Shown here piece by piece: positions 1 to 64,000 of a stretch of 64,000 bases of DNA. The number at the start of each line of letters is the position of its first letter. The first letter of the stretch is position 1. The notes under the pieces are model-generated. The model worked only from the letters and a program-made list of their open reading frames with translations, was not told where the DNA came from and ran no database searches. The position numbers and the translations under genes were made by a program. The DNA comes from Paludibacteraceae bacterium (GTDB lineage: Bacteria > Bacteroidota > Bacteroidia > Bacteroidales > Paludibacteraceae), in contig JAFZNG010000009.1 of the NCBI GenBank assembly GCA_017551025.1, forward strand, positions 62,001-126,000, written 5' to 3'.

Positions 1-2
1 TC

Positions 3-779
3 GTAGCCGGCGAGATCATCTGCGATCTGGCGCGTCAGCATCATGCACCTATCCTGCCTGTCGATAGCGAGCACTCGGCTATATTCCAGTCGCTCGTAGG
101 TGAAGACCGTAGCGAGATAGAAAAGATACTACTTACTGCCAGCGGCGGACCCTTCCGTACGTTCAGTCTCGAGCAGATGCAGTCCGTCACGGCGGCCGAT
201 GCGCTGCGCCACCCGAACTGGGAAATGGGTGCTAAGATCACCATCGACTCAGCCTCGATGATGAACAAAGGCTTCGAGGTGATCGAGGCTAAATGGCTCT
301 TCGGAGTGCCGGTGGAGAAGATCCAAGTACTGGTGCATCCGCAGTCGATCGTTCACTCGGCTGTTCAGTTCACCGACGGTGCGATCAAAGCCCAACTCGG
401 TGCACCCGACATGCGACTGCCTATCCAGTATGCCTTGTCCTTCCCCGAGCGGCTCACAGCCGACTTCCCACGCGCAGACCTCTTCTCGCTGGGTAGTCTT
501 ACCTTCGAGCAGCCCGACCTGCGTAGGTTCCCCAACCTCGGACTGGCCTACGAGGCGATGCGCAGAGGTGGAAACATCCCCTGCGTACTCAATGCGGCCA
601 ATGAAGTCGTTAACCTTGCCTTCCGTGAGGGACGCTGCGGCTTCCTGCAGATGTCTGAGATCATCGCCGAGACCATGACGCGGGCAGCATTTATCGCTAA
701 GCCTTCGTACGAAGACTACGTGGCTACCGATGCTGAAGCACGACGCATAGCTGAAGATGAATTAAAAATTAAAAATTAA
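3..779 (+). CDS. dxr: 1-deoxy-D-xylulose 5-phosphate reductoisomerase (3' part)
   Basis: The reading frame is open from the window edge, so the gene is cut at its 5' end; about 258 residues are present and roughly the first third is missing. DXR makes 2-C-methyl-D-erythritol 4-phosphate in the MEP isoprenoid pathway, in the cytoplasm. Family motifs visible are LLTASGGPF, the IDSASMMNKG helix and the VHPQSIVHS segment, all in the catalytic domain. The last residues (ELKIKN) and the stop codon are written by a heptamer repeat array, so the C-terminal tail is probably not ancestral. It heads a same-strand run into rseP. Identification is secure. Confidence 0.96.
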   Translation, partial: VAGEIICDLARQHHAPILPVDSEHSAIFQSLVGEDRSEIEKILLTASGGPFRTFSLEQMQSVTAADALRHPNWEMGAKITIDSASMMNKGFEVIEAKWLFGVPVEKIQVLVHPQSIVHSAVQFTDGAIKAQLGAPDMRLPIQYALSFPERLTADFPRADLFSLGSLTFEQPDLRRFPNLGLAYEAMRRGGNIPCVLNAANEVVNLAFREGRCGFLQMSEIIAETMTRAAFIAKPSYEDYVATDAEARRIAEDELKIKN

Positions 780-794
780 AAATTACGAATTAAT
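760..794. repeat. heptamer array, unit AATTAAA
   Basis: Five 7-bp units, three of AATTAAA followed by AATTACG and AATTAAT. The array carries the dxr stop codon and fills most of the dxr-rseP gap. Confidence 0.9.
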
Positions 795-801
795 AGATCG
801 A

Positions 802-2235
802 ATGATTCAAGCAATACAATTAATACTCGCCCTTAGTTTTCTTGTGGTCATCCATGAGTTGGGGCATTTTGCTTTCGCTAAGATCTTCCATGTGCGCGTG
901 GAGAAATTCTATATGTTCTTCAATCCCTGGATCAGCCTCGTGCGATTCAAGAAGTTTGAGGGTAAATGGCATGTGAAGTTTTTCCACAAGAACAAGGACG
1001 AAGAGTGGAATAAACATCCTGAGACCACAGAATTTGGTATCGGATGGTTGCCTTTCGGCGGATACTGCGCCATCGGCGGCATGGTAGATGAGACCCATAA
1101 GAGCGAAGACCTGGCAGCCGAACCCCAACCCTGGGAGTTCCGCTCCAAACCCGCATGGCAACGGATGTTTATCATCCTCGGCGGTATATTGGTTAACTTC
1201 ATCGCCGCTCTCGTCATCTTCTCGATGGTGCTGTGGCTGTGGGGTAAGGACGAACTGCCGCTCCGTAACGTCACGTCCGGTCTCTACTACTCCGAACTGC
1301 TGCAGCAGGAGGGTTTCCGTCAGCAGGATATGATCCTCTCTATCGACGGACAGGAACCGCAGGAACTGGGCGACGTCGTTCAGCTCCTCATCATCGAGGG
1401 AAAACGCAACGTACGCGTACTGCGTGGTACGGATACCGTATCGCTACGTATGTCCGAGGACCTGGGTGAGCGCTACCTGGCTATCCAGAATGACTTCGAC
1501 CGCGAGGAACGCGAGAAAGCACGCCGTGACAGCCAGTACCAGCGAGCTCATTATATCCTGATCCAGGAGTACGTACCCTTTGTTATCGATTCCGTCATGC
1601 CGGATAACGTGGCAGACCTGGCCGGACTGCAAGCGGGCGACAGCATCGTGCGCATCGATAGTATCGACTGCGGATGCCAGGCACTGGTGCAGAATGAACT
1701 GCGTCGTCATCCCCTGGATAGTATTACGATCGGTTACTACCGTCATGGTGCGTACCGCACCGCCGATGCTTTCCTGGGCGACCAGTGCAAACTCGGCGTC
1801 ATCATGCGCACCAAGTACGACTACTATCCGGTCAATCATACCGACTACGGTTTCTGGGCATCCATACCCGCAGGTATTCAGTACGGATGGGATATGCTCG
1901 TCATGTACGTCAAGCAGTTCCGCCTCGTCTTTACCAAAGAGGGTGCACAGTCGCTCGGCGGCTTCGGTGCGATAGGTAGTATGTTCCCCGCATTCTGGAA
2001 CTGGTACGCGTTCTGGCATATGACGGCCTTCCTGTCGCTGATCCTGGCCTTCATGAACTTCCTGCCTATCCCGGCACTGGACGGCGGATATATCCTCTTC
2101 CTGCTTGTGGAGATGATTACGCGTCGCAAACCCAGCGACAAGTTCCTGGAGAAAGCCAACGAGATCGGCTTCTGGGTACTCATCGCCCTGCTGGTGCTCG
2201 CTAACGGTAACGATATATTGAAACTCTTCTTTTAG
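802..2235 (+). CDS. rseP: RIP metalloprotease RseP (site-2 protease)
   Basis: Intramembrane zinc metalloprotease of family M50 that cuts membrane-anchored anti-sigma factors and remnant signal peptides. The HExxH zinc site is H18-E-L-G-H22 in the first membrane helix, and the second zinc-site motif (PALDGG) lies near residue 425. Between them are two PDZ-like domains at about 165-235 and 255-330, and membrane helices at the C-terminus. At 477 residues the length is normal for Bacteroidota RseP. It follows dxr, a common Bacteroidales arrangement. The ATG at 802 comes directly after the repeat array and gives the expected membrane N-terminus. Confidence 0.95.
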   Translation: MIQAIQLILALSFLVVIHELGHFAFAKIFHVRVEKFYMFFNPWISLVRFKKFEGKWHVKFFHKNKDEEWNKHPETTEFGIGWLPFGGYCAIGGMVDETHKSEDLAAEPQPWEFRSKPAWQRMFIILGGILVNFIAALVIFSMVLWLWGKDELPLRNVTSGLYYSELLQQEGFRQQDMILSIDGQEPQELGDVVQLLIIEGKRNVRVLRGTDTVSLRMSEDLGERYLAIQNDFDREEREKARRDSQYQRAHYILIQEYVPFVIDSVMPDNVADLAGLQAGDSIVRIDSIDCGCQALVQNELRRHPLDSITIGYYRHGAYRTADAFLGDQCKLGVIMRTKYDYYPVNHTDYGFWASIPAGIQYGWDMLVMYVKQFRLVFTKEGAQSLGGFGAIGSMFPAFWNWYAFWHMTAFLSLILAFMNFLPIPALDGGYILFLLVEMITRRKPSDKFLEKANEIGFWVLIALLVLANGNDILKLFF

Positions 2236-2238
2236 AAT

Positions 2239-2757
2239 ATGACCGATTATTTTGTTCATGAGTCGTCCTACGTGGACGAGGGTTGCCAAATAGGCAAAGG
2301 CACTAAGATTTGGCATTTTAGCCATATTATGTCGGGCTGTACGATAGGCGAAGATTGTAATATCGGTCAGAACGTGGTTATCTCGCCCAACGTAGTACTC
2401 GGTCGTAACTGTAAGATACAGAACAACGTATCTGTCTATACCGGCGTACGCTGTGAGGACGATGTCTTCCTCGGTCCGTCGATGGTATTTACGAATGTGA
2501 TCAATCCCCGTGCAGCGGTTAGTCGCAAGGACGAGTATCGCGAGACAATCATCCGTCGCGGTGCATCCGTTGGCGCCAATGCCACCATCGTCTGTGGACA
2601 CACCCTGGGTGAGTACTGCTTGATAGGTGCCGGTTCGGTTGTGACGAAAGACGTACCGGCCTACGCGCTCATGGTGGGCAATCCTGCTCGTCAGATAGGA
2701 TGGGTGAATGCCCACGGTGACAAGTGCGCTTCCCTGGAGGAAGCAATGGAGAATTAA
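2239..2757 (+). CDS. WbpD/WlbB-type UDP-amino-sugar N-acetyltransferase
   Basis: A left-handed beta-helix acyltransferase of 172 residues built from hexapeptide repeats (for example IGKGTKIWHFSHI and IGEDCNIGQNVVI). The protein resembles WbpD/WlbB, which acetylates UDP-2-acetamido-3-amino-glucuronate on the way to di-N-acetylated uronic acids of surface glycans. The gene starts 3 bp after the rseP stop, so it is translated from the same transcript. A matching WlbA-like dehydrogenase lies far away at 34802. The stop codon lies in a heptamer array. Family assignment is firm; the exact substrate is inferred. Confidence 0.85.
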   Translation: MTDYFVHESSYVDEGCQIGKGTKIWHFSHIMSGCTIGEDCNIGQNVVISPNVVLGRNCKIQNNVSVYTGVRCEDDVFLGPSMVFTNVINPRAAVSRKDEYRETIIRRGASVGANATIVCGHTLGEYCLIGAGSVVTKDVPAYALMVGNPARQIGWVNAHGDKCASLEEAMEN

Positions 2758-2779
2758 AAATTAAAAATTAAAAATTACG
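2752..2779. repeat. heptamer array, unit AATTAAA
   Basis: Four 7-bp units (three AATTAAA and one AATTACG). It contains the stop codon of the acetyltransferase gene and fills the gap to the next start codon. Confidence 0.9.
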
Positions 2780-2780
2780 A

Positions 2781-3221
2781 ATGATACAGAGAATTCAAAC
2801 ATTGTATTTGTTGGCCGTTGTGGCCTTGGGCATCGCGCTGTTTTGGTTGCCGGTGTTGCAGTTCGTTTCTCCCGATGGACAAGTATATCAACTGACTGCA
2901 CTCGGTGGTGCACCGCTCCAGGGATTATGGGGACTGACCGTCACGACGGTGCTTATCCCTCTATTAGCCTTGGTGGATATATTCCTCTATCGCAAACGTC
3001 TGGTGCAGGCACGCCTCAATATCTTCAGCGTCATGCTCTGTGTGGGCTACTATGGCGTACTGGCGATCTATGTATGGCTCGCCAAGATGAGCTTGCAGGC
3101 CGACTGGTATATCCTGCCGTGGGCATCTTTCCCGCTTATTGGTATGGTGCTGACCCTCATGGCTACGCGCCGTATCCTCAAGGACGAGGCTCTCGTGCGT
3201 GCCGCCGACCGCATCCGATAA
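2781..3221 (+). CDS. DUF4293-like membrane protein
   Basis: A 146-residue protein with four predicted membrane helices and the N-terminus MIQRIQTLYLL that is typical of DUF4293, a Bacteroidota-restricted family without known function. A short loop containing SPDG follows the first helix, as in relatives. Its start codon lies just after a heptamer array and its stop just before another, so the gene is framed by repeats. It probably shares the dxr-rseP transcript. No function is proposed. Confidence 0.8.
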   Translation: MIQRIQTLYLLAVVALGIALFWLPVLQFVSPDGQVYQLTALGGAPLQGLWGLTVTTVLIPLLALVDIFLYRKRLVQARLNIFSVMLCVGYYGVLAIYVWLAKMSLQADWYILPWASFPLIGMVLTLMATRRILKDEALVRAADRIR

Positions 3222-3224
3222 ATA

Positions 3225-3259
3225 GACAAAAGTCGAAAGAATAAAGACAAAAGACTAAA
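3225..3259. repeat. heptamer array, units GACAAAA/GTCGAAA/GAATAAA
   Basis: Five 7-bp units of related but unequal sequence (GACAAAA, GTCGAAA, GAATAAA, GACAAAA, GACTAAA). It fills the space between the DUF4293 stop and the MscS start. Confidence 0.85.
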
Positions 3260-3262
3260 TAT

Positions 3263-4270
3263 ATGCTTTTATTACAAGACATAGAAGTTACCGAGCAGGC
3301 GCAACAGGCCGCGCAAAAGCTCAGTGCAGACTCGGTTCATAATGCCGTTCAGACCGTGTTACAAGAGGTGCAAACCAATCCCGAAGGCTTCTGGCACCAG
3401 GCCGCGCAAGACTTGATGCAGTTTGGTCTCAAGGTGGTGGCCGCACTGGTTATTTACTTTGTAGGTGCATGGATTATCCGGTATATCAAGCGTCTGCTCA
3501 ATCGTATCTTTGAGCGCCGTAAGACCGAGCACACCTTGGCGTCCTTCATCAGTTCGCTGGTAAGCATTATGCTGACCGTCATGCTTATCCTGGCTACGAT
3601 CGGTACGCTGGGCGTCGATACCACCTCCTTTGCAGCGCTGCTGGCTGCCGGCGGTATGGCTATCGGTATGGCGTTGTCGGGTACGGTGCAGAACTTCGCG
3701 GGTGGTATCATGCTCTTGATATTCCGTCCGTTCAAGTCGGGTGACTATATCCGCGCCCAGGATCAGGAAGGTTATGTAATGCAGGTGACTATCGTCTCTA
3801 CCAAGATTCTGACGCTCAACAACAAGGTCGTTATCCTGCCTAACGGTAATATCTTCACCGGTAATATCGAGAACCTGTCTGCGCAGGGTATCCTGCGTCT
3901 GACTTGGGATATTAGTGTGGATTATGGTGTAGATGCCAAGGCTTGTAAGGAGGCTATGCTCGAGATTATGCGTTCCGACAAGCGCATCCTCAACGAGGCA
4001 AACTATCCGCATGTCAAGAAGAACGCTACGCCGATGCTGGATCCTACTAAAGTGCGCGAAATAGGTCATGATCCAAGCGTCATCATGGTGTCGCTCAATT
4101 CCAGCGATATTACCTTCCAGGCGCGTGGATGGGTACATGCCCATGAGTATCTGGCAGTGCAGGCAGACCTGCTGGAGCGGTTCTATACCGAACTGCCGCC
4201 ACAAGGCTTCACCTTCGCTTATCCGCACATGGATGTCAATATCACCCATCCGGTGGAGCTGAAAAAATAA
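3263..4270 (+). CDS. MscS-family mechanosensitive ion channel
   Basis: A 335-residue small-conductance mechanosensitive channel that would release osmolytes on hypo-osmotic shock from the cytoplasmic membrane. Three hydrophobic segments lie at about 48-70, 90-110 and 117-140; the last is glycine/alanine rich (AALLAAGGMAIGMALSGTVQ), as in the pore-lining TM3. A beta domain follows (IFRPFKSGDYI) and then the C-terminal vestibule domain. The N-terminal 45 residues before TM1 are amphipathic. It is last in the plus-strand run and converges on rlmN with only 10 bp between stops. Confidence 0.92.
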   Translation: MLLLQDIEVTEQAQQAAQKLSADSVHNAVQTVLQEVQTNPEGFWHQAAQDLMQFGLKVVAALVIYFVGAWIIRYIKRLLNRIFERRKTEHTLASFISSLVSIMLTVMLILATIGTLGVDTTSFAALLAAGGMAIGMALSGTVQNFAGGIMLLIFRPFKSGDYIRAQDQEGYVMQVTIVSTKILTLNNKVVILPNGNIFTGNIENLSAQGILRLTWDISVDYGVDAKACKEAMLEIMRSDKRILNEANYPHVKKNATPMLDPTKVREIGHDPSVIMVSLNSSDITFQARGWVHAHEYLAVQADLLERFYTELPPQGFTFAYPHMDVNITHPVELKK

Positions 4271-4280
4271 TTCGAAACAG

Positions 4281-5351
4281 TTATTCGGTGGATTGCGCTT
4301 TATTGAGTGCATTCACCAGCATACCGCACGCGGCGAGGATATCTTCGCCGCGGCTGCGGCGTATAGTAGTCGTGATACCATGCTCCGTGAGGTAGTCGCG
4401 CAGCCAGATCATCTGCTTCTCGTCCGATGCTGGGAAGGTTTGATCCACTCCTGCGTGGAAACGAATGAGGTTGATGCGGCAACTCAGCCCATGCAATAGT
4501 CGCACCAGTTCTTTGGCATGTTTTGGGGTGTCGTTCTGGCCGCCAAAACAGATATATTCGAAGCTCAGACGCCGCTGATGGGTCCAATCTTGGGTCTTAA
4601 TCAAGTCTAAAACCTCCCGAATAGGGTGGGCCTTCTCGATTGGCATAATCTGCTGACGCTCAATTGCGAACGGATTATGCAGAGAAATTGCCAAATGACA
4701 TTCGCTTTCATCCAGGAAGCGCTTCAGGCCTTTGGGGTAACCTACGGTTGAGACGGTGATGCGATGCGGCGACCATTGGCATCCCCACGGGGCAGTCATG
4801 GCCTGCAGGGCACGTAAAACCTCGTCGATATTGTCCATCGGTTCGCCTTCGCCCATGAGAACAATATTGGTAAGTGGTGATTGGTGATTGGTGATTGCCA
4901 ACCGATCAATCGAGAATATCTGGTTGAGTATATCTGCGGCCGACAGGTGTCCGTGGAAACCGAGCGTGCCGGTCATGCAGAAGCGGCAGCCCATTTTACA
5001 GCCTGCCTGCGTAGAGACGCATAGCGTAGCGCGGTCGTCCTCAGGGATGTAGACGCTCTCTATGTATTGGTTCTTGGCTTTTGGCTCTTGGCCATCGGCT
5101 TTTAGCTCAAAGAGGTATTTTTGAGTACCGTCCACCGACTCCGCTTGGGCTACGGGATCGTGCCGACCGATGGTGTAGTGTTGCTTGAGCGCCTCGCGAC
5201 CTTTTAAGGAGATATTCGTCATCTGGTCAAACGAGGTGGCACGACGCATATAGATCCATTCTGCCAGTTGCTTACCGGCAAAACGCGGTAGCCCTGCTTC
5301 CAGAGCTACCGCTTGTAATTCTTCCGGTGTTTTGCCCAGTAGGCTTACCAT
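4281..5351 (-). CDS. rlmN: 23S rRNA (adenine-C2)-methyltransferase RlmN
   Basis: Radical-SAM enzyme that methylates A2503 of 23S rRNA and A37 of some tRNAs. The [4Fe-4S] cysteines are in CKMGCRFC (C118, C122, C125). The start at 5351 overlaps the glyA stop by 7 bp and gives 356 residues; a longer frame upstream is just glyA in another frame. Two heptamer arrays sit inside the gene in frame: one adds [12 protein letters not shown]-type residues at about 83-97, the other writes TNHQSPLTN at about 154-162, just before the conserved GEGEP loop. Both fall where loops are expected. Confidence 0.95.
4869..4896. repeat. heptamer array inside rlmN, unit GGTGATT
   Basis: One GGTAAGT followed by three perfect GGTGATT units, all inside the rlmN reading frame. 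Confidence 0.9.
5069..5110. repeat. heptamer array inside rlmN, unit GGCTTTT
   Basis: Six 7-bp units: GGTTCTT, GGCTTTT, GGCTCTT, GGCCATC, GGCTTTT, AGCTCAA. 42 bp long, so a whole number of codons, and read through in frame by rlmN. Confidence 0.85.
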
Positions 5352-6625
5352 GCGAAGAGGGGGTATTGGTTCATCTCGCGATTGACCTCCTCGCGTACCT
5401 TCTGGATATTTGCCTCCGATTCGGGGTCTTGCAGTACACGGTCGATGAGTTCTACGATCCATCCCATCTTATCTTCTTTCAGTCCGCGTGTTGTGATGGC
5501 CGGCGTACCGAAACGAAGTCCCGAGGTCTGGAAGGCCGAACGGGTATCGAATGGCACCATATTCTTGTTGGTCGTGATGTCGGCACTTACCAGCGCTTTC
5601 TCTGCTACCTTACCCGTCAGTTCCGGATACTTGGTGCGCAGGTCGATAAGCATGGAGTGGTTGTCCGTACCGCCCGAGATTACCTTATAGCCCTTGTCCA
5701 TGAAGTGCTGTGCCATGACGGCAGCGTTCTTCTTGACTTGCTGCTGATAGGTCTTGAATTCCGGCGTGAGTGCCTCGCCGAAGGCAACAGCCTTAGCGGC
5801 GATGACATGCTCCAGCGGACCGCCTTGCGTACCGGGGAATACGGCAGAGTCGAGCAATGCCGACATCATCTTGATTTCGCCCTTCGGCGTGGTCTTACCC
5901 CAGGGGTTGGGGAAGTCCTCGCCCATGAGGATCACGCCGCCACGCGGACCACGCAGGGTCTTGTGGGTCGTACTGGTGACGATATGAGCATACTTAACGG
6001 GGTTGTCCAGCAGTCCGGCAGCAATCAGTCCGGCGGGGTGGGCCATATCTACCATGAAGATAGCACCTATCTCATCGGCCACCTTACGGATGCGGGCGTA
6101 GTTCCACTCACGGCTGTATGCCGATGCACCGGCGATAATCAGTTTCGGACGCTCCTCGCGAGCGGTCTTCTCCAGGTTGTCGTAGTCGATCAGTCCTGTG
6201 TTCTCGTCCAGGTTGTAGGCTACGGCGCGGAACATAAGTCCCGAGAAGTTGACAGCCGAACCGTGGCTAAGGTGACCACCGTGACTCAGGTTGAGTCCCA
6301 TAAACGTATCACCGGCTTTCAGACAGGCCATGAAGACGGCCATGTTAGCCTGTGCACCCGAGTGAGGCTGTACGTTAACGTAAGCGGCGTTGTAGAGTTT
6401 TTTGAGTCGCTCACGGGCGATGTTTTCGCCAAGGTCCACTACCTCGCATCCGCCGTAGTAGCGGTGTCCGGGATAACCCTCGGCGTACTTGTTGGTCAGT
6501 ACGCTACCCATAGCTTCCAACACTTGATCGCTCACGAAGTTCTCACTGGCAATCAACTCAATACCTTTGGTTTGACGTTCCCGTTCCTGACGGATAATGT
6601 CAAAAATCTCTGTGTCACGTGTCAT
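5345..6625 (-). CDS. glyA: serine hydroxymethyltransferase
   Basis: PLP enzyme that interconverts serine and glycine and loads tetrahydrofolate with one-carbon units. The PLP lysine motif [13 protein letters not shown] is present, as is the N-terminal [11 protein letters not shown]. Length from the chosen start is 426 residues, normal for the family. The start at 6625 (MTRDTEIFD) is chosen because the promoter -7 box lies at 6656-6663, which rules out an upstream ATG at 6658. It is first in a two-gene minus-strand unit with rlmN. Confidence 0.97.
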
Positions 6626-6655
6626 GATAGATAAATTTAGCATGTATTTTGACTG

Positions 6656-6686
6656 CAAAGTTACTACATTTTATTTAAATATGCAA
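6656..6686 (-). promoter_or_regulatory. promoter of glyA
   Basis: Bacteroidota-type promoter on the minus strand: -33 TTG at 6686-6684, 20 nt spacer, -7 box TAACTTTG at 6663-6656, about 30 nt before the glyA ATG. Confidence 0.8.
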
Positions 6687-6695
6687 GTTTTTTCG

Positions 6696-6730
6696 CAATT
6701 TTCAATTTTCAATTTTCACTTTTCAATAAT
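6696..6730. repeat. heptamer array, unit CAATTTT, between glyA and rlmH promoters
   Basis: Three CAATTTT units followed by CACTTTT and CAATAAT. It occupies the region where the -33 element of the rlmH promoter should be. Confidence 0.88.
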
Positions 6731-6736
6731 TTTGCG

Positions 6737-6744
6737 TAACTTTG
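6737..6744 (+). promoter_or_regulatory. -7 box of rlmH promoter
   Basis: TAACTTTG, 24 nt before the rlmH ATG. At the usual 20-nt spacing the -33 position reads TTT within the heptamer array, not TTG. Confidence 0.6.
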
Positions 6745-6768
6745 CACCCGATTTTAGATGCCGAAGGT

Positions 6769-7239
6769 ATGAAACTGACGTTACTGGTGGTAGGTAAGAC
6801 CACCAATCCGCAACTCGAGACACTGATCGCCGATTACCGCGAACGACTGACCCATTACGGTTCGTTCGCGATGCAGGTTATACCGGAATTGAAGAATACC
6901 AAGTCGCTCAGCCTGTCGCAGCAGAAGCAGCGTGAGGGCGAACTGATTCTGCAGACCGTACCCCAGACGGCCGATATGATTCTCTTGGACGAACACGGTA
7001 CGGAATATCGATCGATAGAACTGGCGCAGTGGTTGCAAAAGAAGTTGACAGCCGGTCGTGATCTCTGGCTCGTCATCGGTGGGCCGTACGGATTCTCAGA
7101 AGCGGTATACAGTCGCGCCAACGGTAAACTGTCGATCAGCCGCCTGACGTTCTCGCACCAAATGATACGTCTGCTGGTGGTAGAACAACTATACCGCGCC
7201 TTTACGATTCTGCGCGGTGAGAATTATCATCACGAGTGA
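6769..7239 (+). CDS. rlmH: 23S rRNA (pseudouridine1915-N3)-methyltransferase RlmH
   Basis: SPOUT-class methyltransferase that acts on pseudouridine 1915 in helix 69 of 23S rRNA in assembled 70S ribosomes. The 156-residue length is standard. Visible motifs are LLDEHG, the glycine-rich SAM knot IGGPYGF and the C-terminal EQLYRAFTILRGENYHH signature. The start at 6769 (MKLTLLVVG) is supported by the TAACTTTG box at 6737 and by family alignment; an in-frame ATG at 6742 lies inside that box. Its last 38 bp overlap the tail of the convergent coaE. Confidence 0.96.
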   Translation: MKLTLLVVGKTTNPQLETLIADYRERLTHYGSFAMQVIPELKNTKSLSLSQQKQREGELILQTVPQTADMILLDEHGTEYRSIELAQWLQKKLTAGRDLWLVIGGPYGFSEAVYSRANGKLSISRLTFSHQMIRLLVVEQLYRAFTILRGENYHHE

Positions 7240-7822
7240 GAGCCCGGATTACATCCTTGGCCAATAGGGCCGGGACGGTCTCAGCGCTACTATGGATGAC
7301 TATATCCGCTTGCATGGCCATGCGGGCTTCTTCGTCTTGCGCGCGCATGCGTGCACGTACCTTATCTATATCCTGCTCCGTAGGATGCGTATAGTCGCGG
7401 TTGAGTACCCGCTGTATGCGTAGCGCTTCGTCGGCTTCTACACGTACTACGTGGTCGCACAGTTCAGCGAGTCCGCTCGTATATAGAATAGCGGATTCTA
7501 CAAAGCAGTGTTTGCGTTGTTGGCGCGCAGTCCAATGCTTGACGTCAAACAGTACGGCGGGATGGACGATGCGGTTGAGTCGCTCCAGCAGTTCCGGGTG
7601 GCGAAACACTTGGCGAGCCACTATTTCGGTGCGATAGGTGTCGCCGTCAAAGACCTCCGAACCGAACAAACTCTCTACGCCGGAACGCACCATAGGATTG
7701 CTGACGATGATACGCTTGGCCTCCGTGTCGGTGAAATAGACCGGAAAACCCAGTTTTTCCAGTTCACGCGCGACGGCTGTCTTACCGCTGCCTATTCCAC
7801 CTGTGATGCCAATGACCTGCAT
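7202..7822 (-). CDS. coaE: dephospho-CoA kinase
   Basis: Last step of coenzyme A synthesis: phosphorylates the 3'-hydroxyl of dephospho-CoA. The Walker A loop GGIGSGKTAVAR is near the N-terminus and the NRIVHPAV substrate segment follows; 206 residues is typical. It is the final gene of the long minus-strand run from dxs and overlaps the end of rlmH tail-to-tail by 38 bp, so the last dozen residues are written antisense to rlmH. Confidence 0.95.
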   Translation of the reverse strand: MQVIGITGGIGSGKTAVARELEKLGFPVYFTDTEAKRIIVSNPMVRSGVESLFGSEVFDGDTYRTEIVARQVFRHPELLERLNRIVHPAVLFDVKHWTARQQRKHCFVESAILYTSGLAELCDHVVRVEADEALRIQRVLNRDYTHPTEQDIDKVRARMRAQDEEARMAMQADIVIHSSAETVPALLAKDVIRALTRDDNSHRAES

Positions 7823-7849
7823 AGTTGTTTTGCTCCGGTTCTAAACCGG

Positions 7850-9790
7850 CTAGAATTGGAAGTAAATAAACGGTTGCATCTCTGCCGAGACGAACTGGTA
7901 GATGATGATGATAGCCAGTACGACTGCCGTTACCAGCAGCGGCATCGGCAGTTGGGCGAAATACAGGCGGTACCACTGTTTCCACTTGGCCGGTAGCCAG
8001 TGGATGATCATACCCAGCACGAATGCCCATACTACGGCACGGAACTCATGGCAGAAAGGTGCGATGACGCTGTTGTCCCATGCGCCGCCAATCTGGTTGA
8101 CCATGTTTTTAGCCGTCTCCCAAGCCTCTTTATTGGCTGTTGCGGGGTCGAGGTTCGAACCCGAACGGAAGAACAGACGCGTGAACGTGATAAACGTAAA
8201 GGTCTGCAGGATCGCCCATCCGGTAGCGAGTTTTTGATTGACGTTCGCGAACTTGCTTTGCAGGGCTGACATCTGTGGGATGACTGTATAACGCTCTGTG
8301 AGTAGCCAGTAGCAGTACCGGATCAGCGTGATCACCCATACAATGCCCGTCCAGACGGCGAACATGTTGATGACCGGTAGCGGATTGATCAGATGCCAGA
8401 TGAGTAGCACGAGCAGGCCGGCCGATAGGAGGCAGAAGCGCCAATGCCAGTGCAGCACGCGCCAGATCTTATTGACGATCATACCAATACCGTTGATGCC
8501 GCCCCAGATGACGAAGTTCCAACTGGCACCATGCCATAGTCCGCCGAGTATCTGGGTGATGAACGAGTTGAGGTTGGAGTAGAGCAGTTTGCGCTGTGCC
8601 ATGAGCTCTTGGCCTTTGGCTTTTAGCCTTTTGTCGGCAATGCTGATAGCCAACAGCAAGCAGCCAAATACCAGAATGATCCACCACCAGCCTGTCAGTA
8701 CCGTTGTCACCAGTCCGATGACGCTCAGCCAGAAGTACGTACCGAATCCGGCACTGCGGTTACCGCCAAGCGGGATATACAGGTAGGACTTGAGCCAACT
8801 GCCCAGACTGATATGCCAGCGACGCCAGAACTCCTGCGGGTTTTGCGACTTGTAGGGCGAGTCGAAGTTCTTAGGCAGATAGAAGCCCATGAGCATCGCT
8901 ACGCCGATGGCGATATCCGTGTAGCCCGAGAAGTCGGCATAGACCTGCATTGAGTACGCAAACAGCGCAAACAGGTTCTCGAAGCCCGAGAACAAGAGCG
9001 GGTTGTTGAAGACGCGGTCGATGATATTCACGGCCAGGTAGTCGGAGAGAATGATCTTCTTCGCCAGTCCGTTGAGTATCCAGAAGACGGCAATACCAAA
9101 CTGACGCCGTCCGAGGAAGAAGGGTTTGTACAGTTGCGGGATAAAGGTTGCGGCTCGTACAATAGGTCCGGCCACCAGTTGCGGGAAGAAGGCTACGTAG
9201 AAGCCGAAGTCCAGCGGATTCATGAGCGGCTTGATATGCCCGCGATAGACGTCCGTGGTGTAGGATATGACCTGGAAGATAAAGAACGAGATACCTACCG
9301 GCAGCACGATCGTATCTACCATAAAGCGGCCTTTCTCGGCAAAGCCGTTACCGATGTAGGCAAAGATATCGAATACCTGGAACGACGAACCGAATATGTC
9401 GTTCACCATGTTGGTGAAGAAATACGCGTACTTGAAATAGGCCAGCAGTCCGAGGTCGATGATGACCGATAGAACGAGTAGGGCTTTTTTCAGACTGAGC
9501 CGTTCGCGGTACTTGTATATCATGCGGGCGATGGTCCAGTCGCTCATCGTGACAAAGAGCAGGATAAGCAGGAACAGACCGCTCGTCTTATAGTAGAAGA
9601 ACCAGCTGACGAACATCAAATACACGTTGCGCATATGCATGCGGCGACGCGACTGTTCGCCATGGCAGCGGTATTGGATGATGAGTGCAAACAGTGCGTA
9701 TATGAGTGCGAAGAACGCCCAGAAATAGAACTGGGTGAACAGCAGCGGACTGTCTGAATTAAATGCAAATATATGTTTTAAAAACTCCAT
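7850..9790 (-). CDS. MBOAT-family O-acyltransferase (AlgI-like)
   Basis: A 646-residue polytopic membrane protein of the AlgI branch of MBOAT acyltransferases, which pass acyl groups across the membrane for O-acetylation of exported glycans. Many hydrophobic helices are evident. The catalytic histidine motif GGLWHGASWNF is near residues 413-423 and the upstream SPYKSQNPQEFWRRWH segment is typical. The SGNH-like gene directly upstream is the expected partner, like AlgJ. A heptamer array inside the gene writes ADKRLKAKGQEL-type residues at about 387-396, in a cytoplasmic-type loop. The target polymer is unknown. Confidence 0.92.
   Translation of the reverse strand: MEFLKHIFAFNSDSPLLFTQFYFWAFFALIYALFALIIQYRCHGEQSRRRMHMRNVYLMFVSWFFYYKTSGLFLLILLFVTMSDWTIARMIYKYRERLSLKKALLVLSVIIDLGLLAYFKYAYFFTNMVNDIFGSSFQVFDIFAYIGNGFAEKGRFMVDTIVLPVGISFFIFQVISYTTDVYRGHIKPLMNPLDFGFYVAFFPQLVAGPIVRAATFIPQLYKPFFLGRRQFGIAVFWILNGLAKKIILSDYLAVNIIDRVFNNPLLFSGFENLFALFAYSMQVYADFSGYTDIAIGVAMLMGFYLPKNFDSPYKSQNPQEFWRRWHISLGSWLKSYLYIPLGGNRSAGFGTYFWLSVIGLVTTVLTGWWWIILVFGCLLLAISIADKRLKAKGQELMAQRKLLYSNLNSFITQILGGLWHGASWNFVIWGGINGIGMIVNKIWRVLHWHWRFCLLSAGLLVLLIWHLINPLPVINMFAVWTGIVWVITLIRYCYWLLTERYTVIPQMSALQSKFANVNQKLATGWAILQTFTFITFTRLFFRSGSNLDPATANKEAWETAKNMVNQIGGAWDNSVIAPFCHEFRAVVWAFVLGMIIHWLPAKWKQWYRLYFAQLPMPLLVTAVVLAIIIIYQFVSAEMQPFIYFQF
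8604..8631. repeat. heptamer array inside MBOAT gene, unit GGCTTTT
   Basis: Units AGCTCTT, GGCCTTT, GGCTTTT, AGCCTTT. The units closely resemble those at 5069-5110 in rlmN. Confidence 0.8.
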
Positions 9791-9792
9791 TC

Positions 9793-9820
9793 TCTAAACG
9801 CTAAACACTAAACTCTAAAC
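9793..9820. repeat. heptamer array, unit TCTAAAC
   Basis: Units TCTAAAC, GCTAAAC, ACTAAAC, TCTAAAC fill the gap between the SGNH-protein stop and the MBOAT start codon. Confidence 0.88.
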
Positions 9821-11142
9821 TATTTAAGATTCTTTCCTTCTTCGAGCCACTTGCTCAGCAGTTCGCCTGCACGCTCAGCACCCTTGGGGGTGAAGTGGAC
9901 GCCATCCTTGCCGGCGAGGTTCTGCTCTTGCCAGCGCAGCATGCTGTTGCGTCCGCCCATGGCATGGTAGAGCGACCAGTAGCCGATATGTTCCTCCTGC
10001 GCCATACGTAGCAGCAGACGGTCCATATACGGAACGCCGTCGTTGGTCTGCATCTGGCCATTCTTGCGAATAAGCATGTCGCTCGGTCCGATAAAGAGGA
10101 TCGAGGCTCCGGGCGCACGTTCTTTCATGAGGCGAACCTGTTTGCGCAGTTGCTCTACGTTGAATTTAATGGTCGCCTCGCTGTTGCGGCCGATGGCGTT
10201 ACCGCCAAACTGCATGATGATCAGGCGTGTGCATGTGGCGGCATAGAAGTCGCTACATTGCTTGGCATTCATCGAGGCGAATACGAATCCCGAACAGCCG
10301 CGCATCGGTATGTTGTCCACGATGAGGCCTGTGGGCGTCTCCAGCGAGAAACCGTACACCTGACCTTTACCCGTGAAGAGGGTGCGTACGCTATGGGTGC
10401 TGTCGGGCAAGGTGGCGAGTTGGCCGTTGTGGATGTCCTGTCCGTTGACGCGCATCGTGATACTCGGGTCGGCTACCAGCCGTACACGCGAGAAATAGCG
10501 CTCCGTAGCGGTAGAATCACCCGTGGCGGTGACGTTCACTTCGATGCGTTCGCTACCGCCGACGCGGCTGTTGTCCATGAGAGCCGACTGACCCATCACG
10601 CCGTAGAGACCATCGCTGCGGTGCATGTCCTTAGGTCCGTATACGAGATAGCGTTTCGGACCTTGTTTGGTGGTCTGACGCTGCCCGTTGATATACGTGC
10701 TCTGGCTGACCGAACGCATCGGAATAGTCTGATGCATCGGTAGCAGTCCTACGCCGCCACCGCCGTATTTGGCCTGCAGCGCACGGCGCAGCGTCATCGT
10801 GATACGGTCTTCCTCGAGTTGCGAGTCGCCGTAATGGATGATACGTACGGCACGGGTGCGGGTGCTATCGAGCGACTGGTAGAAACGTGCCATGTAGTAA
10901 CGTGTATCGCGCACCGTATCCACGATGCTCTCGTCGATCACGGTTGTCTGCACTACGGTGTCGGTCATCGCCAGTTCGTCGCCCGAGGTGGTGTCGGTCT
11001 TGAGATCGAGCATCTCGCTCATGGTCGGCCAACGCAGGTCGATATGTATGCCGCCTTCCGGCACGAGCAGACACAGCACCGCCAGGATCGCTATCAGCAG
11101 AAAGTATAAGGCCGCTATGCGGCTGGGTTTCATTGAATTCAT
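9820..11142 (-). CDS. SGNH/GDSL-like protein, MBOAT partner
   Basis: A protein of 440 residues with an N-terminal membrane anchor (about residues 8-27) and a periplasmic SGNH-hydrolase fold. The blocks seen are IIHYGDSQLEED (block I, GDS), QFGGNAIG (block III, GxN) and DGVHFTPKG (block V, DxxH). Relatives next to MBOAT genes act in acyl transfer to cell-surface polymers. The start at 11142 is preferred because it forms a TAATG stop-start overlap with trkH; in-frame ATGs also exist at 11154 and 11133. The role as acyltransferase partner is inferred from pairing. Confidence 0.82.
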   Translation of the reverse strand: MNSMKPSRIAALYFLLIAILAVLCLLVPEGGIHIDLRWPTMSEMLDLKTDTTSGDELAMTDTVVQTTVIDESIVDTVRDTRYYMARFYQSLDSTRTRAVRIIHYGDSQLEEDRITMTLRRALQAKYGGGGVGLLPMHQTIPMRSVSQSTYINGQRQTTKQGPKRYLVYGPKDMHRSDGLYGVMGQSALMDNSRVGGSERIEVNVTATGDSTATERYFSRVRLVADPSITMRVNGQDIHNGQLATLPDSTHSVRTLFTGKGQVYGFSLETPTGLIVDNIPMRGCSGFVFASMNAKQCSDFYAATCTRLIIMQFGGNAIGRNSEATIKFNVEQLRKQVRLMKERAPGASILFIGPSDMLIRKNGQMQTNDGVPYMDRLLLRMAQEEHIGYWSLYHAMGGRNSMLRWQEQNLAGKDGVHFTPKGAERAGELLSKWLEEGKNLK

Positions 11143-12641
11143 TATTTTCGCCAAAGTGCTTTACTAAACAACAATAATACCGTAAATATCTCCAGACGTC
11201 CGATCAGCATCACGGCGGTCATGGTCCATTTGGCCGCTGTGGGGTAGAACTCGTACGAACCCAGCGGACCGAACTGTCCGATCGACACACCTACGTTGCC
11301 GATACCCGAGACGGCGGTTCCGATCGCTTCGTCGAACTGTACACCCGAGGCGCAGAAGACGAGCGAGGCGAAGATGATGATGACGATATAGAAGAATAGG
11401 AATGCCATCACGTTACTGATGGTCTCTTCGCTTACCGTGCGACCGTTGAAGCGTACGGGGAGAACGGCATTCGGATGGATGCGGCGCTTGAGTTCGGTCA
11501 TGGCCGACTTGGCAAAGATACCGATACGCACCCATTTGATACCACCGGCCGTACTACCCGACGCACCACCCGTGAACATCAGGAAGAAGACGAATACCCA
11601 GAGCAGGTGCGGCCAGGTCATGTAGTCGCTGGCGGCAAAACCGGTACTGGTCATCGCCGAGCATACCATGAAGAAGCCTTTGCGCAGCGCACGTTCTACC
11701 ATGCCGAACATCTCCCGGTCGAAGTCCAGTTGCCGGAAGTCGTGCTCCAGACCGTAGTGGATAAACAGTCCGGTGGACAGCACGAGCGTAGCAATCAGGA
11801 TGGCACCGGTGTACCAGCGCGACTCCTCATCGCGGAAGATGCGCTCCGGATTACCTCGGAAGAGGTAGATGAGTTGGGTGAAGTTCATACCCGATAGGAA
11901 CATGAATACGGCCGTGGTCCACTGGATAGCGGCGTTGTAGCTGATCATACTGTCGTTGCGGGTAGAGAATCCGCCGGTAGAGATAGTAGAGAGCGAGTGG
12001 CAGATCGCATCGAAATGCGGCATGCCCTCCAGGTAGAGCAGTACGGTCTGTGCGGCGGTCAGCAGGATGTAGGTCACCCACATATGCTTGGCCGTATCGG
12101 CGATACGCGGACTGAGTTTCTCGTAGCTCACACCCGTCACTTCGGCCGAGTAGAGCTGCATGCCGCCCAGGCCGAACATCGGCAGTACGGCTACCGACAG
12201 CACGATGATACCTAAGCCGCCCAACCATTGCATCAGTGCGCGCCAGAGCAGCAGCGACTGGCTCATACCCTCTACGTTGGATACAACGGTGGCACCTGTG
12301 GTGGTGAAGCCCGCCATGGTCTCAAACCAGCAGTCGGCCAGGGTAGGCAACGCACCGCTCAACCAGAACGGCAGCATGCCGAATAGCGAGAATACGATCC
12401 ATACCGAGGCGACGATCACGTAGCCCTCGCGCTCACCGACACGTTTCTGTGCACCGTGACCGATGAGCAGGAAGAGCAGACCGCCCACGAAGGTCAGCAT
12501 GGTGGATACAATCCATGCGCCCAGGTCGCTGTTGCCGTAGAGATAGGCCGTCAGCGTCGGCACCAGCATAAAGAGGGTCTCTATGCCTAAGAGTGCACCC
12601 AGGGTGCGGAATACTATTTTAGAGTTAAATACTCGGGTCAT
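11142..12641 (-). CDS. trkH: Trk-type potassium uptake channel subunit TrkH
   Basis: A 499-residue integral membrane protein, the ion-conducting subunit of the Trk potassium uptake system. Pore-loop motifs of the TrkH/KtrB type are visible (ETMAGFTTTGATV, LSTISTGGFSTRN, TSTGFAASD and SGIGNVGVS), one for each repeat. Its ATG overlaps the trkA stop as ATGA, so the two subunits are translationally coupled. The stop codon overlaps the start of the next gene. Confidence 0.96.
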   Translation of the reverse strand: MTRVFNSKIVFRTLGALLGIETLFMLVPTLTAYLYGNSDLGAWIVSTMLTFVGGLLFLLIGHGAQKRVGEREGYVIVASVWIVFSLFGMLPFWLSGALPTLADCWFETMAGFTTTGATVVSNVEGMSQSLLLWRALMQWLGGLGIIVLSVAVLPMFGLGGMQLYSAEVTGVSYEKLSPRIADTAKHMWVTYILLTAAQTVLLYLEGMPHFDAICHSLSTISTGGFSTRNDSMISYNAAIQWTTAVFMFLSGMNFTQLIYLFRGNPERIFRDEESRWYTGAILIATLVLSTGLFIHYGLEHDFRQLDFDREMFGMVERALRKGFFMVCSAMTSTGFAASDYMTWPHLLWVFVFFLMFTGGASGSTAGGIKWVRIGIFAKSAMTELKRRIHPNAVLPVRFNGRTVSEETISNVMAFLFFYIVIIIFASLVFCASGVQFDEAIGTAVSGIGNVGVSIGQFGPLGSYEFYPTAAKWTMTAVMLIGRLEIFTVLLLFSKALWRK

Positions 12642-13963
12642 TTGAATAGTTTTTCCAGTTTACGTAGGGCGTGACTCTTGCAGAAGACCACGACTTGGTC
12701 GTTGGGCAGTATCTGCGTGTCGCCGTTGACGAGCAGTCCCTCACCGGCACGGACGATACCACCTATATTGGTGTCGCTCGGCAGGTCGAGGTTTTTGATC
12801 ATATCACGGGTAATCTGTGCACCTTCCTTGGCTTCGAACTCCACGATTTCCGCATCTGCGTTAGTCAGGTTGCGCACGTTAGCGCCGAGCAACATCTGGT
12901 AGATATAGCTGGCGGTTATGGTTTTCTTGTTGAGCACCGAACCGATATCCAGTCCTTCGGCCATCGGTATGAAGTCGATACTCTCGATCTCGGCGATGGT
13001 CTTGCGTACGCCGAAGCGCTTGGCGGTGAGGCAGGCGAAGATATTGCTCTCGCTGCTATTCATCGCAGCTACTACGGCATCGGCATCCTGGAGTCCTTCG
13101 GCCAGCAGGGTCTCTACGTCGGACGAATCGGCATGGATGACCAGGGCGTTAGGCAGTTTCTCGGAGATATACTGGCACTGGTGCTTGTCCGGTTCGATGA
13201 TTTTTATCTGACGGTCTTCGGGCAGGGAGAGGCAGGCCTTGTAGGTGATGCGTCCGCCGCCGAAGAAGGTGATATTCTTGATTTCGCGTTTGGGTTTGCC
13301 CAGTTGTTCGCGCATGAAGTTAATCTGCTCCTTGGTGCAAACGACATAAACCATATCGCCCTCCATGACATAATCGTTACCCGAAGGGATGATGGTCTCG
13401 TTCATGCGCTTGATGGCTACGATGCGGTAGTTGCCGTGGGCGTAATAACCCGAGCGGAAGGGTTGTCCGATGACGGGTGCTCCGGCACGCACCTTGACTA
13501 CGCACAGCTCCAGTTTGCCGTCGCAGAGCATGTAGTGGTATCGCATCCAGTTGGTGCGCAGGCTCTCCACGATATTGTTGGCGGCGAGCACCTCCGGATA
13601 GATGAGGTGGTTGAGACCCATCTGCTCAAAGAACTTACGGTTCTCGGGCAGCAGGTACTCGTAGTTGTCGATGCGGGCGAGTGTGCGCTTGGCGCCCAGC
13701 GAGTTGGCTATCAGACAGGCGGTCATGTTCTCGGTCTCGTGCGGCGTGACGGAGATAAACAGGTCGCAGTCTTTGACGCCCAGGTCCTTGAGGTCGCGTA
13801 TCGAGGTGGGACTGCCCACTTTGGTCAGTATGTCGTATGTCGCACTCAGATCGCCCAGTTTATCGGGGTTCTCGTCGAGCAGACTTATTTCCATGTCCTC
13901 GCGCGAGAGGAGTTTAGCCAGATGTGTGCCTACTTCTCCAGCGCCTGCAATAATGATTCGCAT
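12638..13963 (-). CDS. trkA: Trk potassium channel regulatory subunit TrkA
   Basis: Cytoplasmic peripheral subunit of 441 residues with two RCK halves, each an NAD(H)-binding Rossmann domain ([13 protein letters not shown] at the N-terminus and [15 protein letters not shown] near 235) followed by a TrkA-C domain. It gates TrkH in response to nucleotides. The start of trkA lies 34 bp inside the dxs gene and its stop overlaps the trkH start, so dxs, trkA and trkH are tightly packed. Confidence 0.96.
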
Positions 13964-15834
13964 AATCCTTCTTTATCTAGTTTTAGCAGATGATACAATT
14001 CTTTGGTAGAGCCGTGTTCTACGAACTGGTCACGGATGCCGAGTCGTATGACGCGGATCTGGTAGCCGTGATCGGACATCCATTCCAGTACGGCACTACC
14101 GAGGCCGCCGGCTATCATGCCGTCTTCGGCGGTGACGATGGTCTTGAAGCGCTTGCCCACTTCGTGGAGCAAGTCCTCATCCAGGGGTTTAAGCCACCGC
14201 ATGTCGTAGTGCGCAATTTTGAATTTTGAATTTTGAATTTTCAATTCATCGATGGCATCGACGACGGTGTTGCCTATAGCGCCGATTGAGAGTACCGCCA
14301 GGTCTTTTCCGTCACGCAGTTTTGCGCCTTTGCCGTATGTAACGGTGAGCGGTGAGCGGTTATCGGTTATCGGGGTTCTACCTCTTGGATAGCGAATGGC
14401 GACCGGACCGTCGAGTGTCTCGGCGAGCCGCATCATTTGGCGGAGGTCTTCGCCCGTCATGGGGGCGCAGATCTGCATATTAGGGATCGGACGCAGATAA
14501 CTTAGGTCGAGTAGGCCGTGGTGGGTTGCCCCGTCGTTGCCTACGATGCCCGCACGGTCGATACAGAAGACAACGTGCAGGTTCTGAAGCGCTACGTCAT
14601 GTACGATATTGTCGTAGGCGCGTTGCAGGAAGGTAGAGTACTCGTTGCAGTAGGGTAGCATACCCGCCTTGGCGAGTCCGGCGGAGAAGGTCACGGCGTG
14701 GCCCTCCGCGATACCTACGTCAAAGACGCGGTCGGGCAACTGTTTTTGCATGATCGACATCGAGCATCCGCTCGGCATGGCGGGTGTGACGCCTACGATA
14801 CGTTCGTTCTTCTTGGCCAGTTCCAACAGCGTCTCGCCGAATACCTCCTGCCATAGGGGCGTACTGTCTGCGTTCGCCTTTAGCCTTTCGCCATTCGCCA
14901 CGTTGAATTCTCCCGGCGCATGCCATACGGTCTGGTCGTTCTCGGCGGGGGCGTAGCCTTTGCCTTTCTTGGTGATGATATGCAGCACTTTCGGTCCGCG
15001 GTGGTTCTTGATCTCGCTCAGGATACGTACCAGTCCGATGACGTCATGGCCGTCGGTAGGACCGAAGTAGCGGATGTTGAGGCCGGTGAAGATATTGTTG
15101 GCCTGCTTGGAGAGCGCAGCTTTGAGATTGTTGTTGCGGCGCAGCAGGGCCTGTCGTTTGCGTTCATCCACGAGGTGGAGCCGTGCGGCGAGTTTATAGA
15201 GGCGCCAGCGCCATTTGTTGTACACCTGGCTGGTGGTCAGATCTACCAGATATTGCGTGAAGCCGCCCTTGAGCGGGTCGATGGCCATATGGTTGTCGTT
15301 GAGCACGATGAGCAGGTTGTTGCGGTCCATCGAGGTGTTGTTGAGTCCCTCGAAGGCCAGTCCGCCGGTCATTGCTCCGTCGCCGATGATCGCTACGACG
15401 TTGCGGCTTAATTTTTCATTTTTAATTTTTAATTTTTCATTTCCAACATCTATGCCGAGTGCGGCAGAGATGGAGTTGGAGGCATGTCCGGCGATGAACG
15501 CATCGTATTCACTCTCCGCCGGGTTGGTGAAGGGTGAGAGGCCTTTAAACTGGCGGTTGGTATGAAAGCGGTCGCGTCGGCCGGTGAGAATTTTATGGGC
15601 ATAGGCTTGGTGTCCTACGTCCCAGACGAGTTTATCCTCCGGCGTATCGAATACGTAGTGGAGTGCTACGGTCAGTTCGATAGCTCCGAGGGATGATGCC
15701 AGGTGTCCGGGGTTTTTGCTGAGTGCTTCGATGATGAATTGGCGCAACTCGTTGCATACCTCCGGTAGGGCTTCCCGCGGCAGCTTCTTAAGGTCTGCCG
15801 GTGAATCGATAGTATGTAAGTATTTGTATTCCAT
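13930..15834 (-). CDS. dxs: 1-deoxy-D-xylulose-5-phosphate synthase
   Basis: Thiamine-diphosphate enzyme that condenses pyruvate and glyceraldehyde 3-phosphate at the head of the MEP pathway. [13 protein letters not shown] and the ThDP motif [16 protein letters not shown] are in the N-terminal domain; the transketolase pyrimidine and C-terminal domains follow; 634 residues. Start 15834 ([10 protein letters not shown]) is chosen from family alignment and the promoter at 15879-15909. Four heptamer arrays lie in frame at about residues 131-142, 311-322, 487-497 and 529-540, all near predicted loops or domain linkers. The reading frame and catalytic motifs stay intact. First gene of the run down to coaE. 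Confidence 0.96.
14214..14248. repeat. heptamer array inside dxs, unit GAATTTT
   Basis: CAATTTT, three GAATTTT, then CAATTCA. Encodes lysine/asparagine-rich residues ([11 protein letters not shown]) in Dxs. Confidence 0.9.
14342..14376. repeat. heptamer array inside dxs, units GCGGTGA/TCGGTTA
   Basis: Units ACGGTGA, GCGGTGA, GCGGTTA, TCGGTTA, TCGGGGT. Encodes [11 protein letters not shown] in Dxs. Confidence 0.88.
14869..14903. repeat. heptamer array inside dxs, units GCCTTTC/GCCATTC
   Basis: Units TGCGTTC, GCCTTTA, GCCTTTC, GCCATTC, GCCACGT. Encodes NGERLKANA in the linker between Dxs domains. Confidence 0.85.
15408..15442. repeat. heptamer array inside dxs, units TTAATTT/TTCATTT
   Basis: Five units (TTAATTT, TTCATTT, TTAATTT, TTAATTT, TTCATTT). 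Encodes [12 protein letters not shown] in front of the ThDP-binding segment of Dxs. Confidence 0.9.
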
Positions 15835-15878
15835 GTATATACGCGCGCCACATGCGCGCTTCAACCCAAATTAGCGCA

Positions 15879-15909
15879 CAAAGGTACTGCTTTTTTTGCA
15901 TATATGCAA
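15879..15909 (-). promoter_or_regulatory. promoter of the dxs operon
   Basis: -33 TTG at 15909-15907, 20 nt, -7 box TACCTTTG at 15886-15879. It is the only promoter found for the six-gene run dxs to coaE. Confidence 0.82.
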
Positions 15910-15939
15910 ATATTTTTGTGTTTTTTACGGCTTACCTAC

Positions 15940-15968
15940 AAAAAAAGAGTCCCGAAGGACTCCTTTCT
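15940..15968 (-). terminator. terminator after the small membrane protein gene
   Basis: Read on the minus strand, a GAGTCC/GGACTC stem with a tetraloop (15949-15962 core) followed by a run of T. It insulates the gene at 16026 from the dxs promoter. Confidence 0.75.
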
Positions 15969-15980
15969 TACGATGTAGAC

Positions 15981-16001
15981 TCTACACCCTACACCCTACA
16001 C
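15981..16001. repeat. heptamer array, unit CCTACAC
   Basis: TCTACAC followed by two CCTACAC units, between the terminator and the stop codon at 16026. Confidence 0.8.
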
Positions 16002-16025
16002 CATCATTCCGGTAGCGGTATGGAA

Positions 16026-16514
16026 TCAGAAATGCATCGCAATGGACATGCCGCCTTCGTTGTTCACGCCGAATTCCCAGGTTAGGTCGGGACGATGCGC
16101 TTTCTCGATATTGTAGAGATTGGCTGCCCGGTGCATACGTGCATAGCCTACGCCCAGACACGTGATACCTGCCACCGTCAAACTCGAACCCGCAGAAGTG
16201 AGGGCAGAACCGATATAGTACACGCCGTCTTTCTGGACATTGCTGTTGATGTAACGTCGAATCATGAAGCTTCCGGCCGAGTTGACAGCCAGACCTACAC
16301 CGAAACAGCTCCAACCGGCAATACTGAGTTTGTAGCCGTTATGAAACAACTGAAACGCCTCGGGGCTGGTGTTTTGAAGATAACCTTTGAACTCGCGTTT
16401 GTTCATCATCTGGCCGTCTATCATGTATTTGTCACCAATACGATAAACGGGCGATTGAGCCATGGCACCAAGGGCCAGTACGCTCATCAGTAGCATCGTA
16501 ATAATCTTTTTCAT
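16026..16514 (-). CDS. small exported membrane protein, unknown function
   Basis: A 162-residue protein with a signal peptide ending ALGAMAQ, followed by a YRIGDKYMIDG segment and two glycine-rich hydrophobic stretches at about 65-90 and 100-125. Similar small proteins with an N-terminal DGxxMxxxEF-like segment occur in Bacteroidales, but I do not recognise a named family. The IS110-family element begins about 27 bp upstream of its ATG and seems to have cut it off from its own promoter at 17786-17816, so it may now be poorly expressed. Confidence 0.75.
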   Translation of the reverse strand: MKKIITMLLMSVLALGAMAQSPVYRIGDKYMIDGQMMNKREFKGYLQNTSPEAFQLFHNGYKLSIAGWSCFGVGLAVNSAGSFMIRRYINSNVQKDGVYYIGSALTSAGSSLTVAGITCLGVGYARMHRAANLYNIEKAHRPDLTWEFGVNNEGGMSIAMHF

Positions 16515-16544
16515 TGTATATTTAAATTATTTTTATTATCTTTG
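16514..16544 (+). promoter_or_regulatory. promoter reading into the IS110-family element
   Basis: -33 TTG at 16514-16516, 20 nt, -7 TATCTTTG at 16537-16544. The -33 is in host sequence and the -7 spans the inferred left junction. Predicted start near 16550 would transcribe the 5' non-coding RNA and then the transposase. Confidence 0.6.
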
Positions 16545-16549
16545 CAGCC

Positions 16550-16735
16550 GATTTAACATCTCGGTGTGGAGTAAGGCCGACTTTTCATTAGGATAGGAAC
16601 CTCTAATATATGTTCTGCCACCACACCTTTTACATCCGAAACTGGATAGTTCGTTGGGCTATAAGAGACCCCGCATGTTGCAATGATAGTTTACAGATGT
16701 ATTGATGCTAAACCGTACAAAATTAAAATTTATTT
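16550..16735 (+). ncRNA. candidate IS110 bridge RNA
   Basis: The 5' non-coding segment of IS110-group elements encodes a bridge RNA of about 150-200 nt that pairs with target and donor DNA. Here a 7-bp stem (16563-16569 GGTGTGG with 16621-16627 CCACACC) closes a large internal loop topped by an ATTAG/CTAAT hairpin (16587-16607). A second hairpin is at 16637-16653 (CGAAACT/AGTTCG with one bulge), followed by a GGG/CCC pairing. A promoter ends just upstream. I could not match guide segments to target by eye. Confidence 0.55.
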
Positions 16736-16738
16736 ATT

Positions 16739-17704
16739 ATGCGTTACATTGGAATTGACGTTAGCAAGGCTACCTTTATGGTCGCTTATCCGCAGCAGAA
16801 CGGAGGCTACAAGACACGTGAGTTCAAAAACACTGCTAAGGGCGTTCATGAGTTTATCCTCACTTTGGAAACTGATGATCACTGTGTAATGGAGGCTACT
16901 GGCAACTACAGCTATTTGCTCTTGTATTTGCTCAACAATGCTGACATTACTACTAGCATGGAGAATGCCCTTAAGGTCAAAAACTTTGCTCGTACTATGC
17001 TTTCCGTTACTAAGACAGATAAGGCAGACGCGCAGTTATTATCGCTCTATGGAGAACGAATGAGACCAGCTCCATTCAAGTTGCCATCAGACTCTATCCT
17101 TCTGCTTAAGCAGAAACGCGCTGCTATCAGGCAATTTCAAAAGCAACTCCACGCTACTAACAATCTTAAAAAGTCGTTAGAAGCCTTGCCTAAGAAGGAT
17201 CCTACCACATTCAAATCCATCGCTAAAATTGCAGAAACGCTTGAGAAGCAGATCCGCAAGATGCAAGAGGAAATGATTGTTCTTACCCAGGCTGAGTTTA
17301 ATCAGCAAATGGATAAGCTCACATCCATTAAAGGCGTTGGGGCGTCTTTGGCTGCCGCTATCATTATTACCACCGGAGGCTTTACCTACTTTGATAATGC
17401 GAAACAAGTGTCTCGCTATCTCGGTATATGCCCCACCTATCAGCAGTCTGGAACGTCAATCAATGTCAAAGGTCACATTAACCGCAATGGAGATTCCGCT
17501 TTGCGCTCACAACTGTACGTCGCTTCGTGGTGTGTGAGCCAACATAACGCAGAATGTAATAAACTCTATACGCGGTTGAAAGAGAAAGGTAAACCCGGAA
17601 AACTCATTATGATCGCTGTCGCTAACAAGGTCATTAGACAATGCTTTGCTGTTGTCAAAAACGACACATATTATATCGATGGCTTTGTTTCCGAGAAACC
17701 ATAA
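16739..17704 (+). CDS. IS110-family transposase/recombinase
   Basis: A 321-residue recombinase. The N-terminal RuvC-like DEDD domain shows D7 (YIGIDVSK), E52 (VMEATGNY), D94 and D97 (TKTDKADAQ). A coiled-coil stretch at about 125-190 is followed by the C-terminal Transposase_20 domain, with KGVGASLAAAII (helix-hairpin-helix) and the QQSGTS motif at 235-240 holding the candidate nucleophilic serine. All catalytic residues seem present, so it is probably active. The bridge RNA candidate lies immediately upstream. Confidence 0.95.
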   Translation: MRYIGIDVSKATFMVAYPQQNGGYKTREFKNTAKGVHEFILTLETDDHCVMEATGNYSYLLLYLLNNADITTSMENALKVKNFARTMLSVTKTDKADAQLLSLYGERMRPAPFKLPSDSILLLKQKRAAIRQFQKQLHATNNLKKSLEALPKKDPTTFKSIAKIAETLEKQIRKMQEEMIVLTQAEFNQQMDKLTSIKGVGASLAAAIIITTGGFTYFDNAKQVSRYLGICPTYQQSGTSINVKGHINRNGDSALRSQLYVASWCVSQHNAECNKLYTRLKEKGKPGKLIMIAVANKVIRQCFAVVKNDTYYIDGFVSEKP

Positions 17705-17755
17705 CTCTCTTTTTACGCTAATTTATCATTAAAATATCATTTTTTGATTATAGTT

Positions 17756-17768
17756 CGTATAGTATACG
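17756..17768. repeat. palindrome near the IS right end
   Basis: Perfect CGTATA-G-TATACG palindrome, 8-20 bp inside the inferred right end of the IS. Possible structural or recombinase-binding site. Confidence 0.4.
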
Positions 17769-17785
17769 TTTAAAGTTTGCGACTG

Positions 17786-17816
17786 CAAAATTACAAAAAA
17801 TAAATGACATACACAA
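17786..17816 (-). promoter_or_regulatory. stranded promoter, leftward
   Basis: -33 TTG at 17816-17814, 20 nt, -7 TAATTTTG at 17793-17786, reading into the right end of the IS. Probably the original promoter of the gene now at 16026-16514. Confidence 0.6.
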
Positions 17817-17835
17817 GCGTGTATGCCATTTTTTT
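17808..17835. terminator. bidirectional terminator
   Basis: CATACAC stem, AAGC loop, GTGTATG, with a T run on the plus side (after the transposase) and a T-rich stretch on the minus side (after the gene at 17842). Confidence 0.7.
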
Positions 17836-17841
17836 GCATTT

Positions 17842-18249
17842 TTAGCCGACAGCGGCTTGAGGAAGAGCCGGCTGGGTAGCGTGGAGGGAGGTGATAAGGG
17901 TGTCAGTGGCCCGGCGTTTCTTGGGATGGACGGGCGTAAGGAAAAGTTGGTAGACGCGCCGTCCGCGGTAGAACATACGCCGGCGGCTGGTTTGGGGTCG
18001 GCACATAATCCAAAAGCCGCACTCTTCCGCTTCGGGGAGGGTGTTGAGTCGTCCGACAGGCGGGGTGTCGAATAGCTTACAAGAGAAGGTTATTTCGATG
18101 GACATTGACGTGTCCCGTTTGCGCCGATGCACCATTTCTGCACCGAGTCTCTCGCGAAGCTGGAGAAAGAAGCGATAGAGGACAGGATGGATCTTGCAAT
18201 GCGGGGCATCGCACTTAAGAAGGGGCTTTATTTTGGCGAGAGGTTTCAT
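17842..18249 (-). CDS. small basic protein, unknown
   Basis: About 135 residues if translation starts at 18249 (MKPLAKIKPLL); an upstream ATG at 18267 would add six. Rich in arginine and lysine, with a central SRRRMFYRGRR-like patch and no signal peptide or membrane segment, so possibly nucleic-acid binding. No family recognised. A TAACTTTG box lies at 18260-18253, immediately before the 18249 ATG, which would leave almost no leader and has no clear -33. The reading frame may be real but is uncertain. It is last in the minus-strand accessory run and stops just before a terminator. Confidence 0.4.
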   Translation of the reverse strand: MKPLAKIKPLLKCDAPHCKIHPVLYRFFLQLRERLGAEMVHRRKRDTSMSIEITFSCKLFDTPPVGRLNTLPEAEECGFWIMCRPQTSRRRMFYRGRRVYQLFLTPVHPKKRRATDTLITSLHATQPALPQAAVG

Positions 18250-18327
18250 GGGCAAAGTTAAAATCACGGGATATATACATAAATGTATATATAGGTAGTG
18301 GTGGGATACGGTATTGGCCCGATAAAC

Positions 18328-19170
18328 TCAGGTAGTTGGTCTGGCGGGGATAATGCGTAGGATGTTCATATCGAAGAGTTTGGCCTCTTTGAGTGTGGCA
18401 TAGCGTTTGCCGTTGTAGGTGTTAACACGCGCCAGGTCGATGCCGTCGCTGAGGTAGGATTCTACCTCGTCGTCAAGGAGATAGAAGGGTGAGCGCGGCT
18501 TGAAATATTGCAGGTAGGATACGGGGCCGTTCGGGTCGCGCTGCGGAAATTCTTCGAGGTCTTCGAGCACGAGGTTGCGGCAGAGTGGCGTCATGTTCTT
18601 CCAAAGGTAGAGGCAATGATCCTTCTCATCTTGCCATTTAACTGGGACCTTGTAAAGGGCCCAAAAAGATTCAAAAGAATTAATTATTTTTTCTTCTTCT
18701 GTCCTTGTCATGTCGCTGCTGTTGTTGGACTTCATAACAACCTCTTTTTTATTATTAGTAATAGGGGTTATAGGGGGAAGAGAGTCCGAATTCGGGACAT
18801 TATTGTCCATATCTTGGACTTTTGTGTCCATATCGTGGACATCAGTGTCTATATTTTGGACAGACTGAGGCTGGGCGTCTTGTGGCGCGTTGTTTTTGGC
18901 AGCGGTTTCGGGAGCTGTCTTGAGGGCGATATATTTCTGACCGGATTTTTGGATGAGTCCTTTCTGGATGAGGCTGCTGACGGCTTTGGCAATGGTGCTT
19001 TTGGGATAGTAGAGTCGTTCGGCGAGTTCGCGTACGGATCCCTGCCATCCGCCGAGGCCGTAGGTGGTCATTCGGCTGATGTGCGCAAAGACTTCTCGTT
19101 CGTAGGGGTTTTTGAGTTGGAGTTCTCCTCCCATCCAATCGTTGTTGATGTATGTGAAATTCTCTCTCAT
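18328..19170 (-). CDS. winged-helix DNA-binding protein, replication-initiator-like layout
   Basis: A 280-residue protein. Residues about 25-85 look like a winged helix (VRELAERLYYPKSTIAKAV as recognition region, then ISPALIQKG-like SSLIQKGLIQKSG wing). A hydrophilic linker at about 88-140 contains four heptapeptide repeats of the type VxDMDxx. The C-terminal domain (ESFWALYKVPVKWQDEK onward) is of a kind seen in plasmid or phage replication proteins of Bacteroidales, but I cannot name a family. A 19-bp palindrome precedes the start codon and suggests self-regulation. The gene lies between a RAYT-like transposase and an IS, in an accessory setting. Confidence 0.65.
   Translation of the reverse strand: MRENFTYINNDWMGGELQLKNPYEREVFAHISRMTTYGLGGWQGSVRELAERLYYPKSTIAKAVSSLIQKGLIQKSGQKYIALKTAPETAAKNNAPQDAQPQSVQNIDTDVHDMDTKVQDMDNNVPNSDSLPPITPITNNKKEVVMKSNNSSDMTRTEEEKIINSFESFWALYKVPVKWQDEKDHCLYLWKNMTPLCRNLVLEDLEEFPQRDPNGPVSYLQYFKPRSPFYLLDDEVESYLSDGIDLARVNTYNGKRYATLKEAKLFDMNILRIIPARPTT
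18784..18861. repeat. four 21-bp direct repeats with dyad cores
   Basis: GTCC-N7-GGAC-type 15-bp dyads start at 18784, 18805, 18826 and 18847, exactly 21 bp apart (the last reads GTCT...GGAC). They lie inside the winged-helix gene and encode its heptapeptide repeats. Confidence 0.8.
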
Positions 19171-19180
19171 AATGGTGTGT

Positions 19181-19199
19181 TATTTAGTATTACTAAATA
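19181..19199. promoter_or_regulatory. palindromic operator candidate
   Basis: TATTTAGTA-T-TACTAAATA, a perfect 9-bp inverted repeat around one base, 11-29 bp upstream of the winged-helix gene start. Likely an autoregulatory site. Confidence 0.5.
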
Positions 19200-19325
19200 T
19201 TTTCGTTTTAAGCGGTTGTTTTTGGCGTGGCTGATACATTTACCATTGGCGGTTACAAAATGTCTCTGAGGGGCTATAAATGCGGTTTAAAAGGATTTTG
19301 CGGGGTGTTAGGGGTTGCTGTTTCT

Positions 19326-20432
19326 TTATTTACTTATTAATTCCGCAATCGCATTCTGGGCTACGAAGCGGTAGCGTTTGGTTTCGTGCGGGATAGGACC
19401 GGTTTTGGCGTAGACGGCGGTTTCGATATCCTTGCGTTCAAAGAGCGCGGCATCCGGCTCGATGAGTAGCAGTCGTCCCGCCGAGCATGCCTCGAAATAG
19501 ACACCAGAGGGTTTGTAGTACTTGTAGTGGGGACTATCCGGCTTGGGGAAGCCCTCGCTAAGTACTATAATCAGCGGATAGCCGGCCTCGCGGAGAGTGC
19601 GGCAGATTTGCTTCTCGCCTTCAGAGACAGCGGGGCTGATAAAGATTGTGCCATTGGCGGCTTGCATAAGGCACTCTGCTTTGAGTTGATCTATCTCGGC
19701 TTTGGTAAGGGTACGCGAGCAATGGAGCGCTTCGCGCAGAGGGTTCTCGGCGAGAAATATGTTGCCGAGCGTCGTGCAGGGGATACCGGCGATAGGTGTC
19801 TGCCGGTGGATACGGAAGAGATCCGGGTTGGCGCGCTTGAGCCATAGGCGGCGAGGGTTGTCCTTGATATAATGGATCATGGCATCGAGTTGGCCCCTAC
19901 AGCGTAATAGTCGCTCATGATATCCGGCGGGCAGATATTGCCAAATGCTACCTCTGCTCGTAAAAATACGAGCAAAATCGACACTTTCCGCATCGCAGGT
20001 GTTGTCTTTGGCGGCATTGTTGCCGCCAGGATATGCATAGCTGTTTTTGTATAGCGATGTACATGCGCTCTTGGTGCTACGTACGACTTCTCCGATACTG
20101 CAATTCATGGGTTGAAGCACCTGAATTGCCCAATGAATATGGTCGGGCATGACCAAGACTTGCAGTGTCTTAAGCCATATATTTTTGGTTGCATAAAATT
20201 CGGGAACTTTGCGCACGATCTTATCCACTTTCTTCCCAAATTCATTGAGCTCGATGTGAGCATTCTCCGGAGACGTGCCCGCCAGTTTTCCGAATAGCGG
20301 ATAGCGATTCTCCACCACCAACGTAATATGGTAAACACCCTCGCCGTGATAGTCCCAACGACTATCCCGGTGATGGCGATTGGTATCAACGGTCATCCGC
20401 CAACCTTGTTCCGTATATTCAAGTTCGCTCAT
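19326..20432 (-). CDS. RAYT-like HUH transposase with SLOG/DprA-like C-terminal domain
   Basis: A 368-residue protein. Residues 30-200 form a Y1 transposase domain of the REP-associated (RAYT/TnpA-REP) type: the HUH motif is VMPDHIHW (H98, H100) and the tyrosine is in HYIKDNP (Y188). RAYTs usually end near 200. Here about 165 more residues follow, including a glycine-poor Rossmann-like stretch (GTIFISPAVSEGEKQI and YPLIIVLSEGF at 261-294) resembling the SLOG/DprA fold. The catalytic residues are intact. The gene follows a cupin by 30 bp. No flanking inverted repeats or REP copies were recognised nearby. Confidence 0.8.
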   Translation of the reverse strand: MSELEYTEQGWRMTVDTNRHHRDSRWDYHGEGVYHITLVVENRYPLFGKLAGTSPENAHIELNEFGKKVDKIVRKVPEFYATKNIWLKTLQVLVMPDHIHWAIQVLQPMNCSIGEVVRSTKSACTSLYKNSYAYPGGNNAAKDNTCDAESVDFARIFTSRGSIWQYLPAGYHERLLRCRGQLDAMIHYIKDNPRRLWLKRANPDLFRIHRQTPIAGIPCTTLGNIFLAENPLREALHCSRTLTKAEIDQLKAECLMQAANGTIFISPAVSEGEKQICRTLREAGYPLIIVLSEGFPKPDSPHYKYYKPSGVYFEACSAGRLLLIEPDAALFERKDIETAVYAKTGPIPHETKRYRFVAQNAIAELISK

Positions 20433-20462
20433 GTCTTACCGACCTACATTCCATTGCATTAT

Positions 20463-20816
20463 TTATTCGGGGTGCTGGATGGTGACTTCGGCGCCGGGGG
20501 TGGAGTAGTAGAACATGACGAGGATGACGGGCTTCGTGCCGCGGTTCTCGCCACGATGGATGGTGCCGATGACTTCCACCAGCGGCTCGCCCTCGCGGAA
20601 GGTGCGCTCTGTCCCGTCTTGGCAGACGATGGTCAGGTCACCCTGCTGCACGATGCCGTAGTTGACGACGGTATGATGGTGCCAGCCGGTCTTAGCGCCG
20701 ACGGGAAAATCCAGGCGAATCACGCGCAGTTCCGGTTGTCCTTGCGGGAAGTCCGGCAATATCGTTCCATCCCAAGTCCGGGAGGTGCGAATAAGTTCGG
20801 TAGTCTGAATAGTCAT
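20463..20816 (-). CDS. small cupin-domain protein
   Basis: A 117-residue single-domain cupin. The first metal-binding motif is in TGWHHHTVVNYGIVQQGD and the second lies around VIGTIHRGENRG, where a histidine is retained. Such proteins bind a metal and small ligands or act as sugar-binding sensors; the specific role is unknown. Transcribed from its own promoter, divergent from the kinase gene at 20947. RAYT, the winged-helix gene and the basic protein gene follow on the same strand. Confidence 0.85.
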   Translation of the reverse strand: MTIQTTELIRTSRTWDGTILPDFPQGQPELRVIRLDFPVGAKTGWHHHTVVNYGIVQQGDLTIVCQDGTERTFREGEPLVEVIGTIHRGENRGTKPVILVMFYYSTPGAEVTIQHPE

Positions 20817-20844
20817 AGTAACGAATGTTTTTCGATTTTGCGTG

Positions 20845-20875
20845 CAAAATTACGAAAAAAATCGCACATGTGCAA
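20845..20875 (-). promoter_or_regulatory. promoter of the cupin gene
   Basis: -33 TTG at 20875-20873, 20 nt, -7 TAATTTTG at 20852-20845. Confidence 0.8.
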
Positions 20876-20892
20876 ATTTATGGTCCAAATCC

Positions 20893-20923
20893 TTGCGTAT
20901 TTCAAAAAAAAGCAGTACTTTTG
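20893..20923 (+). promoter_or_regulatory. promoter of the BadF/BadG-family kinase gene
   Basis: -33 TTG at 20893-20895, 20 nt, -7 TACTTTTG at 20916-20923, 23 nt before the ATG. Confidence 0.8.
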
Positions 20924-20946
20924 CACCAAATTTTAAGATTTTTGGT

Positions 20947-21837
20947 ATGATTCTTATTGCAGACGGTGGTTCTACCAAGGTGCATTGGTGCCTGATGGCC
21001 GCCAACGGACAGACGACAGATGTAGTGACGGACGGCATTAATCCGTTCTTCCAGACGAGCGACGCCATGCGCAACTCTATCAACAATCAACTGCTTCCCC
21101 AGATCGGACATCTGCTCTGGGCGGGCAAAGTGACGCATATCTTCTTCTACGGCGCGGGATGTACGCCGGAGAAGATACCCTTTGTGGAGAAAGCCATCCG
21201 CGGTGTGTTCCGTTCGGCGGAGATCATCGTGGCGAGCGATATGCTGGGTGCGGCACGCGGATTGCTGGGTAGTCAGAAAGGCGTAGCCTGTATCCTGGGG
21301 ACAGGTAGCGGCAGTTGTCTGTACGACGGCGAGAATATCAAATGGTCGGTGCCGTCGCTGGGCTATATCCTGGGCGATGAAGGTTCGGCTGCCGTGATGG
21401 GTAAGCGACTTGTTGGTGACCTGCTGAAGAACCAGTTGGGCGAGGACCTGAAGAAGCAGTTCCTGGAGCGCTTTGAGCTGACCCAGGCGGACATCATCGA
21501 GCATGTCTATCGTCAGCCCTTCCCCAACCGTTGGTTGGCAAGCCTGGCACGTTTCTGCTCGGAGCATATCGAGGACAAACGCATCCATGACCTGGTGTAT
21601 GACCATTTCCAGGACTTCGTGCGTCGTAACGTACAGCAGTACTACGAGGTGGACGGCTTCGAGAATCCCGAGACCAGCCAGATGCCGGTGGGATTCGTAG
21701 GTTCGGTAGCCTACTACTACCGTGCGGTGCTGGAAGAAGTGATGGACGACTACGGCTTCCAGATGGGTAAGATCATGCAAGACCCCATCGAGGGACTGAA
21801 GGTGTACCATCAGAAGGACGTCATCCCTACTACGTGA
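20947..21837 (+). CDS. BadF/BadG/BcrA/BcrD-family kinase (N-acetylglucosamine kinase-like)
   Basis: A 296-residue ASKHA-fold ATPase. The phosphate-1 loop DGGSTKVHW is at the N-terminus, GTGSGS (phosphate-2) near 125, and LGDEGSAAV follows. Bacteroidota members of this size are usually annotated as N-acetylglucosamine kinases, which would phosphorylate amino sugars in recycling. The start at 20947 is fixed by the promoter at 20893-20923; the frame is open further upstream but that part is the promoter. The substrate is inferred from family only. Confidence 0.88.
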   Translation: MILIADGGSTKVHWCLMAANGQTTDVVTDGINPFFQTSDAMRNSINNQLLPQIGHLLWAGKVTHIFFYGAGCTPEKIPFVEKAIRGVFRSAEIIVASDMLGAARGLLGSQKGVACILGTGSGSCLYDGENIKWSVPSLGYILGDEGSAAVMGKRLVGDLLKNQLGEDLKKQFLERFELTQADIIEHVYRQPFPNRWLASLARFCSEHIEDKRIHDLVYDHFQDFVRRNVQQYYEVDGFENPETSQMPVGFVGSVAYYYRAVLEEVMDDYGFQMGKIMQDPIEGLKVYHQKDVIPTT

Positions 21838-21846
21838 GGATGACGT

Positions 21847-21881
21847 ATAAATTAAAAATTAAAAATTCAAAATTAAAAATT
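21847..21881. repeat. heptamer array, unit AAAAATT
   Basis: Units ATAAATT, AAAAATT, AAAAATT, CAAAATT, AAAAATT between two convergent genes; overlaps the AraC stop codon by two bases. Confidence 0.9.
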
Positions 21882-22725
21882 ATACCTTATGGCGGAGTTT
21901 GATGGGCGATAGGCCGGTGTGCTTCTTGACGTACTGGCAGAAGAAGCTGCTGTTGGGGAAGTTGAGCCGGTAAGCCATCTCCTTGATACTGAGGTTGGTG
22001 GTCGTTAGTAGGCGCGTAATCTCGGTCATGGTCACCTCGGCAATCCATTCGGATGCGGACTTGCCGCTACGCTGCTTGCAAATCTCGGACAGGTACTTGG
22101 GCGTCAGGCCGATCTTCTCGGCGAAATACTGCACCTCGCGTTCCTGCTTGTTCTCCTGGAGCAGTTGCAAGAACTTGCGGAAGATATAGTCGCTTTGGCC
22201 GACAGGGTCCTGACGCATCTCGGTCTGCGGACCGAGGATCTCCTCCATATAGTTGAGCACCTCCAGCACGGCGGCACGGGCAATCGACTGCAGGATATTG
22301 CGGCGATAGATACTCATCGAGCTGATGAGGTTGGTGCTGAGGAACTGGTAGTAGGACTCCACCAATTGCTGCTGGTATTTGCCCAGATGCATGACGGGAT
22401 TGGTGTGTACGTAGTTCTGCTTCTCCCACCAACGAGGTTCCAGACGAAAACACTCCATAAAGATGTCATCGAAGATCTGGCTCTTCACGCGGAGCATGTA
22501 GAACTGCAGATCCGACGAAGCCTGCAACGAACGAATCAGCGTGCGCGGCATGAAAATCATCATATCGTTCGCCTCCAGCTTCACGGAACGCTGGTCTAAC
22601 TCAATCTGAATACTACCTGCACGACAATAGATCAAACTCGTCGTGTCGCCGAGACGATAGTTTTGCTTGGAAGGCAAGTCTTCGATAAGATTTGTCAAAA
22701 AAACATTATCCGTTTTCTGTGCCAT
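21880..22725 (-). CDS. AraC-family transcriptional regulator
   Basis: A 281-residue regulator with an N-terminal cupin-like sensor domain and a C-terminal AraC/XylS DNA-binding domain. The two helix-turn-helix units are at about 195-220 (KIGLTPKYLSEICKQRSGKS) and 240-280 (SIKEMAYRLNFPNSSFFCQY, then GLSPIKLR). The effector is unknown. It is divergent from the export operon starting at 22937, so that operon is a plausible target, and it converges on the kinase gene. Confidence 0.93.
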   Translation of the reverse strand: MAQKTDNVFLTNLIEDLPSKQNYRLGDTTSLIYCRAGSIQIELDQRSVKLEANDMMIFMPRTLIRSLQASSDLQFYMLRVKSQIFDDIFMECFRLEPRWWEKQNYVHTNPVMHLGKYQQQLVESYYQFLSTNLISSMSIYRRNILQSIARAAVLEVLNYMEEILGPQTEMRQDPVGQSDYIFRKFLQLLQENKQEREVQYFAEKIGLTPKYLSEICKQRSGKSASEWIAEVTMTEITRLLTTTNLSIKEMAYRLNFPNSSFFCQYVKKHTGLSPIKLRHKV

Positions 22726-22759
22726 AATAGAATAAGGTGTGTTTTTCGTTTAGCGAATG

Positions 22760-22790
22760 CAAAAATACAACATTTTTCTGATATGTGCAA
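22760..22790 (-). promoter_or_regulatory. promoter of the AraC-family regulator gene
   Basis: -33 TTG at 22790-22788, 20 nt, -7 TATTTTTG at 22767-22760. Confidence 0.75.
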
Positions 22791-22871
22791 ATTAAAATGT
22801 ATTTTTCTGCCAAAAAAAGTATAATAATTTCCTTATTTAACTTTTTGGCATAAAATTTGATGCAATTTATA

Positions 22872-22902
22872 TGGTCGGATGACCGACTGACAAGCTGTCA
22901 GT
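22872..22902. promoter_or_regulatory. operator candidate before the export operon
   Basis: Two adjacent inverted repeats: GTCGG-ATGA-CCGAC and ACTGACA-AGC-TGTCAGT (22886-22902). No standard -33/-7 pair is seen near them, so the promoter may depend on an activator. Confidence 0.45.
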
Positions 22903-22936
22903 TTTGTGTATGCAAAATAGAACATTATAACCAGAT

Positions 22937-23452
22937 ATGAAACGATTCATGTATTTGATCTTGGGCGTCAGCACCCTGCTGCTGAGTGCCTGCAAGGACA
23001 CCGCCGATGTGCGGCAAGCCGAGGGAGGTTATACCTACAAGACCTCGGGTGTAGTTACTATCAATCAAGCGGGCGAGACCTCTGAGGTGCATCTCACTCC
23101 GGAGACGGGTACCATGGTGCTCAGCTCCAACCGCAACGGCAGTGAGGCTACGTTGAGTTTCAACCATAGCGGTGGTGATACGTATGATATGCAGGTGCGT
23201 CTGGAGAACGACAGTATCTTCCTCGATCCGCTGAGCCGTACGATAGACGTAGAGGTGTCGACCGATACGCTCGCTTTCGGTACGGTGACCCACCAGCGTG
23301 AAGCCTTTGAGGTGATGGTCAACGGCGAGGGCAAACTGATGAGCAACGGCGATGTATGTCTGCAGCTCCGCTATGCCGGTCATGCCCTGAACGAGAACTA
23401 TACGCTCACGGGAAAGGATATTCATGTTCACTGCAAACGCAATGCCCGCTAA
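22937..23452 (+). CDS. putative lipoprotein at head of export operon
   Basis: 171 residues with a lipoprotein signal and lipobox LLSAC (C19). The mature part is beta-rich and acidic with no recognised domain. It precedes the TolC-like gene by 3 bp, so it is cotranslated with the efflux system and probably acts in the periplasm or outer membrane with it. Function unknown. Confidence 0.8.
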   Translation: MKRFMYLILGVSTLLLSACKDTADVRQAEGGYTYKTSGVVTINQAGETSEVHLTPETGTMVLSSNRNGSEATLSFNHSGGDTYDMQVRLENDSIFLDPLSRTIDVEVSTDTLAFGTVTHQREAFEVMVNGEGKLMSNGDVCLQLRYAGHALNENYTLTGKDIHVHCKRNAR

Positions 23453-23455
23453 ACG

Positions 23456-24919
23456 ATGAAACGCTCGTTATTGATAGTAGGTATTACGCTGCTAACGCTG
23501 CCGCTAAGTAGCCGCACGCTGACGCTGCAGGAATGTCGCGATCTGGCGCTCGGAGCTGCGTCCTCGCAGTCGGCCGAGCAGTTGCAACTGGCTGCCGAGG
23601 CCAACCGCAAAGCCGCCTATGCCGCTATGTTCCCGCGTGTGACAGCCAATGCTGCGTATACCTACAGCACGATGGATATGACCCTGCTGCCTTCGGAGAT
23701 GAACCTGGGAGCCGGTACCGCCTACGTGGCACAGGACGGTTCGAGCCAGTTCTTCTGGGACGAAGGTTCTGCTATGGGCCAGATGGTGCAGCAGACCCGT
23801 GATATGGCCGTGGTGGGCGATGCCGTTCAGCAACTGGCTACCGCCTCCGGGCAGATGATAGCCGACGGCTACAAGCAACTCTACGACCAGATGAACCTGG
23901 ATGCGCATCATGTCTTTGTGGCACAAGTGGGCGTGACGCAACCGATCTATGTCGGCGGCCGTCTGCGCGAACTGTATACTATCTCCAAACTGATGGAGCA
24001 GACCGTTGCCCTGGAGACCGACAAGCACCACGACGAAGTGATCGTATCGGTGGACGAGGCCTACTGGCGCGTCATCTCCGTACAGCACAAACAGGAACTG
24101 GCCGAGCAGTACTATAACCTGCTCGTGAAGCTGGAGGGCGACGTAGAAGTGCTCGTAGAGTCGGGACTGGCTACGCAGAGCGACCTGCTGAAAGTAAAGC
24201 AGAAACGCGGTGAGGCGGAACTAAAGCGACTGCAAGCCCGTAACGGTCTGCAACTGAGCCGTATGGCGCTCTGTCAACTCTGCGGACTCGACCTGGACGA
24301 ACCGATTGAGCTGGACGAAAGCGGACTGGATGAGGCCGTACTGCACGACACCGTGAGCGACTACCGTCAGACGGTCGGCAACCGTCCCGAACTGCGTATG
24401 CTGGAAAATGCGACCAAGATCGCCGAGTCGAATGCCAAGATCATAGCTGCCGGATTGCAACCGAATATCGTGGCGCAGGCCAATTATGTGTACTCGAACC
24501 TGAGTGCCGACAACGGCCTGAGTTCGGATTGGCGTGGTAAGGGATTCTTCACGGCCGGCATAGCCGTTAATATCCCGATTGCTCATGCCGACGATATCTA
24601 CCGCCTGAAAGCCGCCAAGCATAGCGTACGGGCCGCCCAACTCAAGGTGGACGAGACGCGCGAACTGCTGGAATTGCAAGTGGTGCAGGCCAACCAGCGT
24701 GTACTGGAAGCCCAGCAGAAAGTAGCGATGACCCGATTGGCTGTGAAGAACAGCGAAGAGGTGCTCCGACTGGCGCAGGAGTCGTTTAAGGCAGGTATGA
24801 TACCCGTCAGCGAACTCATGCAGGCCGAGACCGCCTGGATGGCTGCCTGCACCGATAAGATAGATGCGGAGATAGAAGCAAAAGTGACTGAGAGTTATTT
24901 CAAACGTTATACGAAATGA
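23456..24919 (+). CDS. TolC-family outer membrane efflux protein
   Basis: A 487-residue outer membrane factor that would form the exit duct of a tripartite export system. A signal peptide is present, then the two repeated OEP domains with long amphipathic helices; the LTLQECRDLAL opening motif is typical. The C-terminal half contains the second helical hairpin (VKNSEEVLRLAQESFKAGMI). The stop overlaps the HlyD start as ATGA. Confidence 0.94.
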   Translation: MKRSLLIVGITLLTLPLSSRTLTLQECRDLALGAASSQSAEQLQLAAEANRKAAYAAMFPRVTANAAYTYSTMDMTLLPSEMNLGAGTAYVAQDGSSQFFWDEGSAMGQMVQQTRDMAVVGDAVQQLATASGQMIADGYKQLYDQMNLDAHHVFVAQVGVTQPIYVGGRLRELYTISKLMEQTVALETDKHHDEVIVSVDEAYWRVISVQHKQELAEQYYNLLVKLEGDVEVLVESGLATQSDLLKVKQKRGEAELKRLQARNGLQLSRMALCQLCGLDLDEPIELDESGLDEAVLHDTVSDYRQTVGNRPELRMLENATKIAESNAKIIAAGLQPNIVAQANYVYSNLSADNGLSSDWRGKGFFTAGIAVNIPIAHADDIYRLKAAKHSVRAAQLKVDETRELLELQVVQANQRVLEAQQKVAMTRLAVKNSEEVLRLAQESFKAGMIPVSELMQAETAWMAACTDKIDAEIEAKVTESYFKRYTK

Positions 24920-25905
24920 AAAAAGAGAAAAAAGGCAGTCTGCTATTGGGATTAGTAGCGATGCTGATTGTGGTTGTGGTGGTTGCATTGGTGGGCGTCT
25001 TTGCCCTGCAACCCGAAGAGGAATTGATTACCGGCGAAGCCGAAGCAACGGAATACCGCGTATCGGGTAAGGTGCCCGGACGTATCGAGGAGTTCCGTTT
25101 CGAGGAGGGAGACCGCGTGAAGAAAGGCGACACCGTGGTAGTGGTCTATTCGCCGGAAGTAGAGGCTAAGATGGCACAGGCGTCTGCTGCACGCCGTGCG
25201 GCTAATGCTATCAATAAGAAAGCCAAGCACGGTGCCCGTTCGCAACAGATAGAGGGTGCCTTCGAACTCTACCAGAAAGCCCAGGTGGCCGAAGAGATCT
25301 ACCGCAAGAGCTACGAACGCGTACAAGGTCTGTACGAGAAGGGTGTGGTGAGCGAACAGAAACGCGACGAAGTGGAAGCCCAATACCAGGCCGCCGTAGC
25401 TACCACGCGTGCTGCGAAGAGTCAGTACGACATGGCCATGGCCGGTGCACGTGCGGAAGATAAAGAAGCCGCTGCGGCGCAGGTAGCCCGCGTGGACGGC
25501 ATCATCGAGGAGATTAATTTGGCCCGTGATGAGCGCTATCTGACCTCGCCTGTGGACGGCGAAGTGTCGGAGTGCTTCCCTAAGGTAGGCGAACTGGTGG
25601 GACAGGGTAGTCCGGTGATGGCGATCGTGGACCTGGATGATGCATGGTTCAGTTTTGCCGTGCGCGAAGACCTCTTGCCCGATATTACCGTTGGCAAGCA
25701 GTTTCGGGTGCGTATCCCCGCCCTGGGCGATGAACTGTATGACGTCAAGGTGACGTATATCCGTGCGATGGGCACCTATGCTACCTGGCGTAGCACCAAG
25801 CAAAACGGCAGTTACGACGTGCGTACCTTTGACGTGAAGTGCAAACCCGTGAAGCCCATTAAGAACCTCCGTCCGGGAATGACGGCGATTTTGGTTCAAA
25901 ATTAA
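24916..25905 (+). CDS. HlyD-family periplasmic adaptor
   Basis: A 329-residue membrane fusion protein linking inner-membrane permeases to the TolC-like duct. A membrane anchor spans about 11-32, followed by a biotinyl-lipoyl half-motif (VPGRIEEFRFEEGDRVKKGD), a long helical hairpin at about 90-190 and a beta-barrel with SPVDGEVSECFPKVGELV. The last residues and stop codon come from a heptamer array. Confidence 0.94.
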   Translation: MKKEKKGSLLLGLVAMLIVVVVVALVGVFALQPEEELITGEAEATEYRVSGKVPGRIEEFRFEEGDRVKKGDTVVVVYSPEVEAKMAQASAARRAANAINKKAKHGARSQQIEGAFELYQKAQVAEEIYRKSYERVQGLYEKGVVSEQKRDEVEAQYQAAVATTRAAKSQYDMAMAGARAEDKEAAAAQVARVDGIIEEINLARDERYLTSPVDGEVSECFPKVGELVGQGSPVMAIVDLDDAWFSFAVREDLLPDITVGKQFRVRIPALGDELYDVKVTYIRAMGTYATWRSTKQNGSYDVRTFDVKCKPVKPIKNLRPGMTAILVQN

Positions 25906-25931
25906 AAATTAAAAATTAAAAATTCAGAATT
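25897..25931. repeat. heptamer array, unit AAAAATT, at hlyD stop and permease start
   Basis: CAAAATT, three AAAAATT, CAGAATT. It supplies the HlyD stop codon and reaches the probable TTG start of the next gene. Confidence 0.9.
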
Positions 25932-27102
25932 GGCTTTTTTTCGTACCATAGGACGGGTGGTGAAGCGTGAGCTGAGGCGGATGATGATACGTCCGCTCTA
26001 CTTGTTTGCCTCGGTGGGCGTGATGGTGCTGTGTACGTTCTTCTTTCTAACCATCATGCAGAAAGGTGCACCGGAACGCATGCCCGTGGCCGTGGTGGAT
26101 AAGGATCATACCGCTATCTCGCGCCGCTTGTGCCACGAGATGGAGGCCACTTCGTCGGTCACGATTGCCCTGGTTACTACCGATTATACCGAAGCGCGTC
26201 GCGCCATGCAACGCGGAGAGGTGTACGGCATCCTGGAGATACCGGACGGCTTCTATGCCGACTTGGTAGCCATGAAGCGACCCGAACTGCATTTCTATCT
26301 GAATAACGCCTATACCGTAGGGGCGAACACCGCCTACAAGCAGTTGCTGACGATGTGCAACCTCACGAGCGGTGCGTTCCAACGCGAGGTGCTGCGCAAG
26401 AAAGGACTGCCCGACTACCTCATCATGAAGCGTATCCAGCCCGTAGCGATTGAGGCGCATATGATTGCTAACCCGTGGGGTAACTATGCCATCTATCTGG
26501 TCAGTACGATATTGCCGGGTATCCTGGGACTGGTGGTGCTGATGCTGACGATTTTCGCTATCGGTTTCGAACTCAAGACGCGTTCGTCTCACGACTGGTT
26601 GCGCACCGCCGACCATAACTACACCATCGCCATGATCGGTAAGCTGATTCCGTATACGGTGCTGTATCTGGTGTTGGGCATCAGTTGCAGTCTGATCCTC
26701 TTCCGCTTCCTCCATTTCCCGGTCAACGGTTCGCTAGGACGCCTGATGCTGGGTATGGTGCTGCTGGTATTTGCCATGGAATCGATGGCGATCACGATCA
26801 TCGGTCTGCTGCCTACGCTGCGCGACGCGATATCGATCGGTGCGTTGTACGGTATGTTGGGCTTCTCGCTCTCGGGATTTACGTATCCCGTGATGAATAT
26901 GCTGCCGCCCTTCCAGGCATTGGCTAACCTGGAACCGCTGCGTCACTATTACCTCATCTATGTCAACGAGGCCCTGATGGCCGCACCGGCTATCAACTCG
27001 CTGCCGCATATGTTGGCACTCTGTGCGTTCTTTGTGCCGGCCCTGCTCGTCTCGCGACGACTCTACCACGCACTGGTCTATCAAAACTATCCGCTTAAGT
27101 AA
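25930..27102 (+). CDS. ABC-2 type permease (first copy)
   Basis: About 390 residues of the YhhJ/YbhR-like ABC-2 permease type: one N-terminal membrane helix (about 20-40), a large periplasmic domain (40-180) and five further helices. No ATG is available at the expected N-terminus; the best start is TTG at 25930, inside the last unit of a repeat array, giving AFFRTIGRVVKRELRRM. A GTG at 25960 is the alternative. Relatives carry RE-LRR near the start, supporting 25930. It pairs with the next permease; there is no ATPase gene in the operon. Confidence 0.88.
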   Translation: MAFFRTIGRVVKRELRRMMIRPLYLFASVGVMVLCTFFFLTIMQKGAPERMPVAVVDKDHTAISRRLCHEMEATSSVTIALVTTDYTEARRAMQRGEVYGILEIPDGFYADLVAMKRPELHFYLNNAYTVGANTAYKQLLTMCNLTSGAFQREVLRKKGLPDYLIMKRIQPVAIEAHMIANPWGNYAIYLVSTILPGILGLVVLMLTIFAIGFELKTRSSHDWLRTADHNYTIAMIGKLIPYTVLYLVLGISCSLILFRFLHFPVNGSLGRLMLGMVLLVFAMESMAITIIGLLPTLRDAISIGALYGMLGFSLSGFTYPVMNMLPPFQALANLEPLRHYYLIYVNEALMAAPAINSLPHMLALCAFFVPALLVSRRLYHALVYQNYPLK

Positions 27103-28359
27103 ATGCGCATCTATCGACATCTATATCAACTCTGGCTCAAACTCAAGGAGAGTACCTGGGTGTTTGCCTACGAACTGAAGCGTATCTTCACCGATCCGGG
27201 CGTGGTGGTCATCTTTATCGTGGCCAGCCTGGCTTATCCGGTGCTGTATAACTTCATCTACTGGAAAGACAATATTGAGAACGTGCCCGTGGCCGTGGTG
27301 GATCGGAGTAACTCCCCCGAGAGCCGAAGCTTCCTGCATCGCTGGGATGCCTGTCCGGACGTGACGCTGACCGATTACTGCTGTTCGATGAGCGAAGCCG
27401 AGACGCTGCTGCGCGACCAGAAAGTGCATGGCATCATCTATTTCCCCGACGACTTTGCCCAAGCCCTGGGTTCGGGTATGGAAACGGCGCATATATCGCT
27501 CTACTGCGATATGTCCAGTTTTCTGTACATGAAAGCAATCTATTTGAGTTGCAACCAGGTCATGCTCGAATCGATGCGGGGTGTGCAGATCGACCGCTAC
27601 GAGGCGATGGGTATCGATCAGGAGATCGCCTGGTCGCTGGTGCAGGATGCACCATACACAGAGACGGCGCTGTTCTGTCCGACGGGTGGCTATGCCGCCT
27701 TTCTGATTCCCGCCGTACTGATGCTGATATTGCATCAGACGCTCTTCTTTGGTATCTGTATGCTGGGTGGTACGGCGCGCGAGGAGAATAGAGAACTGTT
27801 CTTGCTGCCGGGCAGACGACGTGCCGACAGCGTACTGCGTATCGCCCTGGGGCGTGGTGCTGCCTATTTCCTTATATATATAATATTAGGCGTATTCGTG
27901 CTGCTATTGGTGCCACGGCTGTTCCATCTGCCGCATATCGGCAACTGGTACGACGTGATGCGCATGTACGTGCCCTTCCTGTTGGCAACGATCTATTTCT
28001 CGATGCTCGTCTCGACGGTGATTCGCAACCGCGAGAGCGGTATCGTACTGCTCATATCCACCTCGCTGATCTTCCTGTTTATCGCAGGCGTGAGTTGGCC
28101 GCAACAGATGCTACCTCGACCGTGGGTGTATCTGAGTTATTTCTTCCCTTATACCTGGGGCGTGCACGGCTTCCTGCATATCAATTCGATGGGTGCCACG
28201 CTGGCGGGAACGTCGCGTGAATATATCGCCCTATGGCTGCTGGCAGCCGGTTATTTTCTGGCCACCTGCCTTATGCTATGGTTGCTGGGACGCCTGAGCG
28301 AGAAGAAAGGTGCCGACTGGCTTAGCCGCAAGAGCGGCGTGATTACTTCAGTTCGTTAG
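27103..28359 (+). CDS. ABC-2 type permease (second copy)
   Basis: 418 residues, same architecture as the preceding permease (an early KRIFTDPGVVVIFIVASLAYPVL-like helix region, periplasmic domain with the VPVAVVDRSNSPESR motif, five C-terminal helices). Starts directly after the stop of the first copy. The two probably form a heterodimer with the HlyD and TolC proteins. Its end overlaps the convergent DUF4837 gene by 17 bp. Confidence 0.9.
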   Translation: MRIYRHLYQLWLKLKESTWVFAYELKRIFTDPGVVVIFIVASLAYPVLYNFIYWKDNIENVPVAVVDRSNSPESRSFLHRWDACPDVTLTDYCCSMSEAETLLRDQKVHGIIYFPDDFAQALGSGMETAHISLYCDMSSFLYMKAIYLSCNQVMLESMRGVQIDRYEAMGIDQEIAWSLVQDAPYTETALFCPTGGYAAFLIPAVLMLILHQTLFFGICMLGGTAREENRELFLLPGRRRADSVLRIALGRGAAYFLIYIILGVFVLLLVPRLFHLPHIGNWYDVMRMYVPFLLATIYFSMLVSTVIRNRESGIVLLISTSLIFLFIAGVSWPQQMLPRPWVYLSYFFPYTWGVHGFLHINSMGATLAGTSREYIALWLLAAGYFLATCLMLWLLGRLSEKKGADWLSRKSGVITSVR

Positions 28360-29434
28360 GCATCTGGAGCGTATAGAGGATCGACTCGGCCTGACGCAGC
28401 GCATTGCGCTTCTTCTGACCGGGTGCGAAAATCATGCTCTCGACGGTTACGACGCGGGCATTGACCTGATCCAGACGGCTGTGGCTCACGTACGGACCAC
28501 CCATGGCTTCGCCCTTGTACAGTTTCCAAAGTCCACGCACCTCCATGCCGTAGAACCCGCCGTCGGTGGGGTAGATACTCGTGAGCGGAGCTACTACCGG
28601 TGGCTCAACCTTGTATTCCGTACCTACATACGAACCTGCGGTCTGGCCCGTGATGACCTGACCGATCACGCTGTCGCGCATCGTCATGAGGCTGTCGGCT
28701 TCGAACTGCTGGGCGCTGGTGTAGGGATAACTGTATAGCGTCAGGTAGCGACGCATCGGTCCCTTGTCGTTGCAGCAGAGGAAGACGCGGATATCTTGGC
28801 CGAGGACGGTATCTTCCACGAAGGTGTATTCCTCCGGAATAGCCAGTCCGTAGCCGTGCTTCTCACGCAGACGGTCGATAGCCTGCTGGTTAGGTTGACG
28901 ACGGTAGAAGCCGGCCTGGCGCAGCATTTCCTGGTCCACGAACCATTTACGCACCGTCACGGCAGACTGCAACCACCAGCTGATGAATGCTGTGTCGTTG
29001 GGCGCCTGGATGCGGTATACAGCCTGCGGCGTGGACCATACGTCGGTGGAGACTTTGCATTTCACCTGGGTATACTTGGTATCGTCGATATCGATGATAA
29101 GGATATTACGCGAGGGTTTGAGAAAGTCGTCGAAGGCAGCCGGTGCGATCAGGCTGAGCTGGAAGCACGACTCCACCTGCGGCATGTTGGGTACGGGCGC
29201 TTCCATGGCGGCACGCACCAGCTTGAAGGTGCTGGTGATATTCTCGGCATACGCACTGCCGTTATCCTCCTGCCATGGGTCGGCCATCGCCGGCATAGGA
29301 CGATCGGGCATGACCACCAGACACTCGTAGATACTACCTGTGGCGCTACCCAGCGTACGACCACCGTTACCACAACTCGTTAACACAACGCTCAGCATAG
29401 CCGCTGCAGCGAGAAAAATGACAAGTCTTTTCAT
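28343..29434 (-). CDS. DUF4837-family lipoprotein
   Basis: 363 residues with a lipoprotein signal (lipobox LTSC, C21). The mature protein starts with GSATGSIYECLVVMPD and matches the DUF4837 family, found in Bacteroidota and without established role. Monocistronic, with its own promoter. It ends inside the convergent permease gene. Confidence 0.85.
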   Translation of the reverse strand: MKRLVIFLAAAAMLSVVLTSCGNGGRTLGSATGSIYECLVVMPDRPMPAMADPWQEDNGSAYAENITSTFKLVRAAMEAPVPNMPQVESCFQLSLIAPAAFDDFLKPSRNILIIDIDDTKYTQVKCKVSTDVWSTPQAVYRIQAPNDTAFISWWLQSAVTVRKWFVDQEMLRQAGFYRRQPNQQAIDRLREKHGYGLAIPEEYTFVEDTVLGQDIRVFLCCNDKGPMRRYLTLYSYPYTSAQQFEADSLMTMRDSVIGQVITGQTAGSYVGTEYKVEPPVVAPLTSIYPTDGGFYGMEVRGLWKLYKGEAMGGPYVSHSRLDQVNARVVTVESMIFAPGQKKRNALRQAESILYTLQMPNELK

Positions 29435-29455
29435 AGATACGTTAAAAATTTACGG

Positions 29456-29486
29456 CAAAGGTACAACAAAATTCAGATATTTGCAA
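29456..29486 (-). promoter_or_regulatory. promoter of the DUF4837 gene
   Basis: -33 TTG at 29486-29484, 20 nt, -7 TACCTTTG at 29463-29456. Confidence 0.82.
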
Positions 29487-29492
29487 ATTTAT

Positions 29493-29523
29493 TTGTGGGT
29501 TTGCGTTTTTTTTTGTAATTTTG
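29493..29523 (+). promoter_or_regulatory. promoter of the exopolysaccharide locus
   Basis: -33 TTG at 29493-29495, 20 nt, -7 TAATTTTG at 29516-29523, divergent from the DUF4837 promoter. Confidence 0.8.
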
Positions 29524-29552
29524 CGCACTCAAAATAGATGAATTAGGCATAC

Positions 29553-30338
29553 ATGCGCGATTTTACGCAAGACATATACCGCGAATTGGTCGTAGCGCTC
29601 CGCGAGGCGGGCTACGCGTTTTTGCGTTTTGAGGACTACTGCACCATGCCGAATCGGCCGGAGCGGTTTGTGGTGCTCAGGCATGATGTCGATTTGCGTG
29701 CCCGTCGCAGCGGTGAGGTGGCCGAGATAGAAGCCATGGAGGGTGCGAAAGCCAGTTACTATTTCCGCGTTATTGCTGAGAGCAACCAACCGGACGTGAT
29801 TCGCCGTATCGCCCAATTGGGCCACGAGATAGGGTATCATTACGAGGATATGTCGCTCGCCAACGGTGATACGGAGCGGGCCATGCAGCATTTTCGTGAA
29901 TGGCTCGAATACTTCCGCCAGTTCTATCCGGTGCGTACGGTATGTATGCACGGTGCACCGACCAGCAAGTATGACAGCAAGGACCTATGGAAGCGGTACG
30001 ACTACCGCGACGAGGGTATCGTAGGTGAACCGTATTTTGATGTCGACTTTTCGGACGTGTTCTACCTCACGGATACCGGCCGCTGTTGGGATGGCTATAA
30101 GGTGTCGGTGCGCGATAAGATACCCGGTTATCAGGACGAGTGGATCCGTCAAGGGCTGGTGTTTCACCATACCGAGGATATCCTGCGGGCGATCCGGGCT
30201 GACCGCCTGCCCAAGCGCCTGATGATCACGACCCATCCGCAACGATGGACCAATGCTCGGTTGCCCTGGCTGAAAGAACTCGTGCTGCAATATATGAAGA
30301 ATATCATAAAACGTATCCTCATTCGCCGTCATGACTAG
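29553..30338 (+). CDS. polysaccharide deacetylase-like protein
   Basis: A 261-residue cytoplasmic-looking protein with the NodB-like core: LRHDVD metal-binding motif near 50, GHEIGYHYE near 92 and THPQRW near 230. It would remove acetyl or other groups from a sugar precursor, or be an inactive relative with a regulatory role. No signal peptide is present, which is common for members in glycan loci of Bacteroidota. The first gene of the locus; its end overlaps the next start by 8 bp. Confidence 0.82.
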   Translation: MRDFTQDIYRELVVALREAGYAFLRFEDYCTMPNRPERFVVLRHDVDLRARRSGEVAEIEAMEGAKASYYFRVIAESNQPDVIRRIAQLGHEIGYHYEDMSLANGDTERAMQHFREWLEYFRQFYPVRTVCMHGAPTSKYDSKDLWKRYDYRDEGIVGEPYFDVDFSDVFYLTDTGRCWDGYKVSVRDKIPGYQDEWIRQGLVFHHTEDILRAIRADRLPKRLMITTHPQRWTNARLPWLKELVLQYMKNIIKRILIRRHD

Positions 30339-31830
30339 ACGAATTATAATAGATATTATCCTTTGGGTTGTCTCGCTGCTATGTTGCACTATCTGGCGCT
30401 TTGCAGCCGACAAGTCGGAAGTATGGGCATATATCGTGTTGGCCGCCATACTGATGGCCTCGTGGATTGCCGTTGGACTGCTGCTGCAGCTGTATCGCAA
30501 CTACCGCAAGGCCTGGTACTGGCAGTCGATGCTGTCGCTGGTAGCGACGACAGCCGTATTGCTGATCGGTTCGTACTACCTGCTGCCTAAGACGCCGCTG
30601 CCGGTTTCGGTGCATGTGGCGCAGTGGTTGGTAGGTATCGTAGCCATTGTGGATTTCTTTGTGATCCTGATGGAGCACTACTGGAAGTATGCCACCAACA
30701 TGACCGTGCCGTTGATGCAAATCGAGGAACGCGAGAATGCCCGTTGCAGTCGTGAAGAGGCTAAGCGGCAGGAGAAATCCATGCAGAATGTGCACCGTGC
30801 CATCACTTCGCTCACTACGGAGGAAGACTACCATATGCTGCTCGAACGGGCGCATCTGGATAGTCGTTTGACCAAGGTAGTGGCCGATCGGGATCGGTTT
30901 GCCATACTTCAGCTACCGGAATACGAGTACAACTGTATCGTCGATATGACGCTACTGAACGATGCACGCGGTATCAACAAGCGTTTCTGTCTGGTCAATC
31001 AGAAACTGCCGGATGACGGACGCTATGTCTGCTGCTACCGTCCGCAGGAGTATATCAAGCAAAAGATGCTTAAGAAGTATCCTGCCGGGCTGAACTGGAT
31101 GCTATACAGTCTGTATTTCTTCTGGAAACGTGTCGTACCGCGTCTGCTGCTCACCTCGCGTCTGTATTACGATACCACCAAAGGACGCAAGCGTATGCTG
31201 AGCAAGACCGAGGTGCTGGGACGACTGTATTACTGCGGATTTGAGGTGGATGAGGTGGTGCCGATGGGACATATCGAATACGTGTTCTGTCATCGCCATT
31301 CGCAACCGTATCCTCAGCAGCAATTCAAGGTGTACGGTCCGCTGATTAAGTTGCGCCGCGTAGGTAAGCATAAGAAATTCGTCTATTTCTACAAGGTGCG
31401 CACCATGCACCCCTATGCGGAGTATATCCAGAAATACGTGTTTGACCAGCGCGGCGGTATGAATATCGCCGACAAGAGTGATGACGACTGGCGTATCACG
31501 TCCTGGGGCAAGATCATGCGCAAGTACTGGCTCGACGAACTGCCGATGCTCATCAACTGGGTGAAGCGGGACGTGAAACTGGTGGGTGTGCGTCCGTTGT
31601 CGAAGACGATGTTTGACACCTATCCCAAGTGGCTGCAAGACAAGCGTACGAAATGTAAGCCGGGACTGATTCCGCCCTTCTATATCGATCATCCGGAGAC
31701 CTTTGAGGAACTCTATGCCTCGGAGGATAAGTATCTGACGGAATACCTGAAGCACCCCGTATGGACGGATGTGAAGTATTTCTTCCTGACGATGCGGTCG
31801 ATCCTGTTCAAACGGATGCACAGTGCCTAA
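30331..31830 (+). CDS. sugar-phosphate transferase (WcaJ-type C-terminal domain)
   Basis: 499 residues. Four hydrophobic helices lie in the first 125 residues, then a soluble middle, then a bacterial sugar transferase domain from about 330 (KLRRVGKHKKFVYFYKVRTM, then YWLDELPMLINWVKRDVKLVGVRPL). Such enzymes move a sugar phosphate to undecaprenyl phosphate, starting repeat-unit synthesis. The usual CoA-binding-like middle domain is not obvious. It is the only initiating transferase in the window. Confidence 0.87.
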   Translation: MTRRIIIDIILWVVSLLCCTIWRFAADKSEVWAYIVLAAILMASWIAVGLLLQLYRNYRKAWYWQSMLSLVATTAVLLIGSYYLLPKTPLPVSVHVAQWLVGIVAIVDFFVILMEHYWKYATNMTVPLMQIEERENARCSREEAKRQEKSMQNVHRAITSLTTEEDYHMLLERAHLDSRLTKVVADRDRFAILQLPEYEYNCIVDMTLLNDARGINKRFCLVNQKLPDDGRYVCCYRPQEYIKQKMLKKYPAGLNWMLYSLYFFWKRVVPRLLLTSRLYYDTTKGRKRMLSKTEVLGRLYYCGFEVDEVVPMGHIEYVFCHRHSQPYPQQQFKVYGPLIKLRRVGKHKKFVYFYKVRTMHPYAEYIQKYVFDQRGGMNIADKSDDDWRITSWGKIMRKYWLDELPMLINWVKRDVKLVGVRPLSKTMFDTYPKWLQDKRTKCKPGLIPPFYIDHPETFEELYASEDKYLTEYLKHPVWTDVKYFFLTMRSILFKRMHSA

Positions 31831-31833
31831 ACA

Positions 31834-34713
31834 ATGAAACTGCATACCGACGCCCTACATAGAATCGCCTATGCCACCGATGCCAGCGCCTATCGCGAGA
31901 TGCCGATGGGCGTGGCCTATCCGCGTTCGGAGGACGACATACGCGCCCTGCTCGACGAGGCACGTCGGCGGGGTACGCACCTTATCCCTCGTGCCGGCGG
32001 AACGAGTATCGCAGGGCAAGTGGTAGGTAGCGGTATCGTCATGGACGTGAGCCGCTATATGAACCGCATCCTGGAGATTGATCCGGCGCGTCGATTGGCG
32101 CGTGTGCAACCCGGTGTGGTGCGCGATGAACTGAATTTGGCGCTGCGGCCATACGGGCTATTCTTCTCGCCCGAGACGAGTACGTCGAATAGATGCTGTA
32201 TCGGTGGTATGGTGGGCAATAACTCCTGCGGTACGCATAGCCTGGTATACGGTAGTACGCGTCATCATGTCGTAGGATTGCGTGTTATGCTTGCGGACGG
32301 TACGGTGCACGAACTGCATGCCGATCGCTTGCCCGAGACGCATTCGCCGTTACTGGATGCTGTCATTGCGCAATTACAGGCATGGCAGGCAGATGAGGCG
32401 GTGTGCAGACAGGTGCGTGAGGCTTTCCCGGATACGGCGATACGTCGCCGCAGTTGCGGCTATGCCCTGGACGAATGTCTGGGGGTGGAGATAGATGACA
32501 AACAGCCACTCAACCTGCCGGCACTTATCACCGGTAGCGAAGGTACGTTGTGTATCGTGACCGAGATTACCCTCTCGCTCGATCCGCTGCCTAAGCCGGA
32601 ACAGATGGTGGTATGTGCGCATCTGGACGAGATGGATAAGAGTTGGGAAGCCAACCTGATGGCCCTGAGACACAAACCGACGGCTGTAGAACTGCTGGAT
32701 GGGCGTATCCTGGACCTGGCCAAGACCAATCCGGAAGCCCGTAAGAACTTGTTCTTTGTAGAAGGCACACCAGCCTCGATTGTGATTGCCGAATTTCGTG
32801 CAGACAGTCGTGAGGCAATGGATCGTCAGGCGGCGGCCTTTGAGCAGGAAATAGGAAAACTGGCCTATGGTTGCACACGGGTTTACGGGGCGGATGTTCA
32901 GCGTGTATGGGCATTGCGCAAAGCCGGTCTGGGGGTGCTGGCGGCTATGGCCGGCGATGCCAAACCGGTAGGCGTGGTGGAAGATACGGCTGTGGCACCC
33001 GTTCGTATGGCGGCTTATATGGCCGACTTCCGGGCGATGATGGCCGACTTGGGACTGGATTGTGTTTATTACGGTCATATCTCTACGGGCGAACTGCATC
33101 TGCGTCCGGTGTTGGATCTGAAACGACCGGAACATAGAACGTTGTTCCGCGAAGTGGCCACCCGCACGGCGGAATTGGTGAAGCGGCATCATGGCTGTCT
33201 GAGTGGCGAACACGGTGACGGACGGTTGCGCGGTGAGTTTATTCCGATGATGTACGGCGAAACGGTATATCAGATGATGCGTTCGCTCAAGCGCACTTGG
33301 GATCCGGAGGGTTTGCTCAATATGGGCAAGATCGTGGATACCCCGCCCATGGATGCCTGGTTGCGCTACGAACCCGAGCAACGTTATGCCGGTCTGCCGG
33401 AGACGGACGAGAACAAGGATCTGATGCAACGTATCGAACGCTGCAACGGTGCGGGCGACTGCCGCAAGTCGGCCGTGATAGGTGGTACGATGTGCCCGGC
33501 GTATAAGGCTACGGGTGACGAACTGTATGCCACGCGAGCTCGGGCTAATGTGCTGCGCGAGGAGTTAACGCATAATCCGGATGCCTTGTTGTCGGATGAA
33601 GTGGGTGCGGTGCTGGATACATGTCTGGCCTGCAAGGCCTGTCGCAGTGAGTGTCCCAGTAATGTCGATATGACGCGCCTGCGCAGCGAGATACTGCAAC
33701 TCCGTTACCGCCGTTCGCATACGCCGTTCCATATATGGCTTATCGCGCATATGAACACCTTGCAAACGCTTGGAGGAATCGTACCGAGGGTGTATAATTG
33801 GGTGGTGACTAATGCTTGGACGGCATCGCTGGTGAAGCGTATGGCGGGGTTTGCCGCCGAACGACGGATACCGACCCTGAGCAGGCATACCTTACGATGG
33901 TGGGTTCGCCACCGCGTGACGCAACCCGTAGCACCGAAGGGACGTGTCTATCTCTTTGCGGATGAGTTTACCAATCGCTTGGAGGCAGAACTGGGTTGGA
34001 CGTTTGCACAGCTGGTGACGGGACTCGGTTATGAGGTGGTGGTGCCGCGTCACGTGGAGAGCGGTCGGGCGGCCATCAGTAAAGGCTGTCTGCGCCTGGC
34101 GGCTACGTATGCCAAGCGTAACGTGTCGCTGCTGCGGGATGTGATTACGGACGATGCGCCGCTGGTGGGCATAGAGCCTTCGTGTATTTTGAGTTTTCGT
34201 GATGAGTATCCGCGGTTGGTGCCGGAATCGATGCGTGAGGACGCGGAGCGACTGGCCAAGCATAGCCTGCTGTATGACGAATGGCTGATGCGTGAAGTGG
34301 AGCAGGGTAGGATCAGTAAGGAGGACTTTGGAAGGCTGAACGGGGAGTTGTGGTTGCACGGGCATTGTCATCAGAAAGCCCTGGTGGGTGTGGAGAAGAC
34401 GGCTGCGGCACTAAGGTTGATAGACGGACTGACGGTACATGTGATTCCTTCCGGTTGCTGCGGTATGGCGGGTTCGTTCGGTTACGAGCAGAAGCATTAT
34501 ATCGATTCGATACGCATAGCCGAACAGGTGTTGGCACCTGCGATTAGGAAGGCTGTCGGCGATCGCCCCTTCGCCTCTAACCCTTCGCCCTTAGCCATTA
34601 TTTGTGCGCCGGGTATATCGTGCCGCACGCAGATCATGGATACTACAGGTGTGAAAGCTTTGCACCCGATAGAGGTGCTTTACGATGTTTTTCTAAAGAA
34701 AAAACACGAATAA
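31834..34713 (+). CDS. FAD-linked oxidoreductase with Fe-S and CCG domains (YdiJ-like)
   Basis: 959 residues. FAD_binding_4 (about 20-230, with PRAGGTSIAGQ and GGMVGNNSCGTHS), FAD-oxidase_C (240-500, with GHISTGELHLRP and SGEHGDGRLRGEF), a 4Fe-4S domain (CTACKACRSECPSN-type cluster, here CLACKACRSECPSN near 600) and a C-terminal CCG domain (HGHCHQKALV, SGCCGMAG). It resembles YdiJ, a D-2-hydroxyglutarate/D-lactate type dehydrogenase. A heptamer array near residues 911-922 encodes FASNPSPLAI in frame. Placed within the glycan locus but may be unrelated to it. Confidence 0.9.
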   Translation: MKLHTDALHRIAYATDASAYREMPMGVAYPRSEDDIRALLDEARRRGTHLIPRAGGTSIAGQVVGSGIVMDVSRYMNRILEIDPARRLARVQPGVVRDELNLALRPYGLFFSPETSTSNRCCIGGMVGNNSCGTHSLVYGSTRHHVVGLRVMLADGTVHELHADRLPETHSPLLDAVIAQLQAWQADEAVCRQVREAFPDTAIRRRSCGYALDECLGVEIDDKQPLNLPALITGSEGTLCIVTEITLSLDPLPKPEQMVVCAHLDEMDKSWEANLMALRHKPTAVELLDGRILDLAKTNPEARKNLFFVEGTPASIVIAEFRADSREAMDRQAAAFEQEIGKLAYGCTRVYGADVQRVWALRKAGLGVLAAMAGDAKPVGVVEDTAVAPVRMAAYMADFRAMMADLGLDCVYYGHISTGELHLRPVLDLKRPEHRTLFREVATRTAELVKRHHGCLSGEHGDGRLRGEFIPMMYGETVYQMMRSLKRTWDPEGLLNMGKIVDTPPMDAWLRYEPEQRYAGLPETDENKDLMQRIERCNGAGDCRKSAVIGGTMCPAYKATGDELYATRARANVLREELTHNPDALLSDEVGAVLDTCLACKACRSECPSNVDMTRLRSEILQLRYRRSHTPFHIWLIAHMNTLQTLGGIVPRVYNWVVTNAWTASLVKRMAGFAAERRIPTLSRHTLRWWVRHRVTQPVAPKGRVYLFADEFTNRLEAELGWTFAQLVTGLGYEVVVPRHVESGRAAISKGCLRLAATYAKRNVSLLRDVITDDAPLVGIEPSCILSFRDEYPRLVPESMREDAERLAKHSLLYDEWLMREVEQGRISKEDFGRLNGELWLHGHCHQKALVGVEKTAAALRLIDGLTVHVIPSGCCGMAGSFGYEQKHYIDSIRIAEQVLAPAIRKAVGDRPFASNPSPLAIICAPGISCRTQIMDTTGVKALHPIEVLYDVFLKKKHE
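34565..34599. repeat. heptamer array inside the FAD oxidoreductase gene
   Basis: Units GCCCCTT, CGCCTCT, AACCCTT, CGCCCTT, AGCCATT. Read through in frame near the C-terminus. Confidence 0.78.
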
Positions 34714-34714
34714 T

Positions 34715-34745
34715 TTGCGTATGTCAAAAATTTTTCGTACCTTTG
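34715..34745 (+). promoter_or_regulatory. promoter of the WlbA-like gene and downstream export genes
   Basis: -33 TTG at 34715-34717, 20 nt, -7 TACCTTTG at 34738-34745. Confidence 0.8.
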
Positions 34746-34801
34746 CACGCTCGTTTAGTTACGGGCGTGTGTTTGATTATATAGAAGTATAAGGAGAAAG
34801 A

Positions 34802-35779
34802 ATGAAAAATTTTGCACTAATCGGTGCTGCCGGCTATATTGCTCCGCGTCATATCAAGGCAATTGCGGATACGGGGAACAACCTGATGGTAGCGTATGAT
34901 AAGTTTGATAGCGTAGGTCGTCTGGACAGTTCGTTCCCGGATTGTTCGTTCTTCACGGAGAATGAGCAGTTCGACCGTTTCTGCTCCAAGCAGATGCGTA
35001 CTGACAATCCGCTTCACTGGATGTCGATTTGTACGCCGAATTATACCCACGATGCGTTTATTCGTTACGGCCTACGTATAGGATGCAATGTGATATGCGA
35101 GAAGCCGTTGGTGTTGAACCCGTATAATATCGACAACCTGGTAGAACTGGAGCAGGAGACAGGACATCAAGCCTATACGATCCTGCAGCTTCGACTGCAC
35201 GACAAGATACGTGACCTGAAGCAGAAAGTGGAAGCCGGTCCGAAGGATAAGATCTATGACGTAGATCTGACGTATATCACCAGTCGCGGTAAGTGGTATT
35301 ACTCGAGTTGGAAGGGCGATATCCATAAGTCGGGCGGCATTGCTACGAATATCGGTGTGCATTTCTATGATATGTTGCAGTGGATATTCGGTCCGGTGAA
35401 GCGGAACGTAGTGCATGTCATGTCGTTTGACCGTGTAGCAGGTTATCTGGAGCTGGAGAAAGCCCGTGTGCGTTATTTCCTGAGTATCAATAGTGAGTGT
35501 CTGCCGGCGAATGCCGTGCAGGGCGAGAAGCGTACCTACCGTACGCTGTCGATCGACGGCGAGGAGTTTGAGTTCAGTCAGGGTTTCACGGAGTTGCATA
35601 CCGAGAGCTACCGCCAGATCTTGGCCGGCAACGGTTTTCGTATCGCGGAGGCACGGCCGTGTATTGAGACGGTCAGTGAGATTCGCCATTCGGATCCGAT
35701 CGGTCTCAAGGGCGACTATCATCCGCTGGCTAAGTTGCCGCTGGCGAAGCACCCGTTCGGATGGGACGAGAAAAGATAA
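34802..35779 (+). CDS. WlbA/WbpB-type UDP-GlcNAcA 3-dehydrogenase
   Basis: A 325-residue Gfo/Idh/MocA oxidoreductase. The N-terminal NAD-binding site is FALIGAAGYIAPRHIKAI and the catalytic lysine is in VICEKPLVLNP. Sequence features (YIAPRH, RGKWYYSSWKG, GGIATNIGVHFYD) match WlbA/WbpB, which oxidises C3 of UDP-N-acetylglucosaminuronate on the way to di-N-acetylated uronic acids. The WbpD-type acetyltransferase of the same pathway is at 2239. The stop codon lies at the edge of a heptamer array. Confidence 0.88.
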   Translation: MKNFALIGAAGYIAPRHIKAIADTGNNLMVAYDKFDSVGRLDSSFPDCSFFTENEQFDRFCSKQMRTDNPLHWMSICTPNYTHDAFIRYGLRIGCNVICEKPLVLNPYNIDNLVELEQETGHQAYTILQLRLHDKIRDLKQKVEAGPKDKIYDVDLTYITSRGKWYYSSWKGDIHKSGGIATNIGVHFYDMLQWIFGPVKRNVVHVMSFDRVAGYLELEKARVRYFLSINSECLPANAVQGEKRTYRTLSIDGEEFEFSQGFTELHTESYRQILAGNGFRIAEARPCIETVSEIRHSDPIGLKGDYHPLAKLPLAKHPFGWDEKR

Positions 35780-35813
35780 AAGTTGAAAGTTGACAGTTGA
35801 AAGTTGAAAGAAG
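35779..35813. repeat. heptamer array, unit AAAGTTG
   Basis: AAAGTTG, AAAGTTG, ACAGTTG, AAAGTTG, AAAGAAG, starting at the stop codon of the WlbA-like gene. Confidence 0.9.
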
Positions 35814-35820
35814 TCGTCTA

Positions 35821-35848
35821 GTTTAAAGTGAAAAGTTTAAAGTTGATG
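35821..35848. repeat. heptamer array, unit GTTTAAA, reaching a start codon
   Basis: GTTTAAA, GTGAAAA, GTTTAAA, GTTGATG. The ATG in the last unit is the likely start codon of the first Wza-like gene. Confidence 0.8.
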
Positions 35849-36691
35849 ATTAAAATCAAAAACATACTTTTTCTTGCAATATCGGGCTTCCTGTTGGCGT
35901 CTTGTGTGACGTCGAAGAAGGTGAACTACATGCAAGAGCCGGGCAAGAAGATCCCGTCGTATGCCGATACGCTGGCTTTTGAGGATTATAAGTTGCGCAT
36001 AGGCGACCGCTTGTATGTCTATGTCTACTCGCTCAACGAGAAGGTGAGCCAGATGTATAATTCGGGTGGTACAAACGCTTCTCAGATGCGCCAGCAGATG
36101 GGACAAGGCGGTGCGTACGGTTCGTATGATCTGTACACCTACCTCGTAGATGACGAGGGAAATATCGACTTCCCGACGATCGGTAAGATACCCGTTCGCG
36201 GGCTGACTACGCGTGAGGTGAAGCATCGTCTGGAGGACGAGTTGTCGCAGTTGCTGCGCGAGATGCCGGGATATAAGACGGTGTCGGTTGAGGTGAATAT
36301 CGTGCAACGCAGTTTCTCGGTGATAGGTATCCAGAGTGGCCAGTACCAGATCAACAAGGAGAAGATGACCATCTTCGAGGCGCTGGCGATGGTAGGTGAT
36401 ATTCAGGAGTTTGGTGACCGTTCGGAGATCAAACTGATTCGCGAGATAGAGGGTAAGACCACGATCAAGACCTTTGACGTGCGCTCGAAGGATATCGTTA
36501 ACTCGGAGTATTATTACATCGAGCCGAACGATATCATCTATATCCGGTATATCCCGGGTTATGCGTTCGGTATCAATTCGGCGGCTACGACCCTGGGTAT
36601 CGTATCGTCCACTTTGTCGTTCGGTGTGTTTATCTACTCGATCGTACAGACAGGTATCAATCATGTTAACAAACACAAGGGAGGGAACTAA
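35846..36691 (+). CDS. Wza-like polysaccharide export lipoprotein (first copy)
   Basis: 281 residues from the chosen start (MIKIKNILFLAIS), with lipobox LLASC (C20). Polysaccharide export domain (Poly_export) with KLRIGDRLYVYVYSL near 50, then an SLBB-like segment (FSVIGIQSGQYQI) and a C-terminal membrane helix. Forms the outer membrane exit for capsular or exopolysaccharide. An upstream in-frame ATG at 35828 lies inside repeat sequence and would spoil the signal peptide. Confidence 0.9.
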   Translation: MIKIKNILFLAISGFLLASCVTSKKVNYMQEPGKKIPSYADTLAFEDYKLRIGDRLYVYVYSLNEKVSQMYNSGGTNASQMRQQMGQGGAYGSYDLYTYLVDDEGNIDFPTIGKIPVRGLTTREVKHRLEDELSQLLREMPGYKTVSVEVNIVQRSFSVIGIQSGQYQINKEKMTIFEALAMVGDIQEFGDRSEIKLIREIEGKTTIKTFDVRSKDIVNSEYYYIEPNDIIYIRYIPGYAFGINSAATTLGIVSSTLSFGVFIYSIVQTGINHVNKHKGGN

Positions 36692-36694
36692 GCG

Positions 36695-37465
36695 ATGAAG
36701 AGACTGATCTACATAGTATTGTTAGCATGCTTGAGCATGACCTTCACGGGCTGTTATACCCATCGTGCGATTGGTTACCTGCAGGATTCCACCAAGTGTC
36801 ATCCGCTGCCGGTATATGACAGTGTGCCTTATGAACCGTATCGTATCCACGTGAACGACGAGATTATCTATCGTCTGATCTCGATGGATGAGAATTTCAG
36901 CAAGATCGTAGGAAATAATAATGCGTCTGTCTCGGGACAGTATGCCAATTCATACCGTGTCTATTCCGACGGTACGATCGATATACCGTTCCTGGAGCCT
37001 ATTCACGTGCAGGGACTGACCATTGAGGAAGCGCAGGAAGCACTGCGTGATGCGTTCCGAGAGATCATACCGGATGCGGATGTGAAACTGGCGCTGTACA
37101 ATAAGTATTTCTCCGTAGTGGGCGATGCACACTCCGGTCGCTACTATATTTATAAGGAGAAGATGAATATCTTCCAGGCGCTGGCCATGACAGGTGATGT
37201 GATGAATTCGGGAGACCGTCAGCACGTACGTATTATACGGCCTCGTGACGGCGGTGAAGAACCTGAGATTCTGGAATTTGATATACGAACCAACACAATT
37301 ATCGACTCGAAATACTACTATGTCTATCCGAATGATGTGATTTATGTAGCGCGAACCAAAGACAGCTTCTATAAGGTGCCGACCTATACCGGCTTCCTGG
37401 GACTGATCACCAGTTCGATGTCGCTGCTCATCTCGGTATTGACATACGTAGGACAACTATACTAA
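36695..37465 (+). CDS. Wza-like polysaccharide export lipoprotein (second copy)
   Basis: 256 residues, lipobox FTGC (C20). Same family as the gene before: YRIHVNDEIIYRLIS, then DGTIDIPFLEPIHVQGLT, and an SLBB segment FSVVGDAHSGRYYI, ending in a hydrophobic helix. The two copies are clearly different in sequence, so this is an old duplication; they may form a mixed ring. Two export proteins in tandem ahead of a Wzc kinase is unusual but known in Bacteroidales. Confidence 0.88.
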   Translation: MKRLIYIVLLACLSMTFTGCYTHRAIGYLQDSTKCHPLPVYDSVPYEPYRIHVNDEIIYRLISMDENFSKIVGNNNASVSGQYANSYRVYSDGTIDIPFLEPIHVQGLTIEEAQEALRDAFREIIPDADVKLALYNKYFSVVGDAHSGRYYIYKEKMNIFQALAMTGDVMNSGDRQHVRIIRPRDGGEEPEILEFDIRTNTIIDSKYYYVYPNDVIYVARTKDSFYKVPTYTGFLGLITSSMSLLISVLTYVGQLY

Positions 37466-37469
37466 GCAT

Positions 37470-40166
37470 ATGGATTCAAATAGAGATTATACGCTTTCGG
37501 GCAACAGTAATTACCTCTACGGCGACCACCCGTACGGCAATGGTCAGTACGGCAATGCATACGGCGCCTATGGCAACGGAGCATACGGACCGTATGGTAA
37601 TGGCGTCTATGGAAATGGCGCCTATGGTAATGGTGCCTATGGCAACGGTGCCTATGGTAACGGTCAGTACGGCAACGGCCAGTATGGCAATGGTCAGTAC
37701 GGCAACACCGACGAGAATACCCCGGAGGAACAAATGATGTCGTTCAACCCGCTGGAGTGGATATTTACCTTCCTGCACTACTGGTATCTGTTCGTCATCT
37801 TCCTGGTGATCGCACTCGGATTGGCGATGCTCAAAAACCGCAAATGGATACCTACCTATATGTCGCAGGGATCGGTCATCATCAACGAGAACCGTGGTTA
37901 TGGCGGTGCTAACTCGATGCTGATGCAAGGATTCGGACTGGACGTCGGTTATACAAACGTCAACAACCAGGTAGTCATGCTTGGTTCGTACGACCTCATG
38001 TGCCGCGTGGTGGACTCGCTGCCGTTCTTGCAGACCGAGTATATTACCCAGGGTAAGTTCAAGACCCGTAACCTGTATCGCGATTCGCCAATCCTGATTG
38101 AGCAGCATGCCATGCAGCCGGGTGCATACAACGACCAGTATGAGTTTAACTTCCAGGAGGACGGAAGTATTCATATCCAGTCTACCTCGGACGAACACGC
38201 TGTAGACGTGATTGCGCATTATGGACAACCGGTCAAGACCGCGCTGTTTGAGATCACCGTTTGGCCCACCGAACTCATGGTCAACAAAGGGCGTATCTAT
38301 GTGCGTTTCCGTACACGCGAATCGCTGGTGGATGAGTTTATGAACCGCTTGTCGTTCAACTTCGTAAGCGAGGGAAGTTCCGTACTGGGTATTTCGCTCA
38401 CGAGCGAGACACCGCAACGCGACTGTGAGTTTATCGACAAACTGGCAGAGATTTACCTGCAGAAATCGCTGGAGCAGAAGAATGAGGTGGCAGAGAAATC
38501 CATCCACTTCATCAACGACCAGTTGGTCAACCTCCAGGATGCTTTGGAGCACAGCGAGAGTGCGATGACCAATTTCCGTCAGGCGAATAAATTCGTGGAT
38601 GTCAATTCATATGCCGGTCAGTTGATGGGTCGCGTAGCCGGATACGACGAGCAGGCTCTGGAACTGCGTCTGCGCGAGACCTATTTCGATTATTTGACGA
38701 ATTATCTCTCCACTAATATCGAAAACGGAGCCGTCATTGCCCCCGCTACGCTCGGACTGAACGACCCGATGCTGATGACGCTTGTGCAGCAACTCAACGA
38801 CCTGCGTGTACAGCGTGGTGAACTGACCGAGAAGAACGTGTACTATGCTAAGTACACCAACGACATGGAGAATGTCAAAACGGCTATCCGTGAGGTGGTA
38901 TCCTCTATGCGTGCTTCGCTGCGTATCGAGAAAGCCGATCTGGAACGTCGTTATGAGGAGGTGGAGACCGAGATCAAGGGTCTGCCGGAGAAAGAACTGC
39001 AGATGGTGGCTATCGAGCGTAATTATCGTATCGATGACAACTACTACACCTTCTTCCTGCAGAAACGTGCGGAAGCTGAAATCCAGAAAGCCAGCAACAC
39101 ACCGGATAACACTGTACTGGATAAAGCGCGTACGGTATCTGTCATGAACGCGAGTGCGAAAAACAAGACGATGACTACCTATCTGCTCATTGGCTTTATT
39201 ATTCCGCTTGTGCTGATTATCCTGAGTGAGTTGCTCAACAATAAGATTCGTTCGCCGAAGGATGTCGTGAAGATTCGTCTGTTCCATCTCATCGGATCGG
39301 TGCGTCATGCACGCAACCAGAACCCGACGCTTGTGCGTGCTCGTCCTAAGTCGAGCTACTCGGAGATGTTGCGCTCGATACGTACCCGTATGGAGTTTGT
39401 CGTTAAGCGCAAGGAGAACCTGCTGATCACGGTGACCTCTACAGAGTCCGGTGACGGTAAGACCTTCCTGTGCTCCAACATGGCAGCACTCTATTCGATG
39501 ACCGGCAAGAAGACATTGCTCATCGACTGCGATATTCGTAAGCCGAATATCCATACCAAACTGGGATTGGAGGAAGGCCTCGGTCTGACCAATTACCTGA
39601 TTGGCGACTGCGAATTGGAGGATATTATCCTGACCGATACACCGTTCGGTTTCGACCTGATGCGTGCCGGTACAGTGCCGCCTAACCCGGGCGAACTGAT
39701 CCACTCGGATAAGATGTCTGAGATGCTCAAGACGCTACGTGAGCAGTATCCGTATATCATCGTCGATACATCGCCTATCGGTCTGGTTCCGGACTCCTAT
39801 CCGTTGATCGACCAATCGGATATCTGTCTGTTCGTTATCCGTTGTATGCAGACCGACAAGGGCTTGTGTAAACTGACGCTCGAGCAGATGGCCGAAGTAG
39901 TGGAAAATCCGGACAAAGTACAGATCGTGCTGTCGGATATTCCTACCGAGGGACGTTTTGCATACGGCGGTTACGGCTATGGCTACGGTTATGGCTATGC
40001 AGGCTATGGTTACGGTTACGGTAAGTACGGTTATGGCGGTTACGGTTACGGCAAACGTCGTCGTTCGCGCCTGTCACGTCGTAACGCGGATGCAGAGAAT
40101 ATGTATAATTATTATCACGATGACGAGGAAGACGAGGCATTGGAAGAAGAGAATACTAAAAAGTAA
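37470..40166 (+). CDS. Wzc-type tyrosine autokinase with N-terminal YGNG repeats
   Basis: 898 residues. Residues about 16-78 are tandem YGNGA/YGNGQ repeats (coded by a 15-bp DNA repeat). A membrane helix follows at about 96-118, then a Wzz chain-length domain with coiled coils, GNVR-type region and a second helix near 570-590. The BY-kinase domain has Walker A STESGDGKT (about 655-664), Walker A' LLIDCDIRKPN and Walker B IIVDTSPIG. The tail has a glycine/tyrosine cluster (about 831-866) and an acidic end. It controls chain length and export through autophosphorylation of tail tyrosines. The N-terminal repeat is not a usual part of the family. Confidence 0.93.
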   Translation: MDSNRDYTLSGNSNYLYGDHPYGNGQYGNAYGAYGNGAYGPYGNGVYGNGAYGNGAYGNGAYGNGQYGNGQYGNGQYGNTDENTPEEQMMSFNPLEWIFTFLHYWYLFVIFLVIALGLAMLKNRKWIPTYMSQGSVIINENRGYGGANSMLMQGFGLDVGYTNVNNQVVMLGSYDLMCRVVDSLPFLQTEYITQGKFKTRNLYRDSPILIEQHAMQPGAYNDQYEFNFQEDGSIHIQSTSDEHAVDVIAHYGQPVKTALFEITVWPTELMVNKGRIYVRFRTRESLVDEFMNRLSFNFVSEGSSVLGISLTSETPQRDCEFIDKLAEIYLQKSLEQKNEVAEKSIHFINDQLVNLQDALEHSESAMTNFRQANKFVDVNSYAGQLMGRVAGYDEQALELRLRETYFDYLTNYLSTNIENGAVIAPATLGLNDPMLMTLVQQLNDLRVQRGELTEKNVYYAKYTNDMENVKTAIREVVSSMRASLRIEKADLERRYEEVETEIKGLPEKELQMVAIERNYRIDDNYYTFFLQKRAEAEIQKASNTPDNTVLDKARTVSVMNASAKNKTMTTYLLIGFIIPLVLIILSELLNNKIRSPKDVVKIRLFHLIGSVRHARNQNPTLVRARPKSSYSEMLRSIRTRMEFVVKRKENLLITVTSTESGDGKTFLCSNMAALYSMTGKKTLLIDCDIRKPNIHTKLGLEEGLGLTNYLIGDCELEDIILTDTPFGFDLMRAGTVPPNPGELIHSDKMSEMLKTLREQYPYIIVDTSPIGLVPDSYPLIDQSDICLFVIRCMQTDKGLCKLTLEQMAEVVENPDKVQIVLSDIPTEGRFAYGGYGYGYGYGYAGYGYGYGKYGYGGYGYGKRRRSRLSRRNADAENMYNYYHDDEEDEALEEENTKK
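37535..37706. repeat. 15-bp tandem coding repeat in the kinase gene
   Basis: About eleven copies of a TATGGCAACGGTGCC-like unit (some CAG instead of GCC) encode the YGNGA/Q repeats. Synonymous differences show that copies are not all recent. Confidence 0.85.
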
Positions 40167-40172
40167 GAGCCT

Positions 40173-41459
40173 ATGAAAAAAACACTATTTATACTGATGA
40201 CAACGGCACTGTGTGCTGTAAGTAGCATGGCGCAAACCTTGTATCAACACGAGGGTACGGTCAAGCAATCGTATAACTATTGGCTTTATGTGCCGGAAAC
40301 CTATCAGGAGGACAAAGCCGAACTCCCGCTGGTGGTCTTTCTCCACGGCAAGAGTCTGTGCGGCACCGACCTGAGTCGTGTGCGCCGCTACGGACCGCTG
40401 AGTGCCCTGCAATACGGACGGCGTATCAATGCTCTGATACTCGCTCCGCAGAGTCCCGGTGAGAGTTGGAAACCGGAGAAAGTCAACCGACTGATAGATT
40501 GGACATTCGAGAACTTTAAGGTGGATACCAACCGCGTATATGTGATAGGTATGTCGATGGGTGGTTTCGGTACGATGGACTACGTAGGAACCTATCCGCA
40601 ACGCGTGGCAGCTGCCATAGCCATGTGTGGCGGCTCTACGCTCAAGGACCGCTCTAAGATGAAGGATGTGCCGCTATGGATTATCCATGGTACGGATGAC
40701 CGTGCCGTGCCGGTATTAGAGTCCGACAAGGTGCATAGTGATATCCTGAAGTCAGGCCCTAATCAGACGCATTACGACCGTCTGGACTCGGTCAATCATG
40801 CGATGCTGGCCCGCATGTTCTATCTCAATCAAACGTACGAATGGCTGTTCCTGCATTCGAACAAGAGTAAGCAACGCGTGATTCATCCTACCTTCGATGT
40901 GCGCGAAGCCTTGCCTGCAGCATACAAAGGACTTAAGTCCAACTCTGCACGTATCGAAGTAGTTAATGGAAAAGAGGCTGCCCGTCAAACAACTGCGCAG
41001 ACCCCTGCACCCACGACCGCGACGGCTCCCAAGGATACCGCTAAGGCAGAACCCGAAGTAGCTACACGAGCAGAAGAAACAGCTGCTCAGGAACGCGCTG
41101 CTCAGGAACGTGCAGCCCAGGAACGTGCCGCTCAAGAGAAAGCTGCTCAGGAAGCCGCTGCTAAGAAGAAGGCACAAGAGGAGGCTGCGAAGAAGAAAGC
41201 CCAGGAAGAGGCGGCTGCAAAGAAGAAAGCACAAGAGGAGGCTGCCCGCAAGAAGGCGCAAGAAGCGGCTAAGAAAAAAGCCGAAGAAGAGGCTCGCCGC
41301 AAAGCCGAGGCTGCTAAATGGCACGTGGTTAAGGAGGGCGAAGGTCTATGGACGATCGCCCATAAGCACGGTATCACCGTAGAGCAACTGCGTAAGATGA
41401 ACAACCTGACCGAAAAGTCAGTTATCCATCCGGGCCAAAAGTTGCGCGTGAAATATTAA
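40173..41459 (+). CDS. secreted alpha/beta hydrolase with TolA-like linker and LysM domain
   Basis: 428 residues with a signal peptide ending SSMAQ. Residues 25-230 are a PHB-depolymerase/esterase-like alpha/beta hydrolase: FLHGKSLCG oxyanion region, nucleophile elbow GMSMGGFG, DDRAVP and a late histidine (VNHAM). A 90-residue Ala/Lys/Glu-rich helical segment (about 285-380) follows, then a C-terminal LysM domain (WHVVKEGEGLWTIAHKHG) that binds peptidoglycan or chitin-like glycans. The substrate is unknown; location suggests modification of the exported glycan. The stop overlaps the convergent DUF5103 gene. Confidence 0.86.
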   Translation: MKKTLFILMTTALCAVSSMAQTLYQHEGTVKQSYNYWLYVPETYQEDKAELPLVVFLHGKSLCGTDLSRVRRYGPLSALQYGRRINALILAPQSPGESWKPEKVNRLIDWTFENFKVDTNRVYVIGMSMGGFGTMDYVGTYPQRVAAAIAMCGGSTLKDRSKMKDVPLWIIHGTDDRAVPVLESDKVHSDILKSGPNQTHYDRLDSVNHAMLARMFYLNQTYEWLFLHSNKSKQRVIHPTFDVREALPAAYKGLKSNSARIEVVNGKEAARQTTAQTPAPTTATAPKDTAKAEPEVATRAEETAAQERAAQERAAQERAAQEKAAQEAAAKKKAQEEAAKKKAQEEAAAKKKAQEEAARKKAQEAAKKKAEEEARRKAEAAKWHVVKEGEGLWTIAHKHGITVEQLRKMNNLTEKSVIHPGQKLRVKY

Positions 41460-42721
41460 AGAAGTTTCAGACCAACCAATTGGTCGTAGCGACCGCCAAA
41501 CGGGCGGTAATAGACGTAAATCGCATACCTGTTTTGGGTTTCCCAATAGCTGCCTTCGCTCATCTGAGTGGAGGCAGTTGTTTTTCCTTTCTCCAGGAAC
41601 CAGTACTGGTAGTCGTAGCCGCCCTGCTTGAGCAGTGCTGTGAGGTAGTAGCAACCGTGCTCATAATCGTATTGCATGCGGTTGGCTTCGCTCAGGCGAT
41701 TCTCAAATAGATCGCCGCCTACGTAGAACGTACCGTCCATACGTGGCTGAGAAGGCATCATCCAGTGTACCCACATGTATTCGGCCTCGGTATCTACATC
41801 CTCGGTGCGCTCGGCATTGACTACAAACTGACCATCGGAATCAAACTCGTGGATATACTGCTCTTGATTGGTACGTACTTCATCGGGGAAGAGCAAGGCA
41901 TGATATGCGCCGTTTGTATAGGCAATGCGATCGATATTATGACCTGCCAGATAGGTGGAGAAGCAATCCAGATGACGATACTCGTTACCTCCCTCAAAGA
42001 TAAGTGCCGGCTGATTGATATAGCGTAATCCGTCACCCTGAACAAAGGTAGGTTGCGTGAGTACGACGTGATTGTCCGTACGGTTGTTCTGCTCTACGAC
42101 GAGCGACACCTCCTGCGGATCACGCATGTTAATGGCAGTCAACTGCACATCAATATCCAGTTGCTGGAAGCGACCGTTAATCTCCCGCTGTGTATTATAA
42201 CGCAGTTGCGGCAATATCTGTACGCGAGGATCTACCACGACAAAGTCCACTTCCGCAACGCCTTGATCCGGATTGTTGTCCTCATAGATTTTCAACTTGT
42301 AACGTCCGCTGGCAGTTAACTGCATGTCTTCATTCGGAAAATTGAACTGATAGTGGGTGTATGAGACGGCCGTATTTTGAGAATGACGGTAGTCGCTGAT
42401 ATCAGCAGTAGTAAAACCGCGGAGGTATTCGCCAGTCGTTATGTCGCTGGGCTGGCCATCGCGGTCGAGATGAAGCACGGTGTAGGTGTAGAAATGCACG
42501 TCATGGCTCATCTCATCGAACGAGATATGCAGTGTGTTATCCTCATCCGTACCATCTACGATGCCGTCTTGCAAAATGAGAAACGGACGTTCCGGTTCTG
42601 TAGCCGAAAGCCGTACGGCTTGAAGGGTCTTAATAGACGGACGTAAGGCACGTGTCTGCACTTGTGCAGACATACCTATCGTGACCAATAAACCGCATAT
42701 TATGGCTAAAAATCGCTGCAT
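41456..42721 (-). CDS. type IX secretion system plug protein (DUF5103)
   Basis: 421 residues from the chosen start (MQRFLAIICGLLV), with a signal peptide ending MSAQ. Beta-rich throughout; the RYHxLSF-like and VYYRPFGGRYDQLVG end are typical of DUF5103, identified as the plug of the SprA translocon in the type IX secretion system. This agrees with the several T9SS-type cargo tails nearby. An upstream in-frame start at 42751 lies in the promoter region and is not used. Confidence 0.85.
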   Translation of the reverse strand: MQRFLAIICGLLVTIGMSAQVQTRALRPSIKTLQAVRLSATEPERPFLILQDGIVDGTDEDNTLHISFDEMSHDVHFYTYTVLHLDRDGQPSDITTGEYLRGFTTADISDYRHSQNTAVSYTHYQFNFPNEDMQLTASGRYKLKIYEDNNPDQGVAEVDFVVVDPRVQILPQLRYNTQREINGRFQQLDIDVQLTAINMRDPQEVSLVVEQNNRTDNHVVLTQPTFVQGDGLRYINQPALIFEGGNEYRHLDCFSTYLAGHNIDRIAYTNGAYHALLFPDEVRTNQEQYIHEFDSDGQFVVNAERTEDVDTEAEYMWVHWMMPSQPRMDGTFYVGGDLFENRLSEANRMQYDYEHGCYYLTALLKQGGYDYQYWFLEKGKTTASTQMSEGSYWETQNRYAIYVYYRPFGGRYDQLVGLKLL

Positions 42722-42740
42722 AATCGTTCGTTTTCGCCTG

Positions 42741-42771
42741 CAAAGGTACAAAAATTATACCATATATGCAA
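42741..42771 (-). promoter_or_regulatory. promoter of the DUF5103 gene
   Basis: -33 TTG at 42771-42769, 20 nt, -7 TACCTTTG at 42748-42741. Confidence 0.82.
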
Positions 42772-42788
42772 AATAATTGCAAAAATAT

Positions 42789-42819
42789 TTGCACAATTCA
42801 AAAAAAAGCAGTACCTTTG
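42789..42819 (+). promoter_or_regulatory. promoter of tRNA-Thr
   Basis: -33 TTG at 42789-42791, 20 nt, -7 TACCTTTG at 42812-42819. Confidence 0.82.
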
Positions 42820-42849
42820 CACTCGCTTTCGGCAAAAAGCAGGTATTTT

Positions 42850-42922
<73 letters not shown>

Positions 42923-42926
42923 CAAG

Positions 42927-42954
42927 GAGAGAAGACTTCGGTCTTCTCTCTTTG
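42927..42954 (+). terminator. terminator of tRNA-Thr
   Basis: GAGAGAAGAC stem, TTCG loop, GTCTTCTCTC, then TTTG; 10-bp perfect stem 5 bp after the tRNA. Confidence 0.85.
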
Positions 42955-43002
42955 TATATACGATGCTCGTATTAGATATATGCAGATAATAGTATACAAA
43001 CG

Positions 43003-43030
43003 AAAAGGAGACCGATTTCTCGATCTCCTT
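43003..43030 (-). terminator. terminator of tRNA-Val
   Basis: On the minus strand a 9-bp stem with GAAA loop (43007-43028) followed by TTTT, directly after tRNA-Val. Confidence 0.8.
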
Positions 43031-43032
43031 TG

Positions 43033-43107
43033 TGGGCGTTGACGGATTCGAACCGCCGACCCTCTGCTTGTAAGGCAGATGCTCTAAACCAGCTGAGCTA
43101 AACGCCC
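43033..43107 (-). tRNA. tRNA-Val (anticodon TAC)
   Basis: 75 nt with GGGCGTT/AACGCCC acceptor stem, anticodon stem CTGCC/GGCAG around CTTACAA-type loop with TAC, and TTCGAAT T-loop. The CCA end is not encoded. Confidence 0.97.
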
Positions 43108-43126
43108 TTTTTTTCAAAAGCGAGTG

Positions 43127-43157
43127 CAAAGGTACTGCTTTTTTCTGACATACGCAA
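43127..43157 (-). promoter_or_regulatory. promoter of tRNA-Val
   Basis: -33 TTG at 43157-43155, 20 nt, -7 TACCTTTG at 43134-43127. Confidence 0.82.
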
Positions 43158-43187
43158 ATTTTTTTGCAAAAAAATGCACTTTACCCC

Positions 43188-43868
43188 TCATTTTTTTTGA
43201 AAAAGGCGATAATTGAACCATTTTTTGTCTTGAAAACGCACTAAAATGGTATATGAGAGTAGGGTGATAAGTATTCCGACAAGGGTGCCGGCAAAGACAT
43301 CGAGGGCAAAATGTTGGCTGAGATAGATACGACTGTATCCGCCCAGCGCTGCGAGGAAGAATAAGATGGCTTGCAGCAACCAACTAGTTATCTTAGGCAG
43401 ACGTGTTCTCACAGGTGCGCTGGTTAATATAATGCTCAGCGCAAAAGCCAAGGCAAAGAAGGTGGTGGTATGTCCGCTTGGGAAGGAGTAGTACTTGCTC
43501 ATATGGACGCCTTCCACGAGTGGTAGCTGTATATCCGGATAATTCGTAGCAAACCAGGTTAGCGGTCGCGGTGCATTGACGACATGCTTGATAATTTGGG
43601 TACATAAGCCGCTCAGTGCGACTCCGGCCGTCGTTAAAGCGGCAGCCCCCGCCCGATAGAAAAGCAAACCGACGCAAAGCAGATAGGGGAACCACTCCGC
43701 TATCTGGGTGTAATACCTATAGAATATATCGCGCGCGTACGTATGACGATCACAAAGCAGTAGGTGCAGTTCACCCTTCGGGATGTATAGAAGGGCTAAG
43801 CCCAATACTGCGATGAGTATCAGGCTTAGTCCTGTAAATACAGCGTTTTGCTTCAATACGTCTTTCAC
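43188..43868 (-). CDS. PAP2-family phosphatase
   Basis: 226 residues with about six membrane helices. The three PAP2 signature motifs are present: KHVVNAPRP, YYSFPSGHTT and GYSRIYLSQHFALDVFAG, holding the catalytic histidines. Such enzymes remove phosphate from undecaprenyl pyrophosphate, phosphatidic acid or lipid A. The substrate cannot be told from sequence. Last gene of the minus-strand run from 51427, 17 bp after the gene upstream. Confidence 0.92.
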   Translation of the reverse strand: MKDVLKQNAVFTGLSLILIAVLGLALLYIPKGELHLLLCDRHTYARDIFYRYYTQIAEWFPYLLCVGLLFYRAGAAALTTAGVALSGLCTQIIKHVVNAPRPLTWFATNYPDIQLPLVEGVHMSKYYSFPSGHTTTFFALAFALSIILTSAPVRTRLPKITSWLLQAILFFLAALGGYSRIYLSQHFALDVFAGTLVGILITLLSYTILVRFQDKKWFNYRLFQKK

Positions 43869-43885
43869 CGTTTTTTTAGGTTGGT

Positions 43886-46600
43886 TTATTTTACGCGTTG
43901 TCCGTGGGAATCGTATACACGATCCTCGATATAGATATAGAGACGCTGGTTAACCATCTTCTTTTGCGGCTGTGCAGAACGATTCTCGTTGTAGTCTACA
44001 ACGACATCAATGGTCTGCGGACACGAAGGCAATACAACGCCGTCAGTGCGCGTAAGTACTACGTAGTAGACATCTCCGGTAGTGAAGAGCGAATCGGTAT
44101 GATAAATGGATGCGGTAGCACCTTCTATCGCTTCGCCGTTGCGGTACCACTGATACCCTGTAAACTCATAGCCGCCGTTGTTCTCTGCGTTATAAACGGC
44201 CAATACATTGTTGAACTTGTACTTGAAGATACTGCTCGGATAGTATACGGTCAGATCGAGCGGGAAGGTCAGTACCTGATCGCAAATGGTATCTTGTACG
44301 GTAATCTTAGCTTTGTAGTATCCGGGTTTCATATCCGTTGTCGGGATAGAGATGTATCCGTTGGCGGCTTGCACCTCAACGTCTTGCTGACCATTGATGA
44401 AGTGTATTTCACCAATATCACCCTTGATAAGAGAGTACTGTACGTCAAAGGCTTCTCCGGGGCATACATGTTGCTCATCCGGATTGTTCGGGATCTGCAT
44501 GTCCAGACAAGTAATGATGCGCAGGCGGCAGGTTACGAGCGAGTCGCAACCGTCTGCATTCTTACCGGCAATCCAGGTCACTTCTTGATACGGATCGTCG
44601 TACCATCTGCCGTTGATGTCATAGCCGTCGCGTGCCACGAAATCGTAACTATAGCTGGATTCGCGACCGTATTCTACACTCGTGATAACGACAGAGTCGC
44701 AATCGTAGTAGGTCGTATCTATTTGGCTCATCGGACCGTCGTAGTCTTCGGCTACGCACTCGTGACGCTGGTTGCGAACGGTATCCGGACGAACGACGCG
44801 GAAGGAGAATTTCACCTTACCGAGCAGCGTGTTGTCGTCGTTGGTACAAACCTGATGACCGTAGAGGTCTGCCTCGATATCATACCAACCGGGTACGGTA
44901 TAGAGGTGGGAAATCTGAGCGGTTGAGTTATAGGCCGTAATACCGTCACCGAAGTTCCAGTCTACGCGGGTGATCTCATCCGTACCTACTTTGGCATCAA
45001 ATTCTACATCTGAGCCAACGCAGATACGACTGTCGCTGATATAGCCGTTGGTGAAGGTTTCACCGTTGACGTTCACACCTTGCTCTACAGCAGCCGAACC
45101 GGCAGAGTAGGCGTACGACTCATCTTCTCCGTTACCGTATACGGTGGCGATGACACCTTTTGCGTTCTCCAGGCTGAAGACGCTGTATTGCGAGGTGCTG
45201 CTGTCACCAATCTTGGCGCGGGCATAGGAGTATTTCGGATTACCGGGAACGGGTTGCCAAACGAGCAAGTTGGTCTTGTCCAGTTTGGTGGCACCATAGA
45301 GGGCATTGAGCTTGGTGTTCTGGCAGGAAGCGGTCTCGGTAACGACATTGAGGAAGTGGTCCTTGGTCTTGCTTGTGTAGCACGTACCAAAGGTGATCTT
45401 ATTGATCTTCTGCTGGATAGGTGATACCCAAACAGAGGACGGGTCGCCCTGACCGTTGACAATCTCATCGGTGGTCTTGCCCTTGTATGAGTTACCGGTA
45501 TCGTAACTGTAAACGGCACACGGACAACTCGTCTCGATATACGCAACGTCTTGGGTTACGACGAGGTCGATCGGACTCTCACCGGGTTTGTTGCCGTTGG
45601 GATCACCGGCACTCTGAAGCATTACGTAGAAGGTCTCGCCTTCGTTGATATACGCTTGGGTATAGCCGTCAATCTTGATCTCCGTTCCGCGCTGGGTAGC
45701 CGTAATACCGATGAGGTTACCGTTCTTCTCCAAGGAGCGGGTGACGATAAACTGCGTGCCCCAGTACTCAACGGGCATCGGTTGCTCGAACAAACAGTCG
45801 CGGGCAGCAATGCCGGTTGGGATATTCGTGATAGGCACACCGCAGTATACGGCTATTTTCTTACCGTTGCGGGCGGTGATATGTGTACCGGCCAGGCGGT
45901 CGCCTTTCTTGGTGACCATGTAATAGGTTTGTCCCTGGTTTAACGTGATAGAATAGGGCTGACCACTCAGATGGCCATCAAAGGTGTCACCGTTAGGGAT
46001 GATATCGATGGTGGTGTTATCCTCGGTGCCGAGAATGGTAGTCAGACCGACTGCATCGTTGAAGTCGCTCTTCACCTTAGACCAGTAGTCCTGGGTGTAA
46101 TACTCGCTACCCAGCGCTGTCATCGGCAGGATATTGCTGGCATCCATCGAGTGGAGCGAACTCAGGATTACGTATACCGAGATGTTCTCCGTAGCCGTGA
46201 TATGCAGACCGTACATGTTTTTCTGGCCGGCCAATGTAGATACATTGTTGGCATTGCTCATGGCTGTCGGATACCATTTGCTGGCATCCATCGGCACCTT
46301 GATCATACCGGCGTTCGGATTGAGTTGGGAGGTGGTTCCGTTACCGAACTCGTTCCATGAACCGGCAGCTACCTGTTGGGTGATGCTGATGGCATTGCCC
46401 ACGCCGCCCCGGATAGTTACCGTACAGGCTTTTTCAGCAGAAATAGCGATGTAAGGTGTTGCTGTGGCTTTATCCGGAGAACATACCAGAGTAGAGCTTA
46501 CCCAGAACTCTTTACCTTGCGTGGAAGCCTGTCCCCAAACGGGAGCAGTCATCCCTACCAGACATGCTACAAGCAATAATGTTTTCAGATGTTTTTTCAT
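43886..46600 (-). CDS. large secreted IgGFc-binding-like protein with PKD domain and T9SS-type tail
   Basis: 904 residues with a signal peptide ending PVWGQ. The first 500 residues match the IgGFc-binding N-terminal type (GKEFWVSSTL at the start, MPVEYWGTQFIVTRS in the middle). A PKD-like domain follows (VDWNFGDGITAYNS) near 545, then Ig-like modules. The end (QRLYIYIEDRVYDSHGQRV) resembles the short Bacteroidales C-terminal sorting tails of the T9SS. Likely a surface adhesin-like protein; ligand unknown. A relative lies two genes upstream. Confidence 0.8.
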   Translation of the reverse strand: MKKHLKTLLLVACLVGMTAPVWGQASTQGKEFWVSSTLVCSPDKATATPYIAISAEKACTVTIRGGVGNAISITQQVAAGSWNEFGNGTTSQLNPNAGMIKVPMDASKWYPTAMSNANNVSTLAGQKNMYGLHITATENISVYVILSSLHSMDASNILPMTALGSEYYTQDYWSKVKSDFNDAVGLTTILGTEDNTTIDIIPNGDTFDGHLSGQPYSITLNQGQTYYMVTKKGDRLAGTHITARNGKKIAVYCGVPITNIPTGIAARDCLFEQPMPVEYWGTQFIVTRSLEKNGNLIGITATQRGTEIKIDGYTQAYINEGETFYVMLQSAGDPNGNKPGESPIDLVVTQDVAYIETSCPCAVYSYDTGNSYKGKTTDEIVNGQGDPSSVWVSPIQQKINKITFGTCYTSKTKDHFLNVVTETASCQNTKLNALYGATKLDKTNLLVWQPVPGNPKYSYARAKIGDSSTSQYSVFSLENAKGVIATVYGNGEDESYAYSAGSAAVEQGVNVNGETFTNGYISDSRICVGSDVEFDAKVGTDEITRVDWNFGDGITAYNSTAQISHLYTVPGWYDIEADLYGHQVCTNDDNTLLGKVKFSFRVVRPDTVRNQRHECVAEDYDGPMSQIDTTYYDCDSVVITSVEYGRESSYSYDFVARDGYDINGRWYDDPYQEVTWIAGKNADGCDSLVTCRLRIITCLDMQIPNNPDEQHVCPGEAFDVQYSLIKGDIGEIHFINGQQDVEVQAANGYISIPTTDMKPGYYKAKITVQDTICDQVLTFPLDLTVYYPSSIFKYKFNNVLAVYNAENNGGYEFTGYQWYRNGEAIEGATASIYHTDSLFTTGDVYYVVLTRTDGVVLPSCPQTIDVVVDYNENRSAQPQKKMVNQRLYIYIEDRVYDSHGQRVK

Positions 46601-46615
46601 ATGTAGTAGTGTTTG

Positions 46616-48748
46616 TTACAATATATGTATTTCTACACGACGGTTGTTCTGACGACCTTCTTCCGTATCGTTGGTGTCGATCGGTTCGGTCTCGCCACGA
46701 CCTTCTGCCTCCAGACGACTCGGATCGATGCCACGACGGATGAGTTCTTTCATCACAGCTTCGGCGCGGCCTTCCGACAGTTTCTGGTTGGCTTCGTCCT
46801 TGCCAACACTATCCGTGTGACCTACGATCTTGATGCGGATGGTCGGATGACGATCCAGGTACTGGAATAAGCCGTTCAGCTCTTCCTCCGAAGTAGGCAG
46901 GATACGTGTCTTGTTGGTGGCGAAGAACATATTCTTGAGGATAATTACCTCCTGCTTGATAGGTGCGAGATCAATATGCAGACTATCGCCCAGATTGGTA
47001 ATCACGCCGTTGTAGGGTTCGTAACCGAACTGCTCCACGTGGATAGTGTAGCTGACGCTATCTGCCAACAATTGGCTGCTACCGCCGTTGACGGAGTCGG
47101 TATTCAGACTGTAGCGGTTCTCATCCGTACCGCGTTTGCGAATCTGTACCGTAACCATAAGCGGTGTGTGGGTTTCCTTGTCGGCAACGGTTACGCGGAA
47201 GACGGGTTTCGGCGTCAGACGTACATCCACCGGCATATGACCAATCGAGTCGATGGTATAGATGACACTATTGGTGAAGTAGTTCTCCGCGTCAGCGAGT
47301 ACGGAGTAACTGCCGAACTTGGATTTCTGGCTGAGCGAGCCCTTCGGTAACTTCTTGTTGCGCAGCACGGTCTTCTCGGTCTGTACATCGGAGATATTGA
47401 TGACAGCATTCGGAATAGGTTCGCCGGTCTCGGCATTGATGATGCGGATGTCCGCATAGGACGATGGCATCTCGGGCTCACGACCGGGCACTTGGAATTG
47501 AATGGCAAAGCGTGCACCTACGAATAGGGTGTTTAGCTTGGTGTTGCCGTTCATGGCGAGCATCGTGTTGGTCTTTTGTACAGCAGTGCTGGTAGCAGAG
47601 AACTCCACAGGATTGGCTGCCGGCGTAGCGTTGGTGTTCAGTACACCGTACTCGGCGAACAAACCTAATTTATAGTGGATATACTCGCGACCGAAGGGTT
47701 GACGCTCTCCCTCTTTTACTTTCTTGCGACGTTTGTCCTTAGGATCCGCATCGCGGTGGAGCCACTCGTCCAGATCCAGACCTATTTCGGCGCAGACGCG
47801 TATATCCGGTTGCTTTAGTACGATAGGTGTCTGGTCGTCGCCGGCGGCAGGTATGTCATGGATCCCCATACCGTAAGGCTCGAGATACAGGGGATCGTTG
47901 ACCGTAATATCGTACTGACCGGACTGGCTATATTTGCCCAGCGTGAAGCCGTAGCAAACCTTCGGACCGACGAGGAAGTAGAACTTGTCGAACTGCGCAC
48001 CGAAGAGCAGCGGCAGACCTACATAGCCGACATTGCGCATCTCGCTAAGGTTGTCAAAGAGGTAGTTGTAGGTAGCGCCGTAGTTGAGATCGCTACGCAC
48101 AGCCTCAAAGCCGTATTTCGAGGTCGAGTTGAAGTAGTCGAAGTCGATACCGGTCTCGAAGCGGAATTTCTTGTATTCCAGTTCATAGCCCAGACGCAGA
48201 CCTGCGCCGGGACCTCCGACGAGTTGCTGAAGAGCATTTTGCTGGTTGAGCGTTCCGGCACCCCATAACGAACCGCCTGCCATTGGATCGATCTGGTCCA
48301 TGAGTGCGGCGTAGCCGGCACGAAGACTCAGGTTGAATAGGTGCTTGGGTTGCTCCTTCTGACTGCGCTCCCAACGACGGAGAACAGCTTCTTCACGCGC
48401 CTGCTCTGCGGCTTCGCGACGCTGTATCTCGCGCTGACGCTCTTCGATGGCGCGCTGCTTATCCTGTTCCTTCTTATCTATTTCACGTTGTTTTTTCTCT
48501 GCGGCTTTTTGCTTGGCAGACTGCTGTTTGTTCTTTGCTTTCTGCTTCTTGGCACGCTCTTTCTCTTTTTTAGCCTGTTGCTTGGCTTTCTCTTTCTCGC
48601 GTTTGGCTTTGGCCTTGGCTTTGTCTTTATCCGACGGAGCGGCAGCTGCTGCAGCCGTAGCGGTGGCAGCCGTAGCGGTTGTCAGTACCGGCATAGCGAG
48701 ACTGAACAGAAATACGAACAGTACGAATATGTTGATATGCTTCTTCAT
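46616..48748 (-). CDS. OmpA-family protein with Lys/Ala/Glu-rich N-terminus
   Basis: 710 residues. Signal peptide, then a highly charged KAKAKREKEKAKQQAKKEK-type helical region at about 38-130, an outer membrane beta-barrel-like domain (about 135-420), two carboxypeptidase-regulatory/CNA-B-like repeats (PNAVINISDV, LMVTVQIRKRG) and a C-terminal OmpA peptidoglycan-binding domain (IVGHTDSVGKDEANQKLSEGRA). Similar layouts are found in PorE-like proteins and in surface-anchoring partners. Sits between two giant secreted proteins, 16 and 24 bp from them, and may serve in their surface attachment. Confidence 0.85.
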   Translation of the reverse strand: MKKHINIFVLFVFLFSLAMPVLTTATAATATAAAAAAPSDKDKAKAKAKREKEKAKQQAKKEKERAKKQKAKNKQQSAKQKAAEKKQREIDKKEQDKQRAIEERQREIQRREAAEQAREEAVLRRWERSQKEQPKHLFNLSLRAGYAALMDQIDPMAGGSLWGAGTLNQQNALQQLVGGPGAGLRLGYELEYKKFRFETGIDFDYFNSTSKYGFEAVRSDLNYGATYNYLFDNLSEMRNVGYVGLPLLFGAQFDKFYFLVGPKVCYGFTLGKYSQSGQYDITVNDPLYLEPYGMGIHDIPAAGDDQTPIVLKQPDIRVCAEIGLDLDEWLHRDADPKDKRRKKVKEGERQPFGREYIHYKLGLFAEYGVLNTNATPAANPVEFSATSTAVQKTNTMLAMNGNTKLNTLFVGARFAIQFQVPGREPEMPSSYADIRIINAETGEPIPNAVINISDVQTEKTVLRNKKLPKGSLSQKSKFGSYSVLADAENYFTNSVIYTIDSIGHMPVDVRLTPKPVFRVTVADKETHTPLMVTVQIRKRGTDENRYSLNTDSVNGGSSQLLADSVSYTIHVEQFGYEPYNGVITNLGDSLHIDLAPIKQEVIILKNMFFATNKTRILPTSEEELNGLFQYLDRHPTIRIKIVGHTDSVGKDEANQKLSEGRAEAVMKELIRRGIDPSRLEAEGRGETEPIDTNDTEEGRQNNRRVEIHIL

Positions 48749-48772
48749 TTTCTTGATCTCCTATGCTACGGG

Positions 48773-51427
48773 TTATTGAATGATAAACTTAAAACTACGG
48801 TTCTTGCCATCCGTCGTTACGCGTAGCAGGTAGAGACCCGCTTCTTCGGGTACATCGATCGTACAACCGCCATCCGGGATGGTAAATTTCAAATCCTTGT
48901 ATATCTTACCACTGGTGTTGATCCATTGTGCGTAGCATTCAATATCGGTCTGACCTTTGTAGTCGGCATTGACGAATACCTTGCCGCCCTTGACATAACT
49001 GTAGGTGGCGGTAATCTGGAGACTCACGCTGTCGGGTGCAAAAATATGCTGTGTAGCATCCGGGTTGAAGGCTTTTGCGCAAGCACAAGTGCGGCGCTGA
49101 TCGGCCTGGCCTTTGTTGATGGTATAGCATACATAGAAGGCATCGTTTTGGAAGTCTTCGTTCGGGATGTCATACATATTCAGCACGGCAGATACCTGGC
49201 CCTGGAGTGCGGTACTGTCGCTCGTGCGGTACCATTGGAAGTCGCTCAGCGTGAGACCGTCGAAGCGCGGATCCTTAACGAGACCGAGCACGTTGTCGTA
49301 GCGCTGTGCGATCACGTCGTTACCGATAGGCAACTGGAAGAACATGGTTGTGTCGGTGCCGCCACAACTGGACTCGATCTGGATGCGAATACCGTAAGGT
49401 ACCGATGCGGCCGCCGTACTCGGGATATTCAGTACGAAATAGCCCTCCTGTACTTTGAGGTTGCTCTTGTTGAATCCGGCAGCCTTGGCAGCATCGTCAA
49501 AGTCGATGGTTACGTTGTCACCTGTCAGGCTGGTCGTACTTGTGTAAGGAATACGGCCTACGTACTGCTTGCCGTCTTCGGGGCAGGGGATATCCGGATC
49601 GCCGATTGAGAATTCGTAGCGACCGATGGTAACGGTGATATGAATCACATCTACGGCCGACTGACCGGCGCAGAGGTTGCTGCTGCTGCGATAGATGGAG
49701 CAGGTCGCATCATAGTCACGGCTGGCATTGTAGTAATGCGGCACATCTTGTGCGGAAGTGACGGTCACATCCGGCGTGCCGTCGCCGAAGTGCCAAACGA
49801 TCTTCTCAAACTCATAGTCGGGCGTACATGCAAAATGAATGGTGTCCACGCCGCAGAGTTTGTTCTCCTTGTCGGGCGAGAAGACCTCGCCGTTGATGGT
49901 TATTTCCTGGGTGAGCGGCTTGGTGGCACCACCGGCAGAGTAGCCGTAGGACTCATTGTTGGTGAAGCCGTATACGTGGGCGATGAAGTTACCTCCCTCG
50001 CATCGAAGCGTGTGGGATGCCGCTACTGTTCCTAAGTTCAAACGGGCATAGTAGTAGGTGCTCGAACCGCTAACGGGACTAAACTGGTCGCTAATGGATG
50101 CGCCGTCCAGATACATCTGCTGGGGTTTGTCGGTTACCACGTTGCTGTGGTGATACGTGGTACCGCTATTCGAACTGGCAAACGTAGCAAATGTGATCTG
50201 GTCGATTTGCTGCTCTACGGGGTTGATCCAGAGCATAGCGGGATCGCCGCTCTTGTTGCTGCTGTTCTTGTATTGCTGCGAAACGATAAATAGGTGCACA
50301 GCGCAGGGGCAGGAGGTGGTAACTACGCAGCTACCGTCCTTGGCGTACTGACCTTGTGCGCCAATCTCGAACTCCCAATATTGCTTGGTGTCTTGTGCAA
50401 AATTGAAGGTGTGCACGAGGTTGCCGTTGATGCGCACTTCCGTACCATCGTTGAGGGCCAATACACGAATGGCATCGCACACGCGGTCGGACGAGGCGGT
50501 CAGCACGAAGGTGTTGCCCCAATATTGCGTAGGCATGGCTTGTGAGAAGAGATGATCTCGTTGCTTTACCTGATACGGAATATTGGTGTGCGGGTTTCCT
50601 TGGAAGACGGCAATCTTCTTGCCGTTACGGGCTTTGACGTACGTACCGGAGAGGTCACCGGGGGTGTTGTCTTTCTTGCCGGTCCATACGTACCATACCT
50701 GTCCTTTCATGAGGGCGGGGGTGTGGAGCGTGTCGCCCTTCTGCCAGTTGGCGAGTTTCAGCTGCTCGGCCGACATACCGGTGCCGCCGGAGAAGGCGTA
50801 CGCCGATTTGGCTGCGGTGATGGCCTCGGTTTCCTCGGTGGGGCAGTAGTCGATGATTGTGTTGTCCTCGGCGGCGATGATAGCGAAGTGGCTACCTTGC
50901 GTAGCGGAGGTGCCTCCGTGATCAGAGGGGGTATAGGTCTGAATGATATATTCGTCCAACAACGAAGCGGTAGGCAGCACGTTGGTGGCATCAAAGGTAG
51001 CTTTCTTGTAATTGGTAGCAAAGAGGGAAATATTGGAGGTGGCTGTTACGTGGAGGGCGCAGGTATCTACTTGCTCCGAGTTAACGGCGTAGCATACCTT
51101 ACCGGTGGTTTCCATTGCGGGGCGGGCATTGCCGACCAGCACGTTGCCGGAATACAGTTCTACCAGTTCCATCTGGTTGGCAGTCACGTTGACTACCTCG
51201 GAATAATTGGTGTAAGGATTGCTGATGGTTACTTGGCAATTCTCGCGTGAAGAAATAGAGAGCGACAGCACCAGGGTGTTGTTGGGATCCTGGTCGGCCT
51301 GCATGAATGTTACCCAGAAGTCTTTGCCTTCCGTGGATTGACCGTCTACTACCGTGTCAGCCTTGGTGCTCATGAATGGCATCAAGAGTAGGCTGCAGAG
51401 CAGTATCGTACGTAGTTGTTTACTCAT
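48773..51427 (-). CDS. large secreted IgGFc-binding-like protein with PKD domain and type A T9SS tail
   Basis: 884 residues, signal peptide, starts EGKDFWVTFMQADQ and is related along its length to the 904-residue protein downstream. A PKD-like segment (IVWHFGDGTPDVT) lies near 553. It ends with a typical type A T9SS sorting tail (EEAGLYLLRVTTDGKNRSFK). First gene of the four-gene run with OmpA-family, second giant and PAP2 genes. Surface localised; function as an adhesin is inferred only from domain types. Confidence 0.82.
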   Translation of the reverse strand: MSKQLRTILLCSLLLMPFMSTKADTVVDGQSTEGKDFWVTFMQADQDPNNTLVLSLSISSRENCQVTISNPYTNYSEVVNVTANQMELVELYSGNVLVGNARPAMETTGKVCYAVNSEQVDTCALHVTATSNISLFATNYKKATFDATNVLPTASLLDEYIIQTYTPSDHGGTSATQGSHFAIIAAEDNTIIDYCPTEETEAITAAKSAYAFSGGTGMSAEQLKLANWQKGDTLHTPALMKGQVWYVWTGKKDNTPGDLSGTYVKARNGKKIAVFQGNPHTNIPYQVKQRDHLFSQAMPTQYWGNTFVLTASSDRVCDAIRVLALNDGTEVRINGNLVHTFNFAQDTKQYWEFEIGAQGQYAKDGSCVVTTSCPCAVHLFIVSQQYKNSSNKSGDPAMLWINPVEQQIDQITFATFASSNSGTTYHHSNVVTDKPQQMYLDGASISDQFSPVSGSSTYYYARLNLGTVAASHTLRCEGGNFIAHVYGFTNNESYGYSAGGATKPLTQEITINGEVFSPDKENKLCGVDTIHFACTPDYEFEKIVWHFGDGTPDVTVTSAQDVPHYYNASRDYDATCSIYRSSSNLCAGQSAVDVIHITVTIGRYEFSIGDPDIPCPEDGKQYVGRIPYTSTTSLTGDNVTIDFDDAAKAAGFNKSNLKVQEGYFVLNIPSTAAASVPYGIRIQIESSCGGTDTTMFFQLPIGNDVIAQRYDNVLGLVKDPRFDGLTLSDFQWYRTSDSTALQGQVSAVLNMYDIPNEDFQNDAFYVCYTINKGQADQRRTCACAKAFNPDATQHIFAPDSVSLQITATYSYVKGGKVFVNADYKGQTDIECYAQWINTSGKIYKDLKFTIPDGGCTIDVPEEAGLYLLRVTTDGKNRSFKFIIQ

Positions 51428-51475
51428 ATTGGTTAAAAAAAGTTTTGTTTTTGCTTAGTTCTCAAAATACGACTG

Positions 51476-51483
51476 CAAAATTA
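51476..51483 (-). promoter_or_regulatory. -7 box of the giant-protein operon
   Basis: TAATTTTG on the minus strand about 50 nt upstream of the start at 51427. No TTG at the usual spacing, so support is partial. Confidence 0.5.
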
Positions 51484-51518
51484 CAAAATTTTCTTCACGC
51501 GCGCGTGCACATTTTCGC

Positions 51519-51544
51519 AAAAAGTGTGTAAAAATTGACACACC
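51519..51544 (-). terminator. terminator of the endonuclease gene
   Basis: GTGTGT/ACACAC stem immediately after the stop codon at 51544, followed on the minus strand by TTTTT. Confidence 0.65.
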
Positions 51545-53343
51545 TATTGTATCTTCTGACCTAAAGTGGTATAAATTGACGCATTTCGCAGGATGACCAC
51601 CTGTCCGTGGCGTATCTCCTTGCGTGGGGAGGTAGGTTGGTTATCGGGCGCAGTAAGGGCTGTATGGGTATCGCCGTAGGGTGTGCCGTAACTCTGCGGG
51701 AGGGTGGAGAAGTCTACGGTCTGTCCCTGTCGGTCGCCCCAGATATATTCTACCAGGTCGGGGTAATCGATGAATGGATTGCGGTTGCCCTGGATACGGT
51801 TGACCTCGATAGCACGGGCTTTCTCTTTCTCGCTTACGGGATCCATTCGATGCCATGCGAGCAGCAGGTCGCGCAACCAGGGTTGGAACTCTTGCCAACT
51901 CTGATTGGTCATCGCCATGCCCGGTTCGCCGGTTTCGACCCAGGTGAGTGAATCGCCGTAACAGGTAGCGATATAGAAATAGGCACGGGCAAAATCGCCT
52001 TTGTATTCATCCGCGGGGCAGAACACTTTCTGCAGTCCGTATGCCGCACCGCTACCGGTGGCAAAACTGCCGTTCCAGAAAGTGGTGTCGCCGGGAATAC
52101 CCGGGGCATGATTGGACTTACTGCGGTTGGCCGAGTAGTCACCCGGCACCAAGTGGTAGAGATCGCAGTAGGCTTCGTTGACCGTGCCGCCCCACCAGGA
52201 TTTGGGCAACATATGCTCGATATCAAAACCGGCGACGCTGGCGGTCGGCGACTCGGGATTGAAGTACCGCGGGGTATTGGAATACATGTCGAGCACTAGG
52301 TTTGTCAGCGTGTCGCGGTCGGTGTAGTAGAAGGCGTCCCAGGTCTTGCGACTGCCGCTGCCGTAGCGATAGCGCACGCCGCAGAAGATGATTTCGCCAA
52401 GTTTGGATTTCAAGACGGAGTCTTGCATACCTTGTGCCCGCTCGTAATAGTCGCCCGGCATCGGTCCGATAGCCATGCAGGAGGAATCGACATTGAAGAC
52501 GGGTGGGGTATATTTATAGCCGCTGATCTTGAGTGGAATAGATTGCGTGACGAGTTGGTTGTCCAGACCGGTACCATGTACGTACAGTGTGTCGTAAGCG
52601 GTGCTGTAGAAGTCGAGACGGTAAGCCAGATCCACTTCACCTCCCGTGGCAGGAAGGGTCGCACTTCCCAGTTGGAAGACGGTGCCGGTCTTGAGTGCCA
52701 AACTGATATCTCCGACTACGTGTTTGCCCAGTACTTCTACACCGAGCACATCTTCTGCCGTCTCACCTTCTTCGACGGGTACGCTACCGAAATCGACACC
52801 GTAGGGTACCTCGAACACGGCTGTGTTAGGTAGCGGGTCCGGGGCTTCGAATTCGATGCGCTGCACGTACCAACGGTTGTTGGAGGCCGTCTTGGCGGCG
52901 ATGACGATTGTGTTGAGTGAGGCGTTGAGGGTGATGACGTACGGACGGATCTCGGCTTTGTGACCGGCTTCCCATGTGATGTCTTGTCCACAGACGGTAA
53001 TACCTCGTCCGGAGGCAGTGTCTTTTGTGTGGGGATACGAGGCGGCATAGACGGTCATCGTGGAGACTTGATAGGCGGTATTAAGCCCGATGGTCAATTC
53101 TCCTTTCGCGCTACCGGTTCCTCCCTTGATACCCTTGCCGCTGCCGGCGTTGTAGATATTATTGGCCGTTGCGACGCTGGTGGCACAGTTATCCGTAGCA
53201 CTTTGCACGATTTTGCTCAGTTCGGTCACGCGAGTGCCGGAGTCGTTGGCTCCGTTTCCGCTTTTGAAGACGACGGTATAGGTCTCGGCCGAGAGGCTGA
53301 GGGCGAAGCAAAGAATAACTGTCAAAAGGAGAGGACGTTTCAT
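51544..53343 (-). CDS. secreted endonuclease I-family nuclease with T9SS-type tail
   Basis: 599 residues with signal peptide. The first 280 residues are beta-rich accessory modules. The endonuclease I domain is at about 300-540: FDIEHMLPKSWWGG, CDLYHLVPGD and SKSNHAPG hold the expected His/Asn residues of the His-Me finger. The tail HGQVVILRNASIYTTLGQK is of the T9SS sorting type. It probably degrades extracellular DNA or RNA. Downstream of pssA by 15 bp on the same strand. Confidence 0.88.
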   Translation of the reverse strand: MKRPLLLTVILCFALSLSAETYTVVFKSGNGANDSGTRVTELSKIVQSATDNCATSVATANNIYNAGSGKGIKGGTGSAKGELTIGLNTAYQVSTMTVYAASYPHTKDTASGRGITVCGQDITWEAGHKAEIRPYVITLNASLNTIVIAAKTASNNRWYVQRIEFEAPDPLPNTAVFEVPYGVDFGSVPVEEGETAEDVLGVEVLGKHVVGDISLALKTGTVFQLGSATLPATGGEVDLAYRLDFYSTAYDTLYVHGTGLDNQLVTQSIPLKISGYKYTPPVFNVDSSCMAIGPMPGDYYERAQGMQDSVLKSKLGEIIFCGVRYRYGSGSRKTWDAFYYTDRDTLTNLVLDMYSNTPRYFNPESPTASVAGFDIEHMLPKSWWGGTVNEAYCDLYHLVPGDYSANRSKSNHAPGIPGDTTFWNGSFATGSGAAYGLQKVFCPADEYKGDFARAYFYIATCYGDSLTWVETGEPGMAMTNQSWQEFQPWLRDLLLAWHRMDPVSEKEKARAIEVNRIQGNRNPFIDYPDLVEYIWGDRQGQTVDFSTLPQSYGTPYGDTHTALTAPDNQPTSPRKEIRHGQVVILRNASIYTTLGQKIQ

Positions 53344-53358
53344 GGTAGGGAAGGGGGA

Positions 53359-54069
53359 TTAGTGCTGTTTCTTGGGTGCAAAGAGCATAAGGATGTTCAG
53401 CGCTACGTACCAGATAATACAAGCGGCACCGCTGAAGAAGGCAAACTCGATATGCTTGGTAAGACAAGCCTTCAGGATACAGAAACCGATGAGTACCACG
53501 CATCCGCAGAGGAAGAGGATAACGGTCATCTTATCGCGACGGAAGGACTTGAAGCTGAAGAACGGTATTTCGGCGTTCAGCAGATAGCAACTCAAGAGCG
53601 AGAGCGCGAGCAGTAGCCAAGCCATCCAATCGTAGGCTAACATTGCGTAGGGCATGGCGCAAATACCACCCCAGAAGATGGCATTGGCCGGTGTGGCCAG
53701 TCCGATGAAACTGTCGTGCTGACGCTCATCCACGTTGAACTTGGCCAGGCGGAGAGCAGAGAAAGCGGCCATGAGCAGGGCGATAGCGGCCCACCAGCCG
53801 AGAAGCGGCTTGAGATAGCAGAAGAGCAACATAGCCGGCGCAAGACCGAAGGTAATATCATCGGCCAGCGAGTCGAGTTGAACGCCGATAGGACTCGGAG
53901 CCTTGAGCAGGCGTGCACTCAGTCCGTCGAAGAAATCGAAGAAGGCGCCCAGCAAGATGAATACAAAGGCATACAGAAAAGCGTACTGCGTAGCCATGAA
54001 AACTGCGACTGCTCCGCAAAGGAGATTGCAACTCGTAATCGCGTCCGGAATAATTCGTCGGATATTCAT
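53359..54069 (-). CDS. pssA: CDP-diacylglycerol--serine O-phosphatidyltransferase
   Basis: 236 residues, polytopic membrane enzyme that makes phosphatidylserine, precursor of phosphatidylethanolamine. The CDP-alcohol phosphotransferase motif reads DGLSARLLKAPSPIGVQLDS-L-ADD, with the D/D/D metal residues. The start at 54069 overlaps the edge of a heptamer array (CAT within it). Usually found with psd; no psd gene in this window. Confidence 0.92.
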   Translation of the reverse strand: MNIRRIIPDAITSCNLLCGAVAVFMATQYAFLYAFVFILLGAFFDFFDGLSARLLKAPSPIGVQLDSLADDITFGLAPAMLLFCYLKPLLGWWAAIALLMAAFSALRLAKFNVDERQHDSFIGLATPANAIFWGGICAMPYAMLAYDWMAWLLLALSLLSCYLLNAEIPFFSFKSFRRDKMTVILFLCGCVVLIGFCILKACLTKHIEFAFFSGAACIIWYVALNILMLFAPKKQH

Positions 54070-54102
54070 AAATTAAAAATTAAAAATTATGAATTATAAA
54101 TT
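54068..54102. repeat. heptamer array, unit AAAAATT
   Basis: ATAAATT, AAAAATT, AAAAATT, ATGAATT, ATAAATT fill the whole gap between the AmpG-like stop and the pssA start, touching both. Confidence 0.9.
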
Positions 54103-55426
54103 AGTTCAGTCGTTTGTGGACAAAATAGGTGATTGCAAAGGTGGTTATACTACAAGTGTTGGCAATCCAGAAGAACGAGGTATAACCTACCGCCTGCTCG
54201 ATATATCCGGCCACAAAGCCAGGAATCATCATCGAGAGTGCCATAAAGGCGGTACAGATGGCATAGTGCGAGGTCTTGTACTTGCCTTCCGAGAAATACA
54301 TCATATACATCATATAGGCGGTGAAGCCGAATCCGTAACCGAATTGCTCGAAGCTGACGGCGGTGCCAATGAGCCAAAGCGAGTCGGGTTGCGCCATACT
54401 GAGGTAGCAATAGACGAAACTCGGCAGCGTCAGGGCAGCTGCCATGAGCCAGATAGAGCGTTTCAGTCCGCGGCGCGAGATGAATATACCGCCCAGGATA
54501 CCGCCCAGCAGCAGGAAGATGACGCCGATCGTGCCATAAAGCAGGCCGACTGTGTCGGTGCTGAGTGCCAGACCGCCACCTATGATCTGTCCCTCACGCA
54601 CAAAGGCTTCGCGGGCATCGACTAGAAAGGGCTGGCTCAGTTTGACCAGGAATCCTTCGCTAAGGCGGTAGAAGAGCATAAAGGCGATAGCCAGTCCTAC
54701 GCCGGGCTTGGTGAAGAAGGTACGGAAAGCCTCTCGCAGTTCGCGGCCTACGGCGGCCAATTGTTTGTCGTCGGCGGTTTTCTCTTCCTCAGCGCGGGGC
54801 AGGAAGAAACTGTGATAAAGCGTTACAAGCAGCAGAATGCCGCAGGTAGCACCCATGGTTACTTGCCAAGACAGCGGGATATTACCGGTGCGGTTCTCGA
54901 TATAGCCGGCGATATAGACCAACACACCCTGCGAGAAGACGGCGGCGATGCGATAGAACGTAGAGCGAATGCCAACAAAGGCGGCCTGACTCTTTGTGTC
55001 GTGCGCCAGCATATAGTAGCCGTCGGCAGCTATGTCGTGGGTAGCTGAGGCAAAGGCGGCGATGATGAAAAAGATGAGGGTCCAGCGGAACAGGCCTACA
55101 GAAGTCTGCTTAGCCGCAATCATCTGTGCATCAGGGTGGGGCAGCGTGACTACCAGCAACAGACACAGCACGGTCAGTAGCGCCTGCATCGCTATGATCC
55201 ACCAGCGTTTGGTGCGGATAACATCCACAAACGGACTCCAAAGACCCTTCAGGAACCACGGGAAGTAGAGTAGCGTCGTGAAGAACGCCAACTGGCCGTT
55301 AGGCACACCCATCTTGGCGAATAACATCACCGAGATACTATTCACCAGGAAATAGGGGATGCCTTCCGTGAAGTATAGCGTCGGCACCCAAGCCCATGGA
55401 CTAATATGTCTGCTTTTTCCTTTCAC
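54101..55426 (-). CDS. AmpG-like MFS transporter
   Basis: 441 residues, about 12 membrane helices, MFS fold. The N-terminus WVPTLYFTEGIPYFLVNSIS and LKGLWSPFVDVIRTKRWW match AmpG/PAT-type permeases that import anhydro-muropeptides for wall recycling. The start is a GTG at 55426 inside a heptamer array; no ATG fits. No separate promoter was recognised, so transcription may come from the upstream folding-factor gene past its hairpin. Substrate inferred from family. Confidence 0.85.
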   Translation of the reverse strand: MKGKSRHISPWAWVPTLYFTEGIPYFLVNSISVMLFAKMGVPNGQLAFFTTLLYFPWFLKGLWSPFVDVIRTKRWWIIAMQALLTVLCLLLVVTLPHPDAQMIAAKQTSVGLFRWTLIFFIIAAFASATHDIAADGYYMLAHDTKSQAAFVGIRSTFYRIAAVFSQGVLVYIAGYIENRTGNIPLSWQVTMGATCGILLLVTLYHSFFLPRAEEEKTADDKQLAAVGRELREAFRTFFTKPGVGLAIAFMLFYRLSEGFLVKLSQPFLVDAREAFVREGQIIGGGLALSTDTVGLLYGTIGVIFLLLGGILGGIFISRRGLKRSIWLMAAALTLPSFVYCYLSMAQPDSLWLIGTAVSFEQFGYGFGFTAYMMYMMYFSEGKYKTSHYAICTAFMALSMMIPGFVAGYIEQAVGYTSFFWIANTCSITTFAITYFVHKRLN

Positions 55427-55440
55427 CTTTCACTTTAATT
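55413..55440. repeat. heptamer array, unit CTTTCAC, over the transporter start
   Basis: CTTTTTC, CTTTCAC, CTTTCAC, TTTAATT. The GTG start codon of the AmpG-like gene lies within it. Confidence 0.8.
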
Positions 55441-55449
55441 TAGCGCAAA

Positions 55450-55477
55450 GGAGAGCCACCCGGAAGGGTTACTCTCC
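55450..55477 (-). terminator. hairpin after the PpiD-like gene
   Basis: GGAGAG-CC-ACCC stem with GGAA loop paired to GGGT-TA-CTCTCC, followed on the minus strand by TTTG. Possibly a partial terminator. Confidence 0.65.
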
Positions 55478-55520
55478 TTATTATATTCACGCACGCGCGC
55501 AGGCATGTTGGTTGTTCGGA

Positions 55521-57428
55521 TTAATAGAACATGCCGCGGTTGTCCTTGATCTCGGCTTTGCGCTCCAGGATATTGAGTGCCTGGTAAGCGGCGTAAGCGT
55601 AGCGCTGCTGCAGGTTCTGCTTCTCAGCCTTGAGGTCCATCTTAGCGGCACCCGGAGCTTTCATCTTAGCGGTGGTCTTTACAACCAGCACACCTTGGTT
55701 ACCCTCGATCGGTTCGCTCACGGTGTTGACAGCCTGTGCAAGGGCGGTACCCAGAGCGGCAGGTTCTACGCCGGCGTTGCCGAAGAGATAACTCGAGAGC
55801 GTGATACTGTCGGCATTAGCTACCTCGGCGTTAGCAATCTTAGCTGCCTCGGCGAGGGTCTTGCCGGCGAGTTGCTCACGGAGTTGAGCTGCTTTCTTGC
55901 GGTTGATGAGTTCCGGACGAAGCTGTGCGGCAGCTTTCTCGAGCGATACATAGTCGCCGTCGTTGATCTCAACGAGTACGGCTACTACGAACTGGTCGCC
56001 ACACTCCATGACGTCACTTACAGTACCCTCTTCCTCGGTTTGGAAAGCCCAGCGAACGACTTCGCGGCTCTGGGGCAGTTGACCTACGGTATGGGCGGAA
56101 GCGAGCAGATTAGCCTGCGGCATTACGGTCAGACCGTCTTTCTCAGCAGCCTCACGGAAGGCTTCTTCGGTCTTGTTGTTAACAGCAAACTGCTTAGCAA
56201 CCTGATAGTTGGCATTGTGGGACTTGCTCGACGGACGTACCTCTACCTTGAGGACAGCCAGTTCGACTTTGCGGGTCGGGGTGGTTAGCGAGTCTACGGT
56301 GCATTCGATCACACCGGCCTGGTTGGTGAAGGTAAACGACTGACCTACAGGGGTCTTGTCGATGCTATCCTTGAGGTTCTGCGGCAGTTCTTCCAGACGT
56401 ACCCACTGCTCCTGAGCCGGCGTGGTGGTATCGCCCTGGAGGCGCATGCTGAACTTCACGGAGTCGGAAGTATAGTAGTTGCACTTCACGATACGCGCCA
56501 TAGCGTAGGTGTTGTCAGCAAACTCGATATCGGTGAAGGCACCCTGCTGTACGTTAGCGCCAAAGGCGAAATCCTTGTACTCCTCCGGTACGGTAACCGA
56601 CGAGTACTCGGCCTGCTCGTACATCAGACCGCTCTTGGGATCGATGTCACGCTTGATATACTCGAGCGTATCTACGCCGTTGTTCTGGAAAGCCGGTTGC
56701 GCAGCCTTCATAGCTTTCTCAGCGTCCTCGAAGTCTTGCTTCGACGGTGCGTCAGCGAAGAGCACATAGGCGATTTCGCGGTTGGGTTTCTGCTTGAAGA
56801 GATGCTTACGCTCCTTGTAGAGGGCTTTCAGTTCGCTGTCGCTCACCTCGATGGTGCTATCGGCGATAGCGGAGTAGGGAGCCAGTACGTACTGCGCGTT
56901 CGCCATATTGGTGCGCGCTTCGTAAGCGAACTCAGCATCCAGTTTGTTCGGACGGATGAGGCTCTGTACCAGGGTCTGGTATTTCTGCTGGAGGTTGCCT
57001 ACATAGATGCTCTTGCGGAAAGCAGGGCTCTCGAGGAACTCCTCACGCAGGTTTTCTTTGTTGCGCTCAACTACCTGGTCGATTTCCTCGTCGGTAACGG
57101 CCATACCGATCTTCTCGGCTTGTGCGGTCAGCAGTTTGTCGAGCAACATTTGTTGCCAAACCTGCTCGCGGATCTGAACGGTGGTCTCTTCGTCGAAATT
57201 GCTACGGTTGTACTGAATCTCCAGTAGGCGGGTGGTCTCGTCGATCATGTTCTGGTAATCCTCGGGCGTAATGTCCTGACCGTTGATGACGGCCACCTTA
57301 CGGTTGCGGAGGTTCCAGAAGCTGCTACCGGAGTTGATGGCATCTCCAAGGATGAATGCCAACATAGCGAGACCCACAATGATCAGCAGGAGTGCGCCAT
57401 GATTTCTAATTTTTTGTAGTGTTGCCAT
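55521..57428 (-). CDS. PpiD/SurA-like periplasmic folding factor with reduced parvulin domain
   Basis: 635 residues. An N-terminal membrane anchor (about 11-30) and SurA_N-like chaperone domain (VAVINGQDITPEDYQNMIDE onward) match Bacteroidota peptidyl-prolyl isomerases of about 700 residues. The region where a parvulin domain should be (about residues 315-395) is much shorter: after DSVKFSMRLQ there is no clear parvulin helix-loop with the usual active site. The chaperone role may persist without isomerase activity. Own promoter; monocistronic or reading into the AmpG-like gene. Confidence 0.86.
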   Translation of the reverse strand: MATLQKIRNHGALLLIIVGLAMLAFILGDAINSGSSFWNLRNRKVAVINGQDITPEDYQNMIDETTRLLEIQYNRSNFDEETTVQIREQVWQQMLLDKLLTAQAEKIGMAVTDEEIDQVVERNKENLREEFLESPAFRKSIYVGNLQQKYQTLVQSLIRPNKLDAEFAYEARTNMANAQYVLAPYSAIADSTIEVSDSELKALYKERKHLFKQKPNREIAYVLFADAPSKQDFEDAEKAMKAAQPAFQNNGVDTLEYIKRDIDPKSGLMYEQAEYSSVTVPEEYKDFAFGANVQQGAFTDIEFADNTYAMARIVKCNYYTSDSVKFSMRLQGDTTTPAQEQWVRLEELPQNLKDSIDKTPVGQSFTFTNQAGVIECTVDSLTTPTRKVELAVLKVEVRPSSKSHNANYQVAKQFAVNNKTEEAFREAAEKDGLTVMPQANLLASAHTVGQLPQSREVVRWAFQTEEEGTVSDVMECGDQFVVAVLVEINDGDYVSLEKAAAQLRPELINRKKAAQLREQLAGKTLAEAAKIANAEVANADSITLSSYLFGNAGVEPAALGTALAQAVNTVSEPIEGNQGVLVVKTTAKMKAPGAAKMDLKAEKQNLQQRYAYAAYQALNILERKAEIKDNRGMFY

Positions 57429-57508
57429 TTTGTATATTTAATTTATTATATACGGTATAAAATGCGCTTTTCGTGGGGATGTATTCTCATTTCACCATAA
57501 AAAGCGTG

Positions 57509-57539
57509 CAAAGGTACAACTTTTTTTTGGATTGTGCAA
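57509..57539 (-). promoter_or_regulatory. promoter of the PpiD-like gene
   Basis: -33 TTG at 57539-57537, 20 nt, -7 TACCTTTG at 57516-57509. Confidence 0.82.
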
Positions 57540-57573
57540 ATTTTACAGCGTTTTTCTTTGAAAAAACGTGTTT

Positions 57574-58014
57574 TTAGGGTTTGTCGGGACTAGATTTCTT
57601 GAGTTCGGCGAGTTGATTGCGCACCATAGCCCGCACGAAAGCATCGAAACGGATATAGCGTTTGCGGGTCTTGGTCTTTTTGTCGTAGGAGGCATAGGGA
57701 TCGGGTTTTGAACCTCGAGTACGGGGAAGTTGGGCTTCGAAGCGTTTGGTCCAGTAGGCGACGCCTTCATCCGATTCCAGTTCGCGGGCCGCAATATAGC
57801 TGGCTTTGCCCCATAGTTGTTGGTTACGGAGTTCGTCTTTTCGGGCAGGTGTCTTGTTCCAATCGCGGGGTTTGGTGATGTCATATGTCTCGGGGTGTGC
57901 AAAGCCCAAGAAGCGTCCGGAAGCATCTTTGAACTTTTTCTGGCGGTGAATACGTCCGGGAGAGGTGGCTCCGTGTACTTCCTCGACAAGTGTGTTGTAT
58001 TTGATGAGTGCCAT
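57574..58014 (-). CDS. small basic protein, unknown
   Basis: 146 residues from the chosen ATG (MALIKYNTLVEEVHG). Basic, hydrophilic, no signal or membrane part. The N-terminal segment resembles a small Bacteroidota protein type starting with MALIxY and containing VEEVHG; no function known. In-frame GTG at 58074 is less likely. The leader is about 165 nt long and holds an 11-bp repeat array. An overlapping frame at 57543-57989 is rejected. Confidence 0.7.
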   Translation of the reverse strand: MALIKYNTLVEEVHGATSPGRIHRQKKFKDASGRFLGFAHPETYDITKPRDWNKTPARKDELRNQQLWGKASYIAARELESDEGVAYWTKRFEAQLPRTRGSKPDPYASYDKKTKTRKRYIRFDAFVRAMVRNQLAELKKSSPDKP

Positions 58015-58068
58015 AAGGGGTTGATTTTTAGTGTTGTAAGGGTTTCTGAGATTGCGGATAGTGTATTG

Positions 58069-58112
58069 AATCACATATTAATCACGTATTAATCACCTGT
58101 TAATAGCCTATT
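58069..58112. repeat. 11-bp tandem repeat in a leader
   Basis: Four units: AATCACATATT, AATCACGTATT, AATCACCTGTT, AATAGCCTATT. Different period from the heptamer arrays. Confidence 0.8.
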
Positions 58113-58183
58113 AGACCCCATGCGCAGGCCCTGTATTTTCATGGGATAGCGAGGAATCAATGGCGGGTTTCCGAAATCGAGTG

Positions 58184-58214
58184 CAAAGGTACGAAAAATA
58201 ATTGAGATATGCAA
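58184..58214 (-). promoter_or_regulatory. promoter of the gene at 57574
   Basis: -33 TTG at 58214-58212, 20 nt, -7 TACCTTTG at 58191-58184. Confidence 0.8.
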
Positions 58215-58271
58215 ATTTATTTGCATTTTTTTCATAAACTCACCATATATAGTAGCGAGTATGTTTTAGAA

Positions 58272-58309
58272 AACAAGAACCTACCGACACACGTATATGC
58301 CGGTAGGTT
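58272..58309 (-). terminator. terminator of the OB-fold lipoprotein gene
   Basis: 9-bp stem AACCTACCG/CGGTAGGTT (58278-58309), T-rich on the minus strand. Confidence 0.75.
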
Positions 58310-58339
58310 AGGAGAAAATAGTGTGGGTAGGAACTGATG

Positions 58340-59239
58340 TTATTGTTCCGGTAATTCGAGGATCTCGACGTCGCCGTTTTTGATCTCGGCGATGGTGCCG
58401 TTGTAGTTCATCAGGTTGCCGGTCAGACGAATCTTAGCACCTACGGGGACAGCCTCGCTGTTCGGTACGTTGCACCAGTATGCCTCCAGTACCTTACCAC
58501 CCGTCTTGGTGTCGTCGATCCAGAACCATTTCTGCTGGCCGCTGCTAATCGTAGCGTCGTAGCCTGCGGATTGTACGTAGCCTTCTACTACGTAGATGTC
58601 GCGGCTCGTAGCGCCCGAACTGAGTGCCAATGCGGCTGCCTTGGCCTCGGCGCAAGTAGCGTGAATGGTATCGATGGGCAGCAGATCCTGCTCGAAGACC
58701 TGGTTGAAGTGCTCGTTGTTGGAAGCTACGGTCCAGCAGTTGCCCGAACTCTTATAAACGCCGCTATAGTTGGTAATCTTACATTTGACAACTACGAAGT
58801 CGCCGATGACGATGGCTTCCTTATCCGGCAGCTTGGCACCATTGGGTCCCATGATACGGTAGCAGTAGAAGAGTTTGCTGCTCAGTCCGTCGTTGCGGGC
58901 GCTAAGGTAAGCGAAGTCGTTGCCGTATTTGGCGAAGTCAGTCTTGGCACGTTGCTCCTCGTTGAAGCTGTTTACCCAGCCCTTGATAAAATACGTCTCT
59001 GTGGTGGTCTCGCCGGATTTGAGTTTCTTGGCAATCTGTACGGCTTCGTACACGTTGATTGTACCTTCGGGCAGCACAAATCCCTCGGGATCGGGCGTAG
59101 GATCCGGATCGGCGATCGTAGGCATCGAGTCGGGGATATTCGAGTTGTTGGTACCCGGAGCGTCAATGTAGGGTTTTTCGTCGCAGCCGGCAAACAGGAG
59201 CGCCAGCGCAATAGTCGGAATAAAGAAATACTTCTTCAT
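58340..59239 (-). CDS. OB-fold-type lipoprotein (DUF6359-like)
   Basis: 299 residues, lipobox LFAGC (C19), then a Pro/Asp-rich linker and two DUF6359-like OB-fold domains (about 60-190 with VYEAVQIAKKLKSGETTTE and YFIKGWV, and 195-298 with YVVEGYVQ and VPVGAKIRLTGNL). Such domains occur with nucleases in Bacteroidota and may bind nucleic acid. Anchored to the outer membrane. Own promoter and terminator, so a single-gene unit. Family assignment is by recognition only. Confidence 0.75.
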   Translation of the reverse strand: MKKYFFIPTIALALLFAGCDEKPYIDAPGTNNSNIPDSMPTIADPDPTPDPEGFVLPEGTINVYEAVQIAKKLKSGETTTETYFIKGWVNSFNEEQRAKTDFAKYGNDFAYLSARNDGLSSKLFYCYRIMGPNGAKLPDKEAIVIGDFVVVKCKITNYSGVYKSSGNCWTVASNNEHFNQVFEQDLLPIDTIHATCAEAKAAALALSSGATSRDIYVVEGYVQSAGYDATISSGQQKWFWIDDTKTGGKVLEAYWCNVPNSEAVPVGAKIRLTGNLMNYNGTIAEIKNGDVEILELPEQ

Positions 59240-59286
59240 GATATGTGATTTTAATGATTATTTGCTGTTTTTACCAAATTTGGGTG

Positions 59287-59317
59287 CAAAGGTACATAAA
59301 ATTCTTCACGCGTGCAA
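59287..59317 (-). promoter_or_regulatory. promoter of the OB-fold lipoprotein gene
   Basis: -33 TTG at 59317-59315, 20 nt, -7 TACCTTTG at 59294-59287. Confidence 0.82.
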
Positions 59318-59365
59318 GTTTTCGTGCATAAAAAATACTTTTTTTTATAAAAATAGTGAAAAAAT

Positions 59366-59396
59366 TTGCGTATTTCGTAAAAAAGTCGTAACTTTG
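59366..59396 (+). promoter_or_regulatory. promoter of infC-rpmI-rplT
   Basis: -33 TTG at 59366-59368, 20 nt, -7 TAACTTTG at 59389-59396; leader about 70 nt. Confidence 0.82.
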
Positions 59397-59459
59397 CACG
59401 CTTTTTCGATGGTGGGGTATATTGTGCCCGCGCGAGAAGCAAAATAAATAACCATATTT

Positions 59460-59485
59460 AGGAGGAAAAAACTATAGGAACAATT
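59460..59485 (+). promoter_or_regulatory. strong Shine-Dalgarno before a non-ATG infC start
   Basis: AGGAGG at 59460-59465, 8 nt before ATA (59474) and 17 nt before ATT (59483), both in the infC frame. Strong SD sites are rare in this window; IF-3 genes use rare starts for self-control. Confidence 0.6.
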
Positions 59486-60031
59486 CCCAACAAACCGCGT
59501 CCGCGTGGCGGTCGTGTGATCAAAGAAATGCCCAACCGAATCAACGAGAAGATTGTGGGCGTTCGTGAAGTTCGTCTCGTAGGCGACAATGTAGAACAAG
59601 GCATCTACTCGTACCAGGAGGCTATCCGTATAGCCGACGACCAGAACCTGGACCTGGTGGAGATCTCTCCCAATGCGGAGCCGCCTGTTTGTCGAATTGT
59701 AGACTATCAGAAATTCCTCTACGCCAAGAAGAAGAAGGAGAAAGAAGCGAAGGCTAATCAGAAGAAGCAGGAGGTCAAGGAGATCCGTTTCGGACCGCAA
59801 ACCGACGACCACGACTACAACTTCAAGCTCAAGCATGCGCAAGGTTTCCTCAAGGAAGGCAACAAGGTGAAGGCTTATGTGTTCTTCCGCGGACGTTCGA
59901 TTGTCTTCAAGGAGCAGGGTGAACTGCTGCTGGCTCGTTTTGCCGAGGATCTGGCCGAAGTAGGTCGTCCGGAGGCGATGCCGAAGTTGGAGGGCAAGCG
60001 AATGATCCTCTTCCTGGCGCCGAAGAAGTAA
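59474..60031 (+). CDS. infC: translation initiation factor IF-3
   Basis: IF-3 binds the 30S subunit and checks start codons. The N-terminal domain has [19 protein letters not shown], and the C-terminal domain ends [13 protein letters not shown]; all expected. No ATG exists at the expected N-terminus. Upstream in frame are ATA (59474) and ATT (59483), the former well placed for the AGGAGG site; downstream GTG at 59516 and ATG at 59528 would shorten the N-terminal segment. A rare AUA/AUU start fits the known self-regulation of infC. ATA is my choice, with moderate certainty. Leads the infC-rpmI-rplT operon. Confidence 0.9.
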
Positions 60032-60033
60032 TA

Positions 60034-60061
60034 ATGGCTAATGGCGAATGGCCAAAGGCTA
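60034..60061. repeat. heptamer array, unit ATGGCTA
   Basis: ATGGCTA, ATGGCGA, ATGGCCA, AAGGCTA just after the infC stop. Confidence 0.85.
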
Positions 60062-60097
60062 AAGTATAAAAAACCGTTCGAAGGCCTACCTTATAAG

Positions 60098-60114
60098 CGA
60101 CACCGTGTGTGTCG
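60098..60114 (+). promoter_or_regulatory. hairpin in the infC-rpmI gap
   Basis: CGACAC-CGTGT-GTGTCG stem-loop 47 nt before rpmI. Could be part of an L20-type leader; weak evidence. Confidence 0.3.
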
Positions 60115-60160
60115 GGCTGCCTGTCGGACGAATTATTAACACATTAAATTATTTAACAAA

Positions 60161-60358
60161 ATGCCAAAGGTAAAGACTAATTCCGGTGCAAAAAAGCGTT
60201 TCACGCTTACCGGAACCGGTAAAATCAAGCGTAAGCACGCTTTCAAAAGTCACATTTTGACCAAGAAAACAAAGAAACAAAAACGTAACCTGACGCACGT
60301 AGCTATCGTAGATCACGCTAACGTTCGTTCGGTACGCGAAATGCTTCTGCTCCGCTAA
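60161..60358 (+). CDS. rpmI: 50S ribosomal protein L35
   Basis: 65 residues, the standard basic small protein ([18 protein letters not shown]). Lies between infC and rplT, the conserved order in most bacteria. Binds 23S rRNA in the large subunit. Confidence 0.98.
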
Positions 60359-60391
60359 TTGTCTAACCACCAAAACTAAAGTTTAACAACT

Positions 60392-60739
60392 ATGCCAAGA
60401 TCAGTAAATCACGTTGCTTCGCGCAACCGTCGTAAGAAGATCATGAGCCTCACACGAGGCAATTTTGGTGGACGCGCAAATGTGTGGACAGTTGCCAAAA
60501 ACACTTGGGAGAAAGGTCTCCAGTATGCTTATCGCGATCGTAAGAACAAAAAGCGCACGTTCCGTGCTCTCTGGATCCAGCGTATCAACGCTGCTGCTCG
60601 CCTCGAGGGTCTGAGCTACAGCCAGTTGATGGGTGGTCTGAAGAAAGCAGGTGTGGTTATCAACCGTAAGGTCCTCGCTGACCTCGCTATGAACCAGCCG
60701 GCAGCATTCAAGGCTATCGTTAAGAAAGCTAAGATCTAA
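60392..60739 (+). CDS. rplT: 50S ribosomal protein L20
   Basis: 115 residues, basic, with the [17 protein letters not shown] start and the [15 protein letters not shown] core. Assembly-initiating protein of the large subunit and, in other bacteria, a translational repressor of this operon. Confidence 0.98.
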
Positions 60740-60766
60740 ACAAGTCTTACGAAGACAGAAAAAAAT

Positions 60767-60793
60767 TAGGCTTCCGCGAGGAAGCCTATTTTG
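60767..60793. terminator. bidirectional terminator after rplT
   Basis: TAGGCTTCC-GCGA-GGAAGCCTA stem with T runs on both strands, serving rplT and the convergent PCMD-like gene. Confidence 0.85.
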
Positions 60794-60832
60794 TTATCTG
60801 GTTATCTGGTCAACTGGTCAACTAGTAAACTA
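60793..60832. repeat. octamer array, unit GTTATCTG/GTCAACTG
   Basis: Five 8-bp units: GTTATCTG twice, GTCAACTG, GTCAACTA, GTAAACTA. Period 8 instead of 7; supplies the stop codon of the PCMD-like gene. Confidence 0.85.
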
Positions 60833-61769
60833 GTCTTATATTATCCACCCAGAGGGTGTTGCCGATACAGCCGGTGAAGGGCGGCAGGCAACCGGATGAT
60901 ATCATGATGATGATATGCGTTGGTTCCAGATCGTCGCGCCATCCTTTCTCCTCGATAAACACCATGCGGCCGGCTTTATTCTTGGCCTTGTGGGTCTTGC
61001 GGCTCAGCGCTTCCCAGGGTTTATAGTCGTTGCGGCCGGTAATATCGCCGTAGCGAATGTCGATACGATGGTTGTTTACCCAGTTCTTGGTGGTCTGGCT
61101 GATACGTTGCGAGGCGGTACCGACGCGGTAGGCAAAGATACGTCCGTTCTCTTCCCAACGGTGCTGGAGCAGCAGGGTGATCTGGGCGGCATCGCGGTCG
61201 TTAGGACGCTTGGTGGTCGTAGAACTGTTGGCAAAGATGACTTCGCCGTTGAGGATCTTCGCCTTGTAGTCGAGTATCATCGCCGTGGGACGTTTGCGGA
61301 AGGGCACGCCCATGTTGATCGCCGAACGCGGATCGGTGGTGAACTCCGAGGTCATCGGGTCGGCCGTCGTGCCGGTAAAGACGCATCCGGTAGCGACAGC
61401 ACTAAAATTGATGCCGATGGCGCTGATGGTATGGAGTTTTGTCTCCAGTTTACAGCAGTAGCCGTTACCGCGTTTCTCGGGTGTGGCCGTGACGGTGACG
61501 GTCTCAACGCCCAGCACTTTCGCATAGGAGTTGCTTGTGCTCCAGGGCGAATTGCCGCGTTTGGGCAGCGGGGTAGGACCGTTGATCTCTTCCTTGGGTC
61601 CGATAGCAAACAGGTCTTTGGTCTCGCCACCCAGGATAAACGATTCCTTGATATGACGAACGGCCCAGGAGTCGAAATTGCCGTAGGGCATCATTTCGAT
61701 TTTCTCTTGTGCGCATGCGAGCGTGCATGCACACGCGAACAATATATATAATACGATCGGTCGTTTCAT
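60822..61769 (-). CDS. secreted PCMD-like protein
   Basis: 315 residues with a signal peptide ending LACAQ. The PYGNFDSWAVRHIKES start and the PWSTSNSYAKVL segment followed by many beta strands resemble the PCMD (putative carbohydrate metabolism) domain of Bacteroidota surface proteins. Two cysteine pairs are possible in the mature part. It may bind or act on glycans; function unproven. The start overlaps the dapA stop as ATGA. Confidence 0.65.
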   Translation of the reverse strand: MKRPIVLYILFACACTLACAQEKIEMMPYGNFDSWAVRHIKESFILGGETKDLFAIGPKEEINGPTPLPKRGNSPWSTSNSYAKVLGVETVTVTATPEKRGNGYCCKLETKLHTISAIGINFSAVATGCVFTGTTADPMTSEFTTDPRSAINMGVPFRKRPTAMILDYKAKILNGEVIFANSSTTTKRPNDRDAAQITLLLQHRWEENGRIFAYRVGTASQRISQTTKNWVNNHRIDIRYGDITGRNDYKPWEALSRKTHKAKNKAGRMVFIEEKGWRDDLEPTHIIIMISSGCLPPFTGCIGNTLWVDNIRLVY

Positions 61770-62656
61770 TTCGTGTGACGAAGGCGAATTCGTTCCGCCT
61801 CTATTTCTTGTTGTACGGCTGGGCTGTTCGGTACGAGCGGCAGTCGCAGTACGTTCTCAATCAGTCCCTCTTGTGCCAGTACGGTCTTGATGCCGGCAGG
61901 ATTTCCCTCACGGAACAGTAGACTTACCATCGTGGCGTAGCGTGCCTGCAGCTTGGTATCCTGCTCGTGGACGATACGACGAAAATCCTCCGGGAAGGCG
62001 TTTGAGGCAACCGAGATCAATCCGGCACCTCCGGCCTGCATTACCTCGGCCGCAATACCGTCATCGCCGGAAATAACGTGTAGTGCTTCGCGTTTATTGC
62101 CTTCGGCGTTTATAAGGTTTATGAGGTGCTTGATCTGCTCGAGGTTGCCGCTGGCTTCTTTGATGCCCTGTATCTTGTCGGGATGTGCCTCGTAGATACG
62201 GATGACGGTCTCGGGCAGCAGGTTGATACCTGTGCGGCCGGGTACGTTATAGAGGATGACGGGTACGGGACTGGCTTCGGCGATACGGCAGAAATGCTGG
62301 TAGAGTCCTTCCTGGCTGGGTTTGTTGTAATAGGGGCAGACGGAGAGGATGGCAGCATAGTCGTGCCGGAGTTCGTCACGCAGTTCGTGGAGTCGTTCTA
62401 CGACGGCCATGGTGTTGTTGCCGCCTACGCCCAATACAAGTGGCAGCCGACCGTTTACGTAACGAACGATATGCTGACGCACTTTTTGATGCTCTTCGCC
62501 GGTAAGCGTCACGGCTTCACCTGTGGTGCCGAGCACCACGATATAATCCACGCCACCCGCCAACTGACGATCCAGCACACGGTTGAGTGCCGGGTAATCC
62601 ACTTGTCCGTTGATCGTGAACGGCGTGATTAATGCGGTTCCAAGTCCTTTAATCAT
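61766..62656 (-). CDS. dapA: 4-hydroxy-tetrahydrodipicolinate synthase
   Basis: 296 residues, class I aldolase making the first lysine/diaminopimelate-specific intermediate from pyruvate and aspartate semialdehyde. TTGEAVTLTGEEH, PYYNKPSQEGLYQHF, the GRTGINLLPET loop and the Schiff-base lysine in IQGIKEASGN are present. Overlaps its neighbours at both ends (8 bp and 4 bp), so it is in an operon with ligA and DUF6913. Confidence 0.97.
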   Translation of the reverse strand: MIKGLGTALITPFTINGQVDYPALNRVLDRQLAGGVDYIVVLGTTGEAVTLTGEEHQKVRQHIVRYVNGRLPLVLGVGGNNTMAVVERLHELRDELRHDYAAILSVCPYYNKPSQEGLYQHFCRIAEASPVPVILYNVPGRTGINLLPETVIRIYEAHPDKIQGIKEASGNLEQIKHLINLINAEGNKREALHVISGDDGIAAEVMQAGGAGLISVASNAFPEDFRRIVHEQDTKLQARYATMVSLLFREGNPAGIKTVLAQEGLIENVLRLPLVPNSPAVQQEIEAERIRLRHTK

Positions 62657-63179
62657 TGCTCTTGATATGCTTTAGGAAGTAAATTATTTGGTCAAACAAG
62701 TATAGCGGCGAGTCCTGGGCCGGTGTGTTCACCATGAAGTCGAGCAGGCCGTTGTCGCGTTGCATACCGGTCTTGAAATCGGCACGGGCATACATGGTCA
62801 TGTACTCGAGTGGCAAGACGGGTTGCTGGGTGAGGTTGATGAGCAGGTCGTACTGACGACGCTGCAGCGACTCCACCAGTTCGCTATGGGGGATATCGAA
62901 GAAGTTATGGTCTTTGAGGCCCATGATGCGACTCTGGGGCAGGATAGGCGACTGGATTTCTTTCTTCGGGGCATAGCCGAGCAGCACGACATCTTTGTCG
63001 TCGGCCAGGAGTTTGCGACGAATCGTATCGGTTACGACGCGGTTGTCCTCCAGCAGGTCGCTCTGGAAGAGCACCAGTACGCTACGCACCTGGTCGTAGT
63101 GGGGAAACGCCACGTTACGAGTCGGTTGACGGCGTTGGAAGAATCGAAAAATAAATGCTTTGATCTTATTCATTTTCAA
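62649..63179 (-). CDS. DUF6913-family protein
   Basis: 176 residues. Basic N-terminus, then [19 protein letters not shown] and later [17 protein letters not shown]; matches a Bacteroidota family found next to dapA. Start at 63179 overlaps the ligA stop as ATGA. Function unknown. Confidence 0.8.
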
Positions 63180-63186
63180 TTTTCAA
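63173..63186. repeat. short heptamer array, unit TTTTCAA
   Basis: Two TTTTCAA units covering the end of ligA and the start of DUF6913; they supply the ligA stop codon. Confidence 0.6.
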
Positions 63187-64000
63187 TTCGTTCGAGGAAT
63201 TCATCCTCTGTTATGAGCGGTATGCCGAGTGCTTCGGCTTTTTTGCGCTTCTCGGGACCCATATTCTCGCCCGCCAGCACAAAACTCGTCTTCTTGCTGA
63301 TGCTACCGGAGTTCTTGCCGCCGTGGGCCTCGATCAAGTCTTTGTATTCATCGCGGCTGTGCTGGCTGAACGTGCCGGAAATGACGATCGTCTGACCTGC
63401 CAGTTTGTCCGAAACATTCGCCTCAAGCCCTTCGCCATTCGCCTCCAGTTGTACCCCTGCTTCGCGTAGGCGGTTGAGGATCTCAACGTTGCGCATGTCC
63501 TCGAAGTAGTGCACGATATTCTCGGCGATCTGCGGTCCGACATCTTCTATGGCGCAGAGCTGTTCCGTAGTAGCCCATTGCAGGCTGTCGATCGAGGGGA
63601 AGCGACGTGCTATTTTCTTAGCCGTTGTCTCGCCTACCATGCGAATGCCGAGTGCGAAGAGTACACGACTCCAAGGTACTTGTTTCGAGGCTTCGATACC
63701 GGCCAGCATGTTCTGCGCCGACTTCTCACCCAGGCGTTCTTGCGAGGCGATATCTGCGAGTTTGAGGTCGTAGATATCTGCGATGTTATGTAGTAATCCT
63801 TGGCGGTAGAGTAGGTCGATCGTCTCTTCACCGAGACCGTCTATGTTCATCGCCTTGCGCGAAACAAAATGCTCTATCTTACCCTTTATCTGCGGCGGAC
63901 AACCGGTCTCGTTCGGACAACGCCATGCGGCTTCGCCGGGTATTCTAACCAACTCCGTGCCACACTCGGGGCAAACTGTCGGAAAAATCTGAGTAATCGG
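63176..64000 (-). CDS. ligA: NAD-dependent DNA ligase LigA (3' part)
   Basis: The frame is open to the window edge, so about 274 C-terminal residues are present of about 670. Visible are the zinc finger half (CPECGTEL and CPNETGC), the helix-hairpin-helix domain ([38 protein letters not shown]) and the C-terminal BRCT domain ([19 protein letters not shown]). A heptamer array writes [10 protein letters not shown] between the HhH and BRCT domains. It joins Okazaki fragments. First gene, within the window, of the operon with DUF6913, dapA and the PCMD-like gene. Confidence 0.96.
63415..63449. repeat. heptamer array inside ligA, units CATTCGC/CCTTCGC
   Basis: CATTCGC, CTCAAGC, CCTTCGC, CATTCGC, CTCCAGT, in frame between the HhH and BRCT domains. 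Confidence 0.8.

What the first reader, a model, noticed from the sequence alone, without database searches (positions are those of the whole stretch)
760..63449. A family of interspersed tandem arrays with a fixed 7-bp period but varied unit sequence
About 23 short arrays (14-42 bp) of 7-bp units lie across the window. Units differ between sites (AAAAATT, GGTGATT, GGCTTTT, GCCATTC, GACAAAA, CTAAACT, CCTACAC, AAAGTTG, CAATTTT, ATGGCTA) and drift within a site, yet the period stays 7. They are in intergenic gaps and inside genes, on either strand. A constant period with free sequence argues against simple slippage of one motif and suggests a common generating process. Cyanobacterial STRRs are heptanucleotide repeats of similar form; I know of none described in Bacteroidales.
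Basis: partly seen in the sequence, partly recalled or inferred. Interest (0 to 1): 0.85.

Follow-up and report, generated by a model that had tools for sequence, protein, structure and literature searches.

The report
Dispersed seven-base repeat arrays in Paludibacteraceae
This uncultured bacterium and its sister species carry many short blocks of a seven-letter DNA word repeated four or five times, between genes and inside variable stretches of housekeeping proteins, and related species often carry a block with a different word, or none, at the same spot.

Summary
Period-7 arrays: 17 in the window against 0.1 expected; 115 in 464 kb of this genome against 0-1 in shuffles. In 80 relatives (Paludibacteraceae/Bacteroidales MAGs) there are 23.5 per 100 kb, against about 3 in other genera of the family and 2 in other families. 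'Free' unit sequence fails: two arrays share a unit with probability 0.067 within a species' locus, 0.016 between species, 0.001 by a local null. Array length peaks at 28-34 bp. In 72 dxs genes all 103 arrays lie in the same four variable stretches, with 11-19 different units each. Coding presence/absence differences are multiples of three in 29 of 29. In 35 of 47 tested absences the relative lacks an exact copy of the unit, though a weak local signal exists. One array type with a non-repetitive core occurs 30 times in 12 of 61 genomes. My reading: ready-made blocks of about 30 bp arrive, are filtered by frame, then slip in 7-bp steps. Heptamer families are known; this is a dense, many-unit, protein-invading variant. 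The copying step is inferred.

The parts
760..792 (.). AATTAAA array, 4.7 units, holds the stop codon of the dxr gene (3-779 +) and ends 9 bp before the next ATG
2752..2777 (.). AATTAAA array at a gene 3' end (gene 2239-2757 +)
4868..4897 (.). AATCACC-family array inside rlmN (4281-5351 -), encodes ITNHQSPLT
5067..5092 (.). weaker TTGGCTY array inside rlmN, encodes QEPKAKNQ
6696..6725 (.). CAATTTT array in the divergent gap between glyA (5345-6625 -) and gene 6769-7239 (+)
9794..9821 (.). CTAAACN array filling the gap between two - strand genes; the same gap in relatives holds other units or nothing
14215..14246 (.). AAAATTC array in dxs variable stretch 4, encodes [11 protein letters not shown]
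14343..14373 (.). ACCGCTC/AACCGAT array in dxs variable stretch 3, encodes [10 protein letters not shown]
14876..14900 (.). AATGGCG-family array in dxs variable stretch 2, encodes ANGERLKAN
15411..15442 (.). AAAAATT array in dxs variable stretch 1, encodes [12 protein letters not shown]
15982..16002 (.). CTACACC array, three perfect units, intergenic
21849..21882 (.). AAATTAA array between convergent gene ends
25898..25931 (.). AAAATTA array over a stop codon (gene 24916-25905 +)
35771..35845 (+). AGTTGAA-type array with the non-repetitive core GAAGTCGTCTA followed by more heptamers: one copy of the dispersed composite element
54070..54103 (.). AAATTAA array between two - strand genes, holding the upstream gene's stop codon
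60032..60064 (.). TAATGGC array directly after a stop codon
63172..63188 (.). short ATTTTCA array (2.4 units) at a gene junction

Best explanation
Most arrays arrive at a site as a short ready-made block (about 30 bp, 4-5 units), from a pool of heptamer arrays already present in the genome, rather than growing there from the local sequence. Blocks that land between genes, over a stop codon, or in frame in a tolerant stretch of a protein survive; the rest are lost. Afterwards the array decays by point mutation and rarely changes copy number, often by 7-bp steps. Shown here: period, positions, in-frame rule, repertoire, different units at the same site in related species, a shared core at scattered loci. 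Inferred: that DNA is copied in trans, most plausibly by capture of short single strands at replication forks or breaks through microhomology (as in short-patch double illegitimate recombination, recalled, not read). A periodic donor offers the same microhomology at every seventh base, which could let such arrays outcompete other donors. Why the step is seven is not explained by my data; the published guess is the length of DNA that interacts with the polymerase (Mrazek 2007, as cited in PMC4679880 and PMC4692102).
For: Unit sharing (80 loci of about 20 kb): within a locus 0.067 (0.059 for pairs over 500 bp apart), between species 0.016 (0.0146 for non-orthologous pairs), local-heptamer null 0.0010, letter-shuffle 0.0026, species-label permutation 0.017 with maximum 0.027 of 500. 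Length: the 28-34 bp bin is the largest, own 68 of 148, relatives 211 of 505, more than 21-27 bp (38, 126). dxs: 54 of 72 genes carry an array, 103 of 103 arrays lie in four variable stretches, with 11, 17, 14 and 19 units among 18, 26, 19 and 29 arrays, some of them one-base relatives. Fifteen related pairs, 84-95% identical: of 180 array rows 60 keep the unit, 10 have another unit, 53 are absent, 57 not alignable. Of 47 tested absences, 35 relatives lack an exact 7/7 copy of the unit. Re-aligned absences: coding net changes are multiples of 3 in 29 of 29 and of 7 in 7 of 29; non-coding ones are 17-38 bp in 13 of 16. Core element: 30 matches with up to 2 mismatches in 12 of 61 genomes, 6 in this one, 1 for the reversed control; in the 20 fetched loci the flanks differ apart from two hits in one place; in L080 and L088 it sits in the same gap in opposite orientations. 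Same-unit rows: 46 of 60 have equal length; 8 of the 14 others differ by a multiple of 7, some sites counted from both sides.
Against: A local signal exists: over the 47 absences the unit matches the relative's sequence better than other units of the same genome (5.72 against 5.21 of 7, p = 0.0009); 12 relatives hold an exact copy, in several of them as what looks like a weaker array of the same family. Over seven sites the gain is 5.25 against 5.17, 0 of 300 shuffles. Many coding rows are not clean insertions: 11 of 29 net changes are negative and 3 are zero, because the relative has another insert. Arrays of this genome do not share irregular stretches beyond order-shuffled arrays (45 against mean 33, maximum 54 at 24 bp; 48 against 51 at 17 bp), so block copying with internal variants is not shown. 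Flanks are not clearly shared apart from the core element. The core query itself contains one heptamer, so its link with arrays is partly built in. No donor-to-copy event was caught. No enzyme is tied to it: reverse transcriptase in 9 of 39 genomes and not in this one; Y1 transposase in 19 of 38, its four best-scoring genomes having no array in their loci.
Confidence: 0.5

Rival explanations
1. Local replication slippage alone: a 7-nt step favoured by the polymerase duplicates local sequence, and selection keeps arrays where frame allows. Shared units come from sequence-dependent instability or bias that differs among species.
For: 8 of 14 non-zero length changes at conserved arrays are multiples of 7; local-seed signal; at one gap several arrays repeat the AAGTGA of the gene end, by eye; period 7 is common in prokaryotes (PMC6344855, passages).
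Against: Genome-specific unit use, a length peak instead of decay, up to 19 units at one dxs stretch, 35 of 47 relatives without an exact seed, the dispersed core.
Confidence: 0.27
2. The arrays are miniature mobile elements moved by a dedicated transposase or integrase.
For: Core element in 12 of 61 genomes; palindromic modules occupy the same dxs stretches in other species.
Against: No terminal inverted repeats or constant target duplication noticed by eye in the aligned insertions; most arrays have no shared flank; Y1 transposase does not track arrays. Other transposase families were not searched.
Confidence: 0.1
3. Binding sites of a post-transcriptional or DNA-binding regulator, as proposed for TAACTGA repeats.
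For: 57 of 115 arrays touch a stop codon and 43 lie within 10 bp of a start.
Against: AAAAATT-family arrays in codirectional gaps are 22 sense, 19 antisense; 36 of 115 arrays are coding; units differ between related species at the same site.
Confidence: 0.08
4. Phase-variation contingency loci.
For: A 7-bp change shifts the frame; heptanucleotide repeats do this upstream of hmwA in Haemophilus influenzae (recalled; PMC8262952 seen as a search listing only).
Against: Only 13 of 115 arrays are perfect, 2 of them at least 28 bp; 46 of 60 conserved rows keep their length between species; genes hit in the window include dxs, dxr and rlmN.
Confidence: 0.04
5. Assembly or binning artefact.
For: The relatives are draft MAGs by their titles.
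Against: Separate assemblies share arrays at orthologous sites, and coding differences keep frame in 29 of 29; arrays are shorter than a short read (inference).
Confidence: 0.01

Closest known systems
Heptameric G-rich repeats of Xanthomonas and Nostoc (GGGNATC, PMC4692102; passages read)
   Same: Heptamers, most often four units, position-specific drift, interspersed, many between the same genes in related species with length and sequence changes
   Different: One unit family per genome as studied there, 7-11% intragenic in Xanthomonas; here 34 units among 115 arrays, 36 of them coding
TAACTGA direct repeats of Beggiatoaceae, Cyanobacteria and five Bacteroidetes (PMC4679880; abstract, introduction and passages read)
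   Same: Heptamer arrays between genes, near starts, uneven distribution; Paludibacter is among the hosts
   Different: Single unit, related heptamers rarely repeated, mostly just upstream of starts; here many units, mostly at stops, no strand preference for the main family
Heptanucleotide elements of Geobacter metallireducens (GGACCGG, 49 copies of four units; a second five-unit class; PMC2700814, passages read)
   Same: Four tandem heptamers, inside and between genes, many copies per genome
   Different: Read there as regulatory elements; few consensus families; here many families that differ among sister species
Cyanobacterial STRR (Calothrix; as cited in PMC4692102, original recalled, not read)
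   Same: Short tandemly repeated heptanucleotides
   Different: Few units; not compared directly here
Rickettsia palindromic elements (PMC10969869, passages read)
   Same: In-frame insertion into unrelated metabolic genes
   Different: About 150 bp palindromic elements with a conserved peptide; here about 30 bp tandem heptamers with many peptides

Membership tests
Bacterial heptameric simple-sequence-repeat families | Tandem units of 7 bp, enriched over other periods | tested here: met
   (on 24% of this genome and 80 loci of relatives)
Bacterial heptameric simple-sequence-repeat families | About four units per array | tested here: met
   28-34 bp bin is the largest, 68 of 148 own and 211 of 505 in relatives
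Bacterial heptameric simple-sequence-repeat families | One dominant unit consensus per genome (as in the published cases I saw) | tested here: not met
   AAAAATT is 47 of 115, the rest spread over 33 other units
Phase-variable contingency repeats | Long perfect tracts with high copy-number variation | tested here: not met
   13 of 115 perfect; 46 of 60 conserved rows equal in length between species; no strain series was available
Rickettsia palindromic elements | Palindromic element of about 150 bp with a conserved peptide | tested here: not met
   arrays about 30 bp, tandem, many peptides
REP elements moved by RAYT (Y1) transposases | Y1 transposase in array-bearing genomes | tested here: not met
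   19 of 38 hand-picked genomes with a match, several array-rich ones without; the window's genome was not searched for it
MITE | Terminal inverted repeats and target duplication | tested here: inconclusive
   none noticed by eye in aligned insertions; no systematic test

The most novel reading that the evidence does not exclude
Heptamer arrays are self-propagating DNA: a period-7 block is the form that a bacterial short-DNA-capture process copies best, so arrays spread in trans, take over a genome with its own unit (AAAAATT here), replace each other at permissive sites, and keep rewriting tolerant stretches of essential proteins. This would explain why seven is so common a tandem period in prokaryotic intergenic DNA.
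Probability: 0.3. Interest if true: 0.85.

Novelty: new variant of a known kind. Interest (0 to 1): 0.62.

Why it matters
A large survey found tandem heptamers the most abundant repeats in intergenic regions of many prokaryotes and reported no clear clue to their function (PMC6344855, passage). This genus, with many sister species and by extrapolation about 480 arrays in the window's genome, lets birth, replacement and slippage be followed site by site, and shows the process reaching in frame into a housekeeping enzyme.

Tried and rejected
Free unit sequence: rejected. Regulator site: no strand preference in the main family. Contingency loci: arrays imperfect and mostly stable in length. RAYT and reverse-transcriptase mobilisation: no association seen in 38 and 39 genomes that I picked by hand from the 80 loci. 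Copying with internal variants: tested, not supported. Shared flanks for arrays in general: few beyond what short words give by chance, except the core element (chance level judged, not computed). Rfam, PADLOC and PHROGs searches were not run. Replication-strand orientation was not tested. Gene positions come from my own simple gene caller, also used on relatives. The random-position control samples intergenic bases evenly and so favours long gaps. At order level period 8 is as frequent as period 7 (7 and 7 in 387 kb), so the special place of seven is a feature of this genus and family, not of the order sample.
Full report
The window is part of a 1.94-Mb draft genome in 36 contigs. The 80 named relatives found with its DXS protein are Paludibacteraceae, Bacteroidales or Bacteroidia records, nearly all MAGs and many from ruminants by their titles.

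Observation. Tandem Repeats Finder lists 22 period-7 rows. A stricter scan gives 17 segments against 0.1 expected, and no other non-harmonic period exceeds 6. In 464 kb of the genome there are 115 period-7 segments at score >=12; periods 2-6 have 0-3 each, 8 has 11, 9 has 13 and 11 has 8; five shuffled sets gave 0 or 1. A general slippage or mismatch-repair defect should raise the short periods (established knowledge), which are near background. By proportion the genome should hold about 480 arrays.

Distribution. The relatives' loci (1.55 Mb) hold 365 arrays at >=12, 23.5 per 100 kb, with 0 to 23 per locus. Four same-genus samples have 10.4, 15.7, 6.2 and 0 per 100 kb. Other genera of the family: 8 in 256 kb, in 5 of 13 stretches kept; other families of the order: 7 in 387 kb, in 4 of 20 stretches, where period 8 is as frequent. 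So the genus is enriched about seven- to thirteen-fold, unevenly.

Units. They are not. Two arrays in one species' locus share a unit with probability 0.067, in two species 0.016, against 0.001 for heptamers drawn from the surroundings and 0.0026 for letter-shuffled units. Pairs over 500 bp apart give 0.059; dropping orthologous pairs leaves 0.0146 between species; pairs at orthologous sites share a unit in 123 of 2613. The dominant unit AAAAATT (47 of 115) is nearly absent as an exact 21-mer from four same-genus genomes. In that family drift is confined to some positions.

Length. Arrays do not fall off steadily with length; the 28-34 bp bin is the largest. Four units are also the usual number in Xanthomonas (PMC4692102, passage) and in a Geobacter element (PMC2700814, passage).

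Place. Of 115 arrays, 49 are intergenic, 30 at gene edges and 36 coding. Of the 79 not coding, 61 lie within 10 bp of a stop and 41 within 10 bp of a start; random intergenic 31-mers do so in 11% and 13%, a control that favours long gaps. 49 arrays span a gene 3' end and 37 hold the stop codon wholly. Since seven is one more than a multiple of three, an array with a stop triplet stops every frame within three units, which should make gene ends tolerant (inference). AAAAATT-family arrays in codirectional gaps are 22 sense and 19 antisense.

dxs. The window gene 13930-15834 (-) is DXS. Its four arrays encode four stretches that vary in length among relatives. Of 72 genes (own and 71 relatives), 54 carry an array; all 103 arrays lie in these four stretches, with 11, 17, 14 and 19 units among 18, 26, 19 and 29 arrays. 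Palindromic modules occupy some of the same stretches in other species. Elsewhere the enzyme is conserved: 61-87% identity in 24 relatives aligned.

Turnover. In 15 pairs of loci 84-95% identical, 180 array rows fall into 60 same unit, 10 other unit, 53 absent and 57 not alignable and dropped; sites with arrays in both are counted from each side. Same-unit rows keep their length in 46 of 60; 8 of the 14 others differ by a multiple of 7. Of the 53 absences 47 could be tested: 35 relatives lack an exact copy of the unit, 12 have one; overall the unit still matches better than other units of that genome (5.72 against 5.21, p = 0.0009), partly against my reading. Re-aligned absences: all 29 coding net changes are multiples of 3 (11 negative, 3 zero); 13 of 16 non-coding ones are gains of 17-38 bp. 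Replacement examples: L062 and L076 hold AAAATTA and AAGGTGA arrays in the same gap, L057 and L082 hold ATCAGAA and GGACAAA arrays at dxs stretch 4.

A shared core. The array at 35771-35845 contains GAAGTCGTCTA between heptamers. With up to 2 mismatches its 21-mer occurs 30 times in 12 of 61 genus genomes, 6 times in this one; the reversed control once. In the 20 fetched loci (two of them one place) flanks differ, and in most of them heptamers of the same type lie on one or both sides (by eye); the query itself holds one heptamer. Two relatives hold it in the same gap in opposite orientations. This is the clearest sign of dispersal.

What I could not show. Order-shuffled arrays share irregular stretches about as often as real ones. 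No enzyme was tied to the process. Trans copying is inference; short-patch illegitimate recombination is recalled and its paper is not held.

Literature. Ten searches were made. Those joining heptamer or 7-bp repeats with Bacteroidetes, Bacteroidales or Bacteroides gave one paper (PMC4679880); the library holds open-licence papers only. Mrazek 2007 is known to me through citations in PMC4679880 and PMC4692102, not read.

Verdict: real, of a known kind, in a new and unusually informative variant.

Noticed in passing
L065, L074, L094, L127 and, with small changes, L069, L096, L104 (dxs variable stretch 4): A palindromic module (CTCCCTTGAGGGGAGGTCGGGAGGGG type) sits in frame at the same place in several species; other hairpin-like modules (CAGACCGGCTTCGCCTGACAGA, CAGTCCGAAGGACGG) recur too.
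   Followed up: partly
window gap 7823-7849 and the same gap in L054, L077, L078, L084, L123: A short inverted repeat (CCGGTTTAGAACCGGAGCAA type) kept, with changes, in the gap between two genes in several species.
   Followed up: no
58064-58113 and other stretches of the genome: A second, rarer array class with period 11 (CTAATCACCTA type) and one of period 8.
   Followed up: no
own-genome stretches L003-L022: Over-represented promoter-like words such as TAATTTTGCA and TACCTTTGCA (as reverse complements in the list), resembling the Bacteroidales -7 element (recalled).
   Followed up: no
37593-41270: Long repeats of 15, 27 and 30 bp within coding regions, probably ordinary protein repeats.
   Followed up: no
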